Shown here in pieces: positions 1 through 64,000 of a stretch of 64,000 nucleotides of DNA. The notes beneath the pieces were generated by a model. It saw only the letters and a list, made by a program, of their open reading frames with translations, was not told the DNA's origin and ran no database searches. Location: the NCBI GenBank assembly GCA_964019135.1, contig OZ025248.1, forward strand, positions 38,867,670 to 38,931,669, in the 5' to 3' direction. The stretch's first letter is position 1; each line of letters opens with the position of its first letter. Source of the DNA: Arenicola marina. Its lineage: Eukaryota > Annelida > Polychaeta > Arenicolidae. Both the position numbers and the translations under genes were made by a program.

Positions 1-105
1 AAAATCCGCTCGGTCGGGGCGTTTTACCACCAAAATCCGCTCGATCGGGGCGTTTTACCACCAACATCCGCTCTGTCGGGGCACTTTACCGCTAAAGTCA
101 GCTCG
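1..105. repeat. 31-bp tandem repeat at window edge
   Basis: Three to four copies of a 31-bp unit (core AAAATCCGCTCGGTCGGGGC followed by GTTTTACCACC) start at base 1 and decay by about base 105. The array probably continues to the left of the window. Confidence 0.75.
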
Positions 106-140
106 TACGGGGTATTTTTTCCCGGCAACCCGCTCCATGA

Positions 141-245
141 ACGTACATTTTCAGAGCCCCCCCCCCCTCCCTCCCCCCCGGTCGCAAGTTCCAATGGATC
201 CTCCCCCTACCCTTTTTTTTCAAATTCCTGGATCCGCCCCTGCAG
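141..245 (-). repeat. C-rich dispersed repeat
   Basis: Poly-C runs are followed by a motif that reads GGGGCGGATCCAGGAATTT on the minus strand. Loosely similar C-rich stretches with GGATCC-containing flanks occur near 5335-5430, 55130-55165 and 58790-58890. It is probably a short non-autonomous element or its remnant; its ends were not defined. Confidence 0.25.
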
Positions 246-1769
246 CATGTTACTTTCTTGTCAGTATCTGAAGTAAATACTCTCCAATTGTGCCTACCGT
301 TAGCAAAGATTATCCATTTCATGCTCACGAATCTCACCACGTGTAAGCGTCGCTTAGTGTATGGATCGATCTATTCAGCCGGCTCGATCAAAATAGACCA
401 TCGTCAATTTCTCGATTCACCAATAGTTATTGACTCTGTTATGCTGCCTAGGGCACCTACCCAAACAATCGATATAGACAATCATATATTGCTTTGTAGG
501 CAATCGCACGATGGCTGGACCGGGCCAAGAAGCCCCTCGATGCCATGAATATTGGTTGAAACATGCCCAAGACTTAGTGTCGGAGTCGAGATATCCCGAT
601 ACATTGTCATAGTTTACAGATGGCATGTTTTACTAAATCTGACTTTTGCATACGCTTTATGCTTGGAATGTGGGCCTAGTTCATTGCTCGATTACCCCTT
701 AGTCGAAAGCAAGCGGCGACACGCATAGATGTTGCCTTTGCACCCCTGCCTCCACTCCTCCCAATTGTCTACATTCCAAGTAAATGGAAGACGGGTGGGG
801 GAAGGGCGACTCGGAGACAAACGGGGCACCCGTTTTATCATCTAATTACATCACCCTGAACCGCCATTGGGTCCCACCCGGGGATCCCACGTGTGCCCTC
901 ATCCAATCTACGTATCTTCCTGCACACACGAAACGTAATTGAATGTGCTTTCTGCGATTATATATTTGGGTTGCGTTGAAAATTCCTGTTCACGTTGACG
1001 TTGATACGAAAGCTTGTTAGGGCCCTTCAGATTGTTTTTTTATTAATCCACATATTTTCTGCTTGTCAACCAGCAGTTAAATATTCAAACCCGGAGTAGA
1101 TGCTTTTAATTGTAATAAATGATTTAAACCTGAATAAATTATTAAAACTGGGAATTAATTATTCAAACCAGGAGTAAATGATTCAAACTCCGGATATTTG
1201 GTGTCAAATCTGGATCTGTCGGGTCAATCTGGATCCCGAAATCACAAAAAAAGGCACACGTTTTTGGTTTTTAAAGCAACCTCTATTGTCCCATTTACAT
1301 TTTGCATTTCATGGTATTATAGGTTCCCACGAGGTCCATGTGATCTTACGAGTGCTAGACAGGGGGTTTTCTCATTCCATTTCGGCATGTCAAATGGAGA
1401 CAACGCTTAGCAAGGCTCGTAATAAACGTAAGAAATTCTTATTCTTGACAAATATCTCCTTGAAAATGTGCAATGCGCACGTTGTAGATTAAGATAATCC
1501 ACAAGGAAGGCAACATATGCCGTGGAATTAAACCTATAATCATGTTACAAGCCTTTTGATAGTGACAGGGCAATACAATTGGAAAGGTAATTCATGTATT
1601 GTGACACCTTGATTGGATGAAGGGCCATATTTATCACGGTCCATGCATCGGGAAGAACAAATGGACGCATGTCACAACGTGGAATCGCTTTTCGGCGAAC
1701 GGCTTACCATAACTACCATGATGACGTAACGGGAAGCATATAGGAGTCAACCACGCCGTATTGACCTGT
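246..1769. other. No gene recognised
   Basis: Only short open frames without splice context or recognisable domains are present. No RNA gene or clear repeat was seen. Confidence 0.4.
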
Positions 1770-2830
1770 CAGATCCTGATTTAATCCATCGTATCAGTAT
1801 TTGACTATGATCATCTCCAATAGACCTCTAGGATCCCAATTGGATCCCCAGGATCCGAACTGATTCATAGAAGCCCGATTTACACCTTAGATCCAGAGCG
1901 GATTCTTCACAATTCGATTAGGATTGACCCTTCTGATCCATATTTGTGCCCTCAGACCCGGATTTGACCTCTTAGATCCATATTTTACCCCTTAGATCCA
2001 ATTTGACCCTTCTGATCCAATTTGACCCTTCTGATCCAGATTTGACCTCTTAAATCCAGATTGAACCATCAGATCTAGATTGACCCCTCAGATCCAGATT
2101 TGACCCTCAGATCCAGATTTGACCTCTCGGATCCAGATTTGACCTTCAGATCCAGATTGAACCCGCAGATCCAGATTTGACATCTCAGATCCAGAGTTGA
2201 CCCTTCAGATATAGATGTGACCTCTTAAGTCCAGATTTTGACCCTTCAGATCCAGATGTGACCCTTCAGATCCGGATTGACCCATCAGATTTAGATTGAC
2301 CCCTCAGATCGAGATTGACCCCTAAGGTCCAGATTTGACGCCCCAGATCCAGATGTGACCTCTGAAATCCAAATTTGACCCCTCAGATCCAGGTTTGACC
2401 CCACATATCCGGATTTGACCTATGAGATCCAGATTGACCCTTTAAATCCAGATTTGATCTCTTAGGTCCATATTATACCCCTCAGATCCAAATTGACCCT
2501 TCAGATCCAGCTTTGACCTCTTAGGTCCATTTTATACCCCCTCAGATCCAAATTGACCCTTCGGATCCAAATTTGACCTCTTAAATCCAGATTGAACTAT
2601 CAAATCCCGATTGACCCCTTAGATCCGGATTGACCTTTCAGATCCAGATTTGACCTCTTAAATCCAGATTGAACTATCAAATCCCGATTGACCCCTCAGA
2701 TCCAGATTGACCTTTCAGATCCAGATTGACTCTTTATATCGAGATTTGACCCTCAGACCCAGATGTGACCCCTTATATCCAGATTTGACCCCTTGTATCC
2801 AGATTGACCGTTCCTATCCCGGAGACACAT
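1770..2830. repeat. Degenerate ~20-bp minisatellite
   Basis: About fifty diverged copies of a roughly 20-bp unit (CAGATCCAGATTTGACCCCT and variants). Short open frames across it reflect the repeat, not a gene. Confidence 0.85.
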
Positions 2831-3050
2831 GTCCAGATCGACACAACCCACCGTCACACCCATCTCTTTCCTCCCCGTCAATGCTCACTCACACAAGCAG
2901 GTTTGAGCAGTCCCCACAGTAACCTTTTCTCAGAATTATTGGCCCCATCTGCCAATGATTAAGGACAGAATAAAAATATTGCGACCTTGAGCTTTGACCT
3001 ACATACCCCGCTAATGAACTTGACCGAGCCATGTCGGTGACACGCAGACG

Positions 3051-3073
3051 CACACACACACACACACACACAT
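3051..3073. repeat. (CA)n microsatellite
   Basis: An almost pure CA dinucleotide run of about 23 bases lies in otherwise unremarkable sequence between the two minisatellites. Confidence 0.85.
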
Positions 3074-3223
3074 GTAGACAAACAGACAAATTGAGATATG
3101 TCGGAAACATCCGTCATAACATCTCAGACCGACATATAAAATTTAGATAATAACAGAACACACCGAGATTAAACTTTAAAATCTTACATTTTCGTTTTGA
3201 AAAAACGGAACCAACCGACATAC

Positions 3224-3565
3224 CGGCGGACATTTTGCAACGACGAATTGAGTTTTGGGCGGACATAATGCAACGATATTTGCCGGGCGGACATTTTGCA
3301 ACGACGAATTGAGTTTTGGGCGGACATAATGCAACGATATTTGCCGGGCGGACATTTTGCAACGACGAACTGAGTTTTGGGCGGACATAATGCAACGATA
3401 TTTTCCGGGCGGACATTTTGCAACGACGAATTGAGTTTTGGGCGGACATAATGCAACGATATTTTCCGGGCGGACATTTTGCAACGACGAATTGCTTTTT
3501 GGGCGGACATAATGCAACGATATTTGCCTGGCGGACATTTTGCAACGGGCGGACATTTTGCAACG
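3224..3565. repeat. 61-bp tandem repeat
   Basis: Five near-identical 61-bp units begin with GGCGGACATTTTGCAACG and contain a second, related half (GGCGGACATAATGCAACG), followed by two shorter partial units. All minus-strand frames stay open through it because the unit lacks stops, so the 135-175 codon frames are not good gene candidates. Confidence 0.9.
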
Positions 3566-4204
3566 TAACACCATTGACCCGTTCTTGGCATTTCGCAGGC
3601 CCCGGCAAACTCGCTTTACGGACACTGATGTTGGCCCCCATGATGACACAAGAACTTCCCTGTCGTCCTATATAAGTTTAGCTTTGGTGCTTAATGAAAT
3701 ATCAGTTCAGTGGGACAAATGTATGAATATTTTAGATCTATTGGTGTATTTCTTTAAAAGAAAAGTCTACCGCATTACTGGGCGTCCTGTAATATAATAG
3801 TGTCTAAATAAAGTAAAATAAATAAACTGAATAAAAAAATCCTCCTGAAGCGGCGCAATAAATTACCAAGACAAGAGCAAAACACACAGTGAAATAATAT
3901 ATTATATGACCCAGTTTGTCGACAACAAAGCCTTATTTACTGAGGAACCAGTAAGTTCAAAGTTCACCATCACCGAGTGGTCTGTGGTAAGCACTACTCT
4001 TGTCAACAACTCAAGCCCGGCCTGGCTATATGTGAGCCATGTACGTGGGGTGATGAGGCCGACCAAATAGAGCTGATTTACACCAAACACCAGCAGGCAA
4101 TGTGCGTGGTTTGGCAAGCTGTCATGAGGAAGTAGCAGAACGGATACCGCACGATGAGTATTAATATACTATACAATATAATATTTATGATAGTTATGAG
4201 GAAA

Positions 4205-4487
4205 ACTCGTTGCATGTGGGTGGCGGTGTAGTGGTCTGTTCCAGTCGCTATAACACAGAGCTCGTGGGGAGGTGGATACGTGAAGAAGATCCTGTAGAAC
4301 ACAGTGACTGTATGGACTCACAATACGTATACAAACCTGCTCGCTATCACCCAGTCTTGTGATTTCTCAGTGGGACAGTCCGCCGATTATACGATCATTG
4401 CCGACTCCGTTTAAAGTGGTTGATTCCGTGAAATTACAGGCCGTCAAGGGAATACGCCTATAGTTGTATGCTGTTAACGGTAGGAGA
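4205..4487 (+). promoter_or_regulatory. Conserved upstream block, type alpha (gene A)
   Basis: About 280 bases before the gene A start codon are recognisably shared with the same position of B, C, H and I. Shared words include GCATGT.GGT.GCGGTGTAG at the left, TCATTGCCGACTCC in the middle and a TTGATTC.(C/G)TGA segment. It may be promoter plus 5' UTR. No clear TATA box was found, so the role is inferred from position and conservation only. Confidence 0.4.
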
Positions 4488-7400
4488 ATGGAACCACCGA
4501 TCATTGTGACGTGTGCGCTACTCATCCTCGGGTTGGTGTCCAGGGTGTCAGGTCTGGCAAAAGCTAAGGATAAACAAGCGGAATCGCTTGTTATGCACGT
4601 CACTTACAATACAACACAGTGCTACAACAGTCCCTTCTCCCAACAGTTGTGTTTTAACGACACGACGATTGAGATAACGGACGCCGTGTATGGAGTAAGT
4701 CCGTGTAAAGCTAATCGCACTGAATGCTGCCCGGATCTCGACGACTGCACCATCCCGGTCGAAGAGAAGGATCCTGTCCGTCGCACTGACTATTACAATC
4801 AGATTCTGAGCAACTGTAACAATAAACAGACATGTCATGGCCTTCAAGCGCTATGGATTGGCAACATTACTCAGTGGTGTCCAGCTGCCTCTGGCGAAAC
4901 GAATTACGTCACGCTCCACTACACGTGTCTCACAGGTAATATCAACAGCTGGACGTTTGTTTTGATAAGCCTGTGCCACTGACCAACCAGCGATCCCTCC
5001 TGTCATTAACATAAATACATAAGTAAATACATAAATACACAAATAATAAATGAGTTATTTGACAATATGAGCATAACAATGCATGGGTCTCAGTTGAATG
5101 TTTAAAATATGTTACTTTTTGCCCCAACATTCTATTTGTGAGATGCACGACATATTTATCATTTTTCCAGCAGAGATGCCTCATCTATACCCCAAGTAAC
5201 TTCCAACGTCACGGTTGACTTGATTTTTTGGGTTGAATCTTGACCAATTTAAAACATTCTTTTGTCGTACGGTGACATTCAACTTGACACGGGGTCAACA
5301 TTTTAAGCGCTTCGGGCCTTTAATGGTGATGACTTCCCCCCTCCCCCTTTCCGCCCCTGCCCCCGCCCCTCGGTCGTAAGTTTGTACAACGTACGCCCTT
5401 GTACACGTACCCCTTGACGAAATACTGGATCCTCACCTATATCCCATATTGTTTTCCTGTACAATTCTTCTTCGATCAAGTTATTGATCATATTTCATAT
5501 TCTGCACTTCAATTGCATTTATAAAAGGAAAATACGTTACAAAAATCACCATTAGTTATATATCATTCTGTGTCAATAGATATAAATCGGTGGCCATGTC
5601 AAGGAGATGCTTTCAGGCAATACACATGTGTTATAGAAGCAGACAGGCTTAGGACTACAGGAACCGCAACGACTGACGTAATCATATCAGCGAACAGCAC
5701 AACCACCTCCAAACCTAGCCCAGGTTATCCAGTATCCACGGCAACCGCGACTGTTGTATCTACGGTGACCGATGTCATTGATGATGATGGTGATGATGAT
5801 GGAGGAGGTGATGATGGTGATGATGATGGAGGAGGTGATGATGATGATAATGATGATGATGGAGGTGGTGATGATGATGATGATGATGATGGAGGTGGTG
5901 ATGATGATGATGATGATGGAGGTGGTGATGATGATGATGGAGGTGATGATGATGGAGGTGGCGATGATGATGATGATGGAGGTGGTGATGATGATGATGA
6001 TGGTGACGATGATGGAGGTGGCGATGATGATGATGATGGAGGTGGTGATGATGATGATGGTGATGATGGAGGTGATGATGATGATGATGATGATACTAAT
6101 TGTAAGCCATAACATAAGTCTTTAACTGAGTCTATGTGATTGTAAAAGTTGATATATTTCACTTGACATGACTGTATTCAAAACAGATTTGATCATGATC
6201 AGTCATTTACTCGGATTCGATCGAGGTCGAATGTATGCCAAATATTTACCAAAGATCAATTAATGGCGCTATATTTAATACATGATTCAAAAATGAATAG
6301 GACAATGCTGGACAAAATAATTAATCAGAAATGAACAGGTTGCCGTATTTAGCTTCCTAACTTTGACTCATTGTGTTGACGCGCCTATTTCAACCATGCT
6401 TCATACTTTATACTTTACAGCAACCCTAACCATAGTGATAATAGCGGCGATTGTGGTGGTGGTCGTGGCTGTGGTGGTGGTCGTGTCTGTGGTGGTGGCC
6501 GTGACGGTCTGGATGGTCTGCAGGTAAGACTCCTGTCTAATGATGCACAATAACACATAACGACATAATGACTTAGACGTCTGCAAACGATGCTTAAATT
6601 AATCAAATCAGACACGCTCAATATTGATCAGAATATTATATCTTCGATCTGGCGGAGAGTTCAGAGAAATTCGTTCACAAAGTCGATCCCCAAAAAGCCG
6701 AGGTACTCTATATAAAGGCTGCATAATTACCAAGGCCGGAAATCCCTCTTAAATACTAGATGCAAAACATCATTAAACGCGCCTTGCCAGAAATGCTGAA
6801 CATTTCAGTATCCCAAATCACCCCCAGAAGACAAGAAGCCATGATTAAAAAAGCTTTCTGACTGAATAGCTCAAATGCCACATATTAATTTGCATCCGTC
6901 GAAAGACGTCATAAAGACGTGTTGCCAGACATATTCGACAATTTTATGTTGATCACTCTCCTTTATTATGCGTAGGCCTACGTCCACTCACATCTATGTC
7001 GCTATTTAAAGTCATCACTGTCATTCCTTTCTAAACAGAAAGAGGAAAGCAGACAACAGATCAGAAGAAAATAAAACTGCCGCCGCCCAGTCAGCGCCAG
7101 GAATGATGACGTCACACGTATCAGCGTGTGTTGATGACGTAGATCCGTATCACACAGCGCGACCTGGTGGCGGCCCAGGGCCACAGGGGCCGTCACCAGC
7201 CCAGGGGCTGAATGACGCCACCAAGCCGGCCACAAACCCGTATGACACCTGTCAGCCCCTCACTAAACCTATGGTTACCAAGAAACCGAAACCCAATCCC
7301 AAGGCCGTAGATGAGCCTAACATGGGAGCGGATCTCTACACCGAGGTGGTTAAGGTGCGGCCGAGGAAGAATGTGGTGCTCGATAAGTCCCCGGGGGAGG

Positions 7401-7681
7401 AGGATGTGGAGGCCAATAATAATGGGTCTTATATGACTGAGGCGGGGAACAGGGCATCGTACGACCTCGTGATGCAGGAAAACCATGAATACGGCACCCG
7501 GCAGGGGCTGGGTGGGGACGGGGAGGGAGAGGGGCGCGGGGTGGATGGAGAGGGGGAGGGAGAGGAGCACGGGGTGCATGCGGAGGGCCATCCCCACGAG
7601 GGCCGGCAAGATGGCGACCAGGACATACCGACAGACCCAGACTACGACCTGGTTATGACAGAGAACAACGTCTACAACTAG
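4488..7681 (+). CDS. Receptor A: single SUEL-like lectin domain, acidic stalk, TM, class 1 tyrosine tail
   Basis: Four-exon model: 4488-4935, 5637-6101, 6421-6523, 7039-7681, with GT..AG introns in phases 1, 1 and 2. The total is 1659 bases (552 residues), with no internal stop. Residues 1-22 look like a signal peptide. Residues ~45-148 form a Cys-rich domain with the CF.DTTIEITDAVYG core, a CNNKQTC motif and a final VTLHYTC strand, resembling Gal_Lectin/SUEL (PF02140). The stalk exon starts EADRL, is Thr-rich and turns into an Asp/Gly repeat. The membrane exon encodes a Val-rich helix ending in Arg. The tail has DPYHTA, NPYDT, LYTEV, YDLV and a second YDLV near the end. The start was chosen because MExPxI aligns with the paralogues. 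An upstream TTG-initiated extension is not shared by all copies. The N-terminal lectin domain of B, D and I is cleanly absent. Ligand unknown; cell-surface recognition is inferred. Confidence 0.72.
5772..6091 (+). repeat. GAT/GGAGGT trinucleotide-based repeat inside the stalk exon of A
   Basis: An in-frame repeat encodes runs of Asp broken by Gly-Gly or Gly-Gly-Gly. The equivalent stretch in H (59214-59350) is about 59 codons shorter, so the tract expands and contracts in whole codons. Antisense and other-frame open frames over it (Met-, Ser- or Ile-rich) are shadows. Confidence 0.9.
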
Positions 7682-9204
7682 GTGATTGGAGCTGTCGGAG
7701 GATTTCGGACGAGTTCACAAAATATATCGCTGACACAGAGAACGGCCGTCAACGGATACACACTATACACCGAAAAGAGTGTGCATTGGCATATTTCATT
7801 CAATCGCGTGCGGTTTGTGGTCCTATGAATGGAAAGATCACCGTACGAGGCACAGAGACGGGTTCACTAGTAGCCAAGTTGTTCAGCTATGGCAGGCAAG
7901 CCAAGCTCATAATATACTCATAAAACCAACGCTTCGACTCAAATGGAAGTACGTCTGTAGCGGACCTCTAGTTTTACCCCGAGATAGACACACATTGTGT
8001 GGTATCTTCAGTTTTACTCAAATATAGACGCGTATTATGGTCTACTGAGGTTTACCCAGAGCTGCTGAGTTGCCTTTTAAATGTTGTGCGCCCGAGCGAA
8101 CAAGCAAAATATATAGCTGTAACGGACTTACAGGAGAACCATTGCAGTGCGCTAGAAGACATTCCGTGTTTTTGTGTATAGTGGTGTCCGACATCTAAAC
8201 ACAGAAGACATTCAGTGTCGTCGTGCATTCTGGTATATGACCTGCAAATCCTTTATATCAACGTGTAGCCGTTCAAACAACTTGGTTACAGCAAACGATC
8301 GCATAATGTTCAGTGTCACGTATCGTATCTGCTACAATAACTGTCTGTGTGGATCTGTCGGTCTATTATAGTGTGTGCCCTTCTAGGTCAACCCATTCCA
8401 TGTGTGACATCAAATAATAATTAGAAATACTAATGTAAACAAAGTAACAATTTAAGCTCATTGTATATCGCGGTAGTTAACTTGTTTAGATGTTTAATTG
8501 ATTTGATCAATATCATCATTGTACAGTCCTATCTATACTGTCTCATCCACTTGTCATGGTCGGTTAGTAGCGCTAATGTTACTCTCCCAAATGTACCGCC
8601 GATAAATAAATGTTTATGTCATGCTACCTTAATCACGTTGAACTTTTACAACCCTTCTTATTGCGGTCTTTGCTCGTAGATATGTCCTTATCAGTTGGAC
8701 ATCGTCCTAATTAAACATACGCTCATCGCCTACGTTTTCCGTCGTCAAACAAATGGCGTATCATTTTCTGTACAATCGTCTTCTTGGATATGAAAAGCCA
8801 GTTCTAAGGTGATCACAATATTGACTTAAGCGCCCGCTCGCTATAAGAACCATAGCTGCAGCGGGCAGGTGTGTTTATGCTTGTGGTTTCCACCTCCACC
8901 CAAACGTGTCGCTACCGCCTGCCAATGAAAGCTATATAGCCTGAATAAATGAGTAAAGTTACTCACACGAAATACATATCAGATTCATACGTATTCTTAT
9001 ATATGCTACGGTCCGTGTGGGTTGTCGGTCTCTGTAGTGTCTTTAGTGGGACATCAGTCGGCTAAAACATAAGTTCGTCGATGCTATGTTTTCTGTTGTC
9101 AAACATATGGCCCCGTTTTTGCTTAAAAACGAGCTTGTGGTATATAAATGGTCTATCAGCAAAAGGGGTCACAACATCGCAGGCCTTCCTCACAATATTT
9201 GCTT
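7682..9204 (+). other. Downstream flank of gene A, no gene recognised
   Basis: This is collinear with 60901-62230 downstream of H and, more loosely, with pieces of 16200-21400 downstream of B. It probably holds the 3' UTR: several AATAAA-like words occur, for example near 8604, but none could be assigned. Short open frames here are not conserved as proteins. Confidence 0.45.
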
Positions 9205-12200
9205 AAGGCCTGCGTAATTACTGTAATTACGTGTAGCGACATCTAGCGAAGGAAGAGATAATGTCGCAACCATACATTTTGGCATAGAACCAGAGAGAGC
9301 AGCATAGTTTAGTTTTTCCTTTTTTTCAGGAAATATATGTCCTGTTACATCGGTTGATGTATTAGGATCATTGGAGACGAGTGACGTCATCGAGCAAAGC
9401 GAAAGTCGCGCCGGATCTATTTGCGTAACAGGAAGCGTTGCTTGCACGACCACCATGCTGGAATGAATATTGGATTCAACTTTTTCATGCGGCTCGACAC
9501 CAGGTGTAACTCTTGTACGTTTTGTAGCGCTGAGACATGACTGGACACATCACGACCGGACACATCACGACCGGACACATCACGACCGGACACATCACGA
9601 CTAGACACATCACGACCGGACACATCACGACCGGAGGCATCACGACCGGACGCATCATGACCAGACACATCACGACCAGACACATCACGACCGGACACAT
9701 CACGACCGGACAACTCACGACCGGACACATCACGACCTGACACATCACGACCGGACACATCACGACCGGACACATCACGACCGGATACACCACGACCGGA
9801 CACATCACGACCGGACACATCACGTCCGGACACATCACGACCGGACACATCACGTCCGGACACATCACGTCCGGACACATCACGACCGGACACATCACGA
9901 CCCGACACATCACGACCAGACACATCACGACCCGACACATCACGACCAGACATATCACGACCAGACACATTACGACCGGACACATCACGACCGGACACAT
10001 CACGACCAGACACATCACGACCAGACACATCACGACCGGACACATCACGACCGGACAACTCACGACCGGACACATCACGACCTGACACATCACGACCGGA
10101 CACATCACGACCGGACACATCACGACCGGATACACCACGACCGGACACATCACGACCGGACACATCACGTCCGGACACATCACGACCGGACACATCACGT
10201 CCGGACACATCACGTCCGGACACATCACGACCGGACACATCACGACCCGACACATCACGACCAGACACATCACGACCCGACACATCACGACCAGACATAT
10301 CACGACCAGACACATTACGACCGGACACATCACGACCAGACACATCACGACCAGACACATCACGACCAGACATATCAGGACCGAACACATCACGACCGGA
10401 CACATCACGACCTGACACATCACGACCGGACACATCACGACCGGACACATCACGACCGGATACACCACGACCGGACACATCACGACCGGACACATCACGT
10501 CCGGACACATCACGACCGGACATATCACGACCGGACACATCACGACTGGACACACCACTACCGGACACATTACGACCGGACACATCGCGTCCGGACACAT
10601 CACGTCCGGACACATCACGACTGGACACATCACGACCCGACACATCACGACCAGACACATCACGACCCGACACATCACGACCAGACATATCACGACCAGA
10701 CACATTACGACCGGACACATCACGACCAGACACATCACGACCAGACACATCACGACCAGACACATCACGTCCGGACACACCACGAGCGGACACATTACGA
10801 CCAGACACATCACGACCGGACACATCACGACCGGACACATCACGACCGGACATATCACGACCGAACACATCACGAACGGACACATCACGTCCGGACACAC
10901 CACGACCAGACACATCACGACCAGACACATCACGACCAGACACATCACCACCGGACACATCACGACCGAACACATCACGACCGGACACATCACGACCGGA
11001 CACATCACGACCGGACACATCACGACCGGACACACCACGAGCGGACACATTACGACCAGACACATCACGACCAGACACATCACGACCAGACACATCACGT
11101 CCAGACACATCACGACCGGACACATCACGACCGAACACATCACGACCGGACACATCACGACTGGACACATCACGACCGGACACATCACGACCGGACACAT
11201 CACAACCGGACACATCACGACTGGACACATCACGACCAGGCACATTACGACCGGACACATCAAGACCGGACACATCACTACCGGACACATCAGGACCGGA
11301 CACATCAGGGCCGGACACATCATGACCAGACACATTACGACCGGACACATCAAGACCAGACACATCACTACCGAACACATCACTACCGGACACATCAGAC
11401 GGACTGGACACATTACGACCAGACACAGTGCCTTCCTAATGTGTAATTGAGTTTTTCACTGATCTTTCGCCCTACATACGGTGTGACATAATCTGGTGTG
11501 ACGATGAGTCATCTTTAAAGTTGCATGTCGAGTTGTTTCGCTGTTTTTTAATGCCAAATTTGCATATAAGAACACAAACCTAAGGCCTTAAGGTTCATAA
11601 CAGACAATAAACACCTACCATATCGCTCACCAATTATCTGCCAATGAGCAAAACCTTTCAAATTCATGAATTGTCCGCCACAAAAATGAAAACTTGTGCT
11701 GATTTGAAACGTCATAAACGTGTGTACACAAGTCGTTTACCGGTGCCACCGACAGGGGGCCCAAGTGCTAAATTATATGAGACAATAGAAGCGTCCGGAG
11801 CGCCACTTTTTCTTTGGCGGTGGCCGTTGACACTGCTTGTGCTCGAAGGTAACATTTCCTGTTTATGTTTATTTTGGTACAGCCGTTGCAACGGTCAGCT
11901 TCACATGTAACTTTAATCAACATTAAGCATTCCTGTCAATTGAGTTTCTAAAGCGATCACACGAACTATTTCAATCGGACGCTAAATAAAAGTAGAAACA
12001 ATACGTTGATAGATTCAGAATGACAATACTGCAAATGTAAATGATCAACACGATGTACTTTAAGTAATGCATGACAACAGAAATAGCGATAACGAGCTGC
12101 ATTGAAGATGAAGGCTCAGTGTGCCAAAGACTCGGATGCAAGTGTGAAGTCCCCAGGGGGTGGAGGCGGCACTGTTAAACAAATCTGGTGAGGGGCTTCC

Positions 12201-12558
12201 GCGGGTGCCCCTGGATGCCTGAGAGAGCAGACATTTGTGATGACGAAGATACCCATATAGAGTGGATATTAGAAAACTTGCGGCCGGGAGCGGGGGGGGG
12301 AGGCGGGGGGGGGGGAAGATTACGAAAATGTGCGTTGATGGAGCGAGTTTGCCTAAAAAATAGAATGAACCGTGCGGGTCAACACAAAGCGCCTCTACCT
12401 AGCGGATTTTGGTGTTGAAAACGGGAGGGGGGGGGGATGTACAGCGAAACCCCATCCAAACCCAGCAATGGGTTAAATACCCCCTCCCCCGGGGCGAAGT
12501 CCAACCATTTAACTATTTTCTCCCGTGCACAAATGAATACAAGAAAGGAGCATAACGC
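9205..12558. other. 3.35 kb block absent from the duplicate copy
   Basis: Left and right flanks match sequence around 62210-62275, where about 55 bases replace this block. It contains the 15-bp minisatellite (9537-11425), then A+T-rich unique sequence, a G-rich patch around 12290-12320 and short open frames without recognisable domains. Either it was inserted here or it was lost from the second copy. Confidence 0.65.
9537..11425. repeat. 15-bp minisatellite with higher-order structure
   Basis: About 125 copies of a 15-bp unit (CGACCGGACACATCA). Variant units recur as a block: the CAACTC variant at 9711 returns at 10056, exactly 345 bases (23 units) later, and neighbouring variants repeat at 330-345 base spacing. 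Because 15 is divisible by 3 and the unit has no stop on the minus strand, long minus-strand frames (669 and 642 codons, repeating SGRDV or VVMCP) are expected by default. Confidence 0.95.
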
Positions 12559-13434
12559 TGCCGACATCATAACGTTCTCACTCATTGCCACCACTGAACC
12601 TATACCAACGACGTATTGTATCAATACATATATGTGGGTGGGCCAGTGGGACGCGCCGGGAGAGTCTGACGAGTGTAAACAACGAATTTATGAACAGAAG
12701 TCTAGATTGGTGTGACGTCACGGGTGTGACGTCATACTACTGCTACTAATAAAGTGACGTCACCGTCATGCACCACGCGGAGAGGTGTAGAGGGGGGGGG
12801 CGCTATCTCCAAAAACCAGAGTCTTTTTCCGATCAATAGATGCTACATTAAAATAATAACCCTGACCATTGCCCGACTATACCGTGACTGTCCAATCACC
12901 TTCACACTCCGTATTTACTCCGTACTCCCTTGTATACGCATTTACGGTAGTCACCGGTATCTTTACTGATAGCAAGTTTGTCGAACTATTTTAGGGAGTA
13001 TCCCCGGTTGTACCTATGGTAAATTAGAGGGCGATCCTGTTGTGGGAGTCCTATGTGACTTATATCAGGAAGTGTAAAACATTCCAACCTCACGGTGTGG
13101 TTGTACCATCTTCAGGTTATCATTCAATCGCTCAGTGACATAATCCTTGTTCTAGACCCGTTTTGTAGACACAATGACCTATGCCCCAGATCAGCTGGCC
13201 CAGAGCGGATTTCGAGCCAAGGAGCTGTTGATCTGCAATCGACCCCTCTACCACTCGACCACCGAGTGTTCTCCACCACCAAGTGGTCGAGCCCAACCCG
13301 GTGAAGCTATCACTGTACAGAGGTGAACTGACGGGGGGCAGTGACATTGCACGCCATTTCACCATCTAATCAGGAAGTAGTTGAGTGGATGCCGCACGGT
13401 GGGTGGTAATAGTTATGACGATCACTTTTCGCAT
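12559..13434. other. Flank upstream of gene B, with a tRNA-like patch
   Basis: Collinear with 62260-63105 before gene I. On the minus strand at about 13190-13272 an A-box-like (TGGTCGAGTGGTAGAGG) and B-box-like (GGCTCGAAATCC) pair suggests the head of a tRNA-derived SINE. It is too degenerate for a functional tRNA. The same patch lies near 62880-62960. No protein gene was recognised. Confidence 0.4.
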
Positions 13435-13721
13435 GTAGGTAGCGGTGTAGATGTCTATTCTAAAGTGGCCAGCAGACCTCGTGGATTGGCGGAGACATAA
13501 AGGAGAACATGTAGAAGAAGACGGTGGATAGTGTCACAATATCTATTATACATACCTACTCGCTATATACCAGTTATCTGCCTTACCGTAAGACAAACGG
13601 ATAATCGATCAAATGCACGGTCATTGCCGACTCCTCAGTAGAAAGGGGTCGATTCACTGAGACTACTGGCCGGATTACATAACGGGATATACCTGCATTA
13701 CTAGGGGCTAAATGTACGAGA
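13435..13721 (+). promoter_or_regulatory. Conserved upstream block, type alpha (gene B)
   Basis: This matches the block before A, C, H and I and is closest to I (63105-63402). It shares the GCGGTGTAGATGTCT word, the GTCATTGCCGACTCCTCAGT word and the segment leading to the start codon. Confidence 0.4.
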
Positions 13722-16181
13722 ATGGAACGATCGGTCATTTTCACGTGTGCGCTACTCATTCTCGGGTGTGGCGCGTCAGACTCCAGACAAACATGTGTCG
13801 ATCGTACAGAAGATTTACGGTTGGACTGTGGAGTTGGTGTTGTCTACGTGGCAGGAGCAGCAGCGCTGGGAGACTGTAGCGAGTCCGGGGCGAGTTGCCA
13901 GGATACCAGCCATGGTGATGACGTCATCACGGCGCCCGTGAGATATTGGTGTGACGGCTTAGCGAGATGTCACGTGACGGCCTCCAACTGGTACCGTGCT
14001 GCGAACCGGGAGCGAACCAGCCTGGCAGTGAGCTATATGTGTGACGTTAGGGCGCACATTAGGTCAGGTATGACAATATCAGTGGATCAACTAGCAGAGT
14101 TGCGTGTGATGCCCGCCATTCAAAACACGACAAAGTGCTACGGCAGTTACTTCTCCCAACAGTTGTGTTTTGGCGACACGACGATTGAAATCACGGACGC
14201 CGTGTATGGAGTGAGTCCATGTAACTCGGATGGTAATCCCACTCACTGCTGTCCGGATTCCGGCGACTGCAACATCGATGTCGAACAGAAGGACCCTAAG
14301 GAGCACCCTGACTATTACAACGAGATTCTGCTCAAGTGTAACAATAAACAGACATGTGATGACCTTCAGGCGCAATGGATCAGTTACATTTCTAAGTGGT
14401 GTGCAGCTGCCCCTGACAACACGGATTACGTCACGCTCCAGTACATGTGTCTCACAGGTATCTCCACTGTATGTTTGGTTTTTGCAATGTTGGGCGCCTG
14501 GTTTTGTCCGTGATCTTTTCTTCGGTCATAATGACCTGACATTTTCAGCCTGGACAATATCACCTCGAATTTATCTCACCGCACCGAACAACTTTTCTTA
14601 TGCAATAAATCACTGGTATCCGATAATTTTTTCTAATTAAATGATCACAGATTACACACTTCTATCAATATAAATCGATGCTACATATCACTCCGTAGAC
14701 ATGGAAATCTGAATATGCTTTTGCGCTATAGATGCAGATAGGCTTACCACCACTACAGCAGCTGCATCGCCTGGTGTAACCTTATCAACTACTACCACCA
14801 CTCCCTCCACAATCAAACCAAGATCAGCGACTCCAGTTACTGAGGTATCCACCGCAACCTCGACTGCGGTGTCCATGGTGGCCGATACCACTACAGACAG
14901 CGCTCTGGACAGCAATGATGGTAAACCATTCGCTCAGTCATACACTAAAACTAATTCTCAAATTGTATTATGATATGTCCCTTAACGTGTACTTGAAACA
15001 CATTTCCATGTTGCTCTTACATTAATCGAAAACAAAGCTTACATTTATCAAATGTACACATATTGGCAAGCCAAATTAACAGTAATATTTATATACTTCA
15101 ATAATATAATGAGCTATACCATATAACAGAAAAAAGAACATTATAGGGAAATGATTTCGTAAGGTTCGTTCATTGCTTGGCACCTAGTACCATACCTGCC
15201 TCTCTACCTGTCGTTTTTATTGACAGGCTTCCTAACCATAGTGATAATAGCGGTGATTGTGGCGGTGGTCGTGGCTGTGGTGGTGGCCGTGACGGTCTGG
15301 CTGGTCTGCAGGTAACGCTAATGTCCAAAAAATGCTAAACAAAACATAATGACATAGAATATTAAACACATGAACGACGGCTCCACTAACTATCACTCAT
15401 ATTATAGCATGCCACCTTGATTAATCAGCTTCTTGACTGTATGATCCAGACGCTTGACACCTGATTTAAAACGGTTTATATATGGCATATATATACTTTC
15501 TTTCAATATATGTACGTCCTCTTTCAGCCATGTCGCTATTTGGACTAATAACTCTCATTTTTGTCCAACAGAAAGAGGAAAGCAAACAGCACGTCACAAG
15601 AGAATAAAACTGCCGCTGCTCAGTCAGCGCCAGGCATGATGACGTCACACGTATCAGCGTGTGTTGATGACGTAGATCCGTATCACACAGCGCGACCTGG
15701 TGGCGGCCCAGGGCCACGGGGGCCGCCACCAGCTCAGGGGTTGAATGACGTCACCAAGCCGGCCACAAACCCGTATGACACCGGTCAGCCCCTCACTAAA
15801 CCTATGGTTGCCAAGAAGCCCAAACTCAATCCCAAGGCCGTAGATAAGCCTAACATGGGAGCGGATCTCTACACCGAGGTGGTTAAGGTTCGGCCGAGGA
15901 AGACTGTGGCGCTCGATAAGTCCCCGGGGGAGGAGGATGTGGAGGCCAATAATAATGGGTCTGGTATGACCGAGGCGGGGGACTGGGCATCGTACGACCT
16001 GGTGATGCAGGAAAACCATGGTTACGGCACCCGGCAGGGGGTGGGTGGGAAGGGGTGGGGAGAGGGGCACGGGGTGGATGGAAAGGGCCTCCCTCACGAG
16101 GGCCGGCAAGATGGCCACCAGGACGAACAGACAGACTCAGACTACGACCTGGTCATGACAGAAAACAACGCCTACAGCTAG
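13722..16181 (+). CDS. Receptor B: two SUEL-like lectin domains, Thr-rich stalk, TM, class 1 tyrosine tail
   Basis: Exons 13722-14457, 14732-14920, 15227-15311 and 15572-16181 join in phases 1, 1 and 2 to 1620 bases, 539 residues, fully open. Residues 1-20 are a signal peptide. Domain 1 spans Cys25-Cys107 (LRLDCGVGVVYV, WCDGLARCHV, SLAVSYMC) and domain 2 Cys139-Cys243 (CFGDTTIEITDAVYGVSPC, CNNKQTC, YVTLQYMC). Both resemble divergent SUEL/Gal_Lectin domains. The stalk is 63 residues, rich in Thr/Ser/Pro and probably O-glycosylated. The membrane exon encodes about 25 Val/Ile/Ala residues ending in Arg, then a KRK stop-transfer patch. The ~200-residue tail has a proline-rich stretch and tyrosines in DPYHT, NPYDT, LYTEV, YDLV, GYGTR, YDLV and a C-terminal AYS. 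If intron 1 were retained, a short hydrophobic end would give a secreted form. Function as a recognition receptor is inferred. Confidence 0.75.
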
Positions 16182-17100
16182 AAGATTGGAAACTGTCAGA
16201 GTTTGTAAACGATTTATATTATTATGAGCGCCGCATCCAGTCTGGCGCGTTTTGTTATACAGTGGATGAGATAAGAATCGCCACGTTTTTTATCTGGACG
16301 ATCACATGCCACGGTTAGTAGACATACATCATGTCATATTCAGAGGCTTCAAAGTCCTGCATTGGCCTTCATTAAGAGGATAAAAAGGCCTGGAGTGATA
16401 TCTCACACTCACGCTGCATGTACAATGGGTTGGTCGCGCATACGATAGGAAAATATCAGTACAAAGCATATGAGGGGTTCAGGGGAGTAGCCAAGCAAGG
16501 TGTTCAGATATGACGGGCATGTCAAGTTCACAAGATACCCATGAAATCATTTAGCCCGAAGAGGAAGTACGGATGCAGCAGATCTTTAGTTCTACCCAGA
16601 GATAGACACATGGTGTGCTTTACTCACTGATCGGCACGTGGTGTGAGTCACTGACTGATAGGCACGTGGTATGTTTTACTCACTGATTGACACGCGTTAT
16701 CTTTACATTTACCAAGGTATAACACTTGCTGCATTATCTGTAGTTTACCCTGATATAGAACTTGATGTTTTATCATTGGCAATACCCAGTCACTTGTGGG
16801 TAACCATTGGCAATACCCAGAACATGTCTGTGTTATCATTGATAATACGCAGATACTTTCTGTGTTATCATTGGCAATACCCAGTCACTTGCTGTGCTAT
16901 CATTGGCAATATACACATTTATTATTTGTGTTATGGTTTTAGAATACCAAGAGTTAGACACTTGCTGTATTGTTTGTGATGCTGTGAAACAAGCGAAAAA
17001 CAGCTGTATAATAGTTTGTTCTTCTAACACTGCAGCGTGACAGATTAGATTCAGCGTCGTCCTGCATTGTGGCCCCTGACATGTAAACCTATATGTATAC
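16182..17100 (+). other. Downstream flank of gene B
   Basis: Partly collinear with the region after A (for example 17030-17095 with 8195-8265). It contains a short tandem array of a ~30-50 base AT-rich unit at 16620-16930 with repeated words such as TTATCATTGGCAATACCCAG. No gene was recognised. Confidence 0.4.
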
Positions 17101-17194
17101 CCCAGCCAACATTCCCTACTGGGCCCCGAATGGGCCCTAAATGGGCTACCAGCTGGGACCCGGCTAGGCTGCCCCTTTGGGACCCAACTCAAAA

Positions 17195-17600
17195 TGTCCG
17201 GGGCAATTAAGTGGGTCCCATATGGGCTAGCGCACGTGGGTTCGACATGGGTCCAGACTGGGCCCCTGTGGGGGCAGCCCACGTGGGTTCGACATGGGTT
17301 CAGACCGGGTCCCTGTAGGGGCAGCCCAAGTGGGTTCGACATGGGTTTAGACTGGGTCCCTGTACGGGAAGCCCAAGTGGGTTCGACATGGGTTCAGACT
17401 GGGCCCCTGTGGGGGCAGCCCAAGTGGGTTCGACATGGGTTCAGACTGGGCCCCTCAAGGGGCAGCCCAAGTGGATTCGACATGGGTTCAGACTGGGTCC
17501 CTGTAGGGGTTGCTCAAGTAGGGTCGACATGGGTTCAGACTGGGTCCCTGAAGAGGTAGCCCAAGCGGGTTCAATTGGGTTCGGACTACGGGTTAGACTG
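17195..17600. repeat. 47-bp tandem repeat at the left end of the TIR element
   Basis: About eight copies of a 47-bp unit with the word GTGGGTTCGACATGGGTTCA; the first unit spacing is 17241 to 17288. It is G-rich and open on the + strand by chance of composition. Confidence 0.85.
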
Positions 17601-17734
17601 GTTCCCTATAGCGATGAGCCATGCGTAGTTCAGATGGGAAACCAGATGGGCTCCACCTTCCCAACCAACTGGAGTCTGGTCGTGCTGCCCACTTTGAGCT
17701 GTTGTCCAGGGACATTAGTTTAGTTTTATACCGG

Positions 17735-17945
17735 ATAACATGTATACAGATGCACAATAAATTAGCATGGTATATCATGGTGTTTTGCAACAGGTATACC
17801 ATGATAAACCATGGAGTACTATGGGAAATTATCATGGTATACCATGGTATACCATAGTGTTTTGAAACAGGTACACCATGTACCATGGTAAATTACCATA
17901 GTACCAAGTACCAATGTATGCTAATTTACCATGGTACTTTACTAC
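17735..17945. repeat. Palindrome-rich ATGGTATACCAT patch
   Basis: Overlapping self-complementary words (ATGGTATACCAT, ACCATGGTA, TACCATGGTAAATTACCAT) are repeated over about 200 bases inside the TIR element. They could form hairpins or cruciforms. No function can be assigned. Confidence 0.7.
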
Positions 17946-18947
17946 ATTACCATTACATATAGCAATATATGTATATATAATGCCTGAGTCTGAAAAATAC
18001 AAGAATAAAAAATACAAAGATTTACAATCCGCTTTCATATATATGTATTACTATAAAAAGATGCAGTATGTGACATATACGCATTATATACACATAATTA
18101 ACTCAAGGTTACCTGTCAGGTAAATGACACAAATGCCAAAAGACTTTTATAATATCTACATTCTAGCCGTATAGATATATTAGAAAAACATGCTACCATT
18201 ATGTGAAGAAATGTCATTGCTTATATGCATATTGACATAAAATTTAATAAACAAATAATATTAATATACACCATATAGCAGCATCATAGTTACATACCTT
18301 CAAATTAAAATTTTACATCTAAAAAAAGACAGGACCTGCCCAAATTAACACAATGCTTGTTTGAATGATTAATACATTGATACTAAATTAAATTTTGTTC
18401 CCTTTACAGCTTATACATTTGAACGAATTGAAAAAAAAAACATCATGAAATTCTGGCTAGTCATTATATGCACAATAAAATCACACAATATATAAACATA
18501 CTAAAAGTATATACATGACATAAAAATAAAAATGAGATGCACTACCATGCAATACTTCACAACTACTACTCAACTTTAAAACTACTATTCAATGCATATA
18601 ACATAGATAAACAATCCTTTTTACAAATATATTCATCTTAATTTGTAAAACAAGTAGATCCTTTAGTTGTTATTATCCAGCCTTTACAACGTTGCTAATT
18701 TTCTCTTACATTAACATGCAAATTTCTTTCACATCTTTGTCAGGAAATTCTCTGCTGACTTGATCTGTAACAAAGGATACACTTATCGTCCTAGCAAATT
18801 ATCATTCACCAATGCTGTTGAACATTGTTAGACATGGGTAATTAAGATCTGAATATGTTGGCAGGCTATCTTACAAAACTTTGTACCACATTTATTATTA
18901 TATTATGCAGGAAGCAAAATAAATACCAAAGAGAATGTTATAAACAG

Positions 18948-19411
18948 TATAGCCAGGGACAGACATTAACCTTGGGTGTTGCCTGTCCTGTCGGGCACGC
19001 AGTATTGAGATTGACCTGCCCCCCTGAAAATTTACCTGTCCTGTCAAATTGAGAAACAACAATGTTGATACAACTAAGAAGCAATTTATTTACTGTGCTA
19101 TTTACAAGGATTTCGACAATTCTGCAACGTCATGTTCCGAAACGTGAGCACATAATACTGAGTGCAGTTTTCCGATGCAATACTGTGGGGGACAAAAAAC
19201 TAAAGCTACAATGCAGTTATTGTACGCATTGATCAGTGCCTGCAGGTTGTTTGCTCAGATTGCTCAGTGTAACTACTGAACATTGCTGAATAGTGAGACT
19301 TCTAAATTTTCACCCGCCCCGTCGGGCATACAACCAGTAATCTGACCTGCCCGCCCTTGCAATTTAACTGTCCCGGGCAGTCTGGCAGTTGGTTATATCT
19401 TTCCCTGATAG
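18948..19411. mobile_element. Possible nested miniature inverted-repeat element
   Basis: The left word TAGCCAGGGACAGACATTAA and the reverse complement of the right end near 19402-19411 (TATCAGGGAAAGATATAACC) are similar. Inside them sit matching CCTGTCC..GTCGGGC words in similar positions. The inverted repeat is imperfect, so this is tentative. Confidence 0.3.
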
Positions 19412-20332
19412 CTTCTAAACAAAACTATACCGTTGTACAGAGTTCCCACTAGCCTGAATGTTCAGTGATTACAGTTTGACAGTCTGATGATGCTTACTGT
19501 AACAACCAGTTTTAGCAGTAGTCCAGTCATAACTGCCTCCCTGCCTGACAACAGTCGTTGTTCTCGGCAACAACGCCACAAGGTTGGGGCTAGGGTTAAG
19601 ATTACGACAGGCCACTTCATCACTCACAGGCCAGCTCTGGTAAGGGTTAATACTATTGAAACAAGTTTCAATTTATAAAGGCATCTGTTCGCCTTATGTT
19701 ATGGTGTCACGCTCGATCCTGGGTGTCTTCAGGTTCTATACAGTATTAGTATTTATAAATACATACCTTTCATTCACATACATAAGCAAATATTCGTGAA
19801 TATAAGCTAATTGTATACACATGCCGTAGGACTTCGGTCGCCTTTCCGCAACATTTTTCAAACTTCGCGCATGTGCCTCGCGATCTTCGCTGCGCATCTC
19901 CACTAGGCGCACTCACTTCGCGGGCTCTGGCGCGCTGCAAATCTCACTGGTGTTTTAGGGCGCGGTGGGGGGGGGGGGGCTTAGTACATTGTTGGGTTTG
20001 CGGAGTGAGGGCGGGGGGGGGTCCGTAGTAAATGGCCCATATGGGCCCAGCCTGGGCAATATAGGTTATAGATCCATGGATGGTCTACCAACTTGCGACC
20101 CATCAAGAGCCAACGAAAAAATCCCACACGGTGCTCACCAAAACCCTGAACACAAAAGTAGCCCACAAGCCCATGCATGGCCCATGTGGGCTCAGCCTGG
20201 GCATTATAGCTCCATAGATCCATGGTTTGCCCACCTGGGACCTATATAGAGCCATTGAAAACCCCACCCACAGCTCAGGCCCAGTAGCCCTTGCTTAGCC
20301 CATCTGGGCCCAATCCGGGCATGTTGGCTGGG

Positions 20333-20509
20333 ACGTTATAGAAACGTCTATTGGTGCAAGCAGTTTGGTTATATCAAGCGGTGACGAATTATTCATTGTT
20401 ACGTGTCGTGTATGTTACGGTATATGTGGGTCTGTCTCTTATAATGGATGCTCCATACGAACTACTGCCTTCGTTCGAAACTATGTCATTATTAGTTGGG
20501 CAGAGCCCT
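20333..20509 (+). other. Host flank between two insertions
   Basis: The sequence resumes similarity to the downstream flank of A (8270-8700 region) after the TIR element. It contains the GTGTCGTGTATGTTACGGTATATG word, related to sequence near 8310. No gene. Confidence 0.35.
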
Positions 20510-21143
20510 ACTTAAAGGGAACAGCTAGTCTGGCCTCTAACGCTGCTTTACCGATTCATATAATACCCAATTGTCTATCCTCCAAATTACAGAATTTTTC
20601 GCTCACAATAAAATTTAGAAGTGACGCCCGGCACGATTTCGCCGCCTACCCGGGCGGCAGCCCTTCTTGGAGGTGTGTCCGCGATTGACCAATCAGAAGG
20701 CGATAATTTATTCAAACCGGAAATTGCGCCTATTGTGTGAGCAAAACAAGAGCGCGTGATCATCGCTAATATAAATAGCTGCGATTCTAACTCCAATCAT
20801 GGCATTGTTGCGGAGTCAATCGTCGCAAGGCGTATATCAATTTGTTTTGACGGTACTTTTCTATGAAACACTAAGATCATGGTCTACTGCGCGGCTTGGA
20901 ACTACCGCTGTTCATCTGTAAGTCGCGGCCCTGATCTCTCTCTCCGCGAGTGATAACATAAGGCGGTGCCACATGAATAGTCACAATACGCGTCACTGCT
21001 CCCGGCAAAATGGCGCTCTGCTTGACATTGCTGGGGGCGGTCTGCCTTAATTTTTTTCTCCTTACCAGTCGGCCAAAACGAAGCTTCAACACTCGCCAAT
21101 TTAATTTCAAGCTGTAAACTTTCGGTGCAGATCGCGATTTAAT
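20510..21143 (+). other. 0.6 kb insertion with promoter-like signals and a THAP-like first exon
   Basis: This block interrupts similarity to the flank of A (near 8700). It has a CCAAT motif (GACCAATCAG, ~20690) and a TATA-like AATATAAATAG (~20768), and is CpG-rich. An ATG at 20879 reads MVYCAAWNYRCSS before a GTAAG donor (20920-20924). THAP zinc-finger proteins, including P-element-type transposases, often begin M..C.A.GC.N. The Cys spacing here (six residues between) is not the usual 2-4, and no downstream exon was found. It could be a transposon end carrying its promoter and a decayed first exon. Confidence 0.25.
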
Positions 21144-21694
21144 TAGGTTGGACGCCCGCTTTAAGCGTACCTACCGTGCCCGTCACATATAGCCTATGTC
21201 TTGTTTTGATGAAATCAGCTGTTGGGATATGAAAGGCCAGTTGGCAAAGGCGATGACAATAATTGGCCTAAAGTCTGTTCGGTATAACAAAATATCAAGG
21301 CGAGATTTGTTCGGATGTTTGTGGGCGTGTTTAAGTCTGTGGTTCGAATACTCGTGTCGCAGGCACTTAACAACGACAGGATATAGACATAGGATCGGGT
21401 ACAAGATAGGCATCTAGTTTACAATGACAGACACACAGCGGTGTGACATCTGGCGCATGAAGAAGCTAAGGACAAGTCTGCAATCATAACCTTGTGACGT
21501 ACACGACGTGCTCATAATATCAGAACAAACGAGATCAGTAAGAAGCGTGGTTTAGTTTTGTTTATTTCTGCAAGTATATATATCTCTTGTGTCACGCCCG
21601 ACCCATTTGAGCCACCTTGAGTAGCGTTGAGCGACACCTACACTGGTAGGTTTACAACAGGCCGCACGTTGGGTGGTAAATACAGTTATGAGGA

Positions 21695-21979
21695 TCTCTT
21701 TGCATGTGAGTAGCGGTGTAGCTGTCTATTCTAGTCATTCTAACACGGTCAGCGAGCTCATAGCCTGGCGCAGACATGAAGGAGAATATATAGAAGATGG
21801 TGGATGGAGTCACAAGGCGTATACCTTCTCGCTGTCACCCAGTTATCTGACTTTCCGTAAGACTGTAGGATAGTTGACCAAATATATGATCATTGCCGTC
21901 TCCTCACTTGAAAGTGGTGGATTCACTGAGATTATTGATCGGAATACACCTTTATGTGTAAGCTATCCACGGTAGGAGA
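21695..21979 (+). promoter_or_regulatory. Conserved upstream block, type alpha (gene C)
   Basis: It shares the AGCGGTGTAGCTGTCTATTC word and the ATGATCATTGCCGTCTCC word with the blocks before A, B, H and I. Confidence 0.4.
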
Positions 21980-22861
21980 ATGGAACGACCGGTCATTTTC
22001 ATGTGTGCACTACTCATTCTCGGGTGTGGCGCCTCAGACTCGAGACAAACATGTGTCGATCGTACAGAAGATTTACGGTTGGACTGTGGAGTTGGTGTTG
22101 TCTATGTGGAAGAAGCAGCAGCGCTGGGAGACGGTAGCGAGTCCCTGACGTGTTGCCAGGATACCAGCAATGGTGATGACGTCTTCACGGCACGGGTTAG
22201 AGATTGGTGTGACAGCTTAGCGAGATGTCACATGGAAGCTTTGATCTGGTACCCTTCTGAAGCGGTTTGCAAACCAGCTTGGCTGTGAGCTATATGTGTA
22301 ATGTTGCCTCACACAGTAGATCAGGTAGGAAAATATCAGTGGATCAACTAGCAGAGGTGCGTGTGATGCCCGCCATTCTAGGCACCACACAGTGCTACGC
22401 CAGTTACTTCTCCCAACAGTTGTGTTTTGGCGACACGACGATTGAGATAACGGACGCCGTGTATGGAGTCCGTGTAACGCTGACGCCACTCAGTGCTGTC
22501 CGGACCCGGCGACTGCACCATTCCGGTCGAAGAGAAGGATCCTAACGAGCACCCCGACTATTACAATGAGATTCTGGTCAAGTGTAACAATAAACAGACA
22601 TGTGATGACCTTCAGGCTCAATGGATCGGTTACATTTTCCAGTGGTGTCCAGGTGTCTCTGGCTATACGGATTACGTCACGCTCCACTACATGTGTCTCA
22701 CAGGTATCTCCACTGTATGTTTGGTTTTTGCAATTTTGGGCCCCTGGTTTTGTCCCTGATTTTTTTTCTTCGGTCATAATGCTTCGACACTTTCCGTCTG
22801 GACAATATCACCTAGAATTTACCTTAGTAATAGTCATTTTCCTGGTTATTACAAGTTACAG

Positions 22862-22985
22862 GTGTAACAATAAACAGACATGCGATGGTCTTTTTACTTT
22901 TTGGCGCACCTTTCCATACATGTGGTGTACTGGGGTGTCTATGGCACCACGGATTACTTCACGCTCCCCTACATCTGTCTCACAG
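22862..22985 (+). pseudogene. Orphan 3' fragment of a lectin-2 exon
   Basis: It carries CNNKQTC-coding sequence, the TGG TGT pair and the end of the domain with a donor site (GTAATACGAAC) as in D. It lacks the first two thirds of the domain and has a frame change before the last strand. It sits 160 bases after the exon 1 donor of C, at the point where intron sequence switches from B-like to D-like, and is best read as a recombination scar. Confidence 0.7.
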
Positions 22986-23989
22986 GTAATACGAACTGTT
23001 GCACGTTTTGATTTCAAGCCAACGGTGGATCACATGGTGGTACTTGCAAAGTCTCGCATTAACGCGCTTTCAATTAACTACACAGTGTACTAACATATTT
23101 CTCATGTCCATAATTGTAGACTATGTAGGTTTGTTGATATGCCCTCTAGATGCAGATCGGCTGACAACAGCTACAACGACTGACGCAACCATATCAACGA
23201 GCGTCACTTCCATCTCCACTATAAAATCAGGAACGCCAAATGGTGCGCTATCCACAGCAACCCCGGATGTTGTATCCATGGTGACCGATGTCACAACTGA
23301 GAGTGACGCCAGTGAAGGTAGTCCAGCCGTCCAGTCTCACCCAATATTGACAATGTCTTTTCTTGTTGGAGTTGTCATTCGAATATATCACTTTACCATA
23401 ACCTAAGATAGATTTTTATTTAGGCCGACTGATTTCCTTCTAATAGTGGGACACGAACCCCGAATTTCGGCAAGATGGCTGGGCTGGCAGAGTTCACTTT
23501 TCACAATTAATAGGGTGACGGCTAATACCCTGCCTCCACCCCCCCCCCCACCCCCTCACCTCATCGGCCCCACCACCACCAAGGGGCCTGACATAATGAT
23601 TACGATTATGAATAATCACTAGACAAATGTTCCATCTACATCTTTTGGCGCCGCCTAAGTGTGGATTGTGAATATGGTCCCAGAGCGCCTCACCTGCAGC
23701 AACTGCAGCATCTACAACGTCTGACGTAACCGTATCAACGAGTACCACCTCCATCTCCACGACCAAACCAGAATCTTCCACAGTTGCGGTGTCCACAGCA
23801 ACCCCGGATGTTGTATCCACGGTGACCAATGTCAGAACTGAGAGTGAAGCCAGTAAAGGTAATCCAGCCGTCCAGTCTCACCCAATAGTGACAATGTCTC
23901 TTCTTGTTGGATTTGTCATTCGAATATGTCACTTTGCCATAACCTAAGATAGTTTTTCAACGAGGCCGACTGATTTACTTCTAATAGAG

Positions 23990-24078
23990 GGGCGCGAACC
24001 CCGAATTCCGGCACGACGGCTGGGCTGGCAGAGTTCACTGGCAACACAGAGCGTTAGCAACCAGGCCACGCCGGTCAT
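23990..24078 (-). repeat. tRNA-derived SINE-like sequence (copy 1)
   Basis: On the minus strand an A-box-like segment (GTGGCCTGGTTGCTAACGC) is followed about 50 bases later by a B-box (GGGGTTCGCGCCCC). Similar copies lie at 28000-28092 and 49017-49112, and 3'-half copies at 23450-23500, 47322-47375, 47880-47935 and 48441-48500. It does not fold as a normal tRNA by eye, so a SINE or tRNA relic is likelier than a gene. Confidence 0.5.
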
Positions 24079-25064
24079 ACATGTAATTAAATCAATCGAT
24101 TGGATATATACAAATGCATCATTTGATTAGGCACAACTGTCATAATCAGAACTTTGGCTTCATAAAGTTAGATTGTTCTGTTTATCTCGTTATAATTCCT
24201 GTTTTAATTGAGTTAGCGGTCCTCTCCAGCTGAGTACCTTCGTAGTTTACTTGACAGCCCCCCAGACCGCGGTGATAATAGCGGTGGTTGTGGTGGTTGT
24301 CGTTATCGTCGTGGCTGTGGTGGTGGCAGTGACGGTCTGCATGGTCTGCAGGTATTACTGACATTTATCAGGGATTTAGGATTATTGAGGAACATAGGCG
24401 ATAAAATAGAGCTTAAGAAAGACGTGTCGCCACCAGGTCTCGACAATCGGCAACAGACGATCTACTACAATGGTATACTGAAAAATAACGATTTAAGGGT
24501 TCACACATGCAGATATTAATTCCTTAAACATTACTATAATACATACAAACTGTTTCAAGCCATATTGATATGTTGACTAAAGCAAAATTCCTATTCTATT
24601 CCGAAAGAAAGAGAAGACCCGACACCATGTCCGAAGATAGTAAACCTGTCGGTGCCCAGTCACAGGGTCTGTACAACACGATTTACCTCCGGGAAGCTGA
24701 GCCTCTGCCACTGTCACCCCCGCGGAGGATGACGTCACACGCGTCAACGGGTTTTGATGACGTTGCTCCGTATTACGTAAATTCGCAATCATCTCCTGGT
24801 TTCTATGACGTCATCAAGCCGGCCACGGAGGCCTACGAATCCTTGCGGCCCTACAATAGACCTGAGGTCGCCCCGACAACGGGAGATTATGTCAACGTTG
24901 TCGATACGACAATGGAAGGAAGGGCTCTGTACACTGAGCTTGCCCCGGGGACGGGCGTCGTGCCAGGGAAGGTTCCGGGTGAGGGGAACACTACACCGGG
25001 GATGGACTGGGCAATGGACGACCCTATGCTGGTGGAAAACCATCAGTACGGCACGTTCCTGTGA

Positions 25065-25420
25065 GGGGGTGGGTGTTGAGGGCCATGCATTGTCAGATTG
25101 AATAGGCTCCTGGGATGGGGTGGGTGGGGAGGGCCATGCATGGTCAGACTGAATAGGCTCCTGGGATGGGGTGGGTGGGGAGGGACGTAGCGATCAAAGG
25201 GAATACGCTCCTTGGAGGGGTGGGTGGGGAGGGAAATGATGAGTAAGAGGGAATATTCTCCTGCGAATGGGTGGGCGGGGAGGCCATGTCGGGTCAGGGG
25301 GAATATTCTCCTGGGAGGGGGTGGGTGGGCAGTGCTATAACGTTCAGAGGGAATAGGCTTCTGGAAGGGCGAGGTTGGGGAGGGCCTTGACGGGTCAGAG
25401 GGAATGTGTTTCTTGGAGGA
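25065..25420 (+). repeat. ~51-bp G-rich tandem repeat in the 3' UTR of C
   Basis: Units such as GGGTGGGTGGGGAGGGCCAT start directly after the stop codon, with about 51-base spacing (25081 to 25132). Related arrays follow the stop codons of D and E, and a shorter one follows F. Runs of three to four G at short spacing could form G-quadruplexes in RNA. Confidence 0.85.
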
Positions 25421-26234
25421 TATTAGTGGGAGAGGCAATGCAGGCCAGAGAGATTCGGCACATCCATTCTGGCAGTGGGTTGGTGGAGTGGGCGAAGATG
25501 GCCAGAGCTCACAGCTTACGACAATGGTACATGGTGAGGGCCTTATCCGGACCACCAGTGACCACACGGCCCCATGACAAGGAGTGCCTAGCGTGGGTGA
25601 GCGGGTGTGTGGGCGTGGGTTGGGGGGTATAGGTTGATATGTTGCAACTTAGTTGTACCAAGCCTTAGATCTATCATAGTGTACCGCATGCAAGGTGCCA
25701 CTTAGTCCTGGATGTCTTGCTTCATCGCGACGCCATGGCTGAATTGGTGTTTTAGGCCACCTTGATGCACACATGGGCTGAACCGGGCCATCAGCGCGCC
25801 ACAAGCGTACCACAACATGACGTCATAGTCATAGGTTGGCCACTACAAACCTTACCATGCGTCCCTTTGTTCGTCTGAAAAGTCGTGCCTCTTGAGAAGA
25901 GCCTTTACAGTCACTGAATGAAAGGACCAGGAAGTTTACACACACAAGCCTGCTGGCGTGGTGTCTATACCATTACAGTGTGCTACACGCAGTGATGACA
26001 TGAGGAACACGGATATCATGCTGCAACGCCACGCCATGGGTGGATTGGCAGCTTAGGGGACTTGTGTGAGCTAAACCGGGGTTTCCGCTACAAAAGCGTA
26101 CGGCTGCTGGTTGTACATATCGCCTTACACTTGGATTTGCCCATCATCGTCAAACTTTACTGTGCGTGTGTTAGTGTGTGAGAGCACTTAGAGTCGTATA
26201 ACTGAAGAGCTAGGAATTATACAAACCCATACTA
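25421..26234 (+). other. Flank between C and D
   Basis: Collinear with 50150-51130 (before G), and its right half with 31150-31600 (before E). It contains a repeated segment with words such as GCGACGCCATGGCTG and CACAAGCGTACCA. In two of the three copies (31392, 50929) this holds an AATAAA word that could serve as a poly(A) signal. No gene recognised. Confidence 0.4.
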
Positions 26235-26468
26235 CCTGGGCAGGTGCGAACACGAGGAACAACATGTAGACGATGGCGTAAGCGATCGGGACAACACGAC
26301 ACCTATACCGACGACTGAATACACCATCATTGTCGGATTCTTGAATAAATATTGTTGCATGGTCTAGGCGCTGAGACATTTGTTTAGAGGCAGATCGTTC
26401 GTTTTCCAGATCTGTAACGGAACACACCTCTGGTAAACGTATCGATTACCACTGTTAAAGATAGAACA
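26235..26468 (+). promoter_or_regulatory. Conserved upstream block, type beta (gene D)
   Basis: Shared with 31600-31822 (E) and 51130-51270 (G): ACCATCATTGTCGGATTC, TTAAATAAATAT-like and TTTAGAGGCAGATCG words in the same order and spacing. It differs from the type alpha block of A, B, C, H and I except for a CATTGCCG core. Promoter or 5' UTR role is inferred. Confidence 0.4.
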
Positions 26469-29400
26469 ATGGAACGACCGATATTGTTTACGTGCGCGCT
26501 ACTCATTCTCGGGTGTGGCGCGTCAGACTCCAGACAAACATGTGTCGATCGTACAGAAGATTTACGGTTGGACTGTGGAGTTGGTGTTGTCTACGTGGAA
26601 GGAGCAGCAGCGCTGGGAGACTGTAGCGAGTCCGTGACGTGTTGCCAGGTTAACAGCCATGGTGATGACGTCATCACGGCGCGGGTTAGAGATTGGTGTC
26701 ACGGCTTAGCGAGATGTCACGTGACGGCCTCCACCTGGTACCCTGCTGAAAGCGGCGGGCGAACCAGCCTGGCAGTAAGGTACATGTGTAAGGATAGGGC
26801 GTACAGTAGGTCAGGTATGGAAATATCAGTGGATCATTTAGCCGAGTTGCGTGTGATGCCCGCCATTCAGCGCACGTCACAGTGCTACGTCAGTCACTTC
26901 TCCCAACAGTTGTGTTCTGGCGACACGACGATTGAGATAACGGACGCCGTGTATGGAGTGAGTCCGTGTAACTCGGATGGTAATATCAGGCACTGCTGTC
27001 CGGATCCCGGCGACTGCACCATCCCGGTGGAGGAGGACAATCCGCTCGATCACCCTGACTATTACAAGGAAATTTTGGTCAATTGTAACAATAAACAGAC
27101 ATGTGATGACCTTCAAGCGCAATGGATTAACAACATTTACGAGTGGTGTTCACCTGTCTCTGGCACCACGGATTACGTCACGCTCCACTACATGTGTCTC
27201 ACAGGTAATACGAACAGCTGGACGTTTTGATTTGCACAATTTTGGATATTTATCTAACATGATCACAATGCAACGCTAATTGTGATAGTTGAATGTGTAT
27301 TATATCAATAACGGTTTTCATACTTCGTTAAAAAGGTGTTTAGTCCCGTATCTGTCGAATCCTGTAGGTTTTGCTTTATGCACTGGTGTAAATAGATTGA
27401 GACCAATATCGAACCTAAATTTTCTAAAATCGATGTGAATTATGAATGTTTCCCTGTTGGCATAGGTTACACTAATCTAGATATGCGTTTCAGTTTCAAT
27501 AAACGTGCTATTATCGACTAACAACATAGTTCTTCGCGTTCAGGTAGGTTATTAATATTAAGTGTGTCCATAATTCCCAAACAATTCAGTATACGCTCTG
27601 TAAACGTCAATATGTACATAACATGGAATATGTAAATGAAATTCAGCATGAACTTTAAAGCATCAAATCATGACCATGACTTCTGATTATGGAAATCCGC
27701 TTGGCCATCTAGAAGCAGATCGGCTGACCACTACAACAGCTGCAACGACTGACCTAATCAAAACAAGTGCCAGCACCATTTCCACGATCAAGCCAAGTCC
27801 AGTGACGGTAGCGGTATCCACAGCATCCACAGTATCCATGTCGACCGATGGGCCAACTGATAATGAATCCAGTGAAGGTAAGCCGTCCAGTCTCACCCAG
27901 GGACAGTGACTCTTCTTGTCAGATAATTCCTTGGAGGATGTCACCGTACGCTTTATTTAAAAAATCTTTACATCGAGGCCAACTGATTTGACTTAGATAG
28001 AGGAGTGGGAAGCCCCGAGTTCTGGCACGATGGCAGGCCTGGCAGAGTTCGCTCATGACAAAGTGCTCTAACCACCAGACCATACGGATCATCTATGTAA
28101 CCTCGCAGTGCTGGTCCCCAGCGGAAGCCGAACTCACGGTCTCTCGATATCGATTCAACCACTCTACATGTGCGGCTAATGGGATGATCCCTCTAGCCGA
28201 GGTTAGCAGGCATGGTTTGACTCACTGCTATATCTTCGTAATTGGATCGATCAATTCGATGTATATATATGGTTATGTTCACTACCATCAATTAGCGAGT
28301 GTCAGCATTAACCCTAATAGGATTAGAAGCACAAGTGACTTTTAAAGGGTCAGTATAATACTGGGGAAAATTATGTTGCATTAAGCAGAACTTAGCTGGT
28401 CCTCAATGTCATAACGTAAGAGCGTTGTTTTGATCGAGTTAATTGAACCATGTTTGTACCTTACTTGACAGCCACCCAGACCGCGGTGATAATACCGGTG
28501 GTTGTGACGATTGTCGTGGTCGTTGTGGCTGCGGTGGTGACAGTGACGGTCTGGATGGTGTACAGGTAATGTCCACAGATACTCTTCATAATAGCCAGCT
28601 CGCCATGAAGTGGGTGCGTGCCGAGTGAGTGCCGCATGAAAGGACTCAATCACGTTAATGTCTGATCTAATGCATGGATTGATCGTGCTGTCGTTTCTAA
28701 TATAAAAAAACCCCACAAAGCCTCGAGCATCTTTCGAAATATAACGAGGAACTCAACAAGCAGGACATTTGTTTGTGATTTAGTAGGATTAATGACAAAA
28801 ACCAAAGACCAAATTAGAAATTAAAGGATGCGACTGACTTCACGGATTCTCTACCATCGACGTGTCCACTGCGTGTATTGCAATGATAGAAAGCGTCCGG
28901 CGTTCAAAGAGGGGTAGGGATACGTTTTCGGGTCTCCAGGCATCCAGGAATTCTTGGAGATTTGCGATCAGCTGTTGGCAATTTTTAGGGATCGTTATCC
29001 GGACAATTAGTGGTTCAACGCAAAGACCCTTAGCCTATTTCCCGCGATCTGTCATAGCAGTCTGTCAATTCCTCGATATTCACGATATCACCATTATGTT
29101 TTTTTTTTCTTGTGTCCAGCTTTAAGATGTCTTAATCTTGGAGATTCGCGATTCAGAGGGGGTATCCCCCGCCCCCCCACACACACACCCTTTATACGTA
29201 AACATATCATCTTTTCAATCATTAAACACTGCTCAGATTTTGTTGTATAAATGCATTCAAACATATTGATATTTTAATCAATAATATTCCCATTCTATAC
29301 CGACAGAAAGAGGAGAGCCAACACCACGTCCGAAGAGAGTAAAACTGTCGGTGCCCAGTCACCAGGTCTGGACAACTCGATTCCCCTCCCGGAAGCTGAG

Positions 29401-29760
29401 CCTCTCCCACAGTCACCACCGCGGATGATGACGTCACACGCACCAGCGAGTGTTGATGACGCAGATCCGCATAACGTAAATTCGCAATCATCTCCTGGTT
29501 TCTATGACGTCATCAAGCCGGCCACTGAGGCCTACGAACCCTTGCAGCCCTACAATAGACCTGAGGTCGCCAAGACAACGGGAGATTATGCCAACGTTGT
29601 CGATACGACAATGGAAGGAAGGGGTCTGTACACTGAACTGGCCCCGGGAACGGGCGTCGTGCCAGGAAAGGACCCGGGTGAGGGAAACACAACACCAGGG
29701 ATGGACTGGGCACTGGACGACCCCATGCTGGTGGAAAATCATCAGTACGGCACGAGATAG
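26469..29760 (+). CDS. Receptor D: two SUEL-like lectin domains, stalk, TM, class 2 ITAM-like tail
   Basis: Exons 26469-27204, 27713-27877, 28472-28565 and 29307-29760 join in phases 1, 1 and 2 to 1449 bases, 482 residues, no internal stop. Signal peptide residues 1-20. Domain 1 (Cys25 to ~Cys107) has LRLDCGVGVVYVEGAA and LAVRYMC; domain 2 has CSGDTTIEITDAVYG, CNNKQTC and VTLHYMC, both SUEL/Gal_Lectin-like. The stalk is 55 residues of Thr/Ser. The membrane exon has a Pro in the first third and ends VYR. The tail contains YDVI-x6-YEPL (29503-29544), an exact ITAM spacing, then YANV (a Grb2-type YxNx), YTEL and QYGTR at the C-terminus. This is the best preserved class 2 gene. ITAM function would need Src/Syk-family kinases; that is inference from the motif alone. 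Confidence 0.75.
28000..28092 (-). repeat. tRNA-derived SINE-like sequence (copy 2)
   Basis: Diverged relative of 23990-24078 in the intron before the membrane exon of D. The A-box side is well kept (GTATGGTCTGGTGGTTAGAGC on the minus strand spans 21 bases), while the B-box side is worn. Confidence 0.45.
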
Positions 29761-30420
29761 GGGATGGTGGGGAGGGCGGGTCCCGGGTTCAGGGGGACAG
29801 GTCTGACCCACGATGACCCACGGGGCAAGTGCGGATCCTGGGAGAGGGTGGGTAGGGAGGGATATACATGGCCAGAGGAAATAGGTTCCTTGGAGGGGTG
29901 GGTGGGGAGGGCCATACATGGTCAGAGGGAATAGGTTCCTAGGAAGGGTGGGTGGGTAGGGCCATACATGGTCAGAGGGAATAGGTTCCTAGGAGGGGTG
30001 GATGGGTAGGGCCATACATGGTCAGAGGGAACAGACATTTGGACGGGGGTGGATGGGCGAGCCATGGCGGTCACAGGGAAAAGCTCCTCTGAAAGGTCGT
30101 TGGGGACGGTTGTGACCGCCAGCAGGGAATAGGCTCCTGAGAGGGGGTGGCTGGGGATGGTTGTGACCGCCAACGGGGAATAGGCTCTTTGGATGGGGTG
30201 GTTGGGGAGGTTCATAAATGGCCGGAGGGAACAGGCTCCTGGGAGTGGGTGGCTGGGGATGGCTGTGACCGCCAGCAGGGAATAGGCTCCTGGGAGGGGG
30301 TGGGTGGGCAGAGATATACATGGCCAGAGGGAATAGGCTCGTGGGAGGGGTTGAGTGGGGTAGGTAATGATGAGTATGGGTCCTGCGAATAGGTCGGTGG
30401 GGGAGGGTGGGGTTGGCCAT
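29761..30420 (+). repeat. ~50-bp G-rich tandem repeat in the 3' UTR of D
   Basis: About a dozen units with the word GGGTGGGTAGGGCCATACAT, spacing 50 bases (29911, 29961, 30011), becoming more varied to the right. They align in position with the Gly/Glu-rich coding stretch that follows YGTR in class 1 tails. Confidence 0.85.
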
Positions 30421-30492
30421 AAAGGCCGGAAGAGTTGTGCGGCTCTCGACAGCCGATGTGCGGTAAGGGTTAACTAGGCGTAGGATAAGCAA

Positions 30493-30528
30493 GATTACGA
30501 TCTGGTCATAAAAGAACGCCTTCTATAG
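30493..30528 (+). pseudogene. Relic of the class 1 C-terminal YDLV segment after gene D
   Basis: The stretch reads DYDLVIKERLL and a stop, and is followed by sequence (CTGGACACTGCC) that matches the region just after the stop of B and H. It aligns with DYDLVMTENNAYS at the end of B. So the ancestral tail ran through here, and the present stop at 29758 truncated it. Confidence 0.7.
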
Positions 30529-30581
30529 CTGGACACTGCCGGGACTAGATAAATGATAAATGATAAATGAGTTCCAAACAT

Positions 30582-30587
30582 AATAAA
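30582..30587 (+). terminator. Candidate poly(A) signal of gene D
   Basis: AATAAA lies about 55 bases past the relic stop, in A+T-rich sequence that follows the G-rich 3' UTR repeats. No transcript evidence. Confidence 0.35.
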
Positions 30588-30589
30588 AC

Positions 30590-31599
30590 ATAACATAATC
30601 CCTGAACAACGCCAGAGCATATCATCATTTTTCGTAATCATCCGCTGTCAACCGTTTTATTGATGATTTGCGCATATCGGATGAGAAACTCGTGGCTTCA
30701 AGTGAGGCGCATGACTAAATCCTTTTGCCATAGGTACCGCATAACCGCCATGTTCTTGTTAGCTTTCCAAGCGTTTCTTCCCATCGGCGAAATCGCGTCC
30801 ACGCCTCATCATTACGGCCGCCGTCTCTGGCCAGCTGATGCATCCTTGTCTCCAGGACTCTGCTTGTCACCTTGTCAACCCGGGAGCGCTATCACGGAGT
30901 GATGAACAGTGAACAGTTCCGGACACAGCCAGCTTGTTCTGCCGTGTCTCGTCACAACTATACCGGCTTAACGTATCAGACGGTCTGTACTGATAATCCC
31001 AGGGCCCGTTACACCAGAGGGGTTCCTGGGTCCCGAGCACATTGACGCCCCAGTACTCAACACGTTACTGCTTTCGTCCTTCTTTTTCGTGGTGGGTTGG
31101 GGGTCTCGCTTAAAAATGGAATACAAATCAGACTTTGCAGCTTTGTTGTATGAAGACCACAAACTTTCATAATGTACCGCATGTAAGGCGCCACGTAGTC
31201 CCGGATATCTATCATAATGTATCGCATGCAAGGTGTCACTTAGACACGGATATAATGCTGCGACGCCACGCCATGGGTGGATTGGTAGTTTAGGCCACAT
31301 TTATGCACGCATAGACGAAACCGTGCCTTCCGCGCCACACAAGCGTACCAACCTAACTGTATGTATCGTCTTACACTTGGGTTTTCGAATAAAACATCGT
31401 CAAACCTCACCACGTGGTCTTCTTTTGCTTCAAAAAAAGTGCAAGTGATTCTTGAGGATAGCCCTGAGAGTCAGATAACTAAAAAACTAGGAAGCATGGG
31501 TGTGTACCGTCACGGTGCTACACGGTGGGTTGTGCATAGTTGTGTAGTGATTAAGCTTTGTGGCTCATTCCATCCAAACGCATCAGGCAGACTACCTAG
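30590..31599. other. Flank between D and E
   Basis: Unique sequence to about 31140, then the repeated segment shared with 25640-26230 and 50380-51130 (AATAAA at 31391). No gene recognised. Confidence 0.4.
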
Positions 31600-31822
31600 A
31601 CAGATGAGGACATAAGGAACAGCATGTAGACGACGGCGGACGCGATCGGCACATCACCACATCTATATTTACGACCGAATACACCATCATTGCCGGATTT
31701 GTAAATATATATTTTTGCACGGTCCAGTCACTGAGATGTTTGTTGAGAGAAGGATCGTTTGTTTTCCAGATCTGCAACGGAATATACGCCTCTGTGAAAC
31801 ATGTCGATTGCCGCTGTTAAAC
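31600..31822 (+). promoter_or_regulatory. Conserved upstream block, type beta (gene E)
   Basis: It matches the block before D (ACCATCATTGCCGGATT, GTTTTCCAGATCTGCAACGG words) and leads directly to the start codon. Confidence 0.4.
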
Positions 31823-33177
31823 ATGGAACGATCGATATGTTTCACGTGTGCGCTACTCATTCTCGGGTGTGGCGCGTCAGACTCCAGACAAACATGTGTC
31901 GATCGTACAGAAGATTTACGGTTGGACTGTGGAGTTGGTGTTGTCTACGTGGAAGGAGCAGCAGCGCTGGGAGACTGTAGCGAGTCCGGGACGTGTTGCC
32001 AGGATACCAGCAATGGTGATGACGTGACCATGGCGCGGGTTAGGCACAGGTGTCAAGATCGAGCACTCTGTCAGGTATCACGCTTGATCGGGGATAATCA
32101 GCAGCTTCAGGGCGATGGGAGATTATTAGTCAACCAAAGCCACCACCATGAAAGCTGCTCATACAACAATTGTCCACCTGCATTATTAATGTCCCAACAA
32201 GTTTGAACAAATGTCTTGGACTGTGACTATATGACTGTGTACATGTTAACTATGTACGAAGTGCACATATTTAAAAAGGCAAACAGCAGTAGTGATGCCC
32301 GAAGTTTGATGACGCAAGTATTACGCAAAACATTCATACCAGATGCATAAATACGTGTCATAGAGACGCCTGATCTGGCTTTGCATACTTTTCATATCCA
32401 AGAACACCATTTTGTAAAAAATTGTGCCGTTATCGTTATCGTCGTGGCTGTGGTGGTGCCAGTGACGGTGTGGATGGAGCGCAGGTACTACTGACATTTA
32501 TCAGGGATTTAACATTAATGAGGAACATAGGCGATAAAATAGAGCTTAAGAAAGACGTGTCGCCACCAGGTCTCGACAATCGGCAACAGACGGTCTACTG
32601 CACATGTAATAATGAAAAGGAACGATTTAGGGGTTCACACGTGAACATTCCTCATTAAAGATTGCTAAAATACATACAAACTGTTTCAAGTCATATTGAT
32701 ATGTTAACTAATGCAACATTCCGATTCTAATCATACAGAATGAGAAAATCCGAGAACACCACGTCCCAAGAGAATAAAACAGTCGGTGCCCAGTCCCCAG
32801 GTCTGGACAACTCGATTCACCTCCCGGAAGCTGACCCCCTCCCACAGTCTCAGCCGCCGATGATGACGCCCCACGCACCATCGGGTGTTGATGACGTTGC
32901 TCCGTATTACGTAAATTCACAATCATCTTCGGATTTGTATGAAGTCATCAAGCCGGCCACAGAGGCCTACGAACCCTTAGGGTCATACAATAGACCTGAG
33001 GTCGCCCCGACAACAGGAGATTATGTCAACGTTGTCGATACGACAATGGAAGGAAGGGCTCTGTACACTGAGCTTGCCCCGGGAAGGCCCCCGGGTGAGG
33101 GGAACACAACACCAGCGACGGACTGGGCAATGAAAGACCCCATGCTTGTGGAAAGTCATCCGTACGGCACGAGATAG
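31823..33177 (+). pseudogene. Receptor E: lectin exon interrupted by a transposon remnant; class 2 tail intact
   Basis: The ATG at 31823 starts a normal signal peptide and the first two thirds of lectin domain 1, to about 32085 (RALCQVSR). There the sequence switches to a segment also found at 53303-53560. The rest of domain 1, all of domain 2, the stalk exon and the 5' part of the membrane exon are missing. Val-rich membrane sequence returns at about 32425 and ends at a GTACTAC donor. The tail exon 32739-33177 is open: YEVI-x6-YEPL (32938-32979), YVNV, YTEL, ending YGTR. The tail lacks six residues found in D before PPGEGN. A short product of about 128 residues could be made from exon 1 alone. 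A pseudogene is the simplest reading. Confidence 0.65.
32085..32340 (-). mobile_element. 3' end of a piggyBac-like DNA transposon, inserted in gene E
   Basis: About 255 bases match 53303-53560. On the minus strand it ends with a reading TAVCLFKYVHFVHS-stop, and the longer copy at 53 kb adds a C..C motif upstream. It replaced the middle of gene E. The assignment rests on the Cys-rich C-terminus discussed at 53303-53690. Confidence 0.4.
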
Positions 33178-34434
33178 GGATGGGTGGGGAGTTCGGGTCC
33201 CGGGGAAGGCCTGATCCACGATGGCCGGGGTCAGCTCCTGGGAGTGGGTGGGCGGGGAGGGCCATGCATGGTCAGAGGATATAGGCTCCAGGAACCCAGC
33301 CAACAGGTTAACGTCATGACAACGTCGACACAGCGTTATGTTGTGTTGCGATTACGTTGTGACCACGTGAAAATGTATTTTTTCTTTTACGTTACCAAAA
33401 CCTATGCAGATAATGTTGTCAGATTTTAATCCAGACTCTATTTACTGCGATAAACATATCTTGGTGGTGAAAAATGCAAATTTAAATTCGACAATCTAGA
33501 ACCTTTAAAGTATATTTTTGATATTGAAATAGTTAACGCGAAAGAATGCATTTTATTTGATGTACCGGATTTATCACTTTATGTGTGCATGTACATACGT
33601 TTATGTAATAGTGTAACTTTTTTCTTTTGCCGAAATAAACTTGATGAAAGTGAAACATTGCCAACCTTATCCCGGACCGGTGAGTAAAGTCCGGCCTAGT
33701 CCATTATAACTGCCTTGAACATCTTGACGAATAATGTATTCATCCGCGCTTTATGCACTGTATAGGCTGTACATTTCTGACGAGACACCACTGGCGGAGA
33801 GTGTGTTCAGCCACGGTTCTAGCCTAGACCTAGGATTCGCAATCGCCGCGAAGTAATGGAAGGTCTACTACATAATTCAGTGTATTTGATCGGACATCGG
33901 ATAAACAACCTAACCAATAATGAATGAATGGCGTGTATCATTGGTTTAGCGGTAGCCTTTGACTCGGTTACTGGCTCTCTGAGTGAAATATAACAGGACT
34001 CTAGTAAAAATATAGTATCCCAACACCGAGCAGAATTATAGAAGTCTAATCACAAAGTTGTGGACCTTATAGACCCATTATAAACCGGTTTCACCCTTTA
34101 CCATTTGTCAGGGGTCGGGCGTTCGTTAATGCAGTATCACGCCCAGTGGCAAGCCTCACGCATGATGTTTACCCATTTTGAGTCCTGTACATTGGATATA
34201 GCAAGCGGTCCTGGTTGAGGGAGTAGATTACGAGTTAGTTAATCTGTGTGTTTCGGGACTGCTTGGGTCTAAGTGACTGTTTTCTCATGACGAGTGATTG
34301 CATGTGATAGGCTATGTTTTGTGTGGGATGGGTGGCGATCGGCCAATCCGGGTTGGTATGGGTGCGGCTCCACAGTATATATGTTGCCAGGTAGACTAGG
34401 TGAGGCAGGGAGAGGGTGACCGGAGACAAAACCT
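33178..34434. other. Downstream of E: short G-rich repeat, then no gene
   Basis: Two G-rich units follow the stop of E to about 33294. CCCAGCCAACA at 33295-33305 matches the terminus of the 17101-20332 element, so a related or solo end may begin here. An AATAAA lies at 33634. The rest is unique sequence without a recognisable gene. Confidence 0.4.
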
Positions 34435-37400
34435 GCGTGCTGGCCTGCTGTGTGCTGAGCAGCTGTGTGCTGGCTGGTGTCTTCGCTACTGGTGTCTTCC
34501 CGCGTGACTGTGTCTTCGCTAGTCCCGCGTGACTGTGTGTCTTCGCTACCGGTATCATCCCGCGTGACTGTGTCTCGCTACCGGTGTCGTCCCGCGTGAC
34601 TGTGTGTCTTCGCTACCGGTGTCGTCCCGCTTGACTGTGTCTTGCTACCGGTGTCTTCCCGCGTGACTGTGTGTCTTCGCTACCGGTGTCATCCCGCGTG
34701 ACTGTGTCTCGCTACCGGTGTCGTCCCGCGTGACTGTGTGTCTTCGCTACCGGTGTCGTCCCGCTTGACTGTGTCTTGCTACCGGTGTCTTCCCGCGTGA
34801 CTGGGTGTCGCACTACCGGTGTCATCCCGCGTGACTGTGTGTATCGCTACCGGTGTCATCCCGTGTGACTGGGTGGCTCGCTACCGGTGTCATCCCGCGT
34901 GACTGTGTCTCGCTACCGGTGTCATCCCGCGTCACTAGGTGTCGCTACCGGTGTCATCCCGCGTGACTGTGTCTTGCTACCGGTGTCGTCCCGCGTGACT
35001 GTGTGTCTCGCTACCGGTGTCATCCCGCGTGACTGTGTCTCGCTACCGGTGTCGTCCCGCGTGACTGTGTGTCTCGCTACCGGTGTCGTCCCGCGTGACT
35101 GTGTGTCTCGCTACCGGTGTCATCCCGCGTGACTGTGTCTCGCTACCGGTGTCGTCCCGCGTGACTGTGTGTCTTCGCTACCGGTGTCATCCCGCGTGAC
35201 TGTGTCTCGCTACCGCTGTCATCCCGCGTGACTGTGTCTCGCTACCGGTGTCATCCCGCGTGACTAGGTGTCGCTACCGGTGTCATCCCGCGTGACTGTG
35301 TCTTGCTACCGGTGTCGTCCCGCGTGACTGTGTGTCTCGCTACCGGTGTCATCCCGCGTGACTGTGTCTCGCTACCGGTGTCGTCCCGCGTGACTGTGTG
35401 TCTCGCTACCGGTGTCGTCCCGCGTGACTGTGTGTCTCGCTACCGGTGTCATCCCGCGTGACTGTGTCTCGCTACCGGTGTCGTCCCGCGTGACTGTGTG
35501 TCTTCGCTACCGGTGTCGTCCCGCGTGACTGTGTGTCTCGCTGCCGATGTCATCCCGCGTGACTGTGTGTCTTCGCTACCGGTGTCATCCCGCGTGACTG
35601 TGTGTCTCGCTGCCGGTGTCATCCCGCGTGACTGTGTGTCTTCGCTACCGGTGTCATCCCGCGTGACTGTGTCTCGCTACCGGTGTCGTCCCGCGTGACT
35701 GTGTCTTCGCTACCGGTGTCGTCCCGCGTGACTGTGTGTCTCGCTACCGGTGTCGTCCCGCGTGACTGTGTGTCTCGCTGCCGGTGTCATCCCGCGTGAC
35801 TGTGTCTCGCTACCGGTGTCGTCCCGCGTGACTGTGTGTCTTCGCTACCGGTGTCATCCCGCGTGACTGTGTCTTCGCTACCGGTGTCGTCCCGCGTGAC
35901 TGTGTGTCTCGCTACCGGTGTCGTCCCGCGTGACTGTGTGTCTCGCTGCCGGTGTCATCCCGCGTGACTGTGTCTCGCTACCGGTGTCGTCCCGCGTGAC
36001 TGTGTCTCGCTACCGGTGTCGTCCCGCGTGACTGTGTGTCTTCGCTACCGGTGTCATCCCGCGTGACTGTGTCTCGCTACCGGTGTCGTCCCGCGTGACT
36101 GTGTCTTCGCTACCGGTGTCGTCCCGCGTGACTGTGTGTCTCGCTACCGGTGTCGTCCCGCGTGACTGTGTGTCTCGCTGCCGGTGTCATCCCGCGTGAC
36201 TGTGTCTCGCTACCGGAGTCGTCCCACGTGACTGTGTGTCTCGCTACCGGTGTCGTCCCGCGTGACTGTGTGTCTCGCTACCGGTGTCGTCCCGCGTGAC
36301 TGTGTCTTCGCTACCGGTGTCATCCCGCGTGACTGTGTCTCGCTACCGGTGTCATCCCGCGTGACTGTGTCTCGCTACCGGTGTCGTCCCGCGTGACTGT
36401 GTCTCGCTATCGGTGTCGTCCCGCGTGACTGTGTCTCGCTACCGGTGTCATCCCGCGTGACTGTGTCTCGCTACCGGTGTCGTCCCGCGTGACTGTGTCT
36501 CGCTACCGGAGTCGTCCGCATGACTGTGTCTCGCTACCGGTGTCGTCCCGCGTGACTGTGTGCCTCGCTACCGGTGTCATCCCGCGTGACTGTGTCTCGC
36601 TACCGGTGTCATCCCGCGTGACTGTGTCTCGCTACCGGTGTCATCCCGCGTGACTGTGTCTCGCTACCGGTGTCGTCCCGCGTGACTGTGTCTCGCTACC
36701 GGTGTCGTCCCGCGTGACTTTGTGCCTCGCTACCGGTGTCATCCCGCGTGACTGTGTCTCGCTACCGGTGTCATCCCGCGTGACTGTGTCTCGCTACCGG
36801 TGTCGTCCCGCGTGACTGTGTCTCGCTACCGGTGTCGTCCCGCGTGACTGTGTGTCTCGCTACCGGTGTCATCCCGCGTGGCTGTGTCTCGCTACCGGTG
36901 TCGTCCCGCGTGACTGTGTGTCTCGCTACCGGTGTCCTCCCGCGTGACTGTGTCTCGCTACCGGTGTCGTCCCGCGTGACTGTGTCTCGCTACCGGTGTC
37001 ATCCCGCGTGACTGTGTGTCTCGCTACCGGTGTCATCCCGCGTGACTGTGTCTCGCTACCGGTGTCGTCCCGCGTGACTGTGTGTCTCGCTACCGGTGTC
37101 GTCCCGCGTGACTGTGTCTTCGCTACCGGTGTCATCCCGCGTGACTGTGTCTCGCTACCGGTGTCGTCCCGCGTGACTGTGTCTCGCTACCGGTGTCGTC
37201 CCGCGTGACTGTGTCTCGCTACCGGTGTCATCCCGCGTGACTGTGTCTCGCTACCGGTGTCGTCCCGCGTGACTGTGTCTCGCTACCGGAGTCGTCCGCG
37301 TGACTGTGTCTCGCTACCGGTGTCGTCCCGCGTGACTGTGCCTCGCTACCGGTGTCATCCCGCGTGACTGTGTCTCGCTACCGGTGTCATCCCGCGTGAC

Positions 37401-38625
37401 TGTGTCTCGCTACCGGTGTCATCCCGCGTGACTGTGTCTCGCTACCGGTGTCGTCCCGCGTGACTGTGTCTCGCTACCGGTGTCGTCCCGCGTGACTGTG
37501 TGCCTCGCTACCGGTGTCATCCCGCGTGACTGTGTCTCGCTACCGGTGTCATCCCGCGTGACTGTGTCTCGCTACCGGTGTCGTCCCGCGTGACTGTGTC
37601 TCGCTACCGGTGTCGTCCCGCGTGACTGTGTGTCTCGCTACCGGTGTCATCCCGCGTGGCTGTGTCTCGCTACCGGTGTCGTCCCGCGTGACTGTGTGTC
37701 TCGCTACCGGTGTCCTCCCGCGTGACTGTGTCTCGCTACCGGTGTCGTCCCGCGTGACTGTGTCTCGCTACCGGTGTCATCCCGCGTGACTGTGTGTCTC
37801 GCTACCGGTGTCATCCCGCGTGACTGTGTCTCGCTACCGGTGTCGTCCCGCGTGACTGTGTGTCTTCGCTACCGGTGTCGTCCCGCTTGACTGTGTCTTG
37901 CTACCGGTGTCGTCCCGCGTGACTGTGTGTCTTCGCTACCGGTGTCATCCCGCGTGACTGTGTCTCGCTACCGGTGTCATCCCGCGTGACTGTGTCTTCG
38001 CTACCGGTGTCGTCCCGCGTGACTGTGTGTCTTCGCTACCGGTGTCCTCCCGCGTGACTGTGTCTCGCTACCGGTGTCGTCCCGCGTGACTGTGTGTCTT
38101 CGCTACCGGTGTCGTCCCGCGTGACTGTGTGTCTTCGCTACCGGTGTCATCCCGCGTGACTGTGTCTCGCTACCGGTGTCATCCCGCGTGACTGTGTGTC
38201 TCGCTACCGGTGTCATCCCGCGTGACTGTGTCTCGCTACCGGTGTCGTCCCGCGTGACTGTGTGTCTTCGCTACCGGTGTCGTCCCGCGTGACTGTGTTT
38301 CTTCGCTACCGGTGTCGTCCCGCGTGACTGTGTGTCTTGCTACCGGTGTCGTCCCGCGTGACTGTGTGTCTTCGCTACCGGTGTCATCCCGCGTGACTGT
38401 GTCTCGCTACCGGTGTCATCCCGCGTGACTGTGTGTCTTCGCTACCGGTGTCATCCCGCGTGACTAGGTGTCGCTACCGGTGTCATCCCGCGTGACTGTG
38501 TCTCGCTACCGGTGTCGTCCCGCGTGACTGTGTGTCTCGCTACCGGTGTCGTCCCGCGTGACTGTGTCTCGCTACCGGTGTCATCCCGCGTGACTGTGTC
38601 TCGCTACCGGAGTCGTCCGCGTGAA
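34435..38625. repeat. 32-34-bp minisatellite, 4.2 kb
   Basis: About 125 copies of CGCTACCGGTGTCGTCCCGC followed by GTGACTGTGTCT, with CT/TCT/GT length variants and alternating GTCGT and GTCAT. A higher-order duplication is visible: the rare variants GTCCTCC (36934, 37712) and CGTGGCTG (36880, 37658) recur at a spacing of 778 bases. Each unit holds an ACCGGT palindrome. Short open frames across it are repeat shadows. Confidence 0.95.
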
Positions 38626-38639
38626 TTGTTGGTGAATTT

Positions 38640-38912
38640 ATGTATCTATGACTTTGTGAATAGTTGAATATCAAAACTGTCAAAACCAACGGTCGTCCTT
38701 GTTTATCCGACCGCCTTGATCCCAATCTTGTCGCGTAACGCCATTATAGACCTATGCGGTTTCTCGCTTTACCCATTATATACTTAATATGCAGTTCCAC
38801 GCTTTACCCACTATATACCTCATATTCAGATCACGCATTGCCTGAATATGTCAAGCGATGTTTCCAATACATTTTGTACTTCCATGTCGGATCTCGTGGT
38901 TGATTCTGATAA
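38640..38912. other. Spacer between minisatellite and LINE fragment
   Basis: Unique A+T-rich sequence; nothing recognised. Confidence 0.3.
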
Positions 38913-39900
38913 CTTTGTTGTTGTTGCTTATTTCGTCTTCAAGGCCTTCAGGCCCAAATGACAAACATATGTGCATATAACATTTTGTGCAGGAACATTA
39001 ACAATCAGTGATGCTGAATCGGATCTGATTTTCAATGATATATACAAACATTTCTAGTTTCCGTATGACAGAGATTTCTTTCGTTGACATTAAAAATCTA
39101 ACCTTTTTCAAAGTTTTCAAAGTTTTCAAAACTTGGCGGATTCCAGTATACATATTCAATATATTCTTGGCGAATGTCAGTGAACTTGGGGCAGCATAAT
39201 AGGACATGGTACTCATCTTCAATAATTGTTGTACCTATTTCCGCGCAATATTTACATGGACGGTTTTCTAGTAGCGTGCCATCTCTGCGACCTAACTCGA
39301 TGGCGAGCTTATGTGCAGAACATCTGAACCGTGAAAGTGCCTTTCGTAGTCTTGTGATGCTAACATGGTATATGTACAGTTCAGGTGTCAGTTCATCCTT
39401 AAATGTGCAATATATGTTTAATCGGCTCTGATTTTGCGAGATCGTTAACCATTCGTCTTTCATTTTATATTGAACCCTTTCATTGAAAACATGGAGAATA
39501 CTTCGTTCGTCATCGTTTTCTTGATTTAACCAGATGTCATTTAGTCCGTAATTATTCAGCAGTTCTCTCACTGACGTTACCCAAGTTTTCCTGTTGTGCA
39601 CATCAAGATCTTTAAGCATTTCATAGCAACATTTAACATATCTGTTTTCCGCCATCCTTGATATCTTCAACCAACATTTGATACATTTGGCATGATAAAT
39701 TCTTGCCAGAGGTAACCTTCCGCATTCGCCAAGAGCTGTGGCGTCCGACGTAAATGTGGGAAGTCCTAAAATCCTTTTGCAAAATCTTACTTGCACCTTT
39801 TCTATCTCTTTAAACTCTTTAAATCCCCAAATAACTAAACCGTTGGAAGTGCATTCATGTACAAAGGAGAGATGCAGGTATTGTCTACATAAATTCGATA
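38913..39900 (-). mobile_element. LINE (non-LTR retrotransposon), 5'-truncated C-terminal part
   Basis: The minus-strand frame 39098-39796 reads VRFCKRILGLP, ALGECGRLPL, RLRKALSRFRCSAHKLAIELGR and a Cys/His cluster CKYC-x13-HVLLCC. This is the pattern seen downstream of the reverse transcriptase in many invertebrate LINEs. Upstream codons (IWGFKEFKEIEKVQ) extend it to about 39900. The 3' end near 38913-38945 has an AAGACGAAATAA motif followed by a CAA-type tail. No RT core is present, so it is a dead fragment; the clade is not resolved. Confidence 0.7.
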
Positions 39901-40261
39901 CTCTCTTTATTCATTTGAAGAAGCAAAAATGTCGCCGATATTTCAGTTTTGCGTCCAATGGAAAACAATACAGCTACGCCACTCTCTCTTTAGGACGCCA
40001 TAGCAAGGGTCAGGATGGAGGAGACTTTGCTGAGATAAGGCCTCTCGCACTTGAACCAATGCCTTGATTTGCGTGACGCCCCAGCTACATGACCATCTTC
40101 GTATTACGTAATGCTGTACACATTTGGGACATTGTGACGGGAGCCATGCAGTCGTATGCTTGTTTCTTACACCAAAAAAGGTGGAATTCCGTTTTTCGCA
40201 ACCCTGAGGGTCGAACCTGGAAGTATTGATGACATTGTCATGAAATCCACAGGTCACATTG

Positions 40262-40955
40262 CTTCATTACGACATATAGCAGGTCGGTATACTGTAATGA
40301 TACCATCACGACATATAGCAGGTCGGTATACTGTAATGATACCATCACGACATATAGCAGAACAGTATACTGTAATGATACCATCACGACATATAGTAGG
40401 TCGGTATACTGTAATGATACCACCACGACATATAGCAGGTCGGTATACTGTAATGATACCATCACGACATATAGCAGGTCGGTATACTGTAATGATACCA
40501 TCACGACATAGAGCAGGTCGGTATACTGTAATGATACCATCACGACATATAGCAGGTCGGTATACTGTAGTGATACCACCACGACATATAGCAGGTCGGT
40601 ATACTGTAATGATACCATCACGACATATACCAGGTCGGTATACTGTAATGATATCATCACGACATATAACAGGTCGGTATACTGTAATGATACCATCACG
40701 ACATAGAGCAGGTCGGTATACTGTAATGATACCATCACGACATATAGCAGGTCGGTATACTGTATGATACCATCACGACATATAGCAGGTCGGTATACTG
40801 TAATGATGCCATCACGACATAAAGCAGGTCGGTATACTGTAATGATACCATCACGACATATAGCAGGGCGGTATACTGTAATGGTACTATCAGGACACAT
40901 AGCAGGTCGGTATACTGTAATGATACCATCCCGACATATAGCAGGTCGGTAAAGG
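40262..40955. repeat. 39-bp tandem repeat
   Basis: About 18 copies of a 39-bp unit (CGACATATAGCAGGTCGGTA then TACTGTAATGATACCATCA). The period equals 13 codons, so the + frame (RHIAGRYTVMIPS) and the minus frame stay open for about 200 codons. One unit lacks a base near 40763 and breaks the frame, which argues against a protein. Confidence 0.92.
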
Positions 40956-42228
40956 TGGAAAATCATGGCATGTACGGCTATGTTACAGTATCTGACGAAG
41001 GTGTGTCTTGTCGTTTGTGTGTTACCGGCAAGGCAAGATGTTATGATTATTAATGCCGTTGAGAAGAAGCGTTTGACAGATTAACATTCAAATAGCTTTG
41101 AGCAGTGTTTGCACAGCTTAATAGTGGATCCACTCCCCAGCCCCCCTTTCGAGTTTAGAACCGTAACCCCACTCCCCGTCCACCGCTATAAACTACTTAC
41201 AAGGGGCTTATATGGCCTCTCTAACTTACAATGACAATAGTGTATAAGTTTATATCCCCCCATCTTACAACCCGCCATAACAAACAGAACCCATTGGCTG
41301 GGACAGCAGATGCTTGTTTCTGCGATATTTCCGTGGTATAGTTTTTGTTTTGTTAAGGAATCGACTCGTGCATAATTAAAAATAATTGTATTTTTTTACA
41401 GCCAAAATCAGGGGGAAATCTTGGTGACAAATCGATCGATTTCGTATTGCTTCTGATGCGGCCTATTTAATTTGACAGTACAGCCGCTTGGCGGCGCTGC
41501 GGAACGGCGTGTCACGCCAAATACGATTGTGACGTAACGGAGTTGGATATCTCGTACTATATGATCTCTGTTATTATCCTGTAATCCCACTCCACACCGC
41601 CTACGTGGACTTCCACCACCACCCACCACGCCGTGCGCACGCTGGGCGGCCTTAGCGATGAGATTCCTCGAGATAAGACAAACAAAACACAGGAAGTTGC
41701 CACTGACAGGGCCACATATCAAATCAGAACGATGTGGTGTGATGAAGGATCTGCTCAACATATCAAAGCATAAACCTCGCCATCCATGCCATAAAACAGG
41801 GGATACATAGCTATGCAGCTATACTGACTACGCCCGACCACTTTATCAACAATTGTTGTGAACGTCAAAATTACAGCAGGGTTAAAGCGAGTTATTACAT
41901 AATCTATGAACACTCCAATGTTATATATCACAGGATAACACGCATGTAGGAGGATAAATTGAGTGTTCAGTAAGCAAAAAAAGGTGCGAATCTCTTATTA
42001 ATAAGTTAAATGACTGCATGTGCTGCCAAACATTTCGATACATATCAAAGAAACGGTAATATTTAAATCTGATTCATTTGGGGAGACAAAACACCCCAAG
42101 GTGCATTTTGGTGAGAGGCTTTAGCAGCCCGACAACATTAATACAACATGCCTTTTCCAGATATGCAAAGGAATCGATGAACAAGACAGAGACGAAGTCA
42201 TCAACAGTCTCATCATTGTTATTCATGT
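40956..42228. other. No gene recognised upstream of gene F
   Basis: Unique sequence with a C-rich patch near 41130-41180. The promoter of F should lie in the right half, but neither the alpha nor the beta upstream block is present, so F appears to have its own control region. Confidence 0.35.
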
Positions 42229-45200
42229 ATGTCTAACACCCTGGTGGCAATGCTTAAAAACAGCGCCATGTTGACAATGGATCATCATGGTAACAACCGT
42301 GAACGATGGCTGGTACTTCCGTTGTTGGCGCTAATGGCAGCATGGTTGCTGTGCAACATCCCAATTGGCCACGTCCAAAGTCTCTCGTTGGGCCAACGTT
42401 TCCAAGGTAATGCACCCGGTTTTGGCCGGGAAAGACACCGGAAATAGATATCGTTTTTTCACGCAGCAGAGCAGACTAAAGTTCTGATAAAATACACATA
42501 GTTATCAGCAGTAAATTGATGATGATACAGTGCCATTAAAGTCGCCACTTAGGAACAGAACACGTGGGTGATAATATAGGTCTAGAGAAGGACGCGGACC
42601 ATTATCATTGTCATGAAGTCTCTTTTCAGCTGATGGTCGGAATGATGTTGATCCGTGTAACAAGGGGAAGTACTGTGTGATCGACACTGTGGTAGCCAAC
42701 CCGGACAATTGTACCACTTACTTTGTGTGCGGTGCAAGCAGCTGGATTGAAATGCCGTGTGATGTCAATCTGGGGTTCAATCCTGAGACAGGGCGCTGCG
42801 ACTACATGACCGAGGTCACGTGTCAGCCACCCTGTCCCCCCTTCACCGGCCCCACCACCACCGAGGGGCCCACCATCTCACCAGGTATGAGTAAATCAAT
42901 TAATAGGGTGACTCCCAACACCCTGCCCCCCCCCCCACACCCCACCCCACTCTCACCGGTCCCACCCACACCGGTATATGTAAGTTAATTAATAGGGTGA
43001 CTGCTATTACCCTGCCCCACCCCCACCCCCCTTCACCGGTCCCACCACCACCGAGGGGCCCACCATCTCACCAGGTATGTGTAAATCAATTAATAAATAG
43101 GGTGACTCCCAATACCCTGCCCCCCCCCCCACCCCACTCTCACCGGTCCCACCCACACCAAAGGGCCCACCATCTCATCCGGTATGTGTAAGTTAATTAA
43201 TAGGGTGACTGCTAATACCCTGCCCCCCCCCTCCACCCCCCTACACCGGCCCCACCACCACCGAGGGGCTCACCATCTCACCAGGCATGTGTTAATCAAT
43301 TAATAGGGTGACTGCTAATATCCTGTCCCCCCCCCCCACACCCGACCAAGGGGCCCACCGCCATGTCCCCGGGGGTAAACCTCTACTCTTTGCGAAGAAA
43401 TACATGAGATCTTTATCCTGCGACCACACACACATGGTTGGTTGGTTATTCAGGACGCTTTAACCACTTTTGGTCATATCGCGTCAATGGGAGATGCCAG
43501 GGAGAGTGGAGCCATGTCCTCGGGGGTAAACCTCTACTCTTTGCGAAGAAATACATGAGATCTTTATCCTGCGACCACACACACATGGTTGGTTGGTTAT
43601 TCAGGACGCTTTAACCACTTTTGGTCATATCGCGCCAATGGGAGAAGGAGGGGAGAGTGGGGCCATGTCCTCGGGGGTAACCCCCTACTCTTTACGAAGA
43701 AAGACATGGGATCTTTATCCTGCGACCACACAGACATGGCCACAGCAGGGCTCGAACCACTGACCCACGTGCCGTTAGGCTCTCAGGTGACCAGAGCACT
43801 CAATGCGAGCGCTCTAGCCCACTGAGCTGTCGCGCCGGCCCTCTACACACACACATGGCCACAGCGGGGCGAAAACCACCGATCTACGTGCAGTTTGGCT
43901 CTCAGGTGCCAAAATCACTCTGGCTACCGCTGTAACCCACTGAGCTATCGAGGCGGCCCCTTCAATTAATAATCGAATGCTAATACCCAGTCCCCCTCCC
44001 TCCTTTTGTGTCCCCACTACCACAATGTGCCCACCGAGGTGGTACGAATATATTGTTACACAACCAACAATGCACAACGTTTAAGATGTCACTGCGAACA
44101 TGGGTCTAATAGATCTGTCCTTGCGTTATATCCAGTGTTAACGTTACCTCTTACATTGTCCCCGCCGCTGCGGCTTAGGTTTGTGTCACTACGTGGCGCT
44201 GCCATGTACCGCTGGGGAGAAGTTCGCCGATGTCTCCAGCTGTGAACATTATTACGAGTGCGTCGTCTTCAACACACTCCGCAGACTGCAGTGCCCGCCG
44301 GGAGAGGTTTTCGACATCTACCTCTCGATGTGTAATGTCGTCACCCACGGCTTCGACTGTGACTATCGATGTACAACCACCGGGGCGCCAACGACATTAC
44401 CCGCCACCACAACGTCACACACTGCCACGTCAGTGTCGAGCGTCGGTCACGCGGCGTCATCGACAGCACAACATGACACTACCGTGTTGTCTTCTACGAC
44501 GTCGGACAGCCAACCACGAACCGCCACCACCACCAGCGAGGGGCCCACCATCTCGCCTGGTATGTGTCAATCAATAATTAGATGACTCTAATACCCTGTG
44601 TCGCCCTCGCACCCCCCCCCCCCCTCATTGGAACTATCACCACCAAGGGACCCAATATCTCACTGGGTATGTGTCAATCAATTAACAAGGTGACTGCTTG
44701 CTCATTCGAATATGTCACGTCACGCTTACCTAAGATAATTTTCCATCGAGGCGGACTGATTTCCTTCTAATATCGTTAAGTCACCAACTTGTTTCAAAGG
44801 TAAAATACCGACCTTAATTGATGTTGTGATTAAAAATGTGCCGAAGCGCTTACGAGATGTATCATGTATAGATACGGGCCTCAGCGATTTTCACCATATG
44901 GTATGCGTAGCAACGAAAATAGAAGTTCCCATTAAGCAGCAGAAACGTGTCTATTATCGAAGCTTTAAACATTTTGATTAGATTAAATACAAAGACGTTC
45001 TAGCATCGGTACCTTTTCATGTAGGTGAAGCCTTTGAAGATGTTGATGATTCATATTGGTTTTGTAGCACATTGATCAAAGAGGTCGTTGATAGACATGC
45101 ACCAACCAAGCAACAGGTAGTTAAGAATAACTGAATATCTTATTAAGAATATCTTTGCAAAGCCAAAAATGTAAAAAGATATGCTGAGACGGAAGTACGA

Positions 45201-48200
45201 GCAATTGAGTAGCCAAGAGAATTGGGAAAAATACAGAAAGCAAAGGAATCTCATAGGACGTCTTCGGAAAGTAAGCATGCAAAAGTACATAAAGGGGAAA
45301 TGTAGCGAAGCTACGACTAACGGGAAGGAATTCTGGAAAGTTGTAAAACCACTGATATCAAGAAAAAACGTGTTACTGAAAGAGGAGACGAAATAATATC
45401 AGATCCATCAAAGGTAAGTGACATATTTAATCAATATTTCATAGACGTTTCCAAAGACATAGGCCAACAAGATGACATACCAGATTATCAACCAATAGAC
45501 GAAACCCTTCTTTATCACAAAGACCATCAATCCGTTATGGCTATAAAGGAAGGTAACCAAGGCATAACGGAAACTTTTAACTTTCGGGCAGTAAGTAGCC
45601 ATGAAATATACAATGCACTTAAAGGCATTGACGTGTCGAAGGCTAGTGGCTACGACAAGATACCTCCGAAGCTTATCAAGCTAGGAGCTGCCATCCTGTG
45701 TGAGCCATTAAGGTATGTGTTAAATATGACGATTAATTGTAATACGTTTCCAAAAGAACTAAAATACGCTGAAGTCACAACCCATTTTCAAGAAGAAGGA
45801 CATCTTAAATAAGGAAAACTACAGGCCAGTATGTGTTCTCCCCATCTATCTCCAAGATATATGAAAAAATATTGTGTGACCAGCCTATGTTCTTTATGGA
45901 ACCCAGGTTATCACCCAGACTATCTGTGTTTAGAAAGGGACACAGTTGTCAAAGCCTACTGATGCGTTTAGTTGAAGACTCCAAAAATGCATTAGATAAT
46001 AATCAAGTTATGGGAGCTATACTAATGGATCTCTCAAAAACATTCGATTGTCTTCCACACAGATTATTGATTACCAAGATGATTGCTTATGGCATAAGTA
46101 AACAATCATGTACGCTAGTTGCAAGCTATCTTACGAACCGCGATCAGAGGGTAAAACTAGGACATAATCGGAGCGAGTGGCTTACCCTTAAGAAAGGAGC
46201 ACCACAGGGATCTGTTTTGGTCCACATCTGTATAATGTATTTAGGAATGACCTGCTTGTATCCACCGCACGGGAAACTGATAAGTATAATTATGCTGATG
46301 ATAATACTGTGGCGGCTCAAAGTAAGGAGTTTAACAAGGTTAAAGCAACTCTAGAGAAGGCGTTATCGGAGATAACAACGTGGTTCGTCGACAATTACAT
46401 GAAAGCAAACCCAAGTAAATACCAGGCAATCGTGTTTGAAAAGAGAAACGAATTAAGTCAGCACAGATCGTTTTCGATTTACTAGGTATTCAACTGGATT
46501 GGTTAACTTTCGGCAACCATATATCAAGTTTATGCAAGAAGGCTGGAAAAAGTCTCAATGTTTTAGCTAGAGTTTCAAAATCAATGGATGTTGATAGCAA
46601 ACTTACGTTATTTCATTCTTTTATTCTTTCCCATTTTAATTATTGTCCCGTTGTATGGCATTTTTGTGATATGAAAAATATGCGTAAGATTGAAAAGATA
46701 CAGGAGCGGGCATTGAGGTATGTGTTTAATGACTTTAGATCAGAATACGCAGAGTTGAGGAAGAGAGCGGGTAGACCATTGCTATATGTTGAACGATTGT
46801 GCTGCATATCATTAGAAGTTTACAAGAGTATCAACAAGATTGGGCCTAGTTATCTTCATGACATGTATAACGTGAAGGAAAACAAATCTTCATGACATGT
46901 ATAACGTGAAGGAAAACAATTACATTTTAAAAAATGGGCCAAATATATGTATGACACGCGTTAAGACAACAGCTTATGGCCATAATTCATTGAAGTATCA
47001 AGGTAGCAAGCTATGGAACATGCTCAACAAGGAAACGAAGTTAGCCAAATCTGCCAAGGAATTTAAAACAACGCTGTCATCTTCGGATGTGTTCTTGTGT
47101 CACTGTAATTCGTGCACATTATGTAACATAGCTAATGGGTAAGGTTTTATGAGATGCAAAGGTTGTTATATTTTCATTGTCACATGTACATATATCTCAT
47201 CCGCTCATGTCATTTTATCATTGTCGGTCAATAGCACGTGTGCTAATGTTTATTGTTGACTTTTACATATCGACGTTAAATAAAACTTTATCTTATCCTA
47301 TCTTATCCGATCTAATAGTGGGACGCGAACCCCGAAATTCGGCAAGATGGCTGGGCTGGCAGAGTTCACTTTTTACAATTAATAGAGTGACTGCTAATAC
47401 CCTGCTTCCCCCACCCAAACCTCATCATCCCAACCACCACCATGGGGCATGATATAATGATTATGATTATGAATAATCACTAGACAAATGTCAATTTAAG
47501 TCTATTGGCGCCAACTAAGTGTGGATTATGAATATGTTCCCAGGTTTGTCGCACAGCTCACAAGAGTGGACGGGGAGCGCCTCACCTGCAGCAACTACAG
47601 CATCTACAACGATTGACGTAACCATATCAACGAATACCACCTCCATCTCCACGACCAAACCAGAATCTTCCACAGTTGCGGTGTCTACAGCAACCCCGGA
47701 TGTTGTATCCATGGTGACCAATGTCAGGACTGAGAGTGACGCTAGTGAAGGTAATCCAGCCGCCCAGTCTCACCCAATAGTGACAATGTCTCTTCTTGTT
47801 GGATTTCTCATTCCAATATGTCATTTTACCATTACCTAAGATAATTTTTCATCGAGGCCAACTGATTTCCTTTTAATAGTGGGACGCGAACCCCGAATTC
47901 CGGCACGATGGCTGGGCTTGCAGAGTTTACTTTTCACAATTAATAGAGTGACTGCTAATACCCTGCCTCACCACATCCCCCCCCCCCTACCTCATCGGCC
48001 CCACCGCCACCAAGGGCCCTGGTATAATGATTATGAATTATCACTAGACAAATGTTCCATTAAAATCTATTGGCGCCGCCTAAGTGTCGATTATGAATAT
48101 GGTCCCAGATGTGTCGCACAGCTCACAAAAGTGGATGGGCAGCGCCTCACCTGCAGCAACTGCAGCATCCACAACGACTGACGTAACCATATCAACGAGT

Positions 48201-50085
48201 ACCACCTCCATCTCCACGACCAAACCAGAATCTTCCACAGTTGCGGTGTCCACAGCAACCCCGGGTGTTGTATCCATGGTGACCAATGTCACCACTGAGA
48301 GGGCCCCCAGTGAGGGCAAGCCAGCCGTCCAGTCTCACCCAATAGTGACAATGTCTCTTCTTGTCGGATTTCTCATTCGAATATGTCACTTTACCCTTAC
48401 CTAAGATAGTTTTTCATTGAGGCCGACTGATTTCCTTCTAATAGTGGGACGCGAACCCCGAATTCTGGCACGATGGCTGGGCTGGCAGAGTTTACTTTTC
48501 ACACTGAATAGAGTGACTGCTAATACCCTGCCCCCCCCCCCCCCCACCCCCACCTCATCGCCCCACCACACCATAGGGGGCCTGAAATAAAGATTACAAT
48601 TATGAATAATCACTAGACGAATGTTCCATTTATTGATAAGTCTATTGGCGCCGCCTAAGTGTGGATTATGAATATGGTCCCAGATTTGTCGCACAGCTCA
48701 CAAAAGTGGATGGGGAGCGCCTCACCTGCAGCAACTGCAGCATCCACAACGACTGACGTAACCATATCAACGAGTACCACCCCCATTTCCACGACCAATC
48801 CAGAATCTTTCACAGTTGCGGTGTCCACAGCAACCCCGGATGTTGTATCCATGGTGACCGATGTCACCACTGAGAGTGACCCCAGTGAAGGTAAGCCAGC
48901 CGTCCAGTCTCATCCAATAGTGACAATGTCTCTTCTTGTCGGATTTTGTCATACGAATATGTCACCATAAGCTTACTTAAGATAGTTTTTCAACGAGGCC
49001 GACTGATTTACTTCTAATAGGGGGGCGCGAACCCCGAATTCCGGCACGACGGCTGGGCTGGCAGAGTTCACTCGTGACACAGAGCGTTAGCGACCAGGCC
49101 ACGCCGGTCATACATGTAATTAAATCAATCGATTGGATATATACAGATGCATCATTTGATTAGGCACAACTGTCATAATCAGAACTTTGGCTCCGTAAAG
49201 TTAGATTGTTCTGTTTAGCCCATTATAATTCCTGTTTTAATTGAGATAGCAGTCCTCTCCAGCTGAGTACCTTCGTACTTTACTTGACAGCCCCCCAGAC
49301 TGCGGTGATAATAGCGGTGGTTGTGGCGGTTGTCGTTATCGTCGTGGCTGTGGTGGTGGCAGTGACGGTCTGCATGGTCTGCAGGTACTACTGATATTTA
49401 TCAGGGATTTAGGATTAATGAGGAACATAGGCGATAAAATAGAGCTTAAGAAAGACCTGTCGCCACCAGGTCTCGACAATCGGCAACAGACGATCTACTG
49501 CAATGGTATACTGAAAAAGAACGATTTAAGGGTTCACATATGCAAATATTAATTCCTGAAACATTACTATAATACATACAAACTGTTTCAAGCCAGATTG
49601 ATATGTTGACTAAGGCAAAATTCCTATTCTATTCCGAAAGAAAGAGGAGAACCTTCAACCTGTCCGAAGATAGTAAACCTGACGGTGCCCAGTCACAAGG
49701 TCTGTACAACACGATTTACCTGCGGGAAGCTGAGCCTCTCCCACTGTCACCGCCGCGGATGATGACGTCACACGCGTCAACCGGTTTTGATAACGTTGCT
49801 CCGTATAACGTAAATTCACAATCATCTTCGGATTTGTATGACGTCATCAAGCCGGTCTCGGAGGCCTACGAACTCTTAGGGCCCTACAATAGACCTGAGG
49901 TCTCCAAGACAACGGGAGATTATGTCAACGTTGTCGATACGACAATAGAAGGAAGGGCTCTGTTCACTGAGCTTGCCCCGGGAACGGGCGTCGTGCCAGG
50001 GAAGGTTCCGGGTGAGGGGAGTGACGTAGCGATCAGAGGGAATAGACTCCTTGGAGAGGTGGGTGGGGAGGGAAATGATGAGTAA
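42229..50085 (+). CDS. Receptor F: two chitin-binding (ChtBD2) domains, three stalk exons, TM, class 2 tail
   Basis: Eight-exon model: 42229-42406, 42630-42884, 44179-44559, 47544-47750, 48109-48315, 48684-48890, 49291-49384, 49641-50085. The introns are phase 1 except the last (phase 2). The sum is 1974 bases, 657 residues. Exon 1 encodes a hydrophobic signal (WLVLPLLALMAAWLL); a later Met (42277) could also start. Exons 2 and 3 each hold a six-Cys peritrophin-A/ChtBD2 domain: CVIDTV..DNCTTYFVC..CD..FNPETGRCD, and CTAGEKFADVSSCEHYYEC..CPPGEVFD..MC. Exon 3 adds a Thr/Ser stalk. The three 69-residue stalk exons are near-copies. The tail has YDVI-x6-YELL (49837-49878) and YVNV, but YTEL has become FTEL (49963). 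A deletion at ~50020 replaces the C-terminal QYGT end. Joining the chitin-binding exons to the receptor exons is inference from phase, spacing and shared stalk sequence; they could be two genes. Confidence 0.55.
42840..43330 (+). repeat. Tandem copies of an exon end plus adjoining intron (gene F)
   Basis: Four or five copies, about 105-185 bases apart, of a unit containing CACCACCGAGGGGCCCACC, ATCTCACCAGGTATGTGTAA, AATTAATAGGGTGACTGC and a poly-C run. The first is the real end of the ChtBD2 exon with its donor; the rest are intronic copies that repeat the donor. Two more copies follow exon 44179-44559. Confidence 0.8.
43360..43960 (-). mobile_element. Tandem tRNA-derived SINE copies
   Basis: On the minus strand, a tRNA-like head at 43838-43740 has an A-box (CAGCTCAGTGGGCTAGAGCG) and a B-box (GGTTCGAGCCC). 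The body runs to a CCAACCAACCA tail near 43440-43590. The body is repeated with a 152-base period (43360-43433 partial, 43434-43585, 43586-43740), and a second, worn head lies at 43845-43960. It sits in the intron between the two ChtBD2 exons of F. Confidence 0.75.
44773..47310 (+). mobile_element. LINE (Jockey/CR1/L2-like), 5'-truncated, in an intron of F
   Basis: The element starts within the endonuclease C-terminus (IDTGLSDFHHMVC near 44870-44910), runs through reverse transcriptase motifs (ASGYDKIPPKL; LMDLSKTFDCLPH; KKGAPQGSVL; YADDNTV) and the usual C-terminal region (LFHSFILSHFNYCPVVWHF). It ends with an AATAAAACTTTATCTTATCC tail of short repeats. A 7-base TCTAATA direct repeat flanks it (44766-44772 and 47311-47317). 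The frame is broken in several places, for example just after PQGSVL near 46215, where the YADD box continues in another frame, and a 31-base piece near 46860-46910 is duplicated. It is dead. It interrupts the stalk-type repeat of gene F. Confidence 0.85.
47318..48990 (+). repeat. Threefold tandem amplification of a stalk-exon unit (gene F)
   Basis: Three units of about 565-575 bases, exon starts 47544, 48109 and 48684. Each holds a partial tRNA-like sequence, a GGGTGACTGCTAATACCC word, poly-C, a GGCGCC word, a 207-base exon and an A+T-rich tail. A related unit occurs once in C (23440-23960), with a 37-base loss at its exon start. All exons are multiples of three with phase 1 ends, so copy number changes keep frame. 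Confidence 0.85.
49017..49112 (-). repeat. tRNA-derived SINE-like sequence (copy 3)
   Basis: Nearly identical to 23990-24078, as part of the larger duplication between C and F. Confidence 0.5.
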
Positions 50086-51129
50086 GAGGGAATATTCTCC
50101 TGGGAGAGGGTGGGCGGGAAGGCCATGTCGGGTCAGAGGGAATGGGTTTCTTGGAGGATATTAGTGGGAAAGGCAATGCAGGCCAGAGGGATTCGGCACA
50201 TCCATTTTGAGAGTGGGATGGTGGAGTAGGCGATGATGGCCAGAGCTCACAGTTTACGACAATGGTACATGGTGAGGGCCTTATCCGGACCGCCAGTGAC
50301 CATACGGCCCCATGACAAGGAGTGACTAGCGTGGGTGAGCGGGTGTGGGGGCGTGGGTTGGGAGGTATAGGTTGATATGTTGCAACTTTTGTTTGTGCCA
50401 AGCCTTAGATCTATCATGTGATGCATGCAATGTCTTACTTAGTCCCGGATGTCACGCTTCATCTCGACGCCATGGCTGGATTGGTGTTTTAGGCCACCTT
50501 GATGCACACATGGTCTGAACCGGGCCATCAGCGCGCCACAAGCGTACCACAACATGACGTCACAGTCATAGGTTGGCCAATACACACCTTACCATGCGCC
50601 TCTTTGTTCGTCTGAAAAGTCGTGCCTCTTGAGAAGAGCATTTACAGTCACTGAAGCATCAGGAGGTTGACAAACCCAAACTGCTTGATATGGTGTCTAT
50701 GCCATTACAGTGTGATCTGCGCAGCGTTGAAGAGCTTCAAGTACATCAGGCAGAGTACTTGGGCAGGTGAGGACATGAGGAACACGGATATAATGCCGCA
50801 ACGCCACGCCATGTGTGGATTGGTAGTTTAGGTCACCTTTGTGCACGCATGCGCTAAACCGGGGTTTCCGCGCTACACAAGCGTACCGCCGCTGGCTGTA
50901 TGTATGACCCTACACTTGGGTCTGCCAATAAAACATCTTCAGACCTTACCATGCGTGTGTGCGTTTGTTTGTCGTAACTCTTGAGGAGGGCGCCTAGAGT
51001 CAATTCACTGAAGAACTGGGATGTGTAAAAACCCCCGCCGACCGGTGCGGCGTGTACCGTCACAGTGCTACACGGTGCATTGTGCATAGATGTGTAGTGA
51101 TTAAGCTTGGCGGTTCATCCCATTCAAAC
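50086..51129 (+). other. Flank between F and G
   Basis: Two or three G-rich units to about 50200, then sequence collinear with 25430-26230 (after C) and 31170-31500 (before E). AATAAA occurs at 50929-50934 (CCAATAAAACATC). No gene recognised. Confidence 0.45.
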
Positions 51130-51270
51130 GCATCAAGCAGACTACCTGGACAGGTGGACGTGATCGGCACATCTCAATGCCTATACCGAGGACCGAATTC
51201 ACCATCATTATCTAATTCTTAAATAAATATCGTTGCTTGGTCCAGTCGCTGAAAGGTTTGTTTAGAGGCA
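51130..51270 (+). promoter_or_regulatory. Conserved upstream block, type beta, truncated (gene G)
   Basis: It shares TCACCATCATTATC and TTTAGAGGCAGATCG words with the blocks before D and E, but its right part and the start codon region are deleted. Confidence 0.35.
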
Positions 51271-51292
51271 GATCGCTTGTTGTACGGTTTAC

Positions 51293-53138
51293 GATTTACG
51301 GTTGGACTGTGGAGTTGGTGTTGTCTACGTGGAAGGAGCAGCAGCGCTGGGAGACTGTAGCGAGTCCGTGACGTGTTGCCAGGATACCAGCCATGGTGAT
51401 GACGTCATCACGGCAAGGGTTAGAGATTGGTTTGACGGCTTGGCAAGATGTCACGTGACGGCCTCAACAAATGTCAGTGGATCAACTCGCAGTCGAGTTG
51501 CGTGTGACGCCCGCGTTCAAAACCCGAAAAAGTGCTACCGCAGTTACTTCTCCCAACAGTTGTGTTTTGGTGACACAACCATTGAGATAATGGACGCCGT
51601 GTATGGAGGGAGTCCGTGTAACGCGGATGGTAATTCCAGGTACTGCTGTCCGGATCCCGGCGACTGTACCATCCCGGTCGAAGAGAAGGATCCTAGCGAC
51701 CACTCAAGTGTAACAATAAACAGACATGTGATGACCTTACAGTTACATTTCCCAGTGGTGTCTAGGTGCCCGTGACACCAAAGATTACGCCACGCTCCAC
51801 TACATGTGTCCCACATGTATCTCCACTGTATGTTCGGTTTTCGCAATTTTAGGCGCCCTCTTTTTTCCGTGATCTTTTCTTCGGTCATAATACCCCGACA
51901 CTTTCCGCCTGGACAATATCATTTCGAATTTACCTCACCGCACTTTTACTAGGTGCAGTTTTTCATATGCAATATTTCACTGATGTCTGATGTTTTGTTC
52001 TTACCTTTCCTTAATGATCACACATCCGCAGACATGGACGTTTTCAATCTAGTAATAAAAATAAAATCTGAATATGTTATGCGCTATAGATGAAGAAAGG
52101 CTCACCACGACGGCACCACCGCAACCACGACTGTGGTGTCCATGGCGGCCGATACCACTACTGATAGCGCTCTGGAACACAGTGATGGTAAAGCATCCGT
52201 TCCGTCACACACTAAAACCAAATCTGAAATTGTATTCCGATATTTCCCTTAACATATTAACAGTAATATTTATATACATCAATAACATAATCGGTCAAGC
52301 CGTATAAGAGAAACAAGAACGTTATACGGAAATAATTTCGTAAGGTTCATTCATTGCTTGGCACCTAGTACCGTGCCCGCCTCTCTACCTGTCGTTTTTA
52401 CTTGACAGTCACCCTAACCATAGTGATAATAGCGGTGATTGTGGCGGTTGTCGTGGCTGTGGTGGTGGCCGTGACGGTCTGCCTGATCTGCAGTTAACGA
52501 TAATGTCCACAAATGCTAAACCAAACATAATGTCATAGAATATGAAACATGACGCAGAAGGGTTCATATATGGCATATGTTGATCACTTCCTTTCATTAT
52601 AAGTACGTCTTCTTTCAGCCATATCGCTATTTTAAGTAAAAACTCTCATTCGTTTCCAATAGAAAACACAGCACGTCACAAGAGAATAAAACTGCCTCTG
52701 CCCAGTCCTCACCAAGCCGCCCACAAACCTGTATGACACCGGTCAGCCCCTCACTAAACCTGATTGCAAAGAAGCCGAAACCCAATACCAAGGCCGTAGA
52801 TAAGCCTAACATCGGAGCGGATCTCTATACCGAGGAAGAATGTGGTGCTAGATAAGTCTCCGGGGGAGGAGGATGTGGAGACCAATAATAATGGGTCTCA
52901 TATGACCGAGGCGGGGGACAGGGCATCGTACGACCTCGTGATGCAGGAAAACCATGAGTACGGCACCCGGGAGGGGCTGGGTAGGGACGGGGAGGGAGAG
53001 GGGCACGGGGTGGATGGAGAGGGCTTCCCCAATGAGGGCCGCGAAGATGGCGACCAGGACGAACATATCCGCCCCTGTCAAAGCCAAATCACGCCGGACC
53101 TGGTTGAGCAACAAGAACCCGTGCACGGTACCCAGTGA
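51293..53138 (+). pseudogene. Receptor G: decayed two-lectin copy with a class 1 tail
   Basis: The first exon lacks the start codon and signal peptide: the type beta upstream block is joined to GATTTACGGTTGG, part of lectin domain 1. Domain 1 has lost a Cys (WFDG for WCDG) and its last third. Domain 2 has a deletion over the YYNEI segment and another over the QAQWI segment. The stalk exon (52090-52187) is shortened to a length that is not a multiple of three. The membrane exon (52409-52493) has TT in place of the donor GT. The tail lost most of its N-terminal half, and the open part from 52842 keeps YDLVMQENHEYGTR but ends differently. The 5' side resembles D; the stalk, membrane and tail resemble B. 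Confidence 0.8.
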
Positions 53139-53302
53139 GAGATTGAATCTTAAACTCAACTCGCGTTTGTTTTTCATTTGTCGCGTCGCGGAAGTATAGA
53201 CCAGACGCCAGAAGTAGTCATGCCAGTTTTTTTAACTGAGACTGGAAACCAACCGAGACACGTAACGATAGAATACAACGATGGGTGAATAGCAGTGTCT
53301 CT

Positions 53303-53690
53303 AACGCTTGATTGGGGATAATCAGCAGCTTCAGGGCGATGGGAGATTATTAATCAACCAAAGCCACCACCATAAAAGCTGCTCATACAACAGTTGTCCA
53401 CCTGCATTATTACTTTCCAAATAATTTTGGTAAAATGTCCTTAACTGTGACAATATGACTGTGTACATGTTAACTATGTACGAAGTGCGCATATTGAAAA
53501 AGACAAACAGTAGTAGTGATGCCTGAAGTTTGGTGACACAAGTATTGCACAACAAATTCATAGGAGATACACCAGTCTGGCAAAAAGTGGCTTGACATAC
53601 CCTGCACCCAGCACGTCCCCGTCGTCTGTTGCCGCTGGTCGCCCGAGATTTGTAGCCAAATGCACGCCGCAAACACTTTCAACCTTCAAG
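53303..53690 (-). mobile_element. piggyBac-like DNA transposon, C-terminal remnant
   Basis: On the minus strand a GRHLEG segment is followed by GCRVCQATFC, then LLCNTC, and in the next frame VCLFQYAHFVHS and a stop. piggyBac transposases end with a similar Cys-rich domain (RCRVC ... C..C ... LC..PCF..YH). The frames are broken, so it is a relic. The 3' part recurs inside gene E (32085-32340). It starts about 165 bases after the stop of G. Another Cys-rich transposase end cannot be excluded. Confidence 0.4.
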
Positions 53691-53699
53691 GTGTCTGCC

Positions 53700-56600
53700 T
53701 TATCATAGAACCTGATAGACACGTTACCGGTTAAGAGTTGTTTAAACCTTCCACTCGGAGTTGGTCGTTACAACGGGTGCACAGCAATAAACGTTTACTA
53801 CTTGAGTGTCCAAATGGGTCTTTGTGGCCAGTAATAGGTTGATCGATGTGTCAAACGTTCGAGAGATGCGGGGAAACGGCTGTCTAGACCTGGTTTCACC
53901 CCTCGCCTTTGAGCCCTTGTCTTCTTTCGTTTAATTGCAAATATTCTATGGTTGAACCATATCAATGCCTTCGTCTTCACTTCATCTTCCATCCTCACAA
54001 ACTCTGGGCGCGGGGCTGGGAGGGCGGCGTCAGCGTCTGCACACTTCATTACTTCGCCTTATCATCTCATCTAGTCCCTGTGAGTTGCTATGGTTAACTG
54101 TTTTTTTAGGTATGCATTTGTTTAAGCGTGTAATGCACTTATGTTCTCATCTTGATGTGTAGCTCACTGGTAGCTCATTTGGAGAGTCTTGTCCAAGAGT
54201 TTGCTATTAACGCATTAGCATTAAGAGGTAGGCCGGGCGCCCGTTAGCCGACCCACGGTAGAGTAAATTTAAGTCTTAATAAGGGTTATTTTGGTGACCA
54301 CCAATTTTACTACGAGTTCGGACTCCGGAAACAGGGTTAGCTGTTCCGGAGACGAGGTTAACGGTTCCCGGTGCTGAGCACACGATTTATATGAGCTTGT
54401 CATGTCTGTACTTATGCTTGCTGGGTGGCAGCGCGACGCCGGGTTGCGCACTTCACCTACCCTGGTGGGGCGCTGCGACCACATAATTTTATTCTCTCTC
54501 CATAAAAATTGATTATACCCATATACGTGTTGTGTGGTGACTGCCCGTGAGACAAATAGTATTATTGACAAAGCCTCGTTAAATCGGGTGTTAGATATAG
54601 GCAAAGAAGGCCAACAATTGCAGAAATTGTGCAGAGGCATTTCAGGTTGTATATTAATTTCTACTTTATGAAGAATTAAACATGAAGTATATAACCGATG
54701 TGGACCAGAGGACCAAATGTAGAAATTTGCTTTTCCATATCTGAGGGTCGATGTGCGGAGACGAGTAGGGGGGTAGGGGGCGGGGCTCTCAGAAACCGAG
54801 CGTCCATTATATAATAACCATGATTTGATGCACCTTGGCGCAGCTTACTCTTCCCTATAACGAGTATGTGTCCTAGCAACGCCGGGTCTGGCTATGCATA
54901 AATGCCTATGTTTTGTCATTTCAGACATGGCGATAGGATCAGTTCAGTTAGTATAAAATTGCACCCTATAGGGGTCTGGAAGGGATAAAAGGCGACACGC
55001 GATACAGGCATATTTGAAAAATCGGCATTCGACATCGACCCCTAAATTCCGACACTGAGGGTCTGCAAAAGCGCCATCTACACAGCGTGTTGAATTTAGC
55101 CAAATCGGCATTCGACACTGACAATCTTTAAAAATCGACAGTGGATCCGCCCCCCCCCCCCCTTCCAGACCCATGGGCCCGTATTATTCAAAATGGCGCA
55201 AGTTACGCACGTTGTAAGCCTCTTGGTTGAAGGCTCTCACGTCCCTGACGGTAGTAGTCACAATTACAAAACAGTTGTCGACTCTTTTTTCGGCACCTTC
55301 CTCTTTCTAACAATGCATTTCTGAGTGGCGTTTTGTCTGTTCTTTGCTGAAAAGACCGCTTCTAAATTTTGAAATTGTAATGTTCTACGTTTAATTTGTT
55401 TTGTGTTTCTGTGTTACAGGGAACCCGTAAAGTTACTAACTGCGTCTAAGTATTATTTCACGTTCTATTCATTATATCTATCTTCTATACGCAAATCGCC
55501 AGAACTTGACTGGATCTAAGTAATGTTCTATGTTCTGTTATTTTTATACGAAACCCATTGATGACTGTGTCTAACACATGTTCTACGTTCAGCATTCATG
55601 CGAAACCCTTGGGGACGACTGACTGGGTGTAACTGTACGTAATACTGTAGTTCTATCCTATTTATTATTCCGCATTTCTATGTTACCTCCATATATATAT
55701 ATATAGCTAATATATATATCGTGGATCGAATAAATGAAATGAATTGAATTGAATATTTTAATCACTAGGAACATTCAGGACATCAACAGCTATATGACGG
55801 ATCAATTTGACAAATGCCGTGCGCACATTACGAGGGCGTTATGAATGAAACCTAAGCATGGCAAGAACGCCATCTGGCGATGAAACAGGCAGTTAAGTGT
55901 CACCCTGGGTTCTGTGCCCGGTACCCGGAAAGTTCGAGGAGAAAATTCATTTCCTTATGCTTGCCTCAGGATTGGAGTCTGCAAATGTAGCCAGATCATA
56001 GGTGTCCAGTATGTAGCCACAGGATAGATGTCCCTTATGTACCCAGGTCATAGGCATTCCTTAAGTTACACATAATATAGTTGTCCCATCCTGGGTGTTT
56101 CATATGTTGCATATATCACAGGTGTTCCATATGTTACACAGACCCTAGATCTCATATATACCCAGATCATAGGTGTCCCATAAGGTTAGCATATTATATG
56201 TTTAATATTGTCTGGAAATCTGTAATTTTATCAGGTTTCTCACGCGCTGTAGTAACAACGTTGGTTTAATGGGGATCATAGTTCTAACGGATTGCTCATG
56301 TACCAAAGGTTTGGTCTCATGGCCTAGCTACATATATTGAAGATGATCAGGGACTGAATAGTGACGACTATTTGCACCCAAAATTCGGATCAAGTTACGG
56401 CCACACGTTGGCATGCCGTGAGAGCTAGCTGCATACCCCAGTTTGATCTACTTAGTTATTCGATATGAAACGTGTTTTGATCGCACTTATCGTGAATATA
56501 AATAGCTATTTCTCTACCAGTTTTGGTCAATTTGACTTCTCTGTCATGTGTTAATCAGTATCGGATCCTGTGCCCACCCCCCTCCCCCCCCCCCACCCAC

Positions 56601-57040
56601 CCGACCCCACCACTCCCTCTACCCTTCCCCCTCTCTCCCCACCTCCCCCAACCCACATGTATATTCTTGAGCCGCACCGCCCCAAAGCACGAACGAAAAT
56701 ACCTTGAATAAAATCTCTCACCTCGACCCACCGGCTTACCACTGCCGCGGTAAGCCGACCGGATTTGTTCGGTAGACAGCACAGAAAGAGTCAGAGATGT
56801 GTATGTATACCGAGCCAACAGGCCTTATTTGCTCTGGCTAACTCCCGTAAATTGCGGAAAGCGCAAACACCCATCCATTATTAAATTATGATATAGTGAT
56901 GTTTCAGTACCGGGCGGGCGGAGGTGGGGTGGGGTGGGGAGGGGAGGGTTAGTATAACATCGCTGGCTTTGGGAAGGTTCATCGGAAAAAGCCCCCACTT
57001 TTTCACCTCCAAAATCCTCTCGGAAAGGTTATCATTGTGC
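53700..57040. other. Repeat-rich spacer, no host gene recognised
   Basis: It contains poly-C runs (55150-55165, 56573-56650), an AT microsatellite (55691-55719) followed by an A+T-rich ATGAATTGAATTGAAT tail that may be a retroposon 3' end (~55725-55755), and a G-rich stretch near 56920-56950. Open frames are short and without domains. Confidence 0.4.
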
Positions 57041-57675
57041 CATTGACCCGTTCTTGGCATTTCTCAGGCCCCGCAAACTCGCTTTACGGACACTGATGTT
57101 GGCCCCCATGATGACACCAGAACTTCCCTGTCGTCCTGTACAAATTTAGTTTCGGTGCTTAATGAAATATCTGTTCAGTGGGACAAATGTATGAATATTT
57201 TAGATCTATAGGGGTATCTCTCCAAAAGAAAAGTCAGCTCTCTTGTGCCGCAGTACTGGTGTCCTGTAATATAATAGTGTCTAAATAAAGTAAGATAACT
57301 AAACTGAATAAAAAAATTCCCCTGACGCGTCGCAATAAATCACCAAGACAAGAGCAAAACACACAGTGAAATAATATATTAGATGACTCAGTTTGTCGAC
57401 AACAAAGCCTTATTTACTGAGGAACCAGTAAGTTCAAAGCTCACCATCACCGAGTGACCTGTGGTAAGCACTCCTGTTGTCAATAAGTCAAGCCGGCCCG
57501 GCTATATGTGAACCATGTACGTGGGGTGATGAGGCCGACCATATAGAGCTGAGTTACACCAAACACCAGGCAGTGCGCGTAGTTTCACAATCTGTGATGA
57601 GGAAGTAGTAGAGCGGATACCGCACGATCATGAGTATTAATATGCTATACAATGTAATAGAGTTATGAGGATAAC

Positions 57676-57958
57676 TCTGTGTATGTAGGTGGTCGTGTAG
57701 TGGTCTGTTCCAGTCGCTATAACACAGAGCTCGTGGGGAGGTGGATACGTGAAGCTGATCCTGTAGAACACAGTGACTGTGTATGGACTCACAATACGTA
57801 TACAAACCTGCTCGCTATCACCCAGTCTTGTGACTTCTCAGTGGGACAGTCCGCCGATTATACGATCATTGCCTACTCAGTTTAAAGTGGTTGATTCCGT
57901 GAAATGACAGGCCGTTAAGGGAATACGTCTATAGTTGTGTGGTGTTAACGGTAGGAGA
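57676..57958 (+). promoter_or_regulatory. Conserved upstream block, type alpha (gene H)
   Basis: Nearly identical to 4205-4487 before gene A. Confidence 0.4.
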
Positions 57959-59264
57959 ATGGAACAACCGATCATTGTGACGTGTGCGCTACTCATCCTC
58001 GGGTTGGTGTCCAGGGTGTCAGGTATGGCAATATCAATGGATAAACAAGCGGAATCGTTTGTTATGCACGTCACCCACAACACAACACAGTGCTACGGCA
58101 GCTTCTTCTCCGAAGAGTTGTGTTTTGGCGAAAAGACCATTGAGATAACGGATGCCGTGTATGGAGTAGGTACGTGTAACGCTGATCGCACTAACTGCTG
58201 CCCGGATCCCGACGACTGCACCATCCCAGTCAAAAAGAAGGATCCTGTCGGCCGCACTGACTATTACAATCAGATTCTGAGCAACTGTACCAATAAACGG
58301 AAATGTGTTGGCCTTCTAGCGCTATGGATTGGCAACATTGACGAGTGGTGTCCAGGTTTATATGGCGCCACGGATTACGTTACGCTCCACTACATGTGTC
58401 TCACAGGTAATATAAACAGCTGGACGTTTGTTTGTATAAGTCTGTGCCGCTGATCAACCAGCGATCCCCTCTGTCATTAACATAAATGCATAAGCAAATA
58501 CATAAATACATAAATAATAAATAGACAATATGAGCATAACAATGCATGGTGAATGTTCAAATGTGTTGACTTTTGCGCCAACATTCTATTTGTGAGATGC
58601 ACGACATAATTATCATTTTTCCAGTAGATATGCCTCATCTATACCCCTTCTACCGTCACGGTTGGCTTGGTTTTTTGGGTTGAATCTTGTATTTGAACCA
58701 GACAAATTTAAAACATTCTTTTGTCGTACGGTGACATTCAACTTGACACGGGGTCAACATTTTAGGCGCTTCAGGCCTTTACTGGTGATGACTCCCCCCC
58801 CCCCTCCCCCTTTCCGCCCCTGCCCCCGCCCCTCGGTCGTTAGTTTGTACAACATACGCCCTTGTACACGTACACCTTGACGAAAAACTGGATCCTCGCC
58901 TATATCCCATATTTTTTTTCCTGTACAATTCTTCTTCGATAAAGTTATTGCATTTATAAAAGGAAAATACGTTATAAAAATCGCCATTAGTTATATATCA
59001 TTCTGTGTCAATAGATATAAATCGGTGGCCATGTCAAGGGGATGCTTTCAGGCAATAGACCTGTGTTATAGAAGCAGACAGGCTTACGACTACAGCAACC
59101 GCAACGACTGTCGAAACCATATCAGCGAGCAGCCCCACCGACTCCAAACCTAGCCCAGGGTATCCAGTATCAACGGCAACCGCGACTGTTGTATCTACGG
59201 TGACCGATGTCCTTCATGGAGATGATGATGATGATGGAGGTGGTGGTGATAATGATGGAGGAGG

Positions 59265-59299
<35 letters not shown>

Positions 59300-60900
59300 G
59301 TGATGATGGTGATGGTGATGATGATGGAGGTGGCGATGATGGTGATGAAGATACTAATTGTAAGCCATAACATAAGTCTTTAACTGACGCTATGTTATTG
59401 TAAAAGTTGATATATTTCACTTGACATGACTGTATTCAAAACAGATTTGATCATGATCAGCCATTTACTCGGATTCGATCGATGTCGAATGTATGCCAAA
59501 TATTTACCAAGATCAATTAATGGCACTATATTTAATACATGATTCAAAAATGAAATTAGTCATAGAGTCTGCTGGACACAAAAATGCACACAAAAAGCAG
59601 AAATGAACCCGTTGCTGTATTTAGCTTCCTAACTTTGACTCATTGTGTTGACGTGCTTATTTCAACCATGCTTATCGTTCACACTTTATACTTTACAGCA
59701 ACCCAAACCATAGTGATAATAGCGGTGATTGTGGTCGTGGTCGTGGCTGTGGTGGTGGCCGTGACGGTCTGGATGGTCTGCAGGTAAGACTCCTGTCCAA
59801 GGATTCACAAAAAAAAACACAGCGAATTAGCCTGTAAGAAGAACGATGCTTCAAATAATCAAATCAGACATGCTCAATATTGATCAGAAAAGTATATCTT
59901 CGATCTGGCGGAGAGAACAGAGAAATTCGTTCACAAAGTCTGATCCCGAATAAGCCGACGTACTCTTTATAAAGGCTGCATAATTAACAAGGCCGGAATC
60001 TCTCTTAAATACAAGATGCAAAACATCGTTAAACGCGCGTTGCGAGACAGTCACGCTAAAAATTCCAGTCTCTCGAATCACCACAAGAAGCAGTATTGAT
60101 TACAACAGCTTCCTGACTTCTTGAATAGCCCAAATGCCACATATTAATTTGCATCTATCTAAAGACACCATAAACGGTGTTGCCAGACATATCAGGAAAT
60201 TTCCCGTTTATTCCTCCTCTTTATTATTTGTACGTTCGCTCGCAGCTATGTCGCTGTCAAAGCTCATTACTGTCATTCTTTTCTAAACAGAAACAGGAAA
60301 GCAGACAACACATTAGAAGAGAATAAAACTGCTTCCGCCCAGTCAGCGTCAGGAATGATGACGTCACACGCATCAGGGTGTGTTGATGACGTAGATCCGT
60401 ATCACACAGCGCGACCTGGTGTCGGCCCAGGGCCACGGGGGCCGCAACCAGCTCAGGGATTGAATGATGTCACCAAGCCGGCCAAAAACCCGTATGTCAC
60501 CGGTCAGCCCCTCGCTAAACCTGTATTTGCCAAGAAGCCGAAACCCAATCTCAAGGCCGTAGATAAGCCTAACATCGGAGCGGATCTCTACACCGAGGTG
60601 GTTAAGGTGCGGCCGAGGAAGAATGTGGTGCTCGAAAGGTCTTCGGGGGAGCAGGGTGTGGAGGCCAATAATAATGGGTCTGATATGACCGAGGCGGGGG
60701 ACAGGGCATCGTACGACCTCGTGATGCAGGAAAACTATGAGTACGGCACCCGACAGGGGGTGGGTGGGGAGGGGGAAAGAGAGTGGCACGGGTTGGATGG
60801 AGAGGGCCTCCCCCACAAAGGCCGGCAAGATGGCGACCAGGACGAACAGACAGACCCAGACTACGACCTGGTCATGCCAGAGAACAACGTCTACAGCTAG
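57959..60900 (+). CDS. Receptor H: single SUEL-like lectin domain, short acidic stalk, TM, class 1 tail
   Basis: Exons 57959-58406, 59072-59359, 59699-59783 and 60291-60900 join in phases 1, 1 and 2 to 1431 bases, 476 residues, fully open. It is the duplicate of gene A, with the same signal peptide (MEQPIIVTCALLILGLVSR), the same lone lectin domain (CFGEKTIEITDAVYG; CTNKRKC; VTLHYMC) and the same stalk start (EADRL). The Asp/Gly tract is 59 codons shorter and the membrane exon 18 bases shorter. Compared with A, lectin positions near the conserved core differ (DTT to EKT, NKQTC to NKRKC), so the binding face may differ. The tail has DPYHTA, NPYVT, LYTEV, YDLV, NYEYGT, YDLV and a C-terminal VYS. 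Confidence 0.72.
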
Positions 60901-63104
60901 AATATTGGAACTGTCGGTTGATTTCGGACGAGTTCACACATATATCGCTGACACAGATACCGACCGTCAACAGAGCCAGTCTGTACACCGCAAACAGTGT
61001 GTATTGGTATATTTCATTCATTTGGGGGCGGTTTGTGGTCCTATCAATGGAAAGATCATCGTACCAGGCGCAGAAACGGGTTCAAGAGTAGCCAAGGTGT
61101 TCAGCTATGACATGCAAGCCAAGCTTATAACATACTCATGAACACAATTAGCCATCGCTTCGACTGAAGTCTGACATCAAAATCTAATCCAGAAATCTGA
61201 AATCCAGTGTCGTCGTGCATTCTGGTATATGACCTGCAAATCCTGTATATCAACGTGTAGCCGTTCAAACTACTTGGTTGCATCAAACGATTGCATAATG
61301 TTCATTGTCACGTATCTTTTCTGCTACGGTCTGTGTGGGTCTGTCGGTCTATTATAGTGTAAGCCCTTCAAGGTCAACCCATTCCATGTGTGACATCAAA
61401 TAATATTAAGCACAAACTAATGTGAGCAAAGTAATAGTTTAAGCTTGTTATATATCGCAGTAGTTAACTTGTTTAGTTGTTTAATTGACTTTGATCAATA
61501 TCATCATTGTACAGTGCTATCTATACCGTTTTATCCCAATGGCATGGTCGGTTAAAAGCGCTAATGTTACTCTCCCAAATGTACTGACGCTAAATAAAGG
61601 TTTACCCTATGCTATCTTAATCACGTTGAACCCACTCGCCTCTTACTAACCCTTCTTATGACGGTTTTTGTTCGCATATATGTCCTTATTAGTTGGACAT
61701 CGTCCTAATTAAGCTTACGCACATCGTATCGCTCATGCTCATGTTTTCCGTCGTCAAACGAATGGCGTATCAATTTCTGTAAAATTATCTTCTTGGATAT
61801 AAAAAGCCAGTTAGCAACGGGTGATCACAATATTGGCTTAAACATCTGCTCGTTATAAAAACCATAGCTGCAGTAGGCTGGGGTATCTGTGTCTGTTGAT
61901 TCCAACGCCCACGAAACGTATCGTTACCGCCTGCCAATTAAAGCTGTATACCATGAATAAACGAGTAAAGTTACGCACACGAAATACCTTGACCGTCATA
62001 CTATTCTTATATATGCTACGTACGGTCTGTGTGGGTTGTCGGTCTCTTTAGTGTCTTTAGTGGGACATCGGCCGGCTAAAACATACGCTCGCCTATTGTT
62101 ATTTATAGTTTCTCTTGTCAAATATATGGCCCTGTGTGTGCTTTAAAACGAGCTTGTGGGATATTAATGGTCTATCAGCAAGGGGGTCACAACATCGCAA
62201 GCCTTCCTCACAATATTTGCATAAACCCTGCTCGTCCTCACGTATTTCGTATACCGTATACCGACATCATAACGTGCTCACTCATTGCCACCACTGTATC
62301 TATACCAACGACGTATTGTATCAATACACATGGGTGGGTGGGCCAATGTGGCGGGCTTGAAGAGTCTGACGCGTGTGAACAACGAATTTATGAACAAGAG
62401 TCTAGATTGGTGTGACGTCACAGGTGTGACGTCATACTTACTACTGCTACTAATAAAGTGACGTCACCGCCATCTCCAGCGCTATCTCCACAACCAGAGT
62501 CCTTTTTCGACCAATACATGCTACATTAAAATAATAACCCTGACCAATGTCCGACTATACCGTGACTCTCCAATCACCTTCACACTGCGTATTAATGAAA
62601 GAACTCCCGTATCAACGATTTTACGGTAGTCACCGGTAGATTTACTCATAACAACTTTGGCCAATCATTATAGAGAGTATCCCGGGTTGTATCTAAGGTA
62701 AATTAGAGGGCGATCCTGTTGAGGGAGTCCTATGTAACGTGCATCAGGAAGTGTAAAACATTCCAACCTCACGGTGTGGTTGTACCATCTCCAGGTTATC
62801 ATTCAGCCGCTCAGTGACATAATCCTTGTTTTAGACCCGTGTTGTAGACACAATGACTGTTATGGAAGACATAGGCCCCAGATCAGCTGGCCCAGACCGG
62901 ATTTCGAGCCAAGGAGCTGTTCATCTGCAATCGACCACTCTACCACTCGACCACCGAGTTTTCTCCATCACCGAGTGGTCGAGCCCAACGCGGTGAAGCT
63001 ATCACCGTACAGATGTGAAGTGACGGGGGGTTGGTGTGATCTGAGGTAGAAACGCCAGGAAGTAGTTGAGTGGATGCCCGCACGATGGGGAACTATACAG
63101 TTAA
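60901..63104 (+). other. Flank between H and I
   Basis: Collinear with 7682-9204 and then 12559-13434. AATAAA-like words occur near 61590. A tRNA-like patch on the minus strand lies near 62880-62960. No gene recognised. Confidence 0.45.
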
Positions 63105-63402
63105 CTATTCGCATGTAGGTAGCGGTGTAAATGTCTTTTCTAAAGCGGCCAGCGGAGCGCGTGGATTGGCGGAGACATGAAGGAGAACATGTAGAAGAAG
63201 ACGGTGGATAGTGTCACAATATCTATTATACATACCTACCCGCTATAAAACAGTAATCTGACTTTCCGTAGGACAACCGGATAATCAATCACATGCACGG
63301 TCATTGCCGACTCCTCAGTTGAAAGGGGTCGATTCACTGAGACTACTGGCCGGATTACATAACGGAATATACCTCTAATACTAAGGGGCTGAAGGTCGGC
63401 AA
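63105..63402 (+). promoter_or_regulatory. Conserved upstream block, type alpha (gene I)
   Basis: It matches 13435-13721 before gene B closely, including the GTCATTGCCGACTCCTCAGT word. Confidence 0.4.
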
Positions 63403-64000
63403 ATGGAACGATCGGTCATTTTCACCTGTGCGCTACTCATTCGCGAGAGTGGCGCGTCAGACTCCAGACAAACATGTGTGGATCGTACAGAAGATTTACG
63501 GTTGGACTGTGGAGTTGGTGTTGTCTACGTGGAAGGAGCAGCAGCGCTGGGAGACTGTAGCGAGTCCGTGACGTGTTGCCAGGATACCAGCCATGGTGAT
63601 GACGTCATCACGGCGCGGATTAGAGATTGGTGCGACGGCTTGGCGAGATGTCACGTGACGGCCTCCACCTGGTACCCTGCTGAAAGCAGAGGGCGAACCA
63701 GCCTGGCAGTAAAGTATATGTGTAAGGTTAGGGCGCACAGTACGTCAGATATGAAACTATCAGTGGATCAACTATCAGTGCTGCGTGTGACGCCCACCAT
63801 TCAAAACACGACGTTTAAGTGCTACGGCAGTTACTTCTCCCAACAGTTGTGTTTTGACGACACGACGATTGAGATAACGGACGCCGTGTATGGAGTGAGT
63901 CCGTGTAACGCTGATCTCACTCACTGCTGTCCGGATCCCGGCGACTGTACCATCCCGGTCGAAGAGAAGGATCCCAACGAGCACCCTGACTATTACAATG
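63403..64000 (+). CDS. Receptor I: two-lectin copy, first exon, cut by window end
   Basis: Open from the ATG at 63403 to the window end (about 199 codons). The signal peptide is altered: ALLIRES replaces ALLILGC, which puts charge in the hydrophobic core and may weaken secretion. Domain 1 is complete (LRLDCGVGVVYVEGAA, WCDGLARCHV, LAVKYMC). Domain 2 is present to the YYN segment (CFDDTTIEITDAVYG). It is the duplicate of gene B. Later exons lie outside the window, so integrity is unknown. Confidence 0.65.
   Translation, partial: MERSVIFTCALLIRESGASDSRQTCVDRTEDLRLDCGVGVVYVEGAAALGDCSESVTCCQDTSHGDDVITARIRDWCDGLARCHVTASTWYPAESRGRTSLAVKYMCKVRAHSTSDMKLSVDQLSVLRVTPTIQNTTFKCYGSYFSQQLCFDDTTIEITDAVYGVSPCNADLTHCCPDPGDCTIPVEEKDPNEHPDYYN

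Follow-up and report, generated by a model that had tools for sequence, protein, structure and literature searches.

SUEL-type lectin domains are found on the membrane proteins EVA-1/EVA1C and the latrophilins, with EVA-1C having two SUEL domains and one transmembrane (TM) segment. These are conserved single genes, encoding neural guidance proteins or adhesion GPCRs, and we know of no array with ITAM-type tails among them. In annelids, seven transcript groups of SUEL/rhamnose-binding lectins have been reported for Olavius algarvensis, where microbe recognition was proposed, and the accessible part of that paper describes neither a membrane tail nor an array (PMC5117596).

Hydractinia has a physically clustered receptor family, the 41 Alr genes, which have Ig-like ectodomains and act in allorecognition. 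ITAM and ITIM motifs have been reported in candidate allorecognition genes of Hydractinia (accessible text of PMC11999971 and PMC12065747). The fester co-receptors (FcoR) of Botryllus fuhc are type I proteins with Ig/sushi ectodomains and varied tyrosine motifs, including the core Y-x-x-[ILV]; in the accessible text, ITIM and hemITAM are named for them and a full ITAM is not (PMC12065747). Among protostomes, microbes are recognised by CgIgIT2 of Crassostrea gigas, a membrane receptor whose cytoplasmic part has an ITAM; it is described as one protein with five Ig domains, for which the accessible text mentions no SUEL domain, CBM_14 domain or array (PMC11999971).

Gene copies in the window and across the array

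The window, i.e., the whole 64 kb stretch of DNA analysed here, is a slice of a single array of about 120 similar gene copies on contig C1. From the order of its mitochondrial genes, the genome is probably that of an annelid worm. An earlier note, made from the window only, had described nine related copies (A to I) on the + strand, and these were recovered. Nonetheless, they are not nine working copies: three (C, E and G) are broken, and I is truncated at the window end. The features are the following:

4488..7681, +, gene A, open, phases 1-1-2, GT-AG, no internal stop
4488-4935, +, gene A exon 1, signal peptide and one SUEL-like domain
5637-6101, +, gene A stalk exon, Thr/Ser-rich then Asp/Gly-rich
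6421-6523, +, gene A TM exon; 7039-7681, +, class 1 tail
13722..16181, +, gene B, open, phases 1-1-2, GT-AG, no internal stop
13722-14457, +, gene B exon 1, signal peptide and two SUEL-like domains
14732-14920, 15227-15311 and 15572-16181, +, gene B stalk, TM and class 1 tail
21980..25064, +, copy C, broken, exon 1 model with seven in-frame stops
21980-22703, +, copy C exon 1, frame-damaged
near 22863-22988, copy C, partial second SUEL-like exon end (exon-end motif at 22685 and 22967)
23150-23317, +, copy C stalk exon; second stalk-like stretch near 23672-23877
24258-24351 and 24608-25064, +, copy C TM and class 2 tail with ITAM consensus
26469..29760, +, gene D, open, phases 1-1-2, GT-AG, no internal stop
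26469-27204, +, gene D exon 1, two SUEL-like domains; stalk 27713-27877; TM 28472-28565
29307-29760, +, gene D class 2 tail, YDVIKPATEAYEPL, matching the ITAM pattern
31823..33177, +, copy E, broken, exon 1 breaking off or diverging inside the first domain
near 32430-32485 and 32739-33177, +, copy E TM remnant and class 2 tail, YEVIKPATEAYEPL
42268..50085, +, gene F, open, eight exons, phases 1,1,1,1,1,1,2, no internal stop
42268-42406, +, gene F signal peptide exon; CBM_14 exons 42630-42884 and 44179-44559
47544-47750, 48109-48315 and 48684-48890, +, three gene F stalk exons
49291-49384 and 49641-50085, +, gene F TM and class 2 tail, YDVIKPVSEAYELL, C-terminus changed
51266..53135, +, copy G, broken
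51266 to about 51820, +, copy G SUEL-like exon remnant with frame changes; stalk 52090-52187
near 52409-52493, +, copy G TM, donor after the TM exon lost (GT to TT)
ending at 53135, copy G class 1 tail remnant, tail start absent, matched solely as a fragment
57959..60900, +, gene H, open, phases 1-1-2, GT-AG, no internal stop
57959-58406, +, gene H exon 1, one SUEL-like domain; Asp/Gly-rich stalk 59072-59359
59699-59783 and 60291-60900, +, gene H TM and class 1 tail
63403..64000, +, gene I, start of a two-domain exon 1, continuing past the window (locus L069)
C1:38932877, gene I class 1 tail, outside the window (locus L069)

Genes A, B, D and H each have a total exon length divisible by three, with phases 1-1-2, GT-AG borders and a terminal stop only, and the chance of such a long open frame is about 1e-10 to 1e-12 per gene under a simple 61/64 model. 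The gene models of the note are upheld. These four genes follow the phase scheme given for the family, and F has six phase-1 introns and then one of phase 2; its frame is open down to the tail stop over eight exons, as expected by the note, with one GC-AG donor. When A and H are compared, the gaps in exons are all multiples of three, while many of those in introns are not. In loci beyond the window, the donor of exon 1 is CAGGT in 30/30 cases, the TM exon was located by script in 28 of 30, and the same open four-exon model is found in 11 of the 15 neighbouring genes that could be read whole. Five of the window copies (A, B, D, F and H) are open genes predicted to encode type I membrane proteins.

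The array-wide tail search gave 123 merged tail exons (fragments included) over 1.08 Mb of contig C1, all on the + strand, and one additional fragment on the - strand. The contig is a single continuous sequence of 77 Mb, and the array has varied spacing and many divergent copies, together with some near-identical ones, and it includes recent duplicates. The ectodomain is missing or partial in 25 of the 119 array units scored, and many copies are apparently intact.

Ectodomains and their pairing with the tails

The assignment of the lectin-like exons to the SUEL family (PF02140) stands at the level of profile-profile homology but not as a Pfam match. Scores of 10.5-12.7 bits were obtained in four of five window sequences (A, B, D and H), far below the gathering cut-off of 31.4, and the Pfam search gave no PF02140 match in the sequence of gene I; six of seven genomic relatives scored 14-18.5 bits, with no other family matched, and the seventh had no match. 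Local hhalign comparison with eight SUEL domains of the same genome gave scores of 32.0 and 32.0 (probability 72%, P 3.5e-5 and 3.3e-5), the best of 40 column shuffles reaching 19.7 and 19.5, and global mode gave 22.1 and 25.3. Compared with each other by hhalign, the two SUEL-like domains have no similarity (probability 2%). AlphaFold2 gave no usable fold, reaching a pLDDT of 29 for the two-domain exon and 38 for domain 2 alone, from 5-sequence alignments of window sequences only. PDB sequence searches returned no convincing match (one none, another two weak), NCBIfam returned 0 families in 4 proteins, and no Ig family appears among the Pfam matches of seven window sequences up to E 1. These exons probably represent very divergent SUEL domains.

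The chitin-binding assignment of the gene F exons was confirmed, with CBM_14 (PF01607) matches of 42.5 and 29.7 bits, above the cut-off of 22.1. CBM_14 exons lie 1.8-5.9 kb upstream of a class 2 tail in 15/15 places, and stalk motifs are found 0.6-1.1 kb downstream of CBM_14 in three of the eight CBM_14 loci read. Ectodomain type and tail class had been thought to vary independently, which the whole array contradicts: a single SUEL domain is paired with a class 1 tail in 19/19 cases and CBM_14 with class 2 in 15/15. Four results speak for the proposed modular membrane receptors with a lectin-like or chitin-binding ectodomain and a tyrosine-rich tail: the exon schemes are conserved both within the window and beyond it, F has CBM_14 matches, distant SUEL homology is detected and the cysteines are under selection. 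The array scale is not visible from the window alone; the ITAM consensus of one tail class and the ectodomain-tail linkage had been missed.

Tail motifs, selection and a Syk-like kinase

The cytoplasmic tails have tyrosine motifs resembling those in immune receptors of vertebrates, and they were searched with the pattern Y-x-x-[LI]-x(6-8)-Y-x-x-[LI]. The ITAM consensus YDVI-x6-YEPL is present in 27 of the 32 class 2 tails read and absent from the other five, the sample being non-random (the 30 tails closest to that of gene D plus the window copies). It is found in 0/8 class 1 tails, one of them incomplete, and in 52 of 20,000 shuffled D tails. A Y-x-N motif is carried by 31/32 of the class 2 tails read, while the class 1 core motifs are YTEV, YDLV and YDLV. 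An inhibitory (ITIM) assignment of class 1 was considered and rejected; the pattern [SIVL]xYxx[ILV] fits just 3/8 class 1 and 1/32 class 2 tails, and class 1 is therefore not called inhibitory.

The codons of the tail motifs have a pairwise dN/dS of 0.18, versus 0.71 for the rest of the tail, with 0/149 circular shifts as low, and 19 amino-acid changes are observed in the motifs on the tree where 50 are expected (P=4e-7). The N:S ratio of motif versus rest on the tree is not significant (class 2 p=0.10, class 1 p=0.13, pooled p=0.054). In exon 1, dN/dS is 0.02 for the cysteine codons, 0.55-0.56 for the domains and 0.91 for the linker between them, which is the fastest part. The overall exon-1 dN/dS is 0.61. 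Of the codons that changed at least five times, four reach an uncorrected P<0.05, and we do not claim positive selection for this exon.

A Syk-like kinase gene that could read the ITAM is present, recognised by collinear exon matches (C2:49146535-49166298). The tandem SH2 region is covered by three collinear matches of individually modest strength (E 8e-6 to 2e-4), two of which include a stop codon, and three kinase exon matches have 51, 64 and 68% identity; the best SH2 match lies elsewhere, on contig C8. In the accessible text of PMC5978004, Syk homologues of invertebrates co-occur with CARD-CC/Bcl10, annelids are among the groups given the Bcl10-dependent branch, and this co-occurrence is taken as pointing to upstream ITAM receptors.

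Proposed function of the array and comparison with known systems

The genome sequence gives the architecture, the array, the two tail classes, the constraint on cysteines and tail motifs, and the conservation of splice sites. The explanation that we favour, with a probability of about 0.6, is that the copies form a tandem array of very large size, encoding type I recognition receptors that signal through a Syk-type kinase, likely in immunity or self/non-self recognition. In the protein predicted from each gene, a signal peptide is followed by an ectodomain with either one or two divergent SUEL-type lectin domains or a pair of CBM_14 domains. Next come a stalk rich in Thr/Ser or in Asp/Gly, a TM helix rich in Val/Ile, and a tail with tyrosine motifs. 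Ligand binding would cluster the receptors, and the ITAM of class 2 tails would be phosphorylated by a Src-type kinase; the Syk-like kinase would dock there through its tandem SH2 domains, activating the cell. Other SH2 proteins may be recruited by class 1 tails, giving a different, perhaps opposing, output. We infer both the ligand, which could be microbial or own glycans, and the immune or self/non-self role; new ectodomain variants would arise from duplication and, probably, exchange between copies.

The tyrosine motifs could instead be trafficking (YxxPhi) or endocytic signals on scavenger or mucin-like surface proteins, without ITAM signalling. YxxPhi sorting signals resemble single YxxL motifs, class 1 tails carry such core motifs only, and the Asp/Gly stalks of A and H may be viewed as mucin- or mineral-like. 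We consider this unlikely, given that the distance between the two class 2 motifs is as expected for an ITAM and is preserved in 27/32 tails read, with Y-x-N in 31/32. Somewhat less likely still is that the same receptors serve the recognition of gametes, or of cells during development, and not immunity. Sea-urchin eggs are one setting in which SUEL proteins act, and reproductive proteins typically show rapid turnover, in line with the recent duplicates and the fast linker (dN/dS 0.91), and egg fertilisation and development are listed among SUEL functions (Olavius, accessible part of PMC5117596). ITAM-type tails and a Syk-like kinase nonetheless fit immune-type signalling better, and CBM_14 ectodomains would not suggest gametes. 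That the array is largely decaying and inflated by uncollapsed assembly haplotypes appears very improbable: C, E and G are broken, 25/119 scored units lack a complete ectodomain and some copies are almost identical, but cysteines and motifs are constrained, 11/15 whole genes are open, and the continuous 77-Mb contig holds many divergent copies at varied spacing.

Returning to Syk-linked recognition receptors, a more ambitious version can be put forward only tentatively. The locus would be a protostome recognition complex in which lectin-like receptors, not immunoglobulins, act as paired immune receptors. It would comprise about 120 copies in one chromosomal array, with the activating (ITAM) and the non-ITAM tails each linked to particular ectodomains; the activating class would have acquired a chitin-binding module, exchange between copies would diversify the ectodomain exons, and all receptors would feed a Syk pathway. 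In the open-access literature, partly among best-ranked matches only, we recognised no description of lectin-like or CBM_14 ectodomains combined with tyrosine tails, and found none of annelid receptors feeding a Syk pathway. The array offers concrete candidates for ITAM receptors that can be tested through the peptide, the kinase locus and the roughly one hundred variants that occur naturally.

Like Hydractinia Alr, the array is physically clustered, with 123 merged tail exons, fragments included, versus 41 genes; Alr is an allorecognition system, and the array a putative recognition system. As in Botryllus FcoR, different putative signalling classes of type I receptors occur within one locus; for FcoR, the accessible text describes no array of such a size (PMC12065747). 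Unlike the Ig-like domains of Alr and the Ig/sushi domains of FcoR, the ectodomains here are SUEL-like or CBM_14. The array would also show that large clustered split-tail families, as in these Ig-type systems, arose with unrelated lectin-type ectodomains.

Gene models and extent of the array

All-frame ORFs and motif scans of the window recovered the nine receptor gene copies (A to I) of the earlier note, all on the + strand. For A, B, D and H the models proposed there were confirmed, with four exons, GT-AG introns in phases 1-1-2 and one terminal stop each. The exon scheme claimed for all nine is open from start to stop in five (A, B, D, F and H); C, E and G are damaged within the window, G with one lost donor among its defects, and I is cut by the window end, with an exon 1 open to its end (locus L069) and a tail located further downstream by genome searches. 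The eight exons of F encode a signal peptide, two CBM_14 domains, three very similar stalk segments, the transmembrane segment and the tail, with all introns in phase 1 except the last, in phase 2. When A and H are aligned, gaps in the exons are all multiples of three, while those in the introns have lengths of 1, 2, 4, 5, 7, 8 and 29. The third intron of F, between CBM_14 and stalk exons, contains at window 45321-47142 a disrupted non-LTR-type retroelement; part of its reverse transcriptase is recognisable (RVT_1, 42.7 bits, 45809-46351), and the pieces on both sides of that match gave no family.

Minisatellites between the receptor genes or before the first (window positions)
1924-2809: about 45 copies of 19 bp
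9539-11427: about 126 copies of 15 bp
34522-38624: about 124 copies of 32 bp
40265-40951: about 18 copies of 39 bp

In the assembly (867 Mb, 762 contigs) the window corresponds to C1:38867670-38931669. The class 2 tail of D gave at least 111 matches, all at C1 38.36-39.43 Mb and on +, and the class 1 tail of B at least 126, many at the same places and one a small fragment on -; both counts are lower bounds, the class 1 search having scored 150 of 233 candidates. Merging by script left at least 123 tail exons over 1.078 Mb (73 class 2, 50 class 1; median spacing 7.4 kb), of which 61 class 2 and 39 class 1 are near full length in a single piece, the remainder being pieces. The class 1 C-terminal motif pattern has 24 matches in the whole genome, all of them on + within the array; the reversed pattern, used as control, has none. 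Among the matches listed, exon 1 relatives beyond the array lie at C1:38.08-38.35 and 74.8 Mb, C3:34.4-36.65 Mb and C12:26.1 Mb; neither tail query matched there, and therefore the tail exon seems particular to the array. Fifteen neighbouring genes with overlapping exon 1 and tail loci, a sample leaning to D-like copies because loci were cut for best matches only, gave an open model of four exons in phases 1-1-2 in 11 cases; in the other four the script did not find the stalk exon (three) or the transmembrane exon (one). From its sequences, the C1 array is well supported as a gene family.

In the mitochondrial contig (C762) TGA codes for Trp, and COX1 is best read with AGA as Ser. Leaving out three extra predictions taken as false, its tRNA order is F E P T / C M / V / L A S L / I K / S / N / D / Y G / Q / W / R / H, the annelid (Lumbricus-type) order, which makes it very probable that the source is an annelid.

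Ectodomains and their linkage to the tails

Ectodomain type and tail class had been proposed to vary independently, which is contradicted by their linkage over 119 scored units. Two-domain SUEL units carry class 1 in 17 cases and class 2 in 43, all 19 single SUEL units have class 1 and all 15 CBM_14 units class 2; the ectodomain is partial in 12 units and none was found in 13. Fisher p is 1e-8 for double versus single SUEL and 0.017 for double SUEL versus CBM_14, values that are generous because the units are related by block duplication and are not independent events. The recurring unit order is CBM_14/class 2, single SUEL/class 1, double SUEL/class 1, double SUEL/class 2.

The assignment of exon 1 to PF02140 (SUEL/Gal_Lectin) held in part: window products reach 10.5-12.7 bits only, with no match for I, while PF02140 is the sole family in six of seven fetched relatives. 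With relatives added, the two SUEL-like domains can each be aligned along most of their length to true SUEL domains from this genome (profile scores of 32.0; best shuffle 19.7), and comparing domain 1 with domain 2 gave no match. Cysteine codons in exon 1 have 4 amino-acid changes versus 21 silent ones (dN/dS 0.02). We conclude that the outer domains are divergent SUEL homologues, with putative fold and sugar binding. At residues ~21-70 of the two-domain exon 1, the start of the first domain, the 28 copies have very few silent differences (pS 0.04-0.05 vs 0.11-0.24 in other windows), either through recent homogenisation or because the DNA itself is constrained. A second, separate dense SUEL exon array lies on both strands of C12:32.43-33.39 Mb and holds, by manual count, ~90 of the 150 scored genomic PF02140 matches.

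The array has 15 copies of the second CBM_14 exon of the F type, one of them a piece with a stop. A close relative far away at C1:4.45 Mb (89% over 80 residues) suggests capture from another gene, the array being the probable recipient.

Tail motifs, predicted signalling and change among copies

The tyrosine motifs are YDVI-x6-YEPL, Y-V-N-V and YTEL in class 2 tails, and YTEV and two YDLV in class 1 tails. Of the class 2 tails read, a D-leaning sample made up of its 30 best matches and the window copies, 27 of 32 contain a strict ITAM, versus 0 of 8 class 1 tails read. Pairwise dN/dS in class 2 is 0.18 at motif codons versus 0.71 at other tail codons, and none of 149 circular shifts has amino-acid change that low. 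On the tree the motif accumulated 19 amino-acid changes versus 50 predicted from the rest (P 4e-7), with silent changes as expected. Counting against such constraint, the N:S ratio test of motif versus rest on that tree is not significant (class 2 p=0.10, class 1 0.13, pooled 0.054). ITAM signalling by class 2 tails is a prediction with moderate support. In C (window 25057-25405) and D (29836-30360) the class 2 stop codon is directly followed by 50-bp tandem repeats which, by eye, seem like the Gly/Glu-rich part still translated in class 1 tails; by this likeness, the class 2 tail may be a shortened relative.

The tandem SH2 region of Syk is matched by three collinear segments at C2:49146535-49152266 (E 8e-6 to 2e-4), of which two include a stop in the aligned part, and three kinase exons with 51-68% identity to human SYK lie at C2:49164728-49166298. 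By these matches, the genome has a Syk-type gene. According to PMC5978004, vertebrate-like Syk homologues have been found among invertebrates only where CARD-CC/Bcl10 is present, and the Bcl10-dependent branch is assigned to annelids among others. Gene models, tails and kinase matches are read directly from the genome; beyond them, tail tyrosines would be phosphorylated, the kinase would dock on the tail and activation would ensue, and the identity of what the receptors recognise is likewise conjectural, as is the possible role in immunity raised in the earlier note. Five tyrosine-kinase-like frames with identical scores and ~8.5 kb spacing at C5:5402461-5437362 reflect either recent tandem duplication or a repeat in the assembly, and a dense cluster of tyrosine-kinase exon matches spans both strands of C3:53.9-55.2 Mb.

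In 40 close pairs, from 80 with alignable intron 1, the difference is 4.4% in intron 1 and 10.6% in the upstream 250 bases, and exon 1 has dS of 14% and dN of 7.7%. Among eight recent pairs that have loci in common, exon differences are mostly states present in other copies (13/20 up to 28/33 and 7/8), and locus L059 has a 134-base stretch identical to L066, though L066 is ~10% different overall. The four-gamete test fails in 1,661 of 7,503 site pairs, with little increase with distance. These observations are suggestive of exchange between copies within exon 1 or of intron homogenisation; clustering of differences is clear in three of the eight pairs, marginal in one (60/2,000 shuffles) and absent in four. 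Given an overall dN/dS of 0.61, strong diversifying selection on exon 1 is not shown.

Comparison with known receptor systems

Our search of the open-access literature found no description of an array of this type. As described in PMC11999971 and PMC12065747, Hydractinia and Botryllus have clustered families with ITAM/ITIM-type tails and Ig-type ectodomains, and the oyster has an ITAM receptor with an Ig-type ectodomain. No Ig domain was found among the Pfam matches of the window receptor sequences, so that, unlike these receptors as described there, the C1 array is not a member of the Ig-type group, although it would resemble the clustered families and the oyster receptor in its working, as far as sequence tells.
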